Positions 1-64,000 of a DNA stretch of 64,000 nucleotides are shown one piece after another. The DNA is taken from the NCBI GenBank assembly GCA_949152475.1, contig OX424561.1, forward strand, positions 1,116,001 to 1,180,000. The letters are read 5' to 3'. Each line of letters starts with the position of its first letter. The stretch's first letter is position 1. Made by a program: the position numbers and the translations under genes. The stretch is from Terebella lapidaria. Its lineage: Eukaryota > Annelida > Polychaeta > Terebellida > Terebellidae. A model generated the notes under the pieces. That model did not search any database. It saw only the letters and a list, made by a program, of their open reading frames with translations, and had not been told where the DNA came from.

Positions 1-1701
1 TTGCTAGGTCAGTGCGCGGTATGTTGTGGAGTTAGTTATTACTTTGTCATTGCTAGGTCAGTGCGCGGTATGTTGTGGGGTTATTTATGACTTTGTCATT
101 GCTAGGTCAGTGCGCGGTATGTTGTGGAGTTATTTATTACTTTGTCATTGCTAGGTCAGTGCGCTGTATGTTGTGGGGTTATTTATTACTTTGTCATTGC
201 TAGGTCAGTGCGCGGTATGTTGTGGAGTTATTTATTACTTTGTCATTGCTAGGTCAGTGTGCGGTATGTTGTGGAGTTATTTATTACTTTGTCATTGCTA
301 GGTCAGTGGGCGGTATGTTGTGGAGTTAGTTATTACTTTGTCATTGCTAGGTCAGTGGGCGGTATGTTGTGGGGTTATTTATGACTTTGTCATTGCTAGG
401 TCAGTGCGCGGTATGTTGTGGAGTTATTTATTACTTTGTCATTGCTAGGTCAGTGTGCGGTATGTTGTGGAGTTATTTATTACTTTGTCATTGCTAGGTC
501 AGTGTGCGGTATGTTGTGGAGTTATTTATTACTTTGTCATTGCTAGGTCAGTGGGCGGTATGTTGTGGAGTTATTTATTACTTTGTCATTGCTAGGTCAG
601 TGGGCGGTATGTTGTGGAGTTATTTATTACTTTGTCATTGCTAGGTCAGTGTGCGGTATGTTGTGGAGTTATTTATTACTTTGTCATTGCTAGGTCAGTG
701 GGCGGTATGTTGTGGAGTTATTTATTACTTTGTCATTGCTAGGTCAGTGGGCGGTATGTTGTGGAGTTATTTATTACTTTGTCATTGCTAGGTCAGTGGG
801 CGGTATGTTGTAGAGTTATTTATTACTCTGTCATTGCTAGGTCAGTGGGCGGTATGTTGTGGGGTTATTTATTACTTTGTCATTGCTAGGTCAGTGCGCG
901 GTATGTTGTGGAGTGATTTATTACTTTGTCATTGCTAGGGCAGTGCACGGTATGTTGTGGAGTTATTTATTACTGTGTCATTGCTAGGTCAGTGCGCGGT
1001 ATGTTGTGGAGTTATTTATAACTTTGTCATTGCTAGGTCAGTGCGCGGTATGTTGTGGAGTTATTTATAACTTTGTCATTGCTAGGTCAGTGCGCGGTAT
1101 GTTGTAGAGTTATTTATTACTTTGTCATTGCTAGGTCAGTGCGCGGTATGTTGTAGAGTTATTTATTACTTTGTCATTGCTAGGTCAGTGCGCGGTATGT
1201 TGTAGAGTTATTTATTACTTTGTCATTGCTAGGTCAGTGCGCGGTATGTTGTGGAGTTATTTATTACTTTGTCATTGCTAGGTCAGTGTGCGGTATGTTG
1301 TGGAGTTATTTATTACTTTGTCATTGCTAGGTCAGTGGGGGGTATGTTGTGGAGTTATTTATTTCTTTGTCATTGCTAGGTCAGTGGGCGGTATGTTGTA
1401 GAGTTATTTATTACTGTGTCATTGCTAGGTCAGTGCGCTGTATGTTGTGGAGTTATTTATTACTTTGTCATTGCTAGGTCAGTGTGCGGTATGTTGTGGA
1501 GTTATTTATTACTTTGTCATTGCTAGGTCAGTGGGGGGTATGTTGTGGAGTTATTTATTTCTTTGTCATTGCTGGGTCAGTGTGCGGTATGTTGTAGAGT
1601 TATTTATTACTTTGTCATTGCTAGGTCAGTGCGCGGTATGTTGTGGAGTTATTTATTACTCTGTCATTGCTAGGTCAGTCCGTGGTATGTTGTGGGATTA
1701 T
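1..1701. repeat. 49-bp tandem satellite, left block
   Basis: About 34 head-to-tail copies of a 49-bp unit containing TTATTTATTAC, TTTGTCATTGCTAGG and GGTATGTTGT. Copies differ mainly at a few fixed sites (GCGCGG, GGGCGG or GTGCGG; GTGGAG, GTAGAG or GTGGGG). The array enters from outside the window. It continues at 3863 after an inserted element, so the two blocks were one array. Short open frames inside it follow from the repeat and are not genes. It lies in the intron upstream of the exon at 6989. Confidence 0.97.
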
Positions 1702-3862
1702 TAGGGAAATGCCCTTATGGTTTTGTCAGAAATTTTTTTTTTTTTTTTTTTTCACTTTTCGGTTTCCGGACGATAACTCAAGAACGCCTTGACGAATCTT
1801 CGAGAAATTTTCACCAGTTATCACATATATTACATAGATGAACCCTATTGTTTTGGAGCCGGCTCCGAGGTCCGGTTAGTCCGTGAGGATGAATTTTGTG
1901 TCAAATGGTTTCCGGATGATAACTCGAAAAGTACTTGTGCTACCATTTTGAAACTTGACATATATGTTGATATAGTGTCGCAGAGGAGCCCTATCGATTA
2001 CGGGGTCAATCCCTCAAACGACCTTTGACCCAGGGGCCAAAAACAATTTTGATGAGTCATCCTTGAGGCTTATTGCATATCTCGGAAATGGTGCGTCGTA
2101 GAGCGAAACGGACATTATTTTCGGACTCGTCGACCTAGACAAACATGTCTAAGGGGTACTAGTATTATGGATGAACTTTGACCTTGACCCAAATTTTTTT
2201 CGCCGAGTCGGCATTTTTCGTTTTCGTCGATATCTCAGAAACGGTGCGTCGTAGAGCGAAACGGACATTATTTTCGGACTCGTCGACCTAGACAAACATG
2301 CCTTAGGGGTATTATGGACGAACCTTGACCTTGACCCAGATTTTTTTCGCCGAGTCGGCATTTTTCGTTTTCGTCAATATCTCGGAAATGGTGCGTCGTA
2401 GAGCGAAACGGACGTTATTTTCGGACTCGTCACCCTAGACAAACATGTCTATGGGGTATTATGAATGAACTTTGACCTTGACCCAAAATGTTTTTGCCGA
2501 GTCGGCATTTTTTGTTTTCTTTGATATCTCGGAAACGGTGCGTCGTAGAGCGAAACGGACGTTATTTTCGGACTCGTCGACGTAGACAAACATGTCTTAA
2601 GGGTATTAGGGATGACCTTTGACCTTGACCTTGAATTTTTCTGTCGAGTCGGCATTTTTCGTTTTCGTCGATATCTCGGAAACGGTGTGTCGTAGAGTGA
2701 AACGGACGTCATTTTCGGACTCGTCACCCTAGACAAACATGTCTTAGGGGTATTATGGATGAACTTTGACCTTGACCTGAAATTTTTTTGCCGATTCGGC
2801 ATTTTTCATTTTCTTCGATATCTCGGAAACGGTGCGTCGTAGAGCGAAACGGACGTTATTTTCGGACTCGTCGACCTAGACAAACATGTCTAAGGGGTAA
2901 TATGGATGAAATTTGACCTTGACCCGAAATTTTTTTCGCTGAGTCGGCATTTTTCGTTTTCGTCGATATCTCGGAAACGGTGCGTCGTAGAGCAAAACGG
3001 ACGTTATTTTCGGACTCGTCGACCTAGACAAACATGTCTTAAGGGTATTAGGGATGACCTTTGACCTTCACCTTGAATTTTTCTGCCGAGTCAGCATTTT
3101 TCGTTTTCGTCGATATCTCGGAAACGGTGCGCCGTAGAGCGAAACGGACATCATTTTCGGACTCGTCGACCTAGACGAACATGTCTTAGGGGTATTATGG
3201 ATGAACTTCGACCTTGACCCGAAGTTTTTTTGCCGAAGCGGCATTTTTCGTTTTCGTCAATATCTCGGAAATGGTGCGTCGTAGTGCAAAACGGACATTA
3301 TTTTCAGACTCGTGATACTAGACAAACATGTCTGAGGGGTATGTTGGGTGAACTTGGTCCTGGGCCAAATTTTTTTTTGCTGAGTCGGCATTTTTCATTC
3401 TCAGCCATATCTCGGAAACAGTGCATCGTAGAGCGAAACGGACGTTATTTTCGGACTCGTGACAATAGGCAAATATGTCTTAGGGGTATGTTGGGTCAAC
3501 TTGATCCTGGGCCAATTTTTTTTTGCTTTTTCATTTTTCATTTTTAGCCATATCTCGGAAACGATACATCGTTGAATGAAATCTATGTTATTTTTGGACT
3601 CGTGGTACTAGACAAAGATATCTTAGGGGTATGTTTGGGAAATTGTGCCTGGGCCAAATTTTTTTTTTCTGCTGAGTCGGCATATTTCATTTTCGGCCAT
3701 ATCTCGTTTATTTTCATTTATATCTCAGAAACCGTCGTCTTGGATTGAAATGGATGTATCTACATAATCATTTTGGATGCAGAGTTGTCAGTAATTAACA
3801 GTTCACCTGTGATTGTGTTGTGTATCGAAATGCCCCAAGGCCTCTAGGCCTTTACGTCTAGT
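1702..3862 (+). mobile_element. Helentron-like non-autonomous element (HINE), copy 1
   Basis: The element inserts into the 49-bp satellite. Joining the flanks (GGATTAT and TTATTAC) restores an uninterrupted satellite unit, so the boundaries are precise and no target duplication is needed. The 3' end carries CGAAATGCC, then a small hairpin (AAGGCCTCTAGGCCTT), then CTAGT. The 5' end has a poly-T tract. The body is a series of roughly 115-bp degenerate tandem units marked by ATATCTCGGAAACGG, GTCGTAGAGCGAAACGG and TTTGACCTTGACC. No transposase or helicase frame is visible. The Helentron assignment rests on end structure and TT target; another rolling-circle subgroup is possible. Confidence 0.7.
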
Positions 3863-6800
3863 TTATTACTTTGTCATTGCTAGGTCAGTGGATGGTATGT
3901 TGTGGGGTTATTTATTACTTTGTCATTGCTAGGTCAGTGGGCGGTATGTTGTGGAGTTATTTATTACTTTGTCATTGCTAGGTCAGTGGGCGGTATGTTG
4001 TGGGGTTATTTATTACTTTGTCATTGCTAGGTCAGTGGGCGGTATGTTGTAGAGTTATTTATTACTTTGTCATTGCTAGGTCAGTGGGCGGTATGTTGTA
4101 GAGTTATTTATTACTTTGTCATTGCTAGGTCAGTGCGTGGTATGTTGTGGAGTTATTTATTACTTTGTCATTGCTAGGTCAGTGGGCGGTATGTTGTAGA
4201 GTTATTTATTACTTTGTCATTGCTAGGTCAGTGGGCGGTATGTTGTGGAGTTATTTATTACTTTGTCATTGCTAGGTCAGTGCGCTGTATGTTGTGGGGT
4301 TATTTATTACTTTGTCATTGCTAGGTCAGTGGGCGGTATGTTGTAGAGTTATTTATTACTTTGTCATTGCTAGGTCAGTGCGTGGTATGTTGTGGAGTTA
4401 TTTATTACTTTGTCATTGCTAGGTCAGTGCGCGGTATGTTGTGGGGTTATTTATTACTTTGTCATTGCTAGGTCAGTGGGCGGTATGTTGTGGAGTTATT
4501 TATTACTTTGTCATTGCTAGGTCAGTGGGCGGTATGTTGTAGAGTTATTTATTACTTTGTCATTGCTAGGTCAGTGCGCAGTATGTTGTGGAGTTATTTA
4601 TTACTTTGTCATTGCTAGGTCAGTGGGCGGTATGTTGTGGAGTTATTTATTACTTTGTCATTGCTAGGTCAGTGGGCGGTATGTTGTGGAGTTATTTATT
4701 ACTTTGTCATTGCTAGGTCAGTGGGCGGTATGTTGTGGAGTTATTTATAACTTTGTCATTGCTAGGTCAGTGTGCGGTATGTTGTGGAGTTATTTATTAC
4801 TTTGTCATTGCTAGGTCAGTGTGCGGTATGTTGTGGAGTTATTTATTACTTTGTCATTGCTAGGTCAGTGTGCGGTATGTTGTGGAGTTATTTATTACTT
4901 TGTCATTGCTAGGTCAGTGGGGGGTATGTTGTGGAGTTAGTTATTACTTTGTCATTGCTAGGTCAGTGTGCGGTATGTTGTGGAGTTATTTATTACTTTG
5001 TCATTGCTAGGTCAGTGGGCGGTATGTTGTGGAGTTATTTATTACTCTGTCATTGCTAGGTCAGTGTGCGGTATGTTGTGGAGTTAGTTATTACTTTGTC
5101 ATTGCTAGGTCAGTGTGCGGTATGTTGTGGAGTTATTTATTACTTTGTCATTGCTAGGTCAGTGGGCGGTATGTTGTGGAGTTATTTATAACTTTGTCAT
5201 TGCTAGGTCAGTGCGCGGCGTGTAGAGTTATTTATTACTTTGTCATTGCTAGGTCAGTCCGCAGTATGTTGTAGAGTTATTTATTACTTTGTCATTGCTA
5301 GGTCAGTGCGCGGCGTGTAGAGTTATTTATTACTTTGTCATTGCTAGGTCAGTGCGCGGTATGTTGTGGAGTTATTTATTACTTTGTCATTGCTAGGTCA
5401 GTGGGCGGTATGTTGTGGAGTTATTTATAACTTTGTCATTGCTAGGTCAGTGCGCGGCGTGTAGAGTTATTTATTACTTTGTCATTGCTAGGTCAGTCCG
5501 CAGTATGTTGTAGAGTTATTTATTACTTTGTCATTGCTAGGTCAGTGGGTGGTATGTTGTACAGTTATTTATTACTTTGTCATTGCTAGGTCAGTGCGCT
5601 GTATGTTGTGGAGTTATTTATTACTTTGTCATTGCTAGGTCAGTGGGCGGTATGTTGTGGAGTTATTTATAACTTTGTCATTGCTAGGTCAGTGGGCGGT
5701 ATGTTGTGGAGTGATTTATTACTCTGTCATTGCTAGGTCAGTGTGCGGTATGTTGTGGAGTTATTTATTACTTTGTCATTGCTAGGTCAGTGGGCGGTAT
5801 GTTGTGGAGTTATTTATTACTTTGTCATTGCTAGGTCAGTGGGCGGTATGTTGTAGAGTTATTTATTACTTTGTCATTGCTAGGTCAGTGCGCGGCGTGT
5901 AGAGTTATTTATTACTTTGTCATTGCTAGGTCAGTCCGCAGTATGTTGTAGAGTTATTTATTACTTTGTCATTGCTAGGTCAGTGGGCGGTATGTTGTAG
6001 AGTTATTTATTACTCTGTCATTGCTAGGTCAGTGGGCGGTATGTTGTGGAGTTAGTTATTACTTTGTCATTGCTAGGTCAGTGGGCGGTATGTTGTGGAG
6101 TTAGTTATTACTTTGTCATTGCTAGGTCAGTCCGCAGTATGTTGTAGAGTTATTTATTACTTTGTCATTGCTAGGTCAGTGGGCGGTATGTTGTGGAGTT
6201 ATTTATTACTTTGTCATTGCTAGGTCAGTGGGCGGTATGTTGTGGAGTTAGTTATTACTTTGTCATTGCTAGGTCAGTCCGCAGTATGTTGTAGAGTTAT
6301 TTATTACTTTGTCATTGCTAGGTCAGTGGGCGGTATGTTGTGGGGTTATTTATTACTTTGTCATTGCTAGGTCAGTGCGCGGTATGTTGTAGAGTTATTT
6401 ATTACTCTGTCATTGCTAGGTCAGTGCGCGGTATGTTGTGGAGTTATTTATTACTTTGTCATTGCTAGGTCAGTGGGCGGTATGTTGTAGAGTTATTTAT
6501 TACTCTGTCATTGCTAGGTCAGTGTGCGGTATGTTGTGGAGTTATTTATTACTTTGTCATTGCTAGGTCAGTGGGCGGTATGTTGTGGAGTTATTTATTA
6601 CTTTGTCATTGCTAGGTCAGTGCGCGGTATGTTGTAGAGTTATTTATTACTCTGTCATTGCTAGGTCAGTGTGCGGTATGTTGTGGAGTTATTTATTACT
6701 TTGTCATTGCTAGGTCAGTGGGCGGTATGTTGTAGAGTTATTTATTACTTTGTCATTGCTAGGTCAGTGGGCGGTATGTTGTAGAGTTATTTATTACTCT

Positions 6801-6980
6801 GTCATTGCTAGGTCAGTGCGCGGTATGTTGTGGAGTTATTTATTACTTTGTCATTGCTAGGTCAGTGGGCGGTATGTTGTAGAGTTATTTATTACTCTGT
6901 CATTGCTAGGTCAGTGTGCGGTATGTTGTGGAGTTAGTTATTACTTTGTCATTGCTAGGTCAGTGCGCGGTATGTTATGG
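3863..6980. repeat. 49-bp tandem satellite, right block ending at a splice acceptor
   Basis: About 63 copies of the same 49-bp unit. A 46-bp variant (GCGCGGCGTGTAGAG) is repeatedly followed by a variant unit with TCCGCAGTATG (near 5210, 5315, 5450 and 5890), which indicates higher-order duplication. The last unit degenerates into TATGTTATGGAGTTACAG. That is the 3' splice site of the exon at 6989, so the array runs to within about 10 bp of coding sequence. Confidence 0.97.
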
Positions 6981-6988
6981 AGTTACAG

Positions 6989-9900
6989 ATACAAGCCTTC
7001 AAACAGAAAGAGGAGCGCTGGTTCACGGACGAACATCTCAAGGTTAGTAAAGTTTAGTGATATGACCCTTGTAGACCTATCTTTTTATCAGAAGTATTAT
7101 TTCTTAGATAGTAATATGAACAGATTTGTCACTGTTGTTTTCGTGCTGTAAGATTCTGGTTTCTTGAGGGAGGTTTAACATCTGTTTCTATGGTGACAGG
7201 AGATAGAGTTCCTGTTGCTGGACGTGATGAGATCTCGAGTATCGGACGAGACCCAGAGACGCCGTGCTTACCGCCGCAATCGACAGGCCAGAAAAACAAA
7301 GGGCTTCACAGAACCTCAACTCATTACAGGTCGATAGCCTTTAAAGTCTAGAAATGTTTTATCAGTGTTTGTTGTATTGGGTGTTGTTTGTACCATGATC
7401 CTGAGGGCGTAATGGAAGGAACGTTTCCTTGACAGGTCAGACGCTGAGGCTCTCGTACAGCTTCAAGGAGAAGAAATCCAGACCTGCTTATCTTCTTCGT
7501 GTTGTGCCAAATAACCGTAGCAACAGAAATCACTCAGGTACGGAAAATGTATATTGTCACAAGCCACAGGATCCACAGAACTCAAAGTGACACAATGGTT
7601 AAAGAGTGACAGGGAAGATATTCTGCCTGTATTACCATGATACAGCATCAGGGGGAATAGCAACATAATCCTCAGTGAACAAACAGTGTCTAGTTCCAAA
7701 ATGTATTTTAATATTTAATAAATGGCGGATATTGCAGGTTTCAATAGCCTCAAGGTGTTCTGGGAAAAACTTGTAGTTTATGTTTACCATCTCCAAGGAT
7801 TTCAAGAAAAAGTGGCAGCATCTCTCCAGGTTTGTGCAGGTTGCTACTAATTTGAGGTTTTCTGTGTGTGAGTTGAGGTTCTGAATACTGTAAAAAGACT
7901 AATTTTGATAGGTAATGAAGAAAATGCCAAATTGGAACTTGTGACGAACTGCAAACACCAGATTGAATCTTCCTTGAACAATGTGGAGCTCACAACTGCC
8001 AAGTTGAAAAGCCATCAATATTAGTCTTTATATAAGAACATTCAAGGAAAGTTATGACAAGTTTTGACTTGAGTTTTGTTATCTGTCCCATTTGACAGTG
8101 TGAATCTGCTGTAACTATTCCGCGGGGAGCTGTAACTGGCACGGACGCAACCAGCGCTTATTTCAATCGAGCCGACTTCGGCGGCAGTCAAACAAAACTC
8201 AACGTTCTCAAGAAACTGTAAGTATACTTGAAGTGTTACCATGGGAGCACACTGTCACTTCTATGGGATTCGAAACTGGAATGTTTACATGCAGTGTTGA
8301 TATTCCAGTAACAAGAAACCAAAGCGTGCCAAAACCCAGCAGAAAAAAGTACTGGTTGACACAGAAAATCTGATTCAGCAGAATGAGCTTCCGAAGAAGT
8401 CAGTGGTCAATAAAATTCTCCACGATCTGAGCTTCTCAGACACAGATGACTCGGGAGACTCAGACAGGCTGAAAACTGTCCAACAGCAAACAACTAGTCT
8501 GGGAAACAATTCTAGTGGTGCCAAGGATACAGACACAGTAAATACAGCAGGAGCTGTACAGGATCCTGTCATGTGTATATCTCTACCGGACACCTCACCG
8601 CAGGCTGCTCTCAGACAAGCCCCTCTACTCGGAGATCTGTCGTTTTCTGAGGATGAAGATCAGAACCCAGCAGCCCGTCCAGTATTGTTCAACAAAAGTC
8701 CTGGTGATGTTAAATTCTTAGTTACAATGGTAACTAGTCCCCTCCCTTATGAGGCAGAGGACAGCGAGGCAATGGACAGCGAGGCGATGGATGCAGACAT
8801 CAGTCAGATATCCGCCCAGATCGCCGCCCGAATTCTGTCGCAGCCTCAGCAGAGGGTGCAGCTAGGCAGCAGTGATCATGTTGCTCGTGAACCACGTAAA
8901 CGGAAAGCCGAGCCTCACAAACGTCAGCTTTTCTCGGATAAACAAAGCAGCTTGCATCGGTCCGACAAGGTGGGAAGTGAAAGTGTCATCTCTGAGTGCA
9001 ACATTAACAAACTGACTGAGTCAGGTCATGTTCAGGATCTAGAGAATGACATTGAGGTGATGACCTTCAGGAAATCTCGCCGGATCTCAAATTCACCCAG
9101 TTTGCCTGGCCCCAGATCAAACTTGTCCAAGATGCTACATCTGGAGGATCTTAAGGACTCGGACTCTAGTGCAGTCAGCAGCGTTGACAAGGAAAACCAG
9201 TTCAATACCTCATGGGATTCAAGGAGCAGACCGCGTAATGTCAAGCGAAGTAAACTGTCCAAGTCTCGGAAGCAGTTGAGAGCCGTCAGTCATGACCAGA
9301 CCGATACAGGAACAACAGAACTCAGTCAGGAAGAGGTCGACTGTGACAGGGCCTCAACGTCCGGAGACAGACCACACAACAAGTCAGGGATCAAGGGCAA
9401 CACGTTACTGACTGTGTGTGAAACCTCATCTCTTGCTGATGTGATCAGTAAGTCACAAGCTGAATTGCCGACAGATCCTGCAAAGTGTGCACACAAGTCG
9501 ACAGCTGCCCTAGAGAAGGCCCAGGTGACCAGTAACAGGCTTCCGTCGGTACCAGACTCGGCTGTCTCAGAACCTGACACGGACACGGACACAAGCCTGC
9601 CGCACCTCAGCCAGTACCTCCGTCGGAGCACAGCGCATGATTCACTGCTTGTGGGGTCGGGGCCCGCCACACCCATCGACCTGGAGTTGTTCGATGATTG
9701 CTGCCTCCAGAGGGAGCTAGCGTCCTCACCAGTCGTCATCAAAGTGGAGGATGAGGAAGCAGAGGCTATGGATCAGAGTATCGCTGCTGTCAGGTCTGTG
9801 CTGGATCATGTCACCTCACACTAACTAATAACAGCAATGTCACTATTTCTATGCACTGACACCCTCACTTAGCTGTTAGATGTCAATATTTCGTTATGTT

Positions 9901-12900
9901 GACAGTAAAGTCTCAGACTTGACGAAGGCACAACTGGAGTACATCGTGAAAGCTAATGAGAGATACCTACGGACCTTCTTCCAGGGAAAGGTTGGTTCTT
10001 TGAGCACTGTAAAACAGAATGTAGGACAGTTTCAGACAGTGTTGTGATGTGGCAATGGAGGCTGACACAGTATGTTTAAAAAGCTATTTCAAGAGATGAA
10101 TCATTTTGAGACTTGGAGCCAGTCTGATTAAGGCATTTCGGCGGAAATGTCTTTATGGTTTTGTCATAATTCTTCGGGGTTTTTTTCTGCCATTTTCGTT
10201 TCCATGCGATAACTCAAGATCGCCTCGATGGATCGACTTTTTCACTACTGTTCAGACATTATGTAGATGTGCTGTATAGTTTTTGAGCTGGATCCAAGGT
10301 CCATGAGGATGAAATCATGGTCAATTTTTGGACTTCGTTTCCGTGCAATAACTCAAAAACTATTCAGACAATGGCTGCAAAAATTTGCATGGAGGTTCAT
10401 ATATCACCAGAGAACAATCTTATCGATTTTGGGGTCATATGGTCAAATGATTTCGCTGAGTCATCCTTGAAGCTATTTTACATATCTCGGAAACCGTGTG
10501 TCGTAGAGCAAAATGGATGTTGTTTTTGGACTTGTCTCCCTGAACAAACATTTTTGGAGTATTAGGGATGAACTTGGACCTTGACCTTAAATTTTCTCAA
10601 GTCGGCATTTTTCATTTTCAGCGATTTCTCGGAAAAGGTGCATCGTAGAGCAAAGCGGATGTTATTTCCGGAGTTGTCGTCCTAGACAAACATGTCTAAG
10701 GGGTATTAGGGTTGACCTTGATCTTAAATTCTTTCGCTGAGTCAGCATTCTTCGTTTTCATAGATATCTCGGAAACAGTGACTCCTCGCACTGGACAAAC
10801 ATGTCTAAGGGGTATTAGGGATGACCTTTGACCTTGATCTCAAATTTTCCTACATTTTTCGTTTTGTCGAAATCTCGGAAACAGTGCTTCATAGAGTGAA
10901 ACGGACATTATTTTCAGACTCGTCACCCTAGATTAACATGTCTCAGGGGTATTGGAGATGACCTTTGACCTTGATCTTAAAGTTTTTCGCTGAGTCAACA
11001 TTTTTCATTTTCGGCGATATCTCGGAAATGGTGAGTCAGAGAGCAAAACGGATGTTATTTTCGGACTCGTCTATGGGGTATTAGGGACCTTTTGACCTTG
11101 ACCTTAAATTTGACTTGTAATATCATTGGTCGCCATATTGACTTTTGACATTGACCTTCATTTTCATCGATATCTCGGAAACGATGGATCACAGAATGAC
11201 ACAGGCCTTTACGCAGCATTTTGTCATTCTAGCAAACATATTATAAATGTTCTGAGTTAGTCTCTACACCGAAATGCGTCCAAGGCATCTTTAGGCCTTG
11301 ATGCCTAGTTTGGTTTGACTTCATGTTTGATCATCATGTTTGAATTTTTCAGGCATACTGCAGACGGCATGAAGACTACAAGAAAGGAGGACAAAAACGA
11401 GGTAAATGACATTCTTGACCAAGTTAACTTTATGATTGAACGCCCTATCTGACAGTTATCATGTTCAACAGTACAGCTGGCGTGGCAGGTGTCCCTTGTG
11501 TACAATACTCACTGTTAAACAGTCACTAGTTAGGCATCCCGATTGAAAATCGGGAGGCCTTATGTTTTTGTCTGTTTTTTTTTTCTTTTTTTTTTTTTTT
11601 TTTTTTTTCTTCCGCCGTTCGGTTTCCGGATCATAACTCTTGAACGCCTTAATCTATCTTTCCGAAATTTTCACAGCTCATCCGAAATACTTTGCTCCTA
11701 ACCCCTATTGTTTTTCGTCGAGACCCGAAATCCAAGATGGCCGCCAGCGGCCATTTTGGAAAAAAAAATCGGGCGATTCCTGTCAATGTCATAATTTGAT
11801 TCAGGCAATTTCCAGGGGGAAAAAATTTTTTGGGTGTATTTTTTTTTGGACTTAGAATTTTTCCCTCGCCTGCCCCCATGCAGATGTAATACTGTGACTG
11901 AGCCATGCTACTGTATTCACTGACTGCAGCCTGCATGTCCAGCATGAGGCTAGGCTCTGCCCTCTCAGCCAGTGCAGTATATGAGAGCCCTGCTCAGTAA
12001 TGCTTGTGATAAGGCAATACCCCCCCCCCCCCTCTCTCCCTCCCCCACCTCCACTGTCAGCCAGTCTAATCTGCATATGAATGTAGCAATGTATCAGTGA
12101 CTTGTATGCACTGCCCCTCTTCCCCCCCTCCCCCCCCCCCCCTCTCCTGTCCCCTCACCCCAGTTTACTATACTAACACCAACAAGTTGGAACAATGCCC
12201 TCCTTCCCTTTCTAAAGAAAACAATAGGTGGTTATATAATGATGACCCAAACTGAAGATAACAGCTTTGAAGGTCTGCCTGGGCCTTGGTTGCCGGTCAA
12301 TTGTTCATTGTATTCAGTTAAAACAGCACTGTGTTTATCTGGATGAAACTACATGCATTGCTTTGTTTTCTAGCTGTATTTCACATGCAGTGACCAAATT
12401 GTCATTGTTTTACTTAGCCAGAACTCAGAATAATTTCCTTTTTGCTTGTATTATGAATGTCTGTCATGTCTGTACATTTAATACCTATTGAGATTAAAAC
12501 AAATATCTGATGGACATTTGTCTAGTGAGCAACTGCTATAATTTGAACTCTCACTCCCACCTGTGTTCAATAATCCTGGTATATGTATTATAATAACAGT
12601 CAAGTTTCACCATTAGAAAAGAAAAGAAAAATTGGGGGATGCCACAAAGCCTATAGGCTTTTATGTCTAGTTGTAATATCATTGGACGCCCTATCTGACA
12701 GTTATCATGTTCTACAGTACAGCTGGCGTGGCAGGTGTCCCTTGTGTACAATACTCACTGTTAAACAGTCACTAGTTCTAATATCATTGGATGCCCTATC
12801 TGACAGTTATCATGTTCTACAGTACAGCTGGCGTGGCAGGTGCCCCTTGTGTACAATACTCACTGTTAAACAGTCACTAGTTGTAATATCATTGGACGCC

Positions 12901-15900
12901 CTATCTGACAGTTATCATGTTCTACAGTACAGCTGGCGTGGCAGGTGCCCCTTGTGTACAATACTCACTGTTAAACAGTCACTAGTTGTAATATCATTGG
13001 ACGCCCTATCTGACAGTTATCATGTTCTACAGTACAGCTGGCGTGGCAGGTGTCCCTTGTGTACAATACTCACTGTTAAACAGTCACTAGTTGTAATATC
13101 ATTGGACGCCCTATCTGACAGTTATCATGTTCTACAGTACAGCTGGCGTGGCAGGTGTCCCTTGTGTACAATACTCACTGTTAAACAGTCACTAGTTGTA
13201 ATATCATTGGACGCCCTATCTGACAGTTATCATGTTCTACAGTACAGCTGGCGTGGCAGGTGTCCCTTGTGTACAATACTCACTGTTAAACAGTCACTAG
13301 TTGTAATATCATTGGACGCCCTATCTGACAGTTATCATGTTCTACAGTACAGCTGGCGTGGCAGGTGTCCCTTGTGTACAATACTCACTGTTAAACAGTC
13401 ACTAGTGGGTTGAAATGACCAATTATTGTCTGTATTTAAATCAATGTTAAATTGGGCAACTTCGGGTGTGCGTTTCACCTTTCCAAAAAAAAATTAGGGC
13501 TTAACGATTGACAGGGTGTGATAGTATAATCATAGTACTTCAATAAAATCTAGGTCACTATAGAGCATGATAGTACCAATTTTTCATAAAACGACGTTGA
13601 ACAGGACCCCTGTCAATTTAGCTCGTTTTCAGATCGCAATTGCCGACATAGCATACATTCAGCAAAACCTTTCTCTACTCCAAATCCCGGGGAATACCAT
13701 CGGAATTTTTGCTTTTCCCAAAACCAGACTTCCACACGCGCAAAATAAACCAGCACGTGGATCAATATCGCTTCGCGTTGTCTCCCTAGGCAACCATACA
13801 TCTGGCGAAATGACGTCACTTAAAACGGAATCCTCAATGTGTGAGGCATCCCCAGGTCTATTCCTGGCTTCCACCCTTCATATATAAGATATTGTGAATA
13901 GAGACTTGATACTCTACTATGAGGTAGAGTGACATATGGCCAGTCAGGACATAAAATATCTACTTCATATCTCATTGCGTTCTCATGTAACAGCACAATT
14001 CATACCGGTACCCCCTAGTGCTGAAAATCACCAATGGAGCACTATATCAAACGTTTATTGTTCAACAGCCAATTGAGTTTTCCTAAGATATGTTTCAAAT
14101 TTTCAGGATTGATACATGATGTGATTGCAATTAGCACTGTATACAATTTGGTGAAATATTTCTTAGCTGAGTAACATTATTTTGAACAAATTCTAACGAA
14201 AAATACATATTAATTCAAAAAGAAACGCAATATATTGTTTGTGAAGCATAGCAAAAACTACAAAAACTTGCAAAAACCAGCTTATTAGGTTTTAAGCAAC
14301 TGATATTTATGATGTAGATGCACACTGTAAGGTCCAGTGCTATATCCACGCGACGAGGCATGCTATTCATGAGTCTCGGATGCGCCGCCAGGCCGACCCA
14401 TTTTTGGTCAATTGCAACCTCGGGGCGGGGGGGGGGGGGGGGGGGGTGTTCCACAGTGTGTGGGCTCTCAGTCGGCCTCGAGTAAATCCTGTATAATGAT
14501 AATTTTTATTTCGTACACAAATTTGTACACATAGTTACATATTTCTTCCAATAAGTGTGGAAGACAATTTCTCAATCATTGCCGTCAGTGTATTTAACAT
14601 GTAATTTTCCATTTCCCTTGGAGCCCAGCCAAACATGCCAAAATATTCTTTAATTTGTATTAAATATATTCAGTGGTCACACAATTAATCATTTCATGCC
14701 TTTTCAAGTATCCTGATGCATGAAAAAATAAATTTCTGTGATTCCTTAAGGGTTGAAATGACCAATTATTGTCTGCATTTAAATCAATGTTAAATTGGGC
14801 AACTTCGGGTGTGCGTTTCACCTTTCCAAAAAAAAATTAGGGCTTAACGGTTGACAGGGTGTGATAGTATAATCATAGTACTTCAATAAAATCTAGGTCA
14901 CTATAGAGCATGATAGTACCAATTTTTCATAAAACGACGTTGAACAGGACCCCTGTCAATTTAGCTCGTTTTCAGATCGCAATTGCCGACATAGCATACA
15001 TTCAGCAAAACCTTTCTCTACTCCAAATCCCGGGGAATACCATCGGAATTTTTGCTTTTCCCAAAACCAGACTTCCACACGCGCAAAATAAACCAGCACG
15101 TGGATCAATATCGCTTCGCGTTGTCTCCCTAGGCAACCATACATCTGGCGAAATGACGTCACTTAAAACGGAATCCTCAATGTGTGAGGCATCCCCAGGT
15201 CTATTCCTGGCTTCCACCCTAGTTGTAATATCATTGAACGCCCTATCTGACAGTTATCATGTTCTACAGTACAGCTGGCATGGCAGGTGTCCCTTGTGTA
15301 CAATACTCACTGTTAAACAGTCACTAGTTGTAATATCATTGGACGCCCTATCTGACAGTTATCATGTTCTACAGTACAGCTGGCATGGCAGGTGTCCCTT
15401 GTGTACAATACTCACTGTTAAACAGTCACTAGTTGTAATATCATTGGACGCCCTATCTGACAGTTATCATGTTCTACAGTACAGCTGGCGTGGCAGGTGT
15501 CCCTTGTGTACAATACTCACTGTTACATAGTCACTAGTTGTAATATCATTGGACGCCCTATCTGACAGTTATCATGTTCTACAGTACAGCTGGCGTGGCA
15601 GGTGTCCCTTGTGTACAATACTCACTGTTAAACAGTCACTAGTTGTAATATCATTGGACGCCCTATCTGACAGTTATCATGTTCTACAGTACAGCTGGCG
15701 TGGCAGGTGTCCCTTGTGTACAATACTCACTGTTAAACAGTCACTAGTTGTAATATCATTGGACGCCCTATCTGACAGTTATCATGTTCTACAGTACAGC
15801 TGGCGTGGCAGGTGCCCCTTGTGTACAATACTCACTGTTAAACAGTCACTAGTTGTAATATCATTGGACGCCCTATCTGACAGTTATCATGTTCTACAGT

Positions 15901-18900
15901 ACAGCTGGCGTGGCAGGTGTCCCTTGTGTACAATACTCACTGTTAAACAGTCACTAGTTGTAATATCATTGGACGCCCTATCTGACAGTTATCATGTTCT
16001 ACAGTACAGCTGGCATGGCAGGTGCCCCTTGTGTACAATACTCACTGTTAAACAGTCACTAGTTGTAATATCATTGGACGCCCTATCTGACAGTTATCAT
16101 GTTCTACAGTACAGCTGGCATGGCAGGTGTCCCTTGTGTACAATAATCACTGTTAAACAGTCACTAGTTGTAATATCATTGGACGCCCTATCTGACAGTT
16201 ATCATGTTCTACAGTACAGCTGGCGTGGCAGGTGTCCCTTGTGTACAATACTCACTGTTAAACAGTCACTAGTTGTAATATCATTGGACGCCCTATCTGA
16301 CAGTTATCATGTTCTACAGTACAGCTGGCATGGCAGGTGTCCCTTGTGTACAATACTCACTGTTAAACAGTCACTAGTTGTAATATCATTGGACGCCCTA
16401 TCTGACAGTTATCATGTTCTACAGTACAGCTGGCGTGGCAGGTGTCCCTTGTGTACAATACTCACTGTTAAACAGTCACTAGTTGTAATATCATAGGACG
16501 CCCTATCTGACAGTTATCATGTTCTACAGTACAGCTGGCGTGGCAGGTGTCCCTTGTGTACAATACTCACTGTTAAACAGTCACTAGTTGTAATATCATT
16601 GGACGCCCTATCTGACAGTTATCATGTTCTACAGTACAGCTGGCGTGGCAGGTGTCCCTTGTGTACAATACTCACTGTTAAACAGTCACTAGTTGTAATA
16701 TCATTGGACGCCCTATCTGACAGTTATCATGTTCTACAGTACAGCTGGCGTGGCAGGTGTCCCTTGTGTACAATACTCACTGTTAAACAGTCACTAGTTG
16801 TAATATCATTGGACGCCCTATCTGACAGTTATCATGTTCTACAGTACAGCTGGCGTGGCAGGTGTCCCTTGTGTACAATACTCACTGTTAAACAGTCACT
16901 AGTTGTAATATCATTGGACGCCCTATCTGACAGTTATCATGTTCTACAGTACAGCTGGCATGGCAGGTGCCCCTTGTGTACAATACTCACTGTTAAACAG
17001 TCACTAGTTGTAATATCATTGGACGCCCTATCTGACAGTTATCATGTTGTTCTATAGTACAGCTGGCGTGGCAGGTGCCCCTTGTGTACAATACTCACTG
17101 TTGAACAGTCACTAGTTGTAATATCATTGGACGCCCTATCTGACAGTTATCATGTTCTACAGTACAGCTGGCATGGCAGGTGTCCCTTGTGTACAATACT
17201 CACTGTTAAACAGTCACTAGTTGTAATATCATTGGACGCCCTATCTGACAGTTATCATGTTGTTCTACAGTACAGCTGGCGTGGCAGGTGTCCCTTGTGT
17301 ACAATACTCACTGTTAAACAGTCACTAGTTGTAATATCATTGGACGCCCTATCTGACAGTTATGTTCTACAGTACAGCTGGCATGGCAGGTGTCCCTTGT
17401 GTACAATACTCACTGTTAAACAGTCACTAGTTGTAATATCATTGGACGCCCTATCTGACAGTTATCATGTTCTACAGTACAGCTGGCATGGCAGGTGTCC
17501 CTTGTGTACAATACTCACTGTTAAACAGTCACTAGTTGTAATATCATTGGACGCCCTATCTGACAGTTATGTTCTACAGTACAGCTGGCGTGGCAGGTGT
17601 CCCTTGTGTACAATACTCACTGTTAAACAGTCACTAGTTGTAATATCATTGGACGCCCTATCTGACAGTTATGTTCTACAGTACAGCTGGCATGGCAGGT
17701 GTCCCTTGTGTACAATACTCACTGTTAAACAGTCACTAGTTGTAATATCATTGGACGCCCTATCTGACAGTTATCATGTTCTACAGTACAGCTGGCATGG
17801 CAGGTGTCCCTTGTGTGCAATACTCACTGTTAAACAGTCACTAGTTGTAATATCATTGGACGCCCTATCTGACAGTTATCATGTTCTACAGTACAGCTGG
17901 CGTGGCAGGTGTCCCTTGTGTACAATACTCACTGTTAAACAGTCACTAGTTGTAATATCATTGAACGCCCTATCTGACAGTTATCATGTTCTACAGTACA
18001 GCTGGCGTGGCAGGTGTCCCTTGTGTACAATACTCACTGTTAAACAGTCACTAGTTGTAATATCATTGGACGCCCTATCTGACAGTTATCATGTTCTACA
18101 GTACAGCTGGCGTGGCAGGTGCCCCTTGTGTACAATACTCACTGTTAAACAGTCACTAGTTGTAATATCATTGGACGCCCTATCTGACAGTTATCATGTT
18201 CTACAGTACAGCTGGCGTGGCAGGTGTCCCTTGTGTACAATACTCACTGTTAAACAGTCACTAGTTGTAATATCATTGGACGCCCTATCTGACAGTTATC
18301 ATGTTCTACAGTACAGCTGGCATGGCAGGTGTCCCTTGTGTACAATACTCACTGTTAAACAGTCACTAGTTGTAATATCATTGGACGCCCTATCTGACAG
18401 TTATCATGTTCTACAGTACAGCTGGCGTGGCAGGTGCCCCTTGTGTACAATACTCACTGTTAAACAGTCACTAGTTGTAATATCATTGGACGCACTATCT
18501 GACAGTTATCATGTTCTACAGTACAGCTGGCGTGGCAGGTGCCCCTTGTGTACAATACTCACTGTTAAACAGTCACTAGTTGTAATATCATTGGATGCCC
18601 TATCTGACAGTTATCATGTTCTACAGTACAGCTGGCGTGGCAGGTGTCCCTTGTGTACAATACTCACTGTTAAACAGTCACTAGTTGTAATATCATTGGA
18701 CGCCCTATCTGACAGTTATCGTGTTCTACAGTACAGCTGGCGTGGCAGGTGTCCCTTGTGTACAATACTCACTGTTAAACAGTCACTAGTTGTAATATCA
18801 TTGGACGCCCTATCTGACAGTTATCATGTTCTACAGTACAGCTGGCGTGGCAGGTGTCCCTTGTGTACAATACTCACTGTTAAACAGTCACTAGTTGTAA

Positions 18901-21900
18901 TATCATTGAACGCTCTATCTGACAGTTATCATGTTCTACAGTACAGCTGGCGTGGCAGGTGTCCCTTGTGTACAATACTCACTGTTAAACAGTCACTAGT
19001 TGTAATATCATTGGACGCCCTATCTGACAGTTATCATGTTCTACAGTACAGCTGGCGTGGCAGGTGTCCCTTGTGTACAATACTCACTGTTAAACAGTCA
19101 CTAGTTGTAATATCATTGGACACCCTATCTGACAGTTATGTTGTTCTACAGTACAGCTGGCATGGCAGGTGCCCCTTGTGTACAATACTCACTGTAACAG
19201 TGAGTATTAAACAGTCACTAGTTGTAATATCATTGGACGCCCTATCTGACAGTTATCATGTTCTACAGTACAGCTGGCGTGGCAGGTGCCCCTTGTGTAC
19301 AATACTCACTGTTAAACAGTCACTAGTTGTAATATCATTGGACGCACTATCTGACAGTTATCATGTTCTACAGTACAGCTGGCGTGGCAGGTGTCCCTTG
19401 TGTACAATACTCACTGTTAAACAGTCACTAGTTGTAATATCATTGGACACCCTATCTGACAGTTATCATGTTGTTCTACAGTACAGCTGGCGTGGCAGGT
19501 GTCCCTTGTGTACAATACTCACTGTTAAACAGTCACTAGTTGTAATATCATTGGACGCCCTATCTGACAGTTATCATGTTCTACAGTACAGCTGGCGTGG
19601 CAGGTGTCCCTTGTGTACAATACTCACTGTTAAACAGTCACTAGTTGTAATATCATTGAACGCCCTATCTGACAGTTATCATGTTCTACAGTACAGCTGG
19701 CGTGGCAGGTGTCCCTTGTGTACAATACTCACTGTTAAACAGTCACTAGTTGTAATATCATTGGACGCCCTATCTGACAGTTATCATGTTCTACAGTACA
19801 GCTGGCGTGGCAGGTGCCCCTTGTGTACAATACTCACTGTTAAACAGTCACTAGTTGTAATATCATTGGACGCACTATCTGACAGTTATCATGTTCTACA
19901 GTACAGCTGGCGTGGCAGGTGTCCCTTGTGTACAATACTCACTGTTAAACAGTCACTAGTTGTAATATCATTGGACACCCTATCTGACAGTTATCATGTT
20001 GTTCTACAGTACAGCTGGCATGGCAGGTGCCCCTTGTGTACAATACTCACTGTTAAACAGTCACTAGTTGTAATATCATTGGACGCCCTATCTGACAGTT
20101 ATCATGTTCTACAGTACAGCTGGCGTGGCAGGTGCCCCTTGTGTACAATACTCACTGTTAAACAGTCACTAGTTGTAATATCATTGGACGCCCTATCTGA
20201 CAGTTATCATGTTTTACAGTACAGCTGGCGTGGCAGGTGTCCCTTGTGTACAATACTCACTGTTAAACAGTCACTAGTTGTAATATCATTGGACGCCCTA
20301 TCTGACAGTTATCATGTTCTACAGTACAGCTGGCGTGGCAGGTGTCCCTTGTGTACAATACTCACTGTTAAACAGTCACTAGTTGTAATATCATTGGACG
20401 CCCTATCTGACAGTTATCATGTTCTACAGTACAGCTGGCATGGCAGGTGTCCCTTGTGTACAATACTCACTGTTAAACAGTCACTAGTTGTAATATCATT
20501 GGACGCCCTATCTGACAGTTATCATGTTTTACAGTACAGCTGGCGTGGCAGGTGTCCCTTGTGTACAATACTCACTGTTACATAGTCTCTAGTTGTAATA
20601 TCATTGGACGCCCTATCTGACAGTTATCATGTTCTACAGTACAGCTGGCGTGGCAGGTGTCCCTTGTGTACAATACTCACTGTTAAACAGTCACTAGTTG
20701 TAATATCATTGCACGCCCTATCTGACAGTTATCATGTTCTACAGTACAGCTGGCGTGGCAGGTGTCCCTTGTGTACAATACTCACTGTTAAACAGTCACT
20801 AGTTGTAATATCATTGGACGCCCTATCTGACAGTTATCATGTTGTTCTACAGTACAGCTGGCATGGCAGGTGTCCCTTGTGTACAATACTCACTGTTAAA
20901 CAGTCACTAGTTGTAATATCATTGCACGCCCTATCTGACAGTTATCATGTTGTTCTACAGTACAGCTGGCGTGGCAGGTGTCCCTTGTGTACAATACTCA
21001 CTGTTAAACAGTCACTAGTTGTAATATCATTGGACGCCCTATCTGACAGTTATCATGTTCTACAGTACAGCTGGCGTGGCAGGTGTCCCTTGTGTACAAT
21101 ACTCACTGTTAAACAGTCACTAGTTGTAATATCATTGCACGCCCTATCTGACAGTTATCATGTTGTTCTACAGTACAGCTGGCGTGGCAGGTGTCCCTTG
21201 TGTACAATACTCACTGTTAAACAGTCACTAGTTGTAATATCATTGCACGCCCTATCTGACAGTTATCATGTTGTTCTACAGTACAGCTGGCGTGGCAGGT
21301 GTCCCTTGTGTACAATACTCACTGTTAAACAGTCACTAGTTGTAATATCATTGGACGCCCTATCTGACAGTTATCATGTTGTTCTACAGTACAGCTGGCG
21401 TGGCAGGTGTCCCTTGTGTACAATACTCACTGTTAAACAGTCACTAGTTGTAATATCATTGGACGCCCTATCTGACAGTTATCATGTTCTACACTACAGC
21501 TGGCGTGGCAGGTGTCCCATGTGTACAATACTCACTGTTAAACAGTCACTAGTTGTAATATCATTGGACGCCCTATCTGACAGTTATCATGTTCTACAGT
21601 ACAGCTGGCGTGGCAGGTGTCCCATGTGTACAATACTCACTGTTAAACAGTCACTAGTTGTAATATCATTGGACGCCCTATCTGACAGTTATCATGTTCT
21701 ACAGTACAGCTGGCGTGGCAGGTGCCCCTTGTGTACAATACTCACTGTTAAACAGTCACTAGTTGTAATATCATTGGACGCCCTATCTGACAGTTATCAT
21801 GTTCTACAGTACAGCTGGCGTGGCAGGTGTCCCTTGTGTACAATACTCACTGTTAAACAGTCACTAGTTGTAATATCATTGGACGCCCTATCTGACAGTT

Positions 21901-24900
21901 ATCATGTTGTTCTACAGTACAGCTGGCGTGGCAGGTGCCCCTTGTGTACAATACTCACTGTTAAACAGTCACTAGTTGTAATATCATTGGACGCCCTATC
22001 TGACAGTTATCATGTTCTACAGTACAGCTGGCATGGCAGGTGTCCCTTGTGTACAATACTCACTGTTAAACAGTCACTAGTTGTAATATCATTGGACGCC
22101 CTATCTGACAGTTATCATGTTCTACAGTACAGCTGGCGTGGCAGGTGTCCCTTGTGTACAATACTCACTGTTAAACAGTCACTAGTTGTAATATCATTGG
22201 ACGCCCTATCTGACAGTTATCACGTTCTACAGTACAGCTGGCGTGGCAGGTGCCCCTTGTGTACAATACTCACTGTTAAACAGTCACTAGTTGTAATATC
22301 ATTGGACGCCCTATCTGACAGTTATCATGTTTTACAGTACAGCTGGCATGGCAGGTGTCCCTTGTGTGCAATACTCACTGTTAAACAGTCACTAGTTGTA
22401 ATATCATTGGACGCCCTATCTGACAGTTATCATGTTCTACAGTACAGCTGGCGTGGCAGGTGTCCCTTGTGTACAATACTCACTGTTAAACAGTCACTAG
22501 TTGTAATATCATTGAACGCCCTATCTGACAGTTATCATGTTCTACAGTACAGCTGGCGTGGCAGGTGTCCCTTGTGTACAATACTCACTGTTAAACAGTC
22601 ACTAGTTGTAATATCATTGGACGCCCTATCTGACAGTTATCATGTTCTACAGTACAGCTGGCGTGGCAGGTGCCCCTTGTGTACAATACTCACTGTTAAA
22701 CAGTCACTAGTTGTAATATCATTGGACGCCCTATCTGACAGTTATCATGTTCTACAGTACAGCTGGCGTGGCAGGTGTCCCTTGTGTACAATACTCACTG
22801 TTAAACAGTCACTAGTTGTAATATCATTGGACGCCCTATCTGACAGTTATCATGTTCTACAGTACAGCTGGCATGGCAGGTGTCCCTTGTGTACAATACT
22901 CACTGTTAAACAGTCACTAGTTGTAATATCATTGGACGCCCTATCTGACAGTTATCATGTTCTACAGTACAGCTGGCGTGGCAGGTGCCCCTTGTGTACA
23001 ATACTCACTGTTAAACAGTCACTAGTTGTAATATCATTGGACGCACTATCTGACAGTTATCATGTTCTACAGTACAGCTGGCGTGGCAGGTGCCCCTTGT
23101 GTACAATACTCACTGTTAAACAGTCACTAGTTGTAATATCATTGGATGCCCTATCTGACAGTTATCATGTTCTACAGTACAGCTGGCGTGGCAGGTGTCC
23201 CTTGTGTACAATACTCACTGTTAAACAGTCACTAGTTGTAATATCATTGGACGCCCTATCTGACAGTTATCGTGTTCTACAGTACAGCTGGCGTGGCAGG
23301 TGTCCCTTGTGTACAATACTCACTGTTAAACAGTCACTAGTTGTAATATCATTGGACGCCCTATCTGACAGTTATCATGTTCTACAGTACAGCTGGCGTG
23401 GCAGGTGTCCCTTGTGTACAATACTCACTGTTAAACAGTCACTAGTTGTAATATCATTGAACGCTCTATCTGACAGTTATCATGTTCTACAGTACAGCTG
23501 GCGTGGCAGGTGTCCCTTGTGTACAATACTCACTGTTAAACAGTCACTAGTTGTAATATCATTGGACGCCCTATCTGACAGTTATCATGTTCTACAGTAC
23601 AGCTGGCGTGGCAGGTGTCCCTTGTGTACAATACTCACTGTTAAACAGTCACTAGTTGTAATATCATTGGACACCCTATCTGACAGTTATGTTGTTCTAC
23701 AGTACAGCTGGCATGGCAGGTGCCCCTTGTGTACAATACTCACTGTAACAGTGAGTATTAAACAGTCACTAGTTGTAATATCATTGGACGCCCTATCTGA
23801 CAGTTATCATGTTCTACAGTACAGCTGGCGTGGCAGGTGCCCCTTGTGTACAATACTCACTGTTAAACAGTCACTAGTTGTAATATCATTGGACGCACTA
23901 TCTGACAGTTATCATGTTCTACAGTACAGCTGGCGTGGCAGGTGTCCCTTGTGTACAATACTCACTGTTAAACAGTCACTAGTTGTAATATCATTGGACA
24001 CCCTATCTGACAGTTATCATGTTGTTCTACAGTACAGCTGGCGTGGCAGGTGTCCCTTGTGTACAATACTCACTGTTAAACAGTCACTAGTTGTAATATC
24101 ATTGGACGCCCTATCTGACAGTTATCATGTTCTACAGTACAGCTGGCGTGGCAGGTGTCCCTTGTGTACAATACTCACTGTTAAACAGTCACTAGTTGTA
24201 ATATCATTGAACGCCCTATCTGACAGTTATCATGTTCTACAGTACAGCTGGCGTGGCAGGTGTCCCTTGTGTACAATACTCACTGTTAAACAGTCACTAG
24301 TTGTAATATCATTGGACGCCCTATCTGACAGTTATCATGTTCTACAGTACAGCTGGCGTGGCAGGTGCCCCTTGTGTACAATACTCACTGTTAAACAGTC
24401 ACTAGTTGTAATATCATTGGACGCACTATCTGACAGTTATCATGTTCTACAGTACAGCTGGCGTGGCAGGTGTCCCTTGTGTACAATACTCACTGTTAAA
24501 CAGTCACTAGTTGTAATATCATTGGACACCCTATCTGACAGTTATCATGTTGTTCTACAGTACAGCTGGCATGGCAGGTGCCCCTTGTGTACAATACTCA
24601 CTGTTAAACAGTCACTAGTTGTAATATCATTGGACGCCCTATCTGACAGTTATCATGTTCTACAGTACAGCTGGCGTGGCAGGTGCCCCTTGTGTACAAT
24701 ACTCACTGTTAAACAGTCACTAGTTGTAATATCATTGGACGCCCTATCTGACAGTTATCATGTTTTACAGTACAGCTGGCGTGGCAGGTGTCCCTTGTGT
24801 ACAATACTCACTGTTAAACAGTCACTAGTTGTAATATCATTGGACGCCCTATCTGACAGTTATCATGTTCTACAGTACAGCTGGCGTGGCAGGTGTCCCT

Positions 24901-27900
24901 TGTGTACAATACTCACTGTTAAACAGTCACTAGTTGTAATATCATTGGACGCCCTATCTGACAGTTATCATGTTCTACAGTACAGCTGGCATGGCAGGTG
25001 TCCCTTGTGTACAATACTCACTGTTAAACAGTCACTAGTTGTAATATCATTGGACGCCCTATCTGACAGTTATCATGTTTTACAGTACAGCTGGCGTGGC
25101 AGGTGTCCCTTGTGTACAATACTCACTGTTACATAGTCTCTAGTTGTAATATCATTGGACGCCCTATCTGACAGTTATCATGTTCTACAGTACAGCTGGC
25201 GTGGCAGGTGTCCCTTGTGTACAATACTCACTGTTAAACAGTCACTAGTTGTAATATCATTGCACGCCCTATCTGACAGTTATCATGTTCTACAGTACAG
25301 CTGGCGTGGCAGGTGTCCCTTGTGTACAATACTCACTGTTAAACAGTCACTAGTTGTAATATCATTGGACGCCCTATCTGACAGTTATCATGTTGTTCTA
25401 CAGTACAGCTGGCATGGCAGGTGTCCCTTGTGTACAATACTCACTGTTAAACAGTCACTAGTTGTAATATCATTGCACGCCCTATCTGACAGTTATCATG
25501 TTGTTCTACAGTACAGCTGGCGTGGCAGGTGTCCCTTGTGTACAATACTCACTGTTAAACAGTCACTAGTTGTAATATCATTGGACGCCCTATCTGACAG
25601 TTATCATGTTCTACAGTACAGCTGGCGTGGCAGGTGTCCCTTGTGTACAATACTCACTGTTAAACAGTCACTAGTTGTAATATCATTGCACGCCCTATCT
25701 GACAGTTATCATGTTGTTCTACAGTACAGCTGGCGTGGCAGGTGTCCCTTGTGTACAATACTCACTGTTAAACAGTCACTAGTTGTAATATCATTGCACG
25801 CCCTATCTGACAGTTATCATGTTGTTCTACAGTACAGCTGGCGTGGCAGGTGTCCCTTGTGTACAATACTCACTGTTAAACAGTCACTAGTTGTAATATC
25901 ATTGGACGCCCTATCTGACAGTTATCATGTTGTTCTACAGTACAGCTGGCGTGGCAGGTGTCCCTTGTGTACAATACTCACTGTTAAACAGTCACTAGTT
26001 GTAATATCATTGGACGCCCTATCTGACAGTTATCATGTTCTACACTACAGCTGGCGTGGCAGGTGTCCCATGTGTACAATACTCACTGTTAAACAGTCAC
26101 TAGTTGTAATATCATTGGACGCCCTATCTGACAGTTATCATGTTCTACAGTACAGCTGGCGTGGCAGGTGTCCCATGTGTACAATACTCACTGTTAAACA
26201 GTCACTAGTTGTAATATCATTGGACGCCCTATCTGACAGTTATCATGTTCTACAGTACAGCTGGCGTGGCAGGTGCCCCTTGTGTACAATACTCACTGTT
26301 AAACAGTCACTAGTTGTAATATCATTGGACGCCCTATCTGACAGTTATCATGTTCTACAGTACAGCTGGCGTGGCAGGTGTCCCTTGTGTACAATACTCA
26401 CTGTTAAACAGTCACTAGTTGTAATATCATTGGACGCCCTATCTGACAGTTATCATGTTGTTCTACAGTACAGCTGGCGTGGCAGGTGCCCCTTGTGTAC
26501 AATACTCACTGTTAAACAGTCACTAGTTGTAATATCATTGGACGCCCTATCTGACAGTTATCATGTTCTACAGTACAGCTGGCATGGCAGGTGTCCCTTG
26601 TGTACAATACTCACTGTTAAACAGTCACTAGTTGTAATATCATTGGACGCCCTATCTGACAGTTATCATGTTCTACAGTACAGCTGGCGTGGCAGGTGTC
26701 CCTTGTGTACAATACTCACTGTTAAACAGTCACTAGTTGTAATATCATTGGACGCCCTATCTGACAGTTATCACGTTCTACAGTACAGCTGGCGTGGCAG
26801 GTGCCCCTTGTGTACAATACTCACTGTTAAACAGTCACTAGTTGTAATATCATTGGACGCCCTATCTGACAGTTATCATGTTGTTCTACAGTACAGCTGG
26901 CGTGGCAGGTGTCCCTTGTGTACAATACTCACTGTTAAACAGTCACTAGTTGTAATATCATTGGACGCCCTATCTGACAGTTATCATGTTCTACAGTACA
27001 GCTGGCGTGGCAGGTGCCCCTTGTGTACAATACTCACTGTTAAACAGTCACTAGTTGTAATATCATTGGACGCCCTATCTGACAGTTATCATGTTCTACA
27101 GTACAGCTGGCGTAGCAGGTGTCCCTTGTGTACAATACTCACTGTTAAACAGTCACTAGTTGTAATATCATTGGATGCCCTATCTGACAGTGATCATGTT
27201 CTACAGTACAGCTGGCATGGCAGGTGTCCCTTGTGTACAATACTCACTGTTAAACAGTCACTAGTTGTAATATCATTGGACGCCCTATCTGACAGTTATC
27301 ATGTTCTACAGTACAGCTGGCGTGGCAGGTGTCCCTTGTGTACAATACTCACTGTTAAACAGTCACTAGTTGTAATATCATTGGACGCCCTATCTGACAG
27401 TTATCATGTTGTTCTACAGTACAGCTGGCGTAGCAGGTGCCCCTTGTGTACAATACTCACTGTTAAACAGTCACTAGTTGTAATATCATTGGACGCCCTA
27501 TCTGACAGTTATCATGTTGTTCTACAGTACAGCTGGCGTGGCAGGTGTCCCTTGTGTACAATACTCACTGTTAAACAGTCACTAGTTGTAATATCATTGG
27601 ACGCCCTATCTGACAGTTATCATGTTCTACAGTACAGCTGGCGTGGCAGGTGTCCCTTGTGTACAATACTCACTGTTAAACAGTCACTAGTTGTAATATC
27701 ATTGGACGCCCTATCTGACAGTTATCATGTTCTACAGTACAGCTGGCGTGGCAGGTGTCCCTTGTGTACAATACTCACTGTTAAACAGTCACTAGTTGTA
27801 ATATCATTGGACGCCCTATCTGACAGTTATCATGTTCTACAGTACAGCTGGCGTGGCAGGTGTCCCTTGTGTACAATACTCACTGTTAAACAGTCACTAG

Positions 27901-30900
27901 TTGTAATATCATTGGACGCCCTATCTTACAGTTATCATGTTCTACAGTACAGCTGGCGTGGCAGGTGCCCCTTGTGTACAATACTCACTGTTAAACAGTC
28001 ACTAGTTGTAATATCATTGGACGCCCTATCTGACAGTTATCACGTTCTACAGTACAGCTGGCGTGGCAGGTGTCCCTTGTGTACAATACTCACTGTTAAA
28101 CAGTCACTAGTTGTAATATCATTGGACGCCCTATCTGACAGTTATCATGTTGTTCTACAGTACAGCTGGCGTGGCAGGTGTCCCTTGTGTACAATACTCA
28201 CTGTTAAACAGTCACTAGTTGTAATATCATTGGACGCCCTATCTGACAGTTATCATGTTCTACAGTACAGCTGGCGTGGCAGGTGTCCCTTGTGTACAAT
28301 ACTCACTGTTAAACAGTCACTAGTTGTAATATCATTGGACGCCCTATCTGACAGTTATCATGTTCTACAGTACAGCTGGCGTGGCAGGTGTCCCTTGTGT
28401 ACAATACTCACTGTTAAACAGTCACTAGTTGTAATATCATTGGACGCCCTATCTGACAGTTATCATGTTGTTCTACAGTACAGCTGGCGTGGCAGGTGTC
28501 CCTTGTGTACAATACTCACTGTTAAACAGTCACCAGTTGTAATATCATTGGACGCCCTATCTGACAGTTATCATGTTCTACAGTACAGCTGGCGTGGCAG
28601 GTGTCCCTTGTGTACAATACTCACTGTTAAACAGTCACTAGTTGTAATATCATTGGACGCCCTATCTGACAGTTATCATGTTCTACACTACAGCTGGCGT
28701 GGCAGGTGCCCCTTGTGTACAATACTCACTGTTACATAGTCACTAGTTGTAATATCATTGGACGCCCTATCTGACAGTTATCATGTTCTACAGTACAGCT
28801 GGCGTGGCAGGTGTCCCTTGTGTACAATACTCACTGTTAAACAGTCACTAGTTGTAATATCATTGGACGCCCTATCTGACAGTTATCATGTTCTACAGTA
28901 CAGCTGGCGTGGCAGGTGTCCCTTGTGTACAATACTCACTGTTAAACAGTCACTAGTTGTAATATCATTGGACGCCCTATCTGACAGTTATCTTGTTCTA
29001 CAGTACAGCTGGCGTGGCAGGTGTCCCTTGTGTACAATACTCACTGTTAAACAGTCACTAGTTGTAATATCATTGGACGCCCTATCTGACAGTTATCATG
29101 TTCTACAGTACAGCTGGCGTGGCAGGTGTCCATTGTGTACAATACTCACTGTTAAACAGTCACTAGTTGTAATATCATTGCACGCCCTATCTGACAGTTA
29201 TCATGTTGTTCTACAGTACAGCTGGCGTGGCAGGTGTCCCTTGTGTACAATACTCACTGTTAAACAGTCACTAGTTGTAATATCATTGGACGCCCTATCT
29301 GACAGTTATCATGTTGTTCTACAGTACAGCTGGCGTGGCAGGTGTCCCTTGTGTACAATACTCACTGTTAAACAGTCACTAGTTGTAATATCATTGGACG
29401 CCCTATCTGACAGTTATCATGTTCTACAGTACAGCTGGCGTGGCAGGTGTCCCATGTGTACAATACTCACTGTTAAACAGTCACTAGTTGTAATATCATT
29501 GGACGCCCTATCTGACAGTTATCATGTTCTACAGTACAGCTGGCGTGGCAGGTGTCCCTTGTGTACAATACTCACTGTTAAACAGTCACTAGTTGTAATA
29601 TCATTGGACGCCCTATCTGACAGTTATCATGTTCTACAGTACAGCTGGCGTGGCAGGTGTCCCTTGTGTACAATACTCACTGTTAAACAGTCACTAGTTG
29701 TAATATCATTGGACGCCCTATCTGACAGTTATCATGTTCTACAGTACAGCTGGCGTGGCAGGTGTCCCTTGTGTACAATACTCACTGTTAAACAGTCACT
29801 AGTTGTAATATCATTGGACGCCCTATCTGACAGTTATCATGTTCTACAGTACAGCTGGCGTGGCAGGTGTCCCTTGTGTACAATACTCACTGTTAAACAG
29901 TCACTAGTTGTAATATCATTGGACGCCCTATCTGACAGTTATCATGTTCTACAGTACAGCTGGCATGGCAGGTGCCCCTTGTGTACAATACTCACTGTTA
30001 AACAGTCACTAGTTGTAATATCATTGGACGCCCTATCTGACAGTTATCATGTTCTACAGTACTGCTGGCGTGGCAGGTGCCCCTTGTGTACAATACTCAC
30101 TGTTAAACAGTCACTAGTTGTAATATCATTGCACGCCCTATCTGACAGTTATCATGTTGTTCTACAGTACGGCTGGCGTAGTAGGTGTTCCTTGTGTACA
30201 ATACTCACTGTTAACTCTTTACCTGCCTTACGTCATTGACTAGATGCGCTCTATATGACGTTTTTGGGTTGCCTGCTAAATGACGTTTTGGGGTTACATG
30301 CCAGAGGGCTCGCTTTGACGCTAACAGTGATTTTTATTTACATGTTTATTGCATTCAGAGATTATAGATGCATGCATGCATATAGTTTTGTCTGAAGTTC
30401 GCTAAAAGTATAGTTATAACGTGTTGAGCTGTATTTATAAGTGAGAAAAGTTTACTATTTTCGCGTGTTTTATCAGTCTAGTATAGGATTACATGCTTTT
30501 AACAGCTATTCAAGGCAGCAAACTTGGCCAAACTGAAATGGAGTTCACAATATTCTTACACACAGTATCGTGGCTCTATGGTGTTTTATATGAACAAATT
30601 ATACACTAAAAATACAAGTTGCATGGTTTGGTCTGGATACTTGTAATTTTCCGTCGAGATTATCAAGATTTCAGACCAATAAATTAGCTACAGTCGCACC
30701 AAAATGGCTATAGTCGCGAGCGGCCCTGCATTCATTCTTTGCCCGATTGTGTGGATTGTTTAGTTCCTTTTCGCTTCTGCTGCTGACAGATTCATACTAA
30801 GCAATATAGACAGAAAACAATACATGTTTTTGTCAATTGTATTTGATATTTTATTTCTTGATCACCAACCATTCCATGACCATCAGGTTTATGACCGCCT

Positions 30901-33900
30901 AAAAATTTCAACAGGCTGCACAACTGGGCGGGAAACACAGAGGTCTCAGCCAATCAGAAATCCGCCACAAGTATTTGTCAAAAATTGGCGGCATAATTTT
31001 CAGGTGAAATATTATACTGAACTTTCCAAATGTAACTGTTTTTATCCTGAATAAACATAAATGATGGGACTACTCAACTTAGAGAATATCTGATGTCGCC
31101 TAATTGTTTAATTTAGCAAGCTTGTTACGTGATTGCCCGAGAAAATAACCCAGGACGGCGGTCGGCCTCGGGTGCCCACAAACTTGACAGATGGACCCAG
31201 AAATCATTTCCACATGTATCACTAATCACCCGAAAAATCACGGGCAAACAAAGATAAACACATGGCTTATGTGATGAATATAATGATATGGCCTAGTAGC
31301 AAAACAAAATTGAACGGAATCATCAAAATTCACGAGTCCAATGAACTGATAACTTCAAATAAAACGAATTTATCGGTTATTAACTCCTGATGATAGGAAA
31401 GATTCTCCCTACTTGCAGTGTTGCAACTGGCCTAATACGCTGACCCCCTCCCCCCCTCCCTCACCATAAAAGCCGTGTATGCAAATGAGCGTCTCACGGG
31501 GCCCACAACACCGTGACCACGGGGTTGTAAACACAAGAAAAACTTGCCTAGCAGTGGATGGTTTTTCATCACTGAAGAAAGGATTTCGCCAGATGTGAGA
31601 CATTTATTTGTTTTCATAGAAAGGTAAAAACACACCATCAAGCTTATTTTGGCAAACAATCTAATTTGTCTTAGAGAAACGACGTTCTCACAGTCACAAT
31701 CTCGATCTCCCGATCGAGCACCTGTTGCTGGTCTGACAATCAGACACCGGCAAGTGTCAGTTGCGCAACAGTCGCCGGCACAGCCCAAATATTGCTTTTA
31801 TCCACTGGCTTTTCATCTCCCTCAGATAATTGCCCCTCTACATTATTAAAGGAACATATGGAGATGTTAAAACAAATATCTATCACTTGTATACTCAGCT
31901 ATTACCAGTGGAATCAAAGCCGGGGAAAGTGTGTGCTCGACTCTGCTGTCAGTTGAGTTTTGACAACAAGTTTATGCAAATGAGCAATGCGGGCATGCTC
32001 CATACTCCAAATAAGGAAATTAACATATTCAAATGATGACGTAGGGTGTCAGTTTGGTCAGGTATACTTGTGAACTGCTTTGTGATTGGCTGATGTTAAT
32101 GAAGGATTATAGATCCAAGCAAATTAGAACCATACTTACATACGTAAATATCCGTCATTGAGGATACGAGACTGCAGCACGTGTACGTATATATACGTCA
32201 GTGAGTATTCACGCCATGAATTACGTGACGTGAAAAAACGTCACTGAGGATAGGAAGCTAGTTATCCATGATGTGTATACACGTCAATGGCAGGTAAAGA
32301 GTTAAACAGTCACTAGTTGTAATATCATTGGACGCCCTATCTGACAGTTATCATGTTCTACAGTACAGCTGGCATGGCAGGTGTCCCTTGTGTACAATAC
32401 TCACTGTTAAACAGTCACTAGTTGTAATATCATTGAACGCCCTATCTGACAGTTATCATGTTCTACAGTACAGCTGGCGTGGCAGGTGCCCCTTGTGTAC
32501 AATACTCACTGTTAAACAGTCACTAATTGTAATATCATTGGACGCCCTATCTGACAGTTATCATGTTGTTCTACAGTACAGCTGGCGTGGCAGGTGTCCC
32601 TTGTGTACAATACTCACTGTTAAACAGTCACTGGTTGTAATATCATTGGACGCCCTATCTGACAGTTATCATGTTCTACAGTACAGCTGGCGTGGCAGGT
32701 GTCCCTTGTGTACAATACTCACTGTTAAACAGTCACTAGTTGTAATATCATTGGACGCCCTATCTGACAGTTATCATGTTCTACAGTACAGCTGGCGTGG
32801 CAGGTGTCCCTTGTGTACAATACTCACTGTTAAACAGTCACTAGTTGTAATATCATTGGACGCCCTATCTGACAGTTATCATGTTCTACAGTACAGCTGG
32901 CGTGGCAGGTGTCCCTTGTGTACAATACTCACTGTTAAACAGTCACTAGTTGTAATATCATTGGACGCCCTATCTGACAGTTATCATGTTCTACAGTACA
33001 GCTGGTGTGGCAGGTGCCCCTTGTGTACAATACTCACTGTTAAACAGTCACTAGTTGTAATATCATTGAACGCCCTATCTGACAGTTATCATGTTCTACA
33101 GTACAGCTGGCGTGGCAGGTGTCCCTTGTGTACAATACTCACTGTTAAACAGTCACTAGTTGTAATATCATTGGACGCCCTATCTGACAGTTATCATGTT
33201 CTACAGTACAGCTGGCGTGGCAGGTGTCCCTTGTGTACAATACTCACTGTTAAACAGTCATTAGTTGTAATATCATTGGACGCCCTATCTGACAGTTATC
33301 ATGTTGTTCTACAGTACAGCTGGCGTGGCAGGTGTCCCTTGTGTACAATACTCACTGTTAAACAGTCACTAGTTGTAATATCATTGGACGCCCTATCTGA
33401 CAGTTATCATGTTCTACAGTACAGCTGGCATGGCAGGTGCCCCTTGTGTACAATACTCACTGTTAAACAGTCACTAGTTGTAATATCATTGGACGCCCTA
33501 TCTGACAGTTATCATGTTCTACAGTACAGCTGGCGTGGCAGGTGTCCCTTGTGTACAATACTCACTGTTAAACAGTCACTAGTTGTAATATCATTGGACG
33601 CCCTATCTGACAGTTATCATGTTCTACAGTACAGCTGGCGTGGCAGGTGTCCCTTGTGTACAATACTCACTGTTAAACAGTCACTAGTTGTAATATCATT
33701 GGACGCCCTATCTGACGGTTATCATGTTCTACAGTACAGCTGGCGTGGCAGGTGCCCCTTGTGTACAATACTCACTGTTAAACAGTCACTAGTTGTAATA
33801 TCATTGAACGCCCTATCTGACAGTTATCATGTTCTACAGTACAGCTGGCGTGGCAGGTGTCCCTTGTGTACAATACTCACTGTTAAACAGTCACTAGTTG

Positions 33901-36900
33901 TAATATCATTGGACGCCCTATCTGACAGTTATCATGTTGTTCTACAGTACAGCTGGCGTGGCAGGTGTCCCTTGTGTACAATACTCACTGTTAAACAGTC
34001 ACTAGTTGTAATATCATTGGACGCCCTATCTGACAGTTATCATGTTCTACAGTACAGCTGGCGTGGCAGGTGTCCCTTGTGTACAATACTCACTGTTAAA
34101 CAGTCACTAGTTGTAATATCATTGGACGCCCTATCTGACAGTTATCATGTTGTTCTACAGTACAGCTGGCGTGGCAGGTGTCCCTTGTGTACAATACTCA
34201 CTGTTAAACAGTCACTAGTTGTAATATCATTGGACGCCCTATCTGACAGTTATCATGTTCTACAGTACAGCTGGCGTGGCAGGTGTCCCTTGTGTACAAT
34301 ACTCACTGTTAAACAGTCACTAGTTGTAATATCATTGGACGCCCTATCTGACAGTTATCATGTTCTACAGTACAGCTGGCGTAGCAGGTGTCCCTTGTGT
34401 ACAATACTCACTGTTAAACAGTCACTAGTTGTAATATCATTGGACGCCCTATCTGACAGTTATCATGTTCTACAGTACAGCTGGCGTAGCAGGTGTCCCT
34501 TGTGTACAATACTCACTGTTAAACAGTCACTAGTTGTAATATCATTGGACGCCCTATCTGACAGTTATCATGTTCTACAGTACAGCTGGCATGGCAGGTG
34601 TCCCTTGTGTACAATACTCACTGTTAAACAGTCACTAGTTGTAATATCATTGGACGCCCTATCTGACAGTTATCATGTTGTTCTACAGTACAGCTGGCAT
34701 GGCAGGTGTCCCTTGTGTACAATACTCACTGTTAAACAGTCACTAGTTGTAATATCATTGAACGCCCTATCTGACAGTTATCATGTTCTACAGTACAGCT
34801 GGCGTAGCAGGTGTCCCTTGTGTACAATACTCACTGTTAAACAGTCACTAGTTGCAATATCATTGGACGCCCTATCTGACAGTTATCATGTTGTTCTACA
34901 GTACAGCTGGCGTGGCAGGTGCCCCTTGTGTACAATACTCACTGTTAAACAGTCACTAGTTGTAATATCATTGGACGCCCTATCTGACAGTTATCATGTT
35001 CTACAGTACAGCTGGCGTGGCAGGTGTCCCTTGTGTACAATACTCACTGTTAAACAGTCACTAGTTGTAATATCATTGGACGCCCTATCTGACAGTTATC
35101 ATGTTCTACAGTACAGCTGGCGTGGCAGGTGTCCCTTGTGTACAATACTCACTGTTAAACAGTCACTAGTTGTAATATCATTGGACGCCCTATCTGACAG
35201 TTATCATGTTGTTCTACAGTACAGCTGGCGTGGCAGGTGTCCCTTGTGTACAATACTCACTGTTAAACAGTCACTAGTTGTAATATCATTGGACGCCCTA
35301 TCTGACAGTTATCATGTTCTACAGTACAGCTGGCGTGGCAGGTGCCCCTTGTGTACAATACTCACTGTTAAACAGTCACTAGTTGTAATATCATTGGACG
35401 CCCTATCTGACAGTTATCATGTTCTACAGTACAGCTGGCGTGGCAGGTGCCCCTTGTGTACAATACTCACTGTTAAACAGTCACTAGTTGTAATATCATT
35501 GGACGCCCTATCTGACAGTTATCATGTTCTACAGTACAGCTGGCGTGGCAGGTGTCCCTTGTGTACAATACTCACTGTTAAACAGTCACTAGTTGTAATA
35601 TCATTGGACGCCCTATCTGACAGTTATCATGTTCTACAGTACAGCTGGCGTGGCAGGTGTCCCTTGTGTACAATACTCACTGTTAAACAGTCACTAGTTG
35701 TAATATCATTGGACGCCCTATCTGACAGTTATCATGTTCTACAGTACAGCTGGCGTGGCAGGTGTCCCTTGTGTACAATACTCACTGTTAAACAGTCACT
35801 AGTTGTAATATCATTGGACGCCCTATCTGACAGTTATCATGTTCTACAGTACAGCTGGCGTGGCAGGTGTCCCTTGTGTACAATACTCACTGTTAAACAG
35901 TCACTAGTTGTAATATCATTGGACGCCCTATCTGACAGTTATCATGTTCTACAGTACAGCTGGCGTGGCAGGTGTCCCTTGTGTACAATACTCACTGTTA
36001 AACAGTCACTAGTTGTAATATCATTGGACGCCCTATCTGACAGTTATCATGTTCTACAGTACAGCTGGCGTGGCAGGTGTCCCTTGTGTACAATACTCAC
36101 TGTTAAACAGTCACTAGTTGTAATATCATTGGACGCCCTGACTGACAGTTATCATGTTGTTCTACAGTACAGCTGGCGTGGCAGGTGTCCCTTGTGTACA
36201 ATACTCACTGTTAAACAGTCACTAGTTGTAATATCATTGGACGCCCTATCTGACAGTTATCACGTTGTTCTACAGTACAGCTGGCGTGGCAGGTGTCCCT
36301 TGTGTACAATACTCACTGTTAAACAGTCACTAGTTGTAATATCATTGGACGCCCTATCTGACAGTTATCATGTTCTACAGTACAGCTGGCGTGGCAGGTG
36401 TCCCTTGTGTACAATACTCACTGTTAAACAGTCACTAGTTGTAATATCATTGGACGCCCTATCTGACAGTTATCACGTTGTTCTACAGTACAGCTGGCGT
36501 GGCAGGTGTCCCTTGTGTACAATACTCACTGTTAAACAGTCACTAGTTGTAATATCATTGGACGCCCTATCTGACAGTTATCATGTTGTTCTACAGTACA
36601 GCTGGCGTGGCAGGTGTCCCTTGTGTACAATACTCACTGTTAAACAGTCACTAATTGTAATATCATTGGACGCCCTATCTGACAGTTATCATGTTCTACA
36701 GTACAGCTGGCGTGGCAGGTGTCCCTTGTGTACAATACTCACTGTTAAACAGTCACTAGTTGTAATATCATTGGACGCCCTATCTGACAGTTATCATGTT
36801 GTTCTACAGTAGAGCTGGCGTAGCAGGTGTCCCTTGTGTACAATACTCACTGTTAAACAGTCACTAGTTGTAATATCATTGGACGCCCTATCTGACAGTT

Positions 36901-39900
36901 ATCATGTTGTTCTACAGTACAGCTGGCGTGGCAGGTGCCCCTTGTGTACAATACTCACTGTTAAACAGTCACTAGTTGTAATATCATTGGACGCCCTATC
37001 TGACAGTTATCATGTTCTACAGTACAGCTGGCGTGGCAGGTGCCCCTTGTGTACAATACTCACCGTTAAACAGTCACTAGTTGTAATATCATTGGACGCC
37101 CTATCTGACAGTTATCATGTTGTTCTACAGTACAGCTGGCGTGGCAGGTGTCCCTTGTGTACAATACTCACTGTTAAACAGTCACTAGTTGTAATATCAT
37201 TGGACGCCCTATCTGACAGTTATCATGTTGTTCTACAGTACAGCTGGCGTGGCAGGTGTCCCTTGTGTACAATACTCACTGTTAAACAGTCACTAGTTGT
37301 AATATCATTGGACGCCCTATCTGACAGTTATCATGTTCTACAGTACAGCTGGCGTGGCAGGTGCCCCTTGTGTACAATACTCACTGTTAAACAGTCACTA
37401 GTTGTAATATCATTGGACGCCCTATCTGACAGTTATCATGTTGTTCTACAGTACAGCTGGCGTGGCAGGTGTCCCTTGTGTACAATACTCACTGTTAAAC
37501 AGTCACTAGTTGTAATATCATTGGACGCCCTATCTGACAGTTATCATGTTCTACAGTACAGCTGGCGTGGCAGGTGTCCCTTGTGTACAATACTCACTGT
37601 TAAACAGTCACTAGTTGTAATATCATTGGACGCCCTATCTGACAGTTATCACGTTCTACAGTACAGCTGGCGTGGCAGGTGCCCCTTGTGTACAATACTC
37701 ACCGTTAAACAGTCACTAGTTGTAATATCATTGGACGCCCTATCTGACAGTTATCATGTTGTTCTACAGTACAGCTGGCGTGGCAGGTGTCCCTTGTGTA
37801 CAATACTCACTGTTAAACAGTCACTAGTTGTAATATCATTGGACGCCCTATCTGACAGTTATCATGTTCTACAGTACAGCTGGCGTGGCAGGTGTCCCTT
37901 GTGTACAATACTCACTGTTAAACAGTCACTAGTTGTAATATCATTGGACGCCCTATCTGACAGTTATCATGTTGTTCTACAGTACAGCTGGCGTGGCAGG
38001 TGTCCCTTGTGTACAATACTCACTGTTAAACAGTCACTAGTTGTAATATCATTGGACGCCCTATCTGACAGTTATCATGTTGTTCTACAGTACAGCTGGC
38101 GTGGCAGGTGTCCCTTGTGTACAATACTCACTGTTAAACAGTCACTAGTTGTAATATCATTGGACGCCCTATCTGACAGTTATCATGTTCTACAGTACAG
38201 CTGGCGTGGCAGGTGTCCCTTGTGTACAATACTCACTGTTAAACAGTCACTAGTTGTAATATCATTGGACGCCCTATCTGACAGTTATCATGTTCTACAG
38301 TACAGCTGGCGTGGCAGGTGTCCCTTGTGTACAATACTCACTGTTAAACAGTCACTAGTTGTAATATCATTGGACGCCCTATCTGACAGTTATCATGTTC
38401 TACAGTACAGCTGGCGTGGCAGGTGCCCCTTGTGTACAATACTCACTGTTAAACAGTCACTAGTTGTAATATCATTGGACGCCCTATCTGACAGTTATCA
38501 TGTTCTACAGTACAGCTGGCGTGGCAGGTGCCCCTTGTGTACAATACTCACCGTTAAACAGTCACTAGTTGTAATATCATTGGACGCCCTATCTGACAGT
38601 TATCATGTTGTTCTACAGTACAGCTGGCGTGGCAGGTGTCCCTTGTGTACAATACTCACTGTTAAACAGTCACTAGTTGTAATATCATTGGACGCCCTAT
38701 CTGTCAGTTATCATGTTCTACAGTACAGCTGGCGTGGCAGGTGTCCCTTGTGTACAATACTCACTGTTAAACAGTCACTAGTTGTAATATCATTGGACGC
38801 CCTATCTGACAGTTATCATGTTGTTCTACAGTACAGCTGGCGTGGCAGGTGTCCCTTGTGTACAATACTCACTGTTAAACAGTCACTAGTTGTAATATCA
38901 TTGGACGCCCTATCTTACAGTTATCATGTTCTACAGTACAGCTGGCGTGGCAGGTGTCCCTTGTGTACAATACTCACTGTTAAACAGTCACTAGTTGTAA
39001 TATCATTGGACGCCCTATCTGACAGTTATCATGTTCTACAGTACAGCTGGCGTGGCAGGTGTCCCTTGTGTACAATACTCACTGTTAAACAGTCACTAGT
39101 TGTAATATCATTGGACGCCCTATCTGACAGTTATCATGTTGTTCTACAGTACAGCTGGCGTGGCAGGTGCCCCTTGTGTACAATACTCACTGTTAAACAG
39201 TCACTAGTTGTAATATCATTGGACGCCCTATCTGACAGTTATCATGTTCTACAGTACAGCTGGTGTGGCAGGTGCCCCTTGTGTACAATACTCACTGTTA
39301 AACAGTCACTAGTTGTAATATCATTGGACGCCCTATCTGACAGTTATCATGTTCTACAGTACAGCTGGCGTGGCAGGTGTCCCTTGTGTACAATACTCAC
39401 TGTTAAACAGTCACTAGTTGTAATATCATTGGACGCCCTATCTGACAGTTATCATGTTCTACAGTACAGCTGGCGTGGCAGGTGTCCCTTGTGTACAATA
39501 CTCACTGTTAAACAGTCACTAGTTGTAATATCATTGGACGCCCTATCTGACAGTTATCATGTTCTACAGTACAGCTGGCGTAGCAGGTGTCCCTTGTGTA
39601 CAATACTCACTGTTAAACAGTCACTAGTTGTAATATCATTGGACGCCCTATCTGACAGTTATCACGTTGTTCTACAGTACAGCTGGCATGACAGGTGTCC
39701 CTTGTGTACAATACTCACTGTTAAACAGTCACTAGTTGTAATATCATTGGACGCCCTATCTGACAGTTATCATGTTCTACAGTACAGCTGGCGTGGCAGG
39801 TGTCCCTTGTGTACAATACTCACTGTTAAACAGTCACTAGTTGTAATATCATTGGACGCCCTATCTGACAGTTATCATGTTCTACAGTACAGCTGGCGTG

Positions 39901-42900
39901 GCAGGTGTCCCTTGTGTACAATACTCACTGTTAAACAGTCACTAGTTGTAATATCATTGGACGCCCTATCTGACAGTTATCATGTTCTACAGTACAGCTG
40001 GCATGGCAGGTGTCCCTTGTGTACAATACTCACTGTTAAACAGTCACTAGTTGTAATATCATTGGACGCCCTATCTTAGTTATCATGTTCTACAGTACAG
40101 CTGGCGTGGCAGGTGTCCCTTGTGTACAATACTCACTGTTAAACAGTCACTAGTTGTAATATCATTGGACGCCCTATCTTAGTTATCATGTTCTACAGTA
40201 CAGCTGGCGTGGCAGGTGCCCCTTGTGTACAATACTCACTGTTAAACAGTCACTAGTTGTAATATCATTGGACGCCCTATCTGACAGTTATCATGTTGTT
40301 CTACAGTACAGCTGGCGTGGCAGGTGTCCCTTGTGTACAATACTCACTGTTAAACAGTCACTAGTTGTAATATCATTGGACGCCCTATCTTACAGTTATC
40401 ATGTTCTACAGTACAGCTGGCGTGGCAGGTGTCCCTTGTGTACAATACTCACTGTTAAACAGTCACTAGTTGTAATATCATTGGACGCCCTATCTGACAG
40501 TTATCATGTTCTACAGTACAGCTGGCGTGGCAGGTGTCCCTTGTGTACAATACTCACTGTTAAACAGTCACTAGTTGTAATATCATTGGACGCCCTATCT
40601 GACAGTTATCATGTTCTACAGTACAGCTGGCGTGGCAGGTGTCCCTTGTGTACAATACTCACTGTTAAACAGTCACTAGTTGTAATATCATTGGACGCCC
40701 TATCTGACAGTTATTATGTTCTACAGTACAGCTGGTGTGGCAGGTGCCCCTTGTGTACAATACTCACTGTTAAACAGTCACTAGTTGTAATATCATTGGA
40801 CGCCCTATCTTACAGTTATCATGTTCTACAGTACAGCTGGCGTGGCAGGTGTCCCTTGTGTACAATACTCACTGTTAAACAGTCACTAGTTGTAATATCA
40901 TTGGACGCCCTATCTGACAGTTATCATGTTGTTCTACAGTACAGTTGGCGTGGCAGGTGTCCCTTGTGTACAATACTCACTGTTAAACAGTCACTAGTTG
41001 TAATATCATTGGACGCCCTATCTGACAGTTATCATGTTCTACAGTACAGCTGGCGTGGCAGGTGCCCCTTGTGTACAATACTCACTGTTAAACAGTCACT
41101 AGTTGTAATATCATTGGACGCCCTATCTGACAGTTATCATGTTCTACAGTACAGCTGGCGTGGCAGGTGCCCCATGTGTACAATACTCACTGTTAAACAG
41201 TCACTAGTTGTAATATCATTGGACGCCCTATCTGACAGTTATCATGTTCTACAGTACAGCTGGCGTGGCAGGTGTCCATTGTGTACAATACTCACTGTTA
41301 AACAGTCACTAGTTGTAATATCATTGGACGCCCTATCTGACAGTTATCATGTTCTACAGTACAGCTGGTGTGGCAGGTGTCCCTTGTGTACAATACTCAC
41401 TGTTAAACAGTCACTAGTTGTAATATCATTGGACGCCCTATCTGACAGTTATCATGTTCTACAGTACAGCTGGCGTGGCAGGTGTCCCTTGTGTACAATA
41501 CTCACTGTTAAACAGTCACTAGTTGTAATATCATTGGACGCCCTATCTGACAGTTATCATGTTCTACAGTACAGCTGGCGTGGCAGGTGCCCCTTGTGTA
41601 CAATACTCACTGTTAAACAGTCACTAGTTGTAATATCATTGGACGCCCTATCTGACAGTTATCATGTTCTACAGTACAGCTGGCGTGGCAGGTGCCCCTT
41701 GTGTACAATACTCACTGTTAAACAGTCACTAGTTGTAATATCATTGGACGCCCTATCTGACAGTTATCATGTTCTACAGTACAGCTGGCGTGGCAGGTGT
41801 CCCTTGTGTACAATACTCACTGTTAAACAGTCACTAGTTGTAATATCATTGGACGCCCTATCTGACAGTTATCACGTTGTTCTACAGTACAGCTGGCGTG
41901 GCAGGTGTCCCTTGTGTACAATACTCACTGTTAAACAGTCACTAGTTGTAATATCATTGGACGCCCTATCTGACAGTTATCATGTTCTACAGTACAGCTG
42001 GCGTGGCAGGTGTCCCTTGTGTACAATACTCACTGTTAAACAGTCACTAGTTGTAATATCATTGGACGCCCTATCTGACAGTTATCACGTTGTTCTACAG
42101 TACAGCTGGCGTGGCAGGTGTCCCTTGTGTACAATACTCACTGTTAAACAGTCACTAGTTGTAATATCATTGGACGCCCTATCTGACAGTTATCATGTTC
42201 TACAGTACAGCTGGCGTGGCAGGTGTCCCTTGTGTACAATACTCACTGTTAAACAGTCACTAGTTGTAATATCATTGGACGCCCTATCTGACAGTTATCA
42301 CGTTGTTCTACAGTACAGCTGGCGTGGCAGGTGTCCCTTGTGTACAATACTCACTGTTAAACAGTCACTAGTTGTAATATCATTGGACGCCCTATCTGAC
42401 AGTTATCATGTTCTACAGTACAGCTGGCGTGGCAGGTGCCCCTTGTGTACAATACTCACTGTTAAACAATCATTAGTTGTAATATCATTGGACGCCCTAT
42501 CTGACAGTTATCATGTTCTACAGTACAGCTGGCGTGGCAGGTGTCCCTTGTGTACAATACTCACTGTTAAACAGTCACTAGTTGTAATATCATTGGACGC
42601 CCTATCTGACAGTTATGTTCTACAGTACAGCTGGCGTAGCAGGTGTCCCTTGTGTACAATACTCACTGTTAAACAGTCACTAGTTGTAATATCATTGGAC
42701 GCCCTATCTGACAGTTATCATGTTCTACAGTACAGCTGGCGTGGCAGGTGTCCCTTGTGTACAATACTCACTGTTAAACAGTCACTAGTTGTAATATCAT
42801 TGAACGCCCTATCTGACAGTTATCATGTTCTACAGTACAGCTGGCATGGCAGGTGTCCCTTGTGTACAATACTCACTGTTAAACAGTCACTAGTTGTAAT

Positions 42901-45900
42901 ATCATTGGACGCCCTATCTGACAGTTATCATGTTCTACAGTACAGCTGGCGTGGCAGGTGCCCCTTGTGCACAATACTCACTGTTAAACAGTCACTAGTT
43001 GTAATATCATTGGACGCCCTATCTGACAGTTATCATGTTGTTCTACAGTACAGCTGGCGTAGCAGGTGTCCCTTGTGTACAATACTCACTGTTAAACAGT
43101 CACTAGTTGTAATATCATTGGACGCCCTATCTGACAGTTATCATGTTCTACAGTACAGCTGGCATGGCAGGTGTCCCTTGTGTACAATACTCACTGTTAA
43201 ACAGTCACTAGTTGTAATATCATTGGACGCCCTATCTGACAGTTATCATGTTCTACAGTACAGCTGGCGTGGCAGGTGCCCCTTGTGTACAATACTCACT
43301 GTTAAACAGTCACTAGTTGTAATATCATTGGACGCCCTATCTGACAGTTATCATGTTCTACAGTACAGCTGGCGTGGCAGGTGTCCCTTGTGTACAATAC
43401 TCACTGTTAAACAGTCACTAGTTGTAATATCATTGGACGCCCTATCTGACAGTTATCATGTTGTTCTACAGTACAGCTGGCGTAGCAGGTGTCCCTTGTG
43501 TACAATACTCACTGTTAAACAGTCACTAGTTGTAATATCATTGGACGCCCTATCTGACAGTTATCATGTTCTACAGTACAGCTGGCGTGGCAGGTGTCCC
43601 TTGTGTACAATACTCACTGTTAAACAGTCACTAGTTGTAATATCATTGGACGCCCTATCTGACAGTTATCATGTTCTACAGTACAGCTGGCGTGGCAGGT
43701 GTCCCTTGTGTACAATACTCACTGTTAAACAGTCACTAGTTGTAATATCATTGGACGCCCTATCTGACAGTTATCATGTTCTACAGTACAGCTGGCGTGG
43801 CAGGTGTCCCTTGTGTACAATACTCACTGTTAAACAGTCACTAGTTGTAATATCATTGGACGCCCTATCTGACAGTTATCACGTTGTTCTACAGTACAGC
43901 TGGCGTGGCAGGTGTCCCTTGTGTACAATACTCACTGTTAAACAGTCACTAGTTGTAATATCATTGGACGCCCTATCTGACAGTGATCATGTTCTACAGT
44001 ACAGCTGGCGTGGCAGGTGTCCCTTGTGTACAATACTCACTGTTAAACAGTCACTAGTTGTAATATCATTGGACGCCCTATCTGACAGTTATCATGTTCT
44101 ACAGTACAGCTGGCGTGGCAGGTGTCCCTTGTGTACAATACTCACTGTTAAACAGTCACTAGTTGTAATATCATTGGACGCCCTATCTGACAGTTATCAT
44201 GTTGTTCTACAGTACAGCTGGCGTGGCAGGTGTCCCTTGTGTACAATACTCACTGTTAAACAGTCACTAGTTGTAATATCATTGGACGCCCTATCTGACA
44301 GTTATCATGTTCTACAGTACAGCTGGCGTGGCAGGTGTCCTTCGTGTACAATACTCACTGTTAAACAGTCACTAGTTGTAATATCATTGGACGCCCTATC
44401 TGACAGTTATCATGTTCTACAGTACAGCTGGCGTGGCAGGTGCCCCTTGTGTACAATACTCACTGTTAAACAGTCACTAGTTGTAATATCATTGGACGCC
44501 CTATCTGACAGTTATCATGTTCTACAGTACAGCTGGCGTGGCAGGTGTCCCTTGTGTACAATACTCACTGTTAAACAGTCACTAGTTGTAATATCATTGG
44601 ACGCCCTATCTGACAGTTATCATGTTCTACAGTACAGCTGGCGTGGCAGGTGTCCCTTGTGTACAATACTCACTGTTAAACAGTCACTAGTTGTAATATC
44701 ATTGGACGCCCTATCTGACAGTTATCATGTTCTACAGTACAGCTGGCGTGGCAGGTGTCCCTTGTGTACAATACTCACTGTTAAACAGTCACTAGTTGTA
44801 ATATCATTGGACGCCCTATCTGACAGTTATCATGTTCTACAGTACAGCTGGCATGGCAGGTGTCCCTTGTGTACAATACTCACTGTTAAACAGTCACTAG
44901 TTGTAATATCATTGGACGCCCTATCTGACAGTTATCATGTTCTACAGTACAGCTGGCGTGGCAGGTGTCCCTTGTGTACAATACTCACTGTTAAACAGTC
45001 ACTAGTTGTAATATCATTGGACGCCCTATCTGACAGTTATCATGTTCTACAGTACAGCTGGCATGGCAGGTGTCCCTTGTGTACAATACTCACTGTTAAA
45101 CAGTCACTAGTTGTAATATCATTGGACGCCCTATCTGATAGTTATCATGTTCTACAGTACAGCTGGCATGGCAGGTGTCCCTTGTGTACAATACTCACTG
45201 TTAAACAGTCACTAGTTGTAATATCATTGGACGCCCTATCTGACAGTTATCATGTTCTACAGTACAGCTGGCGTGGCAGGTGTCCCTTGTGTACAATACT
45301 CACTGTTAAACAGTCACTAGTTGTAATATCATTGGACGCCCTATCTGACAGTTATCATGTTCTACAGTACAGCTGGCATGGCAGGTGTCCCTTGTGTACA
45401 ATACTCACTGTTAAACAGTCACTAGTTGTAATATCATTGGATGCCCTATCTGACAGTTATCATGTTCTACAGTACAGCTGGCGTGGCAGGTGCCCCTTGT
45501 GTACAATACTCACTGTTAAACAGTCACTAGTTGTAATATCATTGGACGCCCTATCTGACAGTTATCATGTTCTACAGTACAGCTGGCGTGGCAGGTGTCC
45601 CTTGTGTACAATACTCACTGTTAAACAGTCACTAGTTGTAATATCATTGGACGCCCTATCTGACAGTTATCATGTTCTACAGTACTGCTGGCGTGGCAGG
45701 TGTCCCTTGTGTACAATACTCACTGTTAAACAGTCACTAGTTGTAATATCATTGGACGCCCTATCTGACAGTTATCATGTTCTACAGTACAGCTGGCGTG
45801 GCAGGTGTCCCTTGTGTACAATACTCACTGTTAAACAGTCACTAGTTGTAATATCATTGGACACCCTATCTGACAGTTATCATGTTCTACAGTACAGCTG

Positions 45901-47595
45901 GCGTGGCAGGTGCCCCTTGTGTACAATACTCACTGTTAAACAGTCACTAGTTGTAATATCATTGGACACCCTATCTGACAGTTATCATGTTCTACAGTAC
46001 AGCTGGCGTGGCAGGTGCCCCTTGTGTACAATACTCACTGTTAAACAGTCACTAGTTGTAATATCATTGGACGCCCTATCTGACAGTTATCATGTTCTAC
46101 AGTACAGCTGGCGTAGCAGGTGCCCCTTGTGTACAATACTCACTGTTAAACAGTCACTAGTTGTAATATCATTGGACGCACTATCTGACAGTTATCATGT
46201 TCTACAGTACAGCTGGCGTGGCAGGTGTCCCTTGTGTACAATACTCACTGTTAAACAGTCACTAGTTGTAATATCATTGGACGCCCTATCTGACAGTTAT
46301 CATGTTCTACAGTACAGCTGGCGTGGCAGGTGTCCCTTGTGTACAATACTCACTGTTAAACAGTCACTAGTTGTAATATCATTGGACGCCCTATCTGACA
46401 GTTATCATGTTCTACAGTACAGCTGGCGTGGCAGGTGTCCCTTGTGTACAATACTCACTGTTAAACAGTCACTAGTTGTAATATCATTGGATGCCCTATC
46501 TGACAGTTATCATGTTGTTCTACAGTACAGCTGGCGTGGCAGGTGTCCCTTGTGTACAATACTCACTGTTAAACAGTCACTAGTTGTAATATCATTGGAC
46601 GCCCTATCTGACAGTTATCATGTTGTTCTACAGTACAGCTGGCGTGGCAGGTGTCCCTTGTGTACAATACTCACTGTTAAACAGTCACTAGTTGTAATAT
46701 CATTGGACGCCCTATCTGACAGTTATCATGTTCTACAGTACAGCTGGCGTGGCAGGTGTCCCTTGTGTACAATACTCACTGTTAAACAGTCACTAGTTGT
46801 AATATCATTGGACGCCCTATCTGACAGTTATCATGTTCTACAGTACAGCTGGCGTGGCAGGTGTCCCTTGTGTACAATACTCACTGTTAAACAGTCACTA
46901 GTTGTAATATCATTGGACGCCCTATCTGACAGTTATCATGTTCTACAGTACAGCTGGCATGGCAGGTGTCCCTTGTGTACAATACTCACTGTTAAACAGT
47001 CACTAGTTGTAATATCATTGGACGCCCTATCTGACAGTTATCATGTTCTACAGTACAGCTGGCGTGGCAGGTGTCCCTTGTGTACAATACCCACTGTTAA
47101 ACAGTCACTAGTTGTAATATCATTGGACGCCCTATCTGAAAGTTATCATGTTCTACAGTACAGCTGGCGTGGCAGGTGCCCCTCGCCTTGTTCCATGAGG
47201 ATCAGTGTGAACACATTCTCTTGGTGCTACACGGGATGTTTTGTAAAAACCACAACAAGGTCAGCATCAATCATATCACTTTCAGACAACAGTTATATCA
47301 TATGCTAATGGATGTACCTTCAGTAACATTATTCTTAAATGAATATTCTTGTGATGGAAATTTTTGGACATTCGGCTAATTGTATTGTTTGACAAGACTG
47401 TCTGTGCTCACTGTGATATGTCTGTAACTTTCCCGTACTTGATTTTAGTACCTGGACTATGTCCTGAAGGTGGCATTCCCCGAGGTGCTGATCAAAATCT
47501 ACATGGACGTTCATCGAGTGGAGCATGACCGAGCTGAGGACGACATGGCAGAAGCACTCAAAGACCCCGACAACCTGCCCATGTCCATGGCATAG
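6989..47595 (+). CDS. 5'-partial multi-exon gene, probable nuclear protein (MUM1/PWWP3-like C-terminus, tentative)
   Basis: Ten exons with GT-AG junctions and matching phases: 6989-7042, 7200-7329, 7436-7537, 7738-7829, 8099-8217, 8309-9793, 9906-9990, 11353-11401, 47159-47259 and 47449-47595 (TAG). They give 787 codons plus stop; earlier exons lie outside the window. The N-terminal part is basic (RRRAYRRNRQARK). The long sixth exon is acidic and Ser-rich with KR clusters, consistent with a disordered nuclear region. The last exons are helical and contain KYLDYVLKVAFPEVLIKIY followed by a VxxxxAE pattern. From memory this resembles the C-terminal domain after the PWWP domain in MUM1/PWWP3 proteins; no PWWP domain is seen here. 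The eighth intron is 35,757 nt and almost entirely satellite. Coding status is firm, the family name is weak. Confidence 0.8.
8309..9793 (+). CDS. Large internal exon encoding an acidic low-complexity region
   Basis: This 1,485-nt exon enters in phase 2 and leaves in phase 2. The donor GTCAG|GTCTGT at 9794 joins the acceptor at 9905 to give an uninterrupted frame, although the exon frame itself stays open to a TAA at 9824. The protein is rich in Ser, Asp, Glu and Thr. It contains two related acidic motifs, DLSFSDTDD and DLSFSEDED, about 75 residues apart, a basic patch EPRKRKAEPHKRQ that could be a nuclear localisation signal, and a second patch RKSRRISNSP. A short direct repeat (DSEAMDSEAMDA) is also visible. 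No catalytic domain is recognised. Confidence 0.85.
10129..11309 (+). mobile_element. Helentron-like non-autonomous element (HINE), copy 2
   Basis: It lies in the intron between exons 9906-9990 and 11353-11401. The 5' end TAAGGCATTTCGG can fold with the following GGAAATGTCTTTA. The same terminal motif is repeated inverted near the 3' end (ACCGAAATGCG), followed by a hairpin CAAGGCATCTTTAGGCCTTG and then CCTAGT. The interior has six to seven degenerate units with ATCTCGGAAA, AGAGCAAAACGGATGTTATTTTC and GACCTTTGACCTTGA. They are more divergent than those in copies 1, 4 and 5, so this looks like an older insertion. No coding capacity is visible. Confidence 0.65.
11434..11530 (+). repeat. First, most divergent unit of the 105-bp intron-exon-junction satellite
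   Basis: This unit starts only 33 bp after the donor at 11402. It carries the pseudo-acceptor TTCAACAG ending at 11471, followed by TACAGCTGGCGTGGCAGGTG, the same sequence that opens the real exon at 47159. If used, this acceptor would make a 70-nt intron. The reading frame would then reach TAA (in TGTTAAACAG) within 16 codons. It differs from the array consensus at several intronic positions (TTTATGATTGAACGCC against AATATCATTGGACGCC), as expected for an array edge or ancestral copy. Confidence 0.85.
11531..12671 (+). mobile_element. Helentron-like element, divergent subfamily, inside the 105-bp satellite
   Basis: Flanks CACTAGT and TGTAATATC rejoin to the exact satellite sequence, which gives a clean empty site. 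The 5' end is TAGGCATCCCGATTG and folds with AATCGGGAGGCC. The 3' end has GGGGGATGCC, then a hairpin AAGCCTATAGGCTTT and GTCTAGT. So the terminal motif has changed from GGCATTTCGG to GGCATCCC and its inverted partner has changed with it. The 5' region shares poly-T and 'GGTTTCCGGATCATAACTC' with the other copies, but the 115-bp tandem units are absent. The interior has C-rich tracts near 12021 and 12125, and an inverted pair CCAAGATGGCCGC/GCGGCCATTTTGG at about 11732-11760. No long open frame. Confidence 0.6.
12672..13406 (+). repeat. 105-bp junction satellite, seven units
   Basis: Seven near-identical 105-bp units (735 bp) lie between the Helentron-like element and the terminal-repeat element. 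Each carries the intron-like stretch GGACGCCCTATCTGACAG, the acceptor TGTTCTACAG, an exon-like TACAGCTGGCGTGGCAGGTG and the tail TACTCACTGTTAAACAGTC. The block continues the array that starts at 11434. Confidence 0.97.
13407..15218. mobile_element. Terminal-direct-repeat element, TRIM-like (short LTR-retrotransposon kin), inserted in the satellite
   Basis: Two 469-bp direct repeats (13407-13875 and 14750-15218) flank an 874-bp interior. The two repeats are about 99.5% identical, which implies a recent insertion. The satellite motif CTAGT is present immediately on both sides (13402-13406 and 15219-15223), consistent with a 5-bp target duplication. Ends are GGGTTGAA and TTCCACC, an imperfect inverted pair. 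No gag, pol or other recognisable gene is present, so the element is non-autonomous. The lack of canonical TG...CA ends and of a clear purine tract leaves open that it is a duplicated MITE-like unit. Confidence 0.5.
15219..30214 (+). repeat. 105-bp junction satellite, main block A
   Basis: About 142 head-to-tail units. Length variants are 102 bp (missing CAT before GTTCTACAG), 105 bp and 108 bp (extra GTT giving ATGTTGTTCTACAG). Because these differ by multiples of three, one forward frame stays open for thousands of codons as a 35-residue repeat (LDALSDSYHVLQYSWRGRCP and following). Frame breaks recur at GTTACATAGTC (near 15525, 20578, 25129 and 28731). The unit contains no spacers and no clear gene. 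Every unit holds a TTCTACAG acceptor and 25 nt matching the start of exon 47159. Confidence 0.97.
17777..26878 (+). repeat. 4551-bp higher-order tandem duplication inside the 105-bp satellite
   Basis: Rare variants recur at a constant offset of 4551 bp: TTGTGTGCAA at 17817 and 22368, the 12-bp insertion GTAACAGTGAGTATTA near 19192 and 23743, CATAGTCTCTAG near 20580 and 25131, and paired CCCATGTGTAC variants near 21516 and 26067. The series of D/N/H and R/H unit variants is identical over this span and diverges outside it. A block of about 43 units was therefore copied once in tandem, with edges near 17780, 22330 and 26880. It could also be an assembly duplication. Confidence 0.9.
30215..32301. 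mobile_element. piggyBac-like non-autonomous DNA transposon (TTAA target)
   Basis: The 2,087-bp insert interrupts a satellite unit at TTAA. TTAA is present on both sides (30211-30214 and 32302-32305), while intact units have it once in CTGTTAAACAG. The ends are perfect 13-bp inverted repeats, CTCTTTACCTGCC and GGCAGGTAAAGAG. ACGTCA-type motifs recur just inside both ends (TTACGTCATTGAC, TGACGTTTTTGGG; ACACGTCAATGG, ACGTCACTGAGG). TTAA duplication with C/T-rich ends is the piggyBac pattern. The longest open frames are short and resemble no transposase, so it must have been mobilised in trans. Confidence 0.85.
32302..47183 (+). repeat. 105-bp junction satellite, main block B, ending in the real exon
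   Basis: About 140 further units after the TTAA element. The 108-bp GTTGTT variant is frequent here. Two adjacent units near 40075 and 40180 share a 2-bp loss that shifts the open frame. The last unit (from about 47104) keeps the acceptor TTCTACAG at 47151-47158. It then passes from repeat into unique coding sequence after TACAGCTGGCGTGGCAGGTG plus CCCCT, so the array's right edge is about 25 nt inside exon 47159-47259. Confidence 0.97.
47159..47595 (+). CDS. Last two coding exons of the MUM1/PWWP3-like gene
   Basis: Exon 47159-47259 enters with two bases that complete a Val codon with the G ending exon 11353-11401. It encodes QLAWQVPLALFHEDQCEHI and following residues up to NHNK, and leaves in phase 0 at AAG|GTCAGC. 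Exon 47449-47595 follows TTTTAG and encodes YLDYVLKVAFPEVLIKIYMD, then VHRVEHDRAEDDM, ending MSMA and TAG. The first 25 nt of exon 47159 are the same sequence found in every satellite unit of the preceding intron, while the rest of both exons is unique. Confidence 0.85.
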
Positions 47596-47942
47596 GCTCT
47601 GACGGACAATAATGTGTGAAAAACATTTGTAATTTGGGTTGTCAACTGATAATGAAAAACTATCATAGAACTGCACAATTAATTCGCAGCTAACTCAGAT
47701 TCTGTTACTGATGACCTCTGACATATGGTCGATGTAATGTGTTTTCGACACCTGAATGTGATCTATTGGCTCTGGATGAGATGTTATAAAATCTATCAGT
47801 TTCCACAGTGTGGTGATATTGTGGAATTCAATACAGGTTTTGTTGTGATTTGTTTCATAATTGAAATGTGATTGTCATGTTCTTGCATTAGCATGTAGGA
47901 GCTACGGAAAACCTCCCTTGTGCAATATGTAATATAAAAAAA

Positions 47943-47948
47943 AATAAA
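47943..47948 (+). terminator. Poly(A) signal AATAAA of the plus-strand gene
   Basis: AATAAA lies about 350 nt after the TAG at 47595, followed by a T/G-rich stretch (GATTGTTATTGTTG). It is the first good signal after the stop codon and predicts a 3' end near 47965. Confidence 0.7.
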
Positions 47949-47997
47949 GATTGTTATTGTTGATAATAGGCCCTACAGATTTTGCTACTGATTTCAT

Positions 47998-48003
47998 TTT
48001 ATT
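47998..48003 (-). terminator. Poly(A) signal AATAAA of the minus-strand receptor gene
   Basis: TTTATT on the plus strand reads AATAAA on the minus strand, about 300 nt beyond the receptor stop codon. With the opposite signal only 50 bp away, the two genes converge and their 3' ends probably abut or overlap slightly. Confidence 0.6.
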
Positions 48004-48206
48004 CCATTTGTCGGACATGATCAACATCATTGAATACATGCGTACAAAAAATGTTTAATATGAACAACAGCATATGTATAAAACTGAATACAAAGCAGTA
48101 TTATCAATGTACTATAGTACAAATACAATATACAGGTAAACAGTTTCTTTCGAACACAAGTCAGCTCAATATATGATGGTAGTAGTACTGACTGAAGCCT
48201 TTGACT

Positions 48207-48308
48207 CCACAATATCACATATCCATCAGAACATGTCTGGTTGACACTGTCACCAGCCCACAATATCACATATCCATCAGAACATGTCTGGTTGACACTG
48301 TCACCAGC
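48207..48308 (-). repeat. 51-bp tandem duplication spanning the receptor stop codon
   Basis: Two nearly perfect 51-bp copies (48207-48257 and 48258-48308), each with ACAATATCACATATCCATC and GTTGACACTGTCACCAGC. The copy nearer the gene contains the receptor stop codon (TGA, 48303-48301); the other copy lies in the 3' UTR. The period is a multiple of three. Confidence 0.9.
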
Positions 48309-51300
48309 GTGTAGCAGGCTGTCCATTGGCCACGACTCCGTTACTGACGGCGACGCCATTGCTCACGGCCCCGATACTGGTTTGACGGATCGTGCTTGTG
48401 TACGCTGACGGCAGATTGCAGTGGGACAATTTTGCCGCGGGTTTGTGATTGAGGTCTCGACACCTCGTCCTCACCATCTCCACAAACAAGACAACGGCTG
48501 CGGCTACAATTCCAGTCAGCAGTAGGTAGAAGGCGCTCTGTGTGTCTAACAGCGACACCGCGTGCGCCTCCGGTATTGGGATGCCACTACATGACTGCTT
48601 GGGCCACCATTTCTTCTCCCAAAACTGGATCAAACCACTCTGTTGTAATTTCTTCACTCTAGTTGAAAAATCAGTGAAGTCTTTCAAGTATTAATATGAG
48701 AAGTAGTCGTTCCGTTGGGAAAGACAATTGTACAAAAAGAAAACGAGCTGGAAATCGGTAGCTACTCAATCATAAACTAACCCTTTGGCTATGATGGCTT
48801 TGTAGGGAGAACCTTGCTGTAGTCCAATACCAAATGGTAATGGCATGAAGGTTTCTGAGAGAAGCACAAGGTTGCAAGCCTCGTCAGAGATCACCTTGAC
48901 CAGTAGCGGTGTGCGGTCCATGATGAACACGTAGTCGCCTTGCTGAACCTTCTGTAAATGCTCGGCCGCAGACCTGGAAGCGACACTTGGGTCGTCTTGC
49001 ACGAAGTCCTGCAAACCGTCCCACAGGTCCTTGTATACCCCTCCTGTTGCATTCTGCTCCGACACAGGGTTATATCAACAATAATCAAGAAAATAAAGAG
49101 CATTAATAACTCCACACATATCTTTTGGATAAAGCCATTGAATGAAAATACACCCTTGTTCTAATTTCATATCAGACGGAGTACCTTGAAAGTGGAGTAG
49201 TAGACGGTTCCTTCTCGGAAGCCCCACTTGTATCTGCTCTGTCCAATCATTCCATCCAAGGTGTCAAATGGGGCATCCGTTTTTGAGATAGTCAGGTAAG
49301 CGATGAGACTCCCGCCGTAGGAGGCCACTATAATTATTGAGAATGCCCACCAGTGACAGATAAACGTCCGTCCCGACACGCTCTCCGGTAGATAATGGCC
49401 ACCTGTCAGCAAGGTATTTTGTTCTCATTTGTTGCTTCGAACGTTTGTTGAAATATGCATTCAACCAGAATTGTGATATCATGATATATTCTGATGACAT
49501 TGTGTTGTATTCATGAAAACCAGATGCGGGCAATGATTAACAAACAAGTGTGAAAACGTGTTCATAATATTGTGCTGATCCATAATCCTAATATCACAGC
49601 TCAGAGGTTAAAAGTAAGATCTATACTGGACAAGTGAATTACTCTTATTCTGCAATGGGGTCTATTGACGATCTAATTTGTACAATTTTCACTCAATATC
49701 TGTTATGTGGGGAACTCATTTTGCGGAAGTATTACCTTGAGTGAGAACTGCCCCAAAAGTGTACCACGTTGCTTTGCCTGGATCACTGAAATTATCTGAG
49801 GGTTTATGTCTGCCATAGATGGTTTTGTGGACGGCCAGTGTGATGAGCCAAGCAACAGCTCCAGCAAATGGAACACTCGCCATAATCCCGACCCACACGG
49901 GCCAGCGGAAGGGGAGAGCGATAACACGCCACTTGTTCTCGTCCTCATGGGGCTTTTTCATGATTCCCGCCCCGTACTCAAAGTAGTAATCAACAAAGTC
50001 CATTACCGTCTCCCGAGCCGAGGTCACCGACAGCGATGCAATGCTCATGTTCACCTCCTGACAAGTAAAACTGATGAACTTCCATGTGCAAGACATTCAC
50101 AGATTGCACCGAAAGAGATCAAGATTATTCGCAAACCTTTCTCTGAAGTTGTCCAACCATTCCTGTCCAGTTGCCGTCATCTTTGATGCCTCCAAACTGT
50201 CCATCAGGTACTCTAGATAGGGTGTATCTGTAGGTGCCACAAGGAAACAGGTATACGTATGACAGACGGGCCGCAGAGTTTGTATGATTGGAGCGTGCTC
50301 TAGATAGGGTGTATCTGTAGGTGCCACAAGGAAACAGGTATACGTATGACAGACGGGCCGCAGAGTTTGTATGATTGGAGCGTGCTCTAGATAGGGTGTA
50401 TCTGTAGGTGCCACAAGGAAACAGGTATACGTATGACAGACGGGCCGCAGAGTTTGTATGATTGGAGCGTGCTCTAGATAGGGTGTGTCTGTAGATGCCA
50501 CAAGGACACAGGTATATGTATGACAGACGGGCCGCAGAGTTTGTATGATTGGAGTGAGCTCTAGATAGGGTGTATCTGTAGGTGCCACAAGAAAACAGGT
50601 ACGAGTATACGTATGACAGACATGCCGCAGAGTTTAGTATGATAGGAACGTGTGTTGAGTTGTTCCTTACGTGAAATTCAATGTGCGTGCAAGCTCCTTC
50701 AACATGTCGATAGCCATCCCATAGAACCTGAGTGTGCCATTGACGTTTTCACTCAGAACGAACGGAGCGGACTGCAATAGATTAATTCATGCGTTGACAA
50801 TGGCTTTGGTTTTAGACTTCTGAAGCACCAGGAACCAGCGTGTGTGACAGTGTACCTCAATGGTGGTGACGTGGAAGTGTTTTCCGGAGAGCTTGCTCTT
50901 GTCGGGAAAGATGTCCACGTCTGTAGCGAACGTGCCCTCTGCTGTACATACCGTCACAGGCTGCAGGGAGGGTGGGTTCGTGTCCATGTCCGGCGTCAGA
51001 ACCTCGTATGGGCCACAGGAATGACCGCTTGTCTTCTCCAAGGAGGGCTGTAACAATGTCACTCAATTATTACACCTAATCCAAATCAATTACTAGTATC
51101 GTGTGCTGATCCCGAACGTTAATTGATGTGTATTAGTACATTCATTGATGTGTAGTAATTTTAGTATTTTACAAGAATGCAGTCGTTGGATTCTAATCAA
51201 CTTCCAGTAAATCAGTGTAGACTTACCATTAGATATTTTTCGATTATTGTGTCATTAATCATCCCACATTTATCATTAGTTGGAGTCACACTATAGCCGT

Positions 51301-53971
51301 CATTGATGGCAACTTCCACTCCTCTCTCAAGTCTTCTGAGAACTGTCTGTAAAGCCATCATGGTTCAAGTCGGATTGAGTTTCGTTTTCAAGAGAAATTT
51401 GGAATACGTGTTGAATGAATAGAGTAATATTTTCTGAATGAATGTTAAGGATCATACCGTGAATGCTGAGGTGGTTTGTAAGGTATCAGGCGTGACGTCA
51501 CTGATGTATAGCACAGCCACTTGTTTGACGTTTGTGCGGAACATTGGCAAGATGCCGGCGACTTGTTCTACACATTCCCGACTGGTGCACACCACCAACC
51601 AGTGGGACAGTGCGTCCAGGGCAGTGAACACTGACACGTTTTTGTTCACCTGAATCAGATGTGTTTGATTTTTTAATGATGCTTTAAATGACTATATCAC
51701 ATTTATCCATGCCTTTGAGATATGAAATGTAGAACAGGTGCTTGTTTAATTTTTCGTGCTGTCGGATTCTGACTTAATACCAGCTTTTTCCATTCTACCT
51801 GAGAAAGAAGCTGTATTGTGGTGTTGCTGGAGGCCCAAAGAACATGCAGTGAATTGTACGCGTACGACCTCGGACCGTGAAGGCCGCTATTGTTGATTAT
51901 GTCACCCAGGGTATCTGCCGTCATGGAGATAGAGCTGACCATAAGGTTAGAAGGTGTGGCCCGCTCCAGGGCTGTCACCACCCCTGACAGGTGGCTCCCC
52001 ACTGTGGTGTCGTGGATAACCGTCACTCTGTCATACCGATCCTGATAAATCGCGCTGATGACGTCAGGAATGGAGCGGAATGTGGGGTGGAACAGCAGCT
52101 GTTCCTGGAGCTCTGCCGCGGGGAAGCAGAGGGGCTGGGGATACAGGACTACTGTCGGTAACCTTGACAACGGCAGCACACTAATAGCATCAATGCTGCA
52201 TGGAGAGGGTGCCACCAGTATCACTGCTCCCTCACATGCCAGCCGGGTGACTGGAGGTACAGAGTTTAGGGCATTGGATCAATTGTAATTGAATTTTCTC
52301 AAGGCCGGATTCAATTAAAGCAGCCAGTACGTACATCATCTTTAAAATATATCAATTATTAGGTAATACAGTGTCAATGTGTTTGAGAGAAAAATGTAAG
52401 TTCATCTAAGTACATCAGGTGTTCAGACCGAAACGTAGAAGCTGCGTGCCGGGTTGGTTCTGTCCCGTGGCCAGAGTGTTGTATCTCACACTGGAAGTGT
52501 TCCTTGGCAGTGCTAGCAGCTCCAAAACTCGGGGGGAGATTGGGAGTGAAGGGTTCTCCAATAGTCCTGTGCAAATGTAGAGTGGTATAAGTTTTAAGTT
52601 AGTACTAATGCTATCTGATTTGTGGATCTTACGTGATACTTATCACTCCATGTAGTAGTACAGCCACCGGAGTAATATATCCACAAGAACATCATGCGAC
52701 CGTTTTCGTCGTAAACTTTCAATAAATTATACATTGCATTTTTTTACTTTTCATATCTCCATTTTGGACAATACTGAGCCAGAATTTGATACATTTCACA
52801 TTGTATTTGTATTATGAGTATGCTTTTTGCAGACATATTTTATAGCCACCCATACTACTAAACTGATCTCCCCATGTACTTGGAGAGGAGAGGGGGAAGG
52901 GGAGGTGGCTAGATGCACAACATATATGCATTTATTCAATTTTACAGTGTCATGTACATGTATGTATATAATCCTTTCAATGCCAAACACCAAAAAGAAT
53001 TTTGGCTTGTCATAGGCTTATCCGAGAGATAAAAGTAATGAAAAGTAATAATGACTACCCTATTAATATTTGTGATCCCCAACCCCCCACCCAAGAAACA
53101 AAAGTCAAAAGAAATCACAACATAATTTTCACGGTGAAATAGTTTAGCAAAGCCATCAACAGACCGTTCGAAATTACTCGCATGACCGTTCGAAATTATC
53201 CGCCTGTCATTTATGAGCGTTCAAAATTATCCGCCTATCATTTATTAGCGTTCGAAATTAACCACATTTAAATTTTCTATATTACTTGATTCGAGCTCGT
53301 TTTGAGTAATATGCATCAATCAAACAGCATAACGTGATTCACTTTAGCTATGTCTACGTACACGTTCAATTTAACTGACCCATCAAACGTTTACATACAC
53401 TAATAACATTACATATTAATGACAAGTATACTGCTTCTCGCCACTCAAAAATAATTAATAAACAATCATAAAAACTCCCGATGTGCTTCAAAAGCATTCG
53501 ACAGGTCAATAAAGTTTCACCGAGGTGGTAAATATAAATATTTGTGACATAAAGATCAGACAAATATACTTTTCATCTACCTTAATGTGTGGACCGTTCA
53601 AAATAGATCATCAACCGTTCGAAATTGATCACACCAAGCCCGTTTGAAATTATTTTATCGCGCCACCGCTTGTCTACAGTGAATGGGAAGTCATGTATGG
53701 CAGTTTCAGTGATGACCTTGAGTTTGACCTTCAATGACCTTGAAAAGTCAAATTGGCTATTTTGAAAGGAAGCAGTTGTAGCTAACCACTATGCATTTAT
53801 CTGGTAACTTTTCTTTGCCCTTGGGCTAATTTTATGCAAGAGTTTACATGCGAGTGTGCTTGCTTTGAAAGTCTTACCAATGGTCAGGTTGAGTGACACG
53901 GTGGGAGCGGTAGGATACAAACAAGACCACAGCCACAGCAGAATAGTCCACACACTCAGCACTTGATCCAT
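48301..53971 (-). CDS. Ionotropic glutamate receptor-like subunit, complete, 12 coding exons
   Basis: A ligand-gated cation channel subunit. Exons in transcript order: 53971-53878, 52566-52429, 52250-51799, 51649-51458, 51346-51227, 51047-50856, 50771-50671, 50227-50137, 50057-49736, 49402-49185, 49053-48782 and 48658-48301. All junctions are GT-AG and in phase, giving 849 residues, a usual family length. A hydrophobic signal peptide follows the ATG. The amino-terminal domain runs to about residue 385, S1 from about 388 (KHFHVTTIE, SAPFVL, GNWTGMVGQL), M1 about 514-536, pore GAVLTQGG about 562-569, M3 SYGGSLIAYLTI at 595-606, S2 to about 750 and TM4 about 772-790. The ligand Arg (TSARE, 475) is kept, and the S2 acidic ligand residue is Asp686 as in NMDA subunits. 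M3 departs from SYTANLAAFLT, and the Q/R-site position is Thr566. The exon 2 donor (CG|GTCTGA) is the weakest junction. The subfamily is unclear. Confidence 0.92.
50211..50645 (-). repeat. Five 87-bp copies of a receptor intron-exon junction
   Basis: Five copies start at plus positions 50211, 50298, 50385, 50472 and 50559. On the minus strand each holds about 70 bp of intron end (CATACAAACTCTGCGG, CCTTGTGGCACCTACAG) followed by the exon start ATACACCCTATCTAGAG. Only the copy ending at 50211 continues into the true exon (TACCTGATGG). The other four carry a decoy acceptor plus 17 exon bases. Period 87 is 29 codons. In the receptor frame no copy contains a stop, so any of the five acceptors yields an in-frame protein. 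Confidence 0.93.
53157..53650. repeat. Degenerate CGTTCGAAATTA-type repeats in receptor intron 1
   Basis: The first receptor intron (52567-53877) is otherwise unremarkable AT-rich sequence. Between 53157 and 53270 a unit of roughly 30 bp recurs four times (ACCGTTCGAAATTATCCG, CCTGTCATTTATGAGCGTTC and close variants). Related ACCGTTCAAAAT and ACCGTTCGAAATTGATC motifs return at 53590-53650. The two clusters may be the ends of an old insertion or a decayed satellite. I see no coding sequence or inverted termini. Confidence 0.5.
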
Positions 53972-54428
53972 TGTATTCCTCTGCGTCACTAGATGGATAT
54001 AAAGAGATGAATCATTGCATAATATTCTTGAAATTCTATCCTAACCTTTATATGATATCTGTGGTGTTACTGACTGGAGCTTGAGTTAAACATATTCGTG
54101 GTATCACTAACTAGACCTTGAGTGAGACACATTTGTGGTGTCATTAACTAGAGCTTGGGTGAGACATTTCTTTGGTGTCACTAATTCGAGCTTGAGACGT
54201 ATTCGATCTTTCATCACGCACAATGAACGTATATTTACATGACTACAAATTGGCTTGCAAATAAATTTAAATATACTAGGTTAGTGTTGGTATTGATAGT
54301 AGGCATATGTCAAGCCCAGGTCACAGCAGAATCGGCAGCCCGGCAGAATTCAATCGATGATCAACCCCACTGCGTGGTCAAAAAACCCTCGGTAGTGAAC
54401 AATTCAGGATTAGAAAGTGTTATGTATT

Positions 54429-54508
54429 AGATAATGGGTGAGACGCAGGTCATTATTAGAAACGAAGGCCTTCGTTTCTAATAATGACCTGTGTCGAGCC
54501 CATTATCT
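54429..54508. repeat. 80-bp near-perfect palindrome
   Basis: Two 40-bp arms meet with no loop at CGAAGG|CCTTCG (centre 54468/54469). The arms share AGATAATGGG at the outside and AGGTCATTATTAGAAACGAA inside, with about four mismatches between. It could extrude as a cruciform or be a collapsed foldback element. Confidence 0.9.
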
Positions 54509-54512
54509 GACT

Positions 54513-54613
54513 TAATGGATGCCTGCTTTTAGGTTATTATTGCAAATAATGACCTCCGTTGAGGTTATTCAACAAAAATAATAACCTCTGTAAAACAATA
54601 CAAGCATCCATTA
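54513..54613. mobile_element. Small foldback/MITE-like element
   Basis: A 101-bp unit with 10-bp inverted ends TAATGGATGC and GCATCCATTA, flanked by ACT on both sides (54510-54512 and 54614-54616), a possible 3-bp target duplication. Its interior carries two more inverted pairs of the AGGTTATTATT/AATAATGACCT type. It has no coding capacity and adjoins the 80-bp palindrome, so the two may form one compound foldback structure. Confidence 0.45.
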
Positions 54614-54790
54614 ACTTACTGAAACGAGTCAAATTGCATATGCTTGGTCCTACTAGGCCTAGCCCTCAGGAGCGAGAGATATAATTATTGGTGTGACCTA
54701 AGCTTAACTGTATTTATATACAGGGTAATGGTATATGTTATGAAGGAATCATTATTACGTACAAGACTCGATTTGGACTATTCAGAATTA

Positions 54791-54850
54791 GTATATATCT
54801 AAGGAATGAGAACCCAGCAAGTATATATCTAAGGAATGAGAACCCAGCAA
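54791..54850. repeat. 30-bp perfect tandem duplication
   Basis: GTATATATCTAAGGAATGAG followed by AACCCAGCAA occurs twice in direct succession, with no difference between copies. Confidence 0.95.
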
Positions 54851-56892
54851 TAACTCCTGAATTACTGGTTCCCGGTCTGCAATCAATATATGTTGTATTG
54901 TGATCCAAGGAAGGACATCAATATACCGGATTTCGCCGGTTGTCATGACAACAGAGCAAGGGTAGTGCTTTAGGGATCGAGAACTCTCATTACCTACATG
55001 GCTTTTGATTACAACAGCCAATGTTGTTACCCTGACTACAGATTGGTCCACGGTGTATATAGCCGGTGGTGGGCTGAGGTAGGACACGTGTGGAATTGTC
55101 GGGTTACTATTGTTCCTCACCATTTGCTCCCAAACATCCCTGCTATCGTCGCGTCAAATAATATTTGCACTAGGGGAGGATCTGGTATTGCTCTGTATGG
55201 TATAATGCGTCGTGTTGGAGCCGGTTTAATTGCACCGCGATTATTTTACACATCAATGGTTCTCCCGATCGATACTGACAACCCATTACTCGGTCCTGAT
55301 AATAAACAGAAGATAACTATGAATTATTCATGAAGTACAATACATTACACGTGGAGATTATATGTGTATTAATCAGGCTGAATCTACATCGGATTATTCC
55401 ACACAAAATTCAATATGGCAAAGGTTGTACCCGAGTCTCAGGGTTCGATTATCAGCACTGAGCACCATCATTTCTCTTCCATAAACCATAAGAATTGAGA
55501 TATTTTCGGTGGTGGATGGGGGGGAGGGGGTCTCCTAGCAGAACATTCAACAATGAATTATCACGGATCTACAATATTTATAACAATGGATTTATGGCAA
55601 ACTGAAATACAGATTAATTTATGAAGGCGGCTGCTAAGTCCAGGAAAGTCAACCATTATTATTATTATTGATCCATCCATGGGATGACTGGTCCGGAACG
55701 TTCTACAGACCTGTTGTTAGGTTGTGATTGATGGTCTCTCTTCAACGTTAAATCGACATTTCCAATACCAGTAATTGGATAGTTACTTGTAATATCAAGG
55801 TAAATCTCAGATGTGAACCTTATAAACTCGCCCAAGTGATATCAATTACCATGACCAAACGCGCTGTCAGTTCTGTATATGTTACAAATCCACTCAGGCC
55901 TAGGACAGACTGGTGGATCAATTGTGGATTCTCGCACCAATTGTTACATACCTGACGATGACACGGGATTGCTCCTTGACGGTTGACGGACGTCGGATCC
56001 CGGCTCGCTCCGTCAGGACGTGGGGACGTTTGACGCTGTGGTACGCTGCTGCTGGTGTCTGTATCGACACACTGTCTTTCACTGAGTGTTCCCTGCTGTT
56101 GCATCAGAGCGCGACTGCATGTAAGATCAATAATAGTGTGGAGCTGAAAGGGCAGACACAGAGTAAACACGGACTCCAGGTGTGTAATATTGCCCGCCCT
56201 AGGGTTTAATACGGATATAATATCTCACTCCTGTCAGGGTTTCCGGGCACAAGCTGGTCCCTGAATGGTAAATCCAGTAACAGAGGGCCTCAGGTGGCTG
56301 AGGGCAAGTGTCTTGTATACTGGGGACACGACTGGAGAGCGGTCTGTGAGGCTGTAGCCAACCATCTAGCACGAGGCATCGTGCCGCGGAGGAGCAGGTA
56401 TATAGATAATCACACGCGAGATTATGTGTCATTGGCCCATGTCCAGGCGATAGAACCGTCTCCCAACACCCACCTGTGGATTCTGTATTCACCATAAACT
56501 CGATCATATACCCAGAAGGACTTACACACAGATGGTTGGTCTTAGAACCCACCGAAATTACTTCAGGTTCTACTGAAATATATACTGAAAATCAACCATG
56601 AATCCAACCATTTTTGGGGGAACACCAGCAGTATTGCAGGCATTGTCAATATCTATGTGTGATTCATGCAAATTATCGATCAGTGATTGGGGTAATTGTG
56701 ACATTTGATGCCAGATCGAAATACGACATTGAAGGTTGTTATTACACCCTATGAACCGGATACAACCCGGTCTCTACAATAACAAAAGACAAAATTCAAT
56801 AAGAAAGGAGATGTAGGTAGATTAAATTAATTAGAGCCACGGACTGTTATAAAAACTGGACCCATGTGCACAGTTGTTTTTGCATCTAGAAT

Positions 56893-58757
56893 TAGGGCAT
56901 TTCGGCACGAAATGTCCTTATGGTTTTGTCAGAATTTTTTTTTTTCTTCTTTTTTTTTTCTTTTTTTTTTTTTTTTCACTTTTTGGTTTCCGGACGATAA
57001 CTCAAGAACGCCTTGACGATTCTTCGAGAAATTTTCACATATATTACATAGATGAACCCTATTGTTTTGGAGCCGGCTCCGAGGTCCGGTTAGTCCGTGA
57101 GGATGAATTTTGTGTCAAATGATTTCCGGATGATAACTCAAAAAGTACTTGTGCTACCATTCTGAAACTTGACATATATGTTGATATAGTGTCACAGAGG
57201 AACCCTATTGATTATGGGGTCAATCCCTCAAACGACCTTTGACCCACAGGCCGAAAACAATTTTGGTGAGTCATCCTTGAGGCTTATTGCATATCTCAGA
57301 AACGGTGCATCATAGAGCGAAACGGACGTTATTTTCGGATTCGTGACACTAGACAAACATGCCTTAGGGGTATGTTGGGTGAACTTGGCCCTGGGCCAAA
57401 TTTTTTATTGTTGAGTTGGCGTTTTTCATTTTCGGCCATATCTCGGAAACGGTGCTTTGTAGAGCGAAACGGAGGTTATTTTCGGACTCGTGACACTAGA
57501 CAAACGTCTTGGGGGTACGTTGGGTGAACTTGGCCCTGGGCCAAATTTTTTTTTGCTGAGTTGGCGTTTTTCATTTTCTGCCATATCTTGGAAACGGTGT
57601 GTCGTAGAGCGAAACGAAGGTTATTTTCTGACTCGTCACACTAGACAAACATGTCTTAGGGGTATGTTGGGGGAACTTGGCCCTGGGCCAAATTTTTTTT
57701 TGTTGAGTCGGCGTTTTTTCATTTCCGGCCGTATCTCGGAAACGGTGCGTCATAGAGCGAAACGGACGTTATTTCCGGACTCGTCACACTAGACAAACAT
57801 GCCTTAGGGGTATGTTGGGTGAACACGGCCCTGGGCCAATTTTTTTTTTGTTGAGTCGGCGTTGTTTCATTTTCGGCCATATCTCGGAAACGGTGCGTCG
57901 TAGAGCGAAACGGACGTTATTTTCGGACTCATGACACTAGACAAACATGCCTTAGGGGTATGTTGGGTGACTTTGGCCCTGGGACAATTTTGTTTTTGCT
58001 GAGTCGGCGCTTTTTCATTTTCGGCCATATCTCGGAAATGGTGCGTCGTAGAGCGAAACAGACGTTATTTTCGGACTCGTGACAGTAGACAAACATGCCT
58101 TAGGGGTATGTTGGGTGAACTTGGCCCTGGGCCAAATTTTTTTTTGTTGAGTCGGCGTTTTTCATTTTCGGCCATATCTCGGAAACGGTGCGTCGTAGAG
58201 CGAAACGGACGTTATTTTCGGACTCGTAACACTAGACACACATGCCTTAAGGGTATGATGGGTGAACTTGGTCCTGGGCCAATTTTTTTTTTGCTGAGTC
58301 GGCGTTTTCCATTTTCGGCCATATCTCGGAAACGGTGCGTTGTAGAGCGAAACGGATGTTATTTTCGGACTCGTCACACGAGACAAACTTGTCTTAGGGG
58401 CATGTTGGGTTTTTTTTTGTTGAGTCAGCGTTTTTCATTTTCGGCCATATTTCGGAAACGGTGCGTCGTAGAGCGAAACGGACGTTATTTTCGGACTCGT
58501 GACACTAGACAAACATTCTTGGGGGTATGTTGGGTGAACTTGTCCCTGGGCCATATTTTTTTTCTGCTGAGTCGTCATTTTTCATTTTCGGCCATATCTC
58601 GTTTATTTTAATTTATATCTCAGAACCTGTCATCTTAGAGTGAAATGGATGTATCTACGTAATCATTTTGGTTGCAGAGTTGTCAGTAATTAACAGTTCA
58701 CCTGTGATTGTGTTGTGTATCGAAATGCCCCAAGGCCTCTAGGCCTTTACGTCTAGT
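56893..58757 (+). mobile_element. Helentron-like non-autonomous element (HINE), copy 4
   Basis: It opens TAGGGCATTTCGGCACGAAATG and closes with CGAAATGCC, the hairpin AAGGCCTCTAGGCCTT and TCTAGT, as in copy 1. The 5' 300 bp (GGACGATAACTCAAGAACGCC, GAACCCTATTGTTTTGGAGC) and the last 150 bp are close to copy 1. The central units are a different subtype, marked by GTATGTTGGGTGAACTTGG and CCCTGGGCCAAAT rather than TTTGACCTTGACC. Some ten units of about 115 bp are present. Unit number and subtype therefore change while the ends stay fixed. No coding frame is credible. Confidence 0.65.
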
Positions 58758-58780
58758 TATAAATAGCTTACCACCTTTAT

Positions 58781-61090
58781 AATCTGATAAATCTATATAT
58801 GTATTCAAATTGACCACAATTTATTTAAAATGTAGAAAATAACTATATGAATATAATTATTAAGGCATTTCGGAAGAAATGCCTTTATGGTTTTAGCAGA
58901 ATTTTTTTTTTCCTTTTTTTTTTTTTTTTTTCCGCCGTTTTGGTTTCCGACCGATAACTTTAGTTTGCCTCGATGTATCTTCGCCAAATTTTCAGCATTG
59001 GTCAGACATATTATGTGGAAGAACCCTATTGTTTTTTAGCCGGATCCGAGGTCCGTGAGGTCCGTGAGGATGAAATCAATGTTTTTTTTTGGACTTTGTT
59101 TCCGCTCGATAACTCAAAAAGAATGTAGGCAATGGCTTCAGAACTTTGCACGGAGGTTCATATATCAATATGATATGCGTCGTAGAGCGAAACGGTTGTT
59201 ATTTTCGGACTCGTCGCCCTAGACAAACATGTCTAAGGGGTATTAAGGGTGACCTTCGACCTTGACCTTGAATTATTTTCGGACTCGTGGCACTAGACAA
59301 ACATGTCTGAGGGGTATTATGGATGAACTTTGACCTAGACCTTGAATTTTTCTGCCGAGTTGGCATTTTTCGTTTCGCGACGATATCTCGGAAACGGTGC
59401 GTCGTAAAGCGAAACAGACATTATTTTCCGACTCGTCGCCCTAGACAAACATGTCTAAGGGGTATTAAGGATGACCATCGACCTTGACCTTGAATTTTTC
59501 TGCCGAGTCGGCATTTTTCGTTTTTGTCAATATCTCGGAAACGGCGTGTCGTAGAGCGAAACGGACGTTATTTTCGGACTCGTGGCACTAGACAAACATG
59601 TCTAAGGGGTATTATGTATGAACTTTGACCTTGACCTGAAATTTTTTTCGCTGAGTCGGCATTTTTCGTTTTCATCGATATCTCGGAAACGGTGTGTCGT
59701 AGAGCGAAACGGACGTTATTTTCGGACTAGACAAACATAGACAAACATGTCTAAAGGGTATTATGGATGAACTTTGACCTTGACCTAAAATTTTTTTCGC
59801 TGAGTCGGCATTTTTCGTTTTCATCGATATCTCGGAAACGGTGCGTCGAAGAGCGAAACGGACGTTATTTTCGGACTCGTGGCACTAGACAAACATGTCA
59901 AGGGGTATCATGGATGAACTTTGACCTTCACCTAGAATTTTTTCGCCGAGTCGGCATTTTTCGTTTTCGTCGATATCTCGGAAACGGTGTATAGTAGAGC
60001 GAAACGGACGTTATTTTCGGACTCGTTGCCCTAGACAAACATGTTTAAAAGGTATTGAGGATGACCTTTGACCTTATCTTAAAAATTTCTGCCGAGTCGG
60101 CAATTTATGTTCTCGTCGATATCTCGGAAACGGTGCGTCGTACAGAGAAACGGATGTTATTTTCGGACTCGTGGCACTAGACAAACATGTCTAAGGGGTA
60201 TTATGGATGAACTTTGACCTTGACCTGAAATTTTTTCGCCGAGTGGGCATTTTTCGTTCTCGTCGATATCTCGAAAACGGTGCGTCGTAGAGCGAAACGG
60301 ACATTATTTTTGGACTCGTGGCACCAGACAAACATGTCTAAGGAGTATTATGGATGAACTTTGACCTTGACCTGAATTTTTTTCGCCAAGTCGGCATTTT
60401 TCGTTTTCATCGATATCATGGAAATAGTGTGTCGTAGAGCATTGTAGAGCCCATGGTAAACATGTTATAAATATTACAAATTAGTCTTAACACCGAAATG
60501 CCTCCAAGGCATCTTTAGGCCTTGACGTCTAGTTGATAATGTTATTAAAAGTGCCCTATAATAAAGTATATTTTATCCTGTGAATTGTCTGTGGAAGTTC
60601 TATATATCCTGTGAATTGTCTGTGGAAGTTCTATATATGTATTCAAATTGACCACAATTTATTTAAAATGTAGAAAATAATTATATGAATATAAATATTG
60701 ATAATGTTATTAAAAGTGCCCTATAATAAAGTATATTTTATCCTGTGAATTGTCTGTGGAAGTTCTATATATCCTGTGAATTGTCTGTGGAAGTTCTATA
60801 TATGTATTCAAATTGACCACAATTTATTTAAAATGTAGAAAATAATTATATGAATATAATTATTGATAATGTTATTAAAAGTGCCCTATAATAAAGTATA
60901 TTTTATCCTGTGAATTGTCTGTGGAAGTTCTATATATCCTGTGAATTGTCTGTGGAAGTTCTATATATGTATTCAAATTGAACACAATTAATTTAAAATG
61001 TAGAAAATAATTATATGAATATAATTATTGATAATGTTATTAAAAGTGCCCTATATTATATTTATGTGAACTGTCTGTGGAAGTTCTGGC
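58781..61090. repeat. 165-bp AT-rich tandem repeat, split by a Helentron-like element
   Basis: Units begin at GATAATGTTATTAAAAG near 60535, 60700, 60865 and 61030. Each contains a doubled TCCTGTGAATTGTCTGTGGAA segment and TATATGTATTCAAATTGA. The tail of an earlier unit lies at 58781-58860, left of the inserted element at 58861-60533. The array is thus about four units, the first one interrupted. Confidence 0.93.
58861..60533 (+). mobile_element. Helentron-like non-autonomous element (HINE), copy 5
   Basis: The 5' end is TAAGGCATTTCGGAAGAAATGCC. Near the 3' end the motif returns inverted as CACCGAAATGCCTCC, followed by the hairpin AAGGCATCTTTAGGCCTT and GACGTCTAGT. The insertion splits a unit of the 165-bp repeat: flanks ATATAATTAT and TGATAATG join to the exact uninterrupted sequence of neighbouring units. 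The interior has about ten 115-bp units of the TTTGACCTTGACC subtype. No coding capacity. Confidence 0.7.
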
Positions 61091-61376
61091 CCGGTGTTAA
61101 GCAAACACGGCGATGACGATCTTGGCTCGCCTAAATCACAAGTAAACTTTGTTATCATCAACTCCAGTCAGAAATGTGACAAGCCCAGATATCATATACA
61201 CAAACAGCGCGATGATTTATAAAGTGAGATGTAGCGTCTTATCTACTGCTCCTGTATATGCGAGCTACCTGTCCGGAGCTTTATATTATGTGTCATACAT
61301 CATTGAGCTCAATACACACAAACAAACACCATGAGCTGAACATGGGTGAAGGATAATTCGTATTTAAATAGCTAGG

Positions 61377-64000
61377 ATGCGTTTTCAGTTGGTTATATGT
61401 TTATTGTTCGTCCTGGTTTCTGGAATAGGCGGCAAGATACGCAGGAAAGGTAACGTGATTATATAAACTTGTTGTACACTGTCTGCTGCTAATGTCGATA
61501 TCACCATGCAATGCATATTCACAGCCTTCTTCTATATTTAATATAAGGTGACAGACGGATTAAATGGCATTCATTTAGTGGACGAGTAGTATTAAGGCGC
61601 AGTGTATGATACTTGGGCCAAATCGAACAACAAAAGAAATTTAATCGGCCCTTGTAGCGCAGCTTACTATTTCTTCTAAATTCAATGAAGATTAAAAATG
61701 TGCCAGACGGATTAAATATGGTATACATTCAGTGGGTGAGTAGTATTAACAGAGTAAGGTGCGCTACTTGGGCCATTTAATCACACGCGTTCCATTAGTG
61801 CTCACCTTTTTTGAAACATGATTTGCATACGGGGATTTACGGATTTCTAACTTTTGGCTGACATTGGACATTTCAGAATGGATAAGACTCGATCGGTTCT
61901 GATTACTAGAAATGTACCGGGGATGATTCACACATGGTTTAGTGGTTCTACTGCTTAATGATCATTTCAATCTATCTCACAATCCCTTACTGCATACCCC
62001 CCCCCCACCCCCGCCGTGGGTGCCGTGGCCGCCGTGCAGACTGCCGGGAGTCCCCTGATGACGTTACACCCCGGTACTCCCGAGTACAAAGGGAAGAGGC
62101 GGCGTACATGAGACGATGGGTCCGGACCCTGGACAGGATTGACCGGAGCCCGGTACTCCGCAAGGAGTGGCACAGTCGTCTACGGCGTGTCAACACACAG
62201 GAATACAAGGTACAGGGCCCGGAAATATGAAACTGCTGGAAATAATACATGAGTAGGCCTACTATTATGAATAATGTGCAGATAGATCCAGGCTGATTTT
62301 CTCCCTCTAGTTTGGACCTCCAACTTTCACCTGTGACGTCACAGTGTCGAAGGAACCAGCGAGAACAGGTCGGAAATCCATGCTTATAGGCATGTATGTG
62401 TTTATTTAGCAAACAATAGCCTACATGAACAAACATTAGCAATTATACCTCCATTAACGAACATCAGCATATGCAGGTGAACTGTAATTGCAGTTCATGA
62501 GCTGGGGCCCGCCGATATCGGAGTTGTGGCAGCCCTAGGAGACTCCATAACTGTACGTGATGAATTTTGCGCATACCACATCACGCACACACAGTGAATT
62601 TTTCAGATAACTTTCTCCCATAATTTGTATACGCCCCACTTTGTCCTAAATTCCGTTCTTATATCATGGCTGTATAGAAGTTATTTGCTACCAGTTTTAT
62701 CAATATTGTGGACGTGTTTTTTTCGACATGCGCACAATCACATCCTTGTCAACATGGGTCATCAGCATGGGTTCGGAGTGGGAGCACACAATTTTCTGGA
62801 GGTTTTGTCTGGAAACAGAGGCGAGTCATGGAGGTAAACAGGCTCATTAGTTCGGGTTTTGTTGTTAAGTTCTACTTTCAAGGTGGAGTACGTGTGTTTT
62901 GTGTCGTTCTGTTTCAGTATCGGGGGAGATCTATCGCTGGATCAGGGAGTCATTACGCTACCAAGTTAGACTTTTATCTCTCAACAATTGTTAGGCTACA
63001 ATGTATCTTTATTTGCTACAATATCCTATATGAAACTATTATACTAATCTAAAGAATTTACATCTCTTTCTCTACCACTTTGTGGATAGATATATTGAAG
63101 GAGTTTAATCCCGACCTGAGGGGGTTCTCCCGTTGCCATAGCGCTCGCATGTCGTCTCAGGCCTGGCTCAATGTGGCGGAAGCAGGCGCAACAAATAGGT
63201 GACTGGAAAGTGACCACTTTTGTACACCATACACTTCCTTGAGTTAGGTTCAAATATAAAACTTGTATAAGAGCATCAGAGAGGTTGGAAATCTTTTATA
63301 TTTTGATTTAATACATGTGTCAATTAGCACGAGTGATATTTTTCTTTTGCGTAACACCCCCCTCCCCCACAAAAGACAAACAAAAATATGGTATACGAAA
63401 ACGGCCATGCACCGGGATATCGCGTTCTGCAGAACCAGCTATATGTTTATTGGAGGTCATATAATCCATAAAGTTCTGAGTAATGTCACTACCAACAATA
63501 TGTCTTTTAGGTGATATGTGTGAAAATATAGTTGAATTGTGTTGATGAACACGTGGCGTGGCGAATGTTTCCCCCGCAGACAGATGCCCGGGCAGGCGGA
63601 GGATATTGTGGAATTGTGTCAGAAAGGCGAGTCTATAGATATTGACCGGGACTGGAAGTTAATTACTCTGATGGTTGGCGGCAATGACTTGTGCTCATCC
63701 TGCTATGATGTGAGTTACACATGCTACTCCTGGTGTGGATAGAGAACCGGGCCCAAGTATCATATCCTGCGCCTTTCTCTAAATTCAATAAGGATTAAAA
63801 AGGTGCGAGACGGATTAAATGGTATGTTTTCAGTGGACGAGTAGTATCAAGGAGCAGTGTACGGTACTTGGGCCGAGAACCGTAACTTTAAATCATTATT
63901 TAAATAGAATCAACCGTATTATTTCAGGACGATTATAGCCCAGATAACTACGCCAGAAATATCGAAGAAGCTCTGGACATCTTACACGCAGAATTACCTC
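61377..64000 (+). CDS. Phospholipase B1-like secreted GDSL/SGNH lipase, 3'-partial
   Basis: Exons 61377-61449, 62040-62209, 62311-62368, 62494-62552, 62766-62833, 62918-62964, 63090-63198, 63580-63709 and 63928 to the window end all join in phase. The ATG opens a signal peptide (MRFQLVICLLFVLVSG), which marks the start. GPADIGVVAALGDSIT ends at residue 120, with Ser118 the expected nucleophile of block I. WSIGGDLSLDQ and NILKEFNPDLRGFS follow, then GGND at 228-231 (block III). These motifs in this order are typical of animal PLB1, which releases fatty acids from phospholipids at the cell surface or in secretions. The C-terminal Asp/His and any further lipase repeats or membrane anchor lie beyond the window. 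Introns are short and carry hAT-like MITEs. Confidence 0.9.
61540..61619. mobile_element. Right-end fragment of a hAT-like MITE
   Basis: It shares CAGACGGATTAAATGG, GTGGACGAGTAGTATTAAGG and the end TGATACTTGGGCC with the complete copies at 61647 and 63750. The opposite end is not recognisable, so it is a partial or older copy in PLB1-like intron 1. Confidence 0.6.
61647..61774. mobile_element. hAT-like MITE, copy 1
   Basis: A 128-bp element with imperfect inverted ends GGCCCTTGTAGCGCAGCTTA and TAAGGTGCGCTACTTGGGCC. ATTTAATC occurs immediately on both sides (61639-61646 and 61775-61782), an exact 8-bp target duplication as made by hAT transposases. It lies in intron 1 of the lipase gene. Confidence 0.8.
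63750..63874. mobile_element. hAT-like MITE, copy 2
   Basis: A 125-bp element with ends GGCCCAAGTATCATA and GTACGGTACTTGGGCC. It is flanked by exact 8-bp duplications GAGAACCG (63742-63749 and 63875-63882). Its interior matches copy 1 (AAATTCAATAAGGATTAAAA, AGACGGATTAAATGG, GAGTAGTAT). It sits in the lipase intron before the exon at 63928. Confidence 0.85.

What the first reader, a model, noticed from the sequence alone, without database searches (positions are those of the whole stretch)
11402..47259. A 35.8-kb intron made of about 290 copies of its own 3' splice site plus the start of the next exon
The 105-bp satellite unit contains the intron end (CTATCTGACAGTTATCATG, TTCTACAG) and 25 nt identical to the start of exon 47159. 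The first copy lies 33 bp after the donor and the last copy runs into the real exon, so the intron appears to have grown from a mini-intron of about 70 nt by repeated tandem duplication across its acceptor. Every copy keeps an intact acceptor, so splicing must skip about 290 equal decoys. Use of any decoy reaches a TAA within 16 codons and would remove the conserved C-terminus. The unit also contains GGCAG|GTG, which could act as a donor and make a 17-nt microexon. It may be a splicing-timer or isoform switch, or a tolerated burden.
Basis: partly seen in the sequence, partly recalled or inferred. Interest (0 to 1): 0.88.

Follow-up and report, generated by a model that had tools for sequence, protein, structure and literature searches.

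The report
Giant splice-acceptor minisatellite ("mirage") fills intron
A tiny intron in an animal gene appears to have grown to 35.8 kb because its end, together with the first letters of the next exon, was copied in tandem about 290 times; this is a very large example of the "mirage" minisatellites already described in lancelets, and it poses a clear question of how splicing still finds the true site.

Summary
Between donor 11402 and acceptor 47159 lie 290 decoy copies of a roughly 105-bp unit holding the intron's own 3' end plus about 25 nt of the next exon; 287 of 290 keep the AG, and all 290 meet an in-frame stop within 29 codons. Three mobile-element-like inserts (about 5 kb) interrupt the array. 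On a recalled matrix all 287 AG-bearing decoys score at least as well as the true acceptor. The kind is known: 'mirage' minisatellites of amphioxus genes, reported not to disturb splicing. New is the scale (291 copies against 2-7 where I saw numbers) and the pair of in-frame and out-of-frame arrays. A timer or isoform switch has no support. No transcripts were available; a lancelet host is likely, not shown; a perfect 4,550-bp duplication in the array needs long reads.

The parts
11353..11401 (+). exon upstream of the giant intron (ends in phase 1, ...GGQKR|G)
   Evidence: frame and splice consensus fit over ten exons from 6989 to the stop codon at 47593-47595
11402..47158 (+). 35,757-nt intron, donor GAG|GTAAAT, acceptor TTCTACAG|TAC
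11402..11471 (+). donor-proximal 70 nt: inferred remnant of the ancestral mini-intron, ending in decoy acceptor 1 (TTCAACAG)
11434..11533 (+). first array copy; 5 differences to the consensus in the 100 nt compared, two of them at the very end where the insert begins
11534..12666 (+). mobile-element insertion, rolling-circle (Helentron)-like: hairpin then CTAG at its 3' end, inserted in CTAGT|T
   Evidence: read by eye, family label recalled
12667..13406 (+). array block, 7 copies
13407..15218 (+). TRIM/LTR-like insertion: direct terminal repeats aligned over 471 positions (2 differences), CTAGT at both sides
   Evidence: family label recalled
15219..30214 (+). array block
17782..22331 (+). 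4,550 bp repeated without a difference at 22333-26882 (lag 43 units; recent exchange or assembly duplication)
30215..32303 (+). piggyBac-like insertion: TTAA on both sides, terminal inverted repeats CTCTTTACCTGCC / GGCAGGTAAAGAG
   Evidence: family label recalled
32304..47183 (+). array block; last copy (CTGAAAG) carries the genuine acceptor and runs 25 nt into the exon
47159..47259 (+). real exon VQLAWQVPLALFHEDQCEHILLVLHGMFCKNHNK; its first 25 nt are in the array unit
47449..47595 (+). last coding exon to its stop codon
   Evidence: joined 127 aa match PF20886 (E 0.0006, 20.2 bits, below the cut-off of 27)
50228..50670 (-). second mirage: 443-nt intron of a delta-like glutamate-receptor gene; four decoy acceptors, exon-like starts at 50575, 50488, 50401, 50314
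50137..50227 (-). real exon of the receptor (TYTLSRVPDGQFGGIKDDGNWTGMVGQLQRK), first 17 nt in the 87-bp unit; decoys stay in frame and add 29 aa per unit

Best explanation
This is a giant 'mirage' minisatellite. A duplication took in the last part of a roughly 70-nt intron and the first 25 nt of the following exon, with about 34 nt of filler of unknown source, and the unit then multiplied by unequal exchange and segmental duplication to about 290 copies; three mobile elements later landed inside. Shown from sequence: structure, homogeneity, a large perfect duplication (if the assembly is right), insertions. Inferred: the gene still works because splicing joins 11401 to 47159, most simply through exon definition, since only the last acceptor is followed by a full exon with a fair donor (47259, 101 nt on), whereas each decoy is followed by about 25 nt of exon and mostly weak donors. 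The array is neutral or mildly costly, not a regulatory device.
For: Copy count, spacing and borders; left homology to the donor-proximal intron; phases and frame continuous across the intron; PF20886 scores 20.2 bits on the joined 127 aa against 14.8 on the downstream part alone, none on the upstream part alone and none on the decoy product (15.4 bits on the whole 787 aa; all below the cut-off of 27). Second acceptor-spanning array in the neighbouring gene; of 13 acceptors tested 2 have copies within 3 kb upstream, of 11 donors none within 3 kb (ungapped 35-nt windows). No sign of selection in the unit. Of 3446 GT sites in the array outside the inserts none reaches the real exon's donor score of 3.32 (best 3.305, in four copies; recalled matrix). 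Published mirages in lancelet Adh3, globin, TnC and PGBD5 genes: Adh3 data and globin RT-PCR are said to suggest that regular splicing is not disturbed, and Adh and TnC mirages are said to give no aberrant mRNAs.
Against: No RNA evidence here. On recalled matrices all 287 AG-bearing decoys score at least as well as the true acceptor (lowest decoy -2.46, true -2.47), and decoy 1 would give a 70-nt intron, so strict intron definition predicts truncation. CTG|GTGTGG in four copies (3.305 bits) nearly equals the real donor, one GT inside the piggyBac-like insert exceeds it (3.62 at 32294), and this gene's other donors go as low as -1.42 bits, so 'no donors in the array' is only relative. The Pfam support for the join is below the curated cut-off. 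The filler has no known source. The host is not identified.
Confidence: 0.77

Rival explanations
1. Splicing timer or copy-number-dependent isoform switch: decoy use yields a truncated protein (through nonsense-mediated decay or loss of the C-terminus), and array length or transcription time sets the ratio.
For: 287 decoys with AG, all scoring at least as well as the real site; 284 of 290 decoys stop within 16 codons and all 290 within 29. The true site alone reads CTGAAAG.
Against: Substitution types per site are similar in acceptor (0.48), exon (0.40), filler (0.38) and left parts (0.43), so no sign of constraint on the acceptors; the neighbouring array gives in-frame products instead; published mirages are reported not to disturb splicing.
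Confidence: 0.07
2. Leaky burden: decoys, mainly the first copies, are used often and a good part of transcripts is wasted, but the gene tolerates it.
For: Intron-definition logic: decoy 1 gives a 70-nt intron with a CTGAC branch-point-like motif; decoy scores.
Against: Statements on known mirages; where I saw copy numbers they are small, so they do not settle it for 290.
Confidence: 0.2
3. Assembly inflation: a real but much shorter array, lengthened by misassembly.
For: A 4,550-bp stretch is repeated without a single difference at lag 4551; at a lag of 43 units, 42 units in a row are identical.
Against: 80 distinct units among 287, and three different insertions each flanked by array on both sides are landmarks through the array; the next longest run of identical units at any lag is 5.
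Confidence: 0.15
4. The unit was spread by a rolling-circle (Helentron-like) element that captured the splice boundary, its end being the hairpin plus CTAG in the filler.
For: The filler ends ACTGTTAAACAGT-CACTAG|TT, like a rolling-circle 3' end (recalled); elements that look so are in the window, and one copy in the upstream intron holds TTGTAATATCATTGGTCGCCATAT, 22 of 24 like the unit. Oyster Helentrons carry satellite-like arrays (PMC7492417, search listing only).
Against: The filler matches neither the inserts nor the rest of the window better than shuffles; no element ends flank the array, which ends in the exon itself.
Confidence: 0.08

Closest known systems
Amphioxus 'mirage' minisatellites (Adh3, BflGb6, BflGb9, TnC, PGBD5)
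   Same: Tandem repeats spanning an intron/exon boundary, with AG/GT splice signals in many copies beside the authentic exon (PMC3087553 section 16; PMC3902484 passages).
   Different: Copy numbers that I saw: 6 and 3 (BflGb6 haplotypes), a duplicate (BflGb9), 2 or 7 and 3 or 6 (PGBD5, two assemblies); those of Adh3 and TnC were not seen. Here 291 copies, 35.8 kb, invaded by three mobile elements.
Human 6-16/IFI6 minisatellite with multiple splice donor sites (Turri, Cuin and Porter 1995; not held, seen only as a citation and in one introduction)
   Same: A minisatellite whose unit is a splice site.
   Different: Donor side, short unit (recalled: 12 nt), and repeat units are used as alternative donors; here the acceptor side with a 105-bp unit.
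[quoted passage not shown] potato RdRp, PMC4974935 abstract and results section)
   Same: A duplication crossing the 3' splice site; AGGT is present in the unit here (CAGGT in 290 of 291 copies).
   Different: In potato one duplication created a new intron that is spliced; here an old intron grew and no new exon is evident.

Membership tests
mirage minisatellite | tandem unit spans an intron-exon boundary (splice site plus exon start) | tested here: met
   second case
mirage minisatellite | authentic boundary lies beside the repeats and the intact exon follows it (my reading of the unit names in PMC3087553, not stated in so many words) | tested here: met
   the terminal copy runs into the intact exon
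mirage minisatellite | inner copies homogenised, border copies excluded | tested here: inconclusive
   units differ from the consensus by 0.84 substitutions on average; first copy 5 of 100, two of these at the insert border, last copy 2 of 77: in the expected direction but small
mirage minisatellite | regular splicing of the mRNA despite the decoys | not testable with these tools
   no transcript data held
mirage minisatellite | length polymorphism, somatic instability | not testable with these tools
   one haplotype only; a perfect 43-unit duplication hints at recent change
mirage minisatellite | host is a cephalochordate (all examples seen) | tested here: inconclusive
   no genome held; the receptor gene is nearest to delta-1 among solved structures, a class described as poorly represented in molluscs and not found in the annelids, arthropods and nematodes studied (PMC6307864 passages)
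IFI6-type donor minisatellite | unit contains the real exon's donor | tested here: not met
   unit holds the acceptor; 0 of 11 donors tested have copies within 3 kb
Helentron-carried satellite array | array flanked by element ends | tested here: not met
   array ends in the donor-proximal intron and in the exon; an element lies inside it, not around it
intron gain by tandem duplication | a new intron created and spliced | not testable with these tools
   no transcript data; frame analysis suggests one enlarged old intron

The most novel reading that the evidence does not exclude
The array is a copy-number-tuned splicing device: the spliceosome meets 287 acceptors as good as or better than the true one, and the number of units, unstable between individuals and cells, sets how much full-length against truncated protein is made.
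Probability: 0.06. Interest if true: 0.88.

Novelty: new member of a known kind. Interest (0 to 1): 0.5.

Why it matters
It is a natural test of 3' splice-site choice: 287 decoys score at least as well as the true site (recalled matrix), which differs mainly in what follows it. Together with the neighbouring in-frame array (29 aa per unit), it lets exon definition, order of emergence and site strength be separated with one cDNA data set. It also suggests that mirage minisatellites can grow into satellite-sized introns, and gives a concrete route from mini-intron to giant intron.

Tried and rejected
Structural masking of decoys: the consensus unit folds with its arms around the acceptor (z -0.79), and the real site is more open than all 58 sampled decoys (58 of 290) in the polypyrimidine and branch regions in two of three window sizes (57 and 56 of 58 in the third). 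But for the one decoy controlled, flank-shuffled versions were no more open (137 of 200 at or below the observed value); the nine other real acceptors of the gene are less open than the decoy mean (9 of 9 in two window sizes, 8 of 9 in the third); and the AG difference disappears with the longest window (real 0.35, decoy mean 0.38). Not claimed.

Coding use of the array (one frame is open over most copies): stop-making substitution types 2 against 2.08 expected, synonymous 14 against 12.67, over the 219 units of 105 bp; rejected. In the gene's own frame new stops are 5 against 2.10, small numbers. Types per site are even over the unit, but their occurrences are not (exon part 4.08 per site, filler 0.62, left 1.62, acceptor 1.11), because some variants such as base 21 have spread. 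Four of the five unit lengths are multiples of 3; too few independent events to weigh.

Filler derived from the rest of exon 47159: score 18, p 0.084 against shuffles; filler from elsewhere outside the array or in the inserts: no better than shuffles.

The true acceptor's -2.47 lies inside the range of the gene's nine other acceptors (-4.44 to 3.17).

Prokaryote and viral collections do not hold the unit core (exact pattern); Rfam (gathering threshold) and tRNA scans gave nothing. The taxon could not be fixed.

Papers that report an acceptor array of this size: none that I could recognise from titles and abstract starts in the listings (no papers; 12 of 33 shown); open-licence library only. 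Amphioxus VCBP and huntingtin papers and a human tandem-repeat paper were seen in passages only: no comparable array in those passages.

Full report
What is there. On the + strand a gene runs from at least 6989 to the stop codon at 47593-47595, with ten exons in consistent frame; exons before 6989 are outside the window. Its C-terminal 127 residues match Pfam PF20886 (C-terminal domain of PWWP3A/B) at E 0.0006 and 20.2 bits, below the curated cut-off of 27, in one alignment (residues 11-111) across the giant intron; the downstream part alone scores 14.8, the upstream part and the decoy product nothing; the whole 787 aa score 15.4. An upstream part of 179 aa matches UPF0492 (PF15744) at 24.5 bits, also below its cut-off of 27, though the whole protein did not list it. 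The gene's name is therefore tentative. The exons at 11353-11401 and 47159-47259 are separated by 35,757 nt.

The array. The intron holds 290 decoy copies, besides the real one, of a unit of 105 bp (219 of 287 complete units; 60 are 108, 4 are 102, 2 are 117, 2 are 103), with 80 distinct sequences among 287. Each unit has a left part, the intron end with CTGAC and TTCTACAG, 25 nt of exon start, and a filler of about 34 nt. The 219 units of 105 bp differ pairwise by 1.54 bases on average. AG is kept in 288 of 291, CAGGT in 290, CTGAC in 282. Joined to exon 11353-11401, all 290 decoys meet a stop: 13 at the 5th codon, 271 at the 16th, 2 at the 20th, 4 at the 29th.

Origin. The first copy starts about 33 nt after the donor; there the intron is homologous to the unit's left part (score 23, 0 of 500 shuffles). 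From donor to first acceptor is 70 nt. The simplest history is a mini-intron whose end and exon start were duplicated. One duplication of 4,550 bp inside the array is perfect (17782-22331 repeated at 22333-26882), which shows large-segment exchange or an assembly fault. Identical neighbouring units are little commoner than chance (42 of 286 at lag 1, about 34 expected from the chance rate 0.118; 65 of 244 at lag 43). Three insertions interrupt the array: a Helentron-like element, a TRIM-like element whose terminal repeats differ at 2 of 471 aligned places, and a piggyBac-like element at TTAA (labels by resemblance). So the array predates these insertions, and the TRIM-like one looks young.

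A second case. On the - strand a glutamate-receptor gene (best solved relative delta-1, E 1e-50) has a 443-nt intron with four decoy acceptors before the real one, all 87 nt apart; the unit is intron end plus the first 17 nt of the exon, and three copies, the real one included, are identical over 87 nt. Here all four decoys keep the frame and add 29 residues per unit. Of 13 acceptors tested, 2 have copies within 3 kb upstream; of 11 donors, none within 3 kb.

Selection. The 44 substitution types among the 219 units of 105 bp are spread evenly over acceptor, exon, filler and left parts (0.48, 0.40, 0.38, 0.43 per site; their occurrences are uneven because a few variants have spread), and stop-making changes in the open frame equal expectation (2 against 2.08). 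I see no constraint that a regulatory role would predict.

How splicing could cope. Site strength therefore does not mark the real site. What marks it is the full exon and its donor at 47259 (3.32 bits); none of 3446 GT sites in the array outside the inserts reaches that, although CTG|GTGTGG in four copies reaches 3.305, one GT in an insert reaches 3.62, and weaker donors are used elsewhere in this gene. Exon definition is the best-supported guess; it is inference. RNA masking of decoys was tested and not supported.

Comparison. [quoted passage not shown] Adh3 data and globin RT-PCR are said to suggest undisturbed splicing, and length and somatic instability are reported (PMC3087553, section 16 read). 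PGBD5 (60 and 108 bp; 2 or 7 and 3 or 6 units in two assemblies) and TnC are further cases (PMC3902484, passages). This finding fits that kind by anatomy; splicing and instability could not be tested, and the host is not fixed. It exceeds the largest copy number that I saw (7) some forty-fold; numbers for Adh3 and TnC were not seen. The acceptor-side duplication in potato RdRp (PMC4974935, abstract and results) and the donor minisatellite of IFI6 (citations and one introduction) are cousins.

Verdict. A real, extreme member of a known kind; valuable as a test bed for splice-site choice, not evidence of a new regulatory device.

Noticed in passing
50137-50670, - strand: A second acceptor-spanning tandem array (87 bp x 5) in a delta-like glutamate-receptor gene; decoys stay in frame and would add 29 aa per unit in the ligand-binding region.
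   Followed up: yes
1-6985: A 49-bp satellite (34.7 and 64 copies, split by a Helentron-like insert of about 2.2 kb) lies before exon 6989, probably in its intron, and ends just before the CAG of that acceptor, 3 nt before the exon; the unit itself does not include the AG or exon.
   Followed up: partly
11115-11138: TTGTAATATCATTGGTCGCCATAT in the preceding intron, inside a Helentron-like copy, matches the left part of the array unit (22 of 24); direction of transfer unknown.
   Followed up: partly
17782-26882: A 4,550-bp block of the array is repeated head to tail without any difference: very recent exchange or an assembly duplication.
   Followed up: partly
about 1700-3861, 10130-11315, 11534-12666: Helentron-like elements (subterminal hairpin, CTAG end, insertion at TT, asymmetric inverted ends), some with internal tandem repeats around ATATCTCGGAAACGG; borders read by eye, labels recalled.
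   Followed up: partly
48207-48308, - strand: A perfect 51-bp tandem duplication covering the stop codon of what looks like the receptor's last coding exon (ORF 48301-48690).
   Followed up: no
11402-47158: Both the TRIM-like and the Helentron-like element inserted at the same CTAGT of the unit.
   Followed up: no
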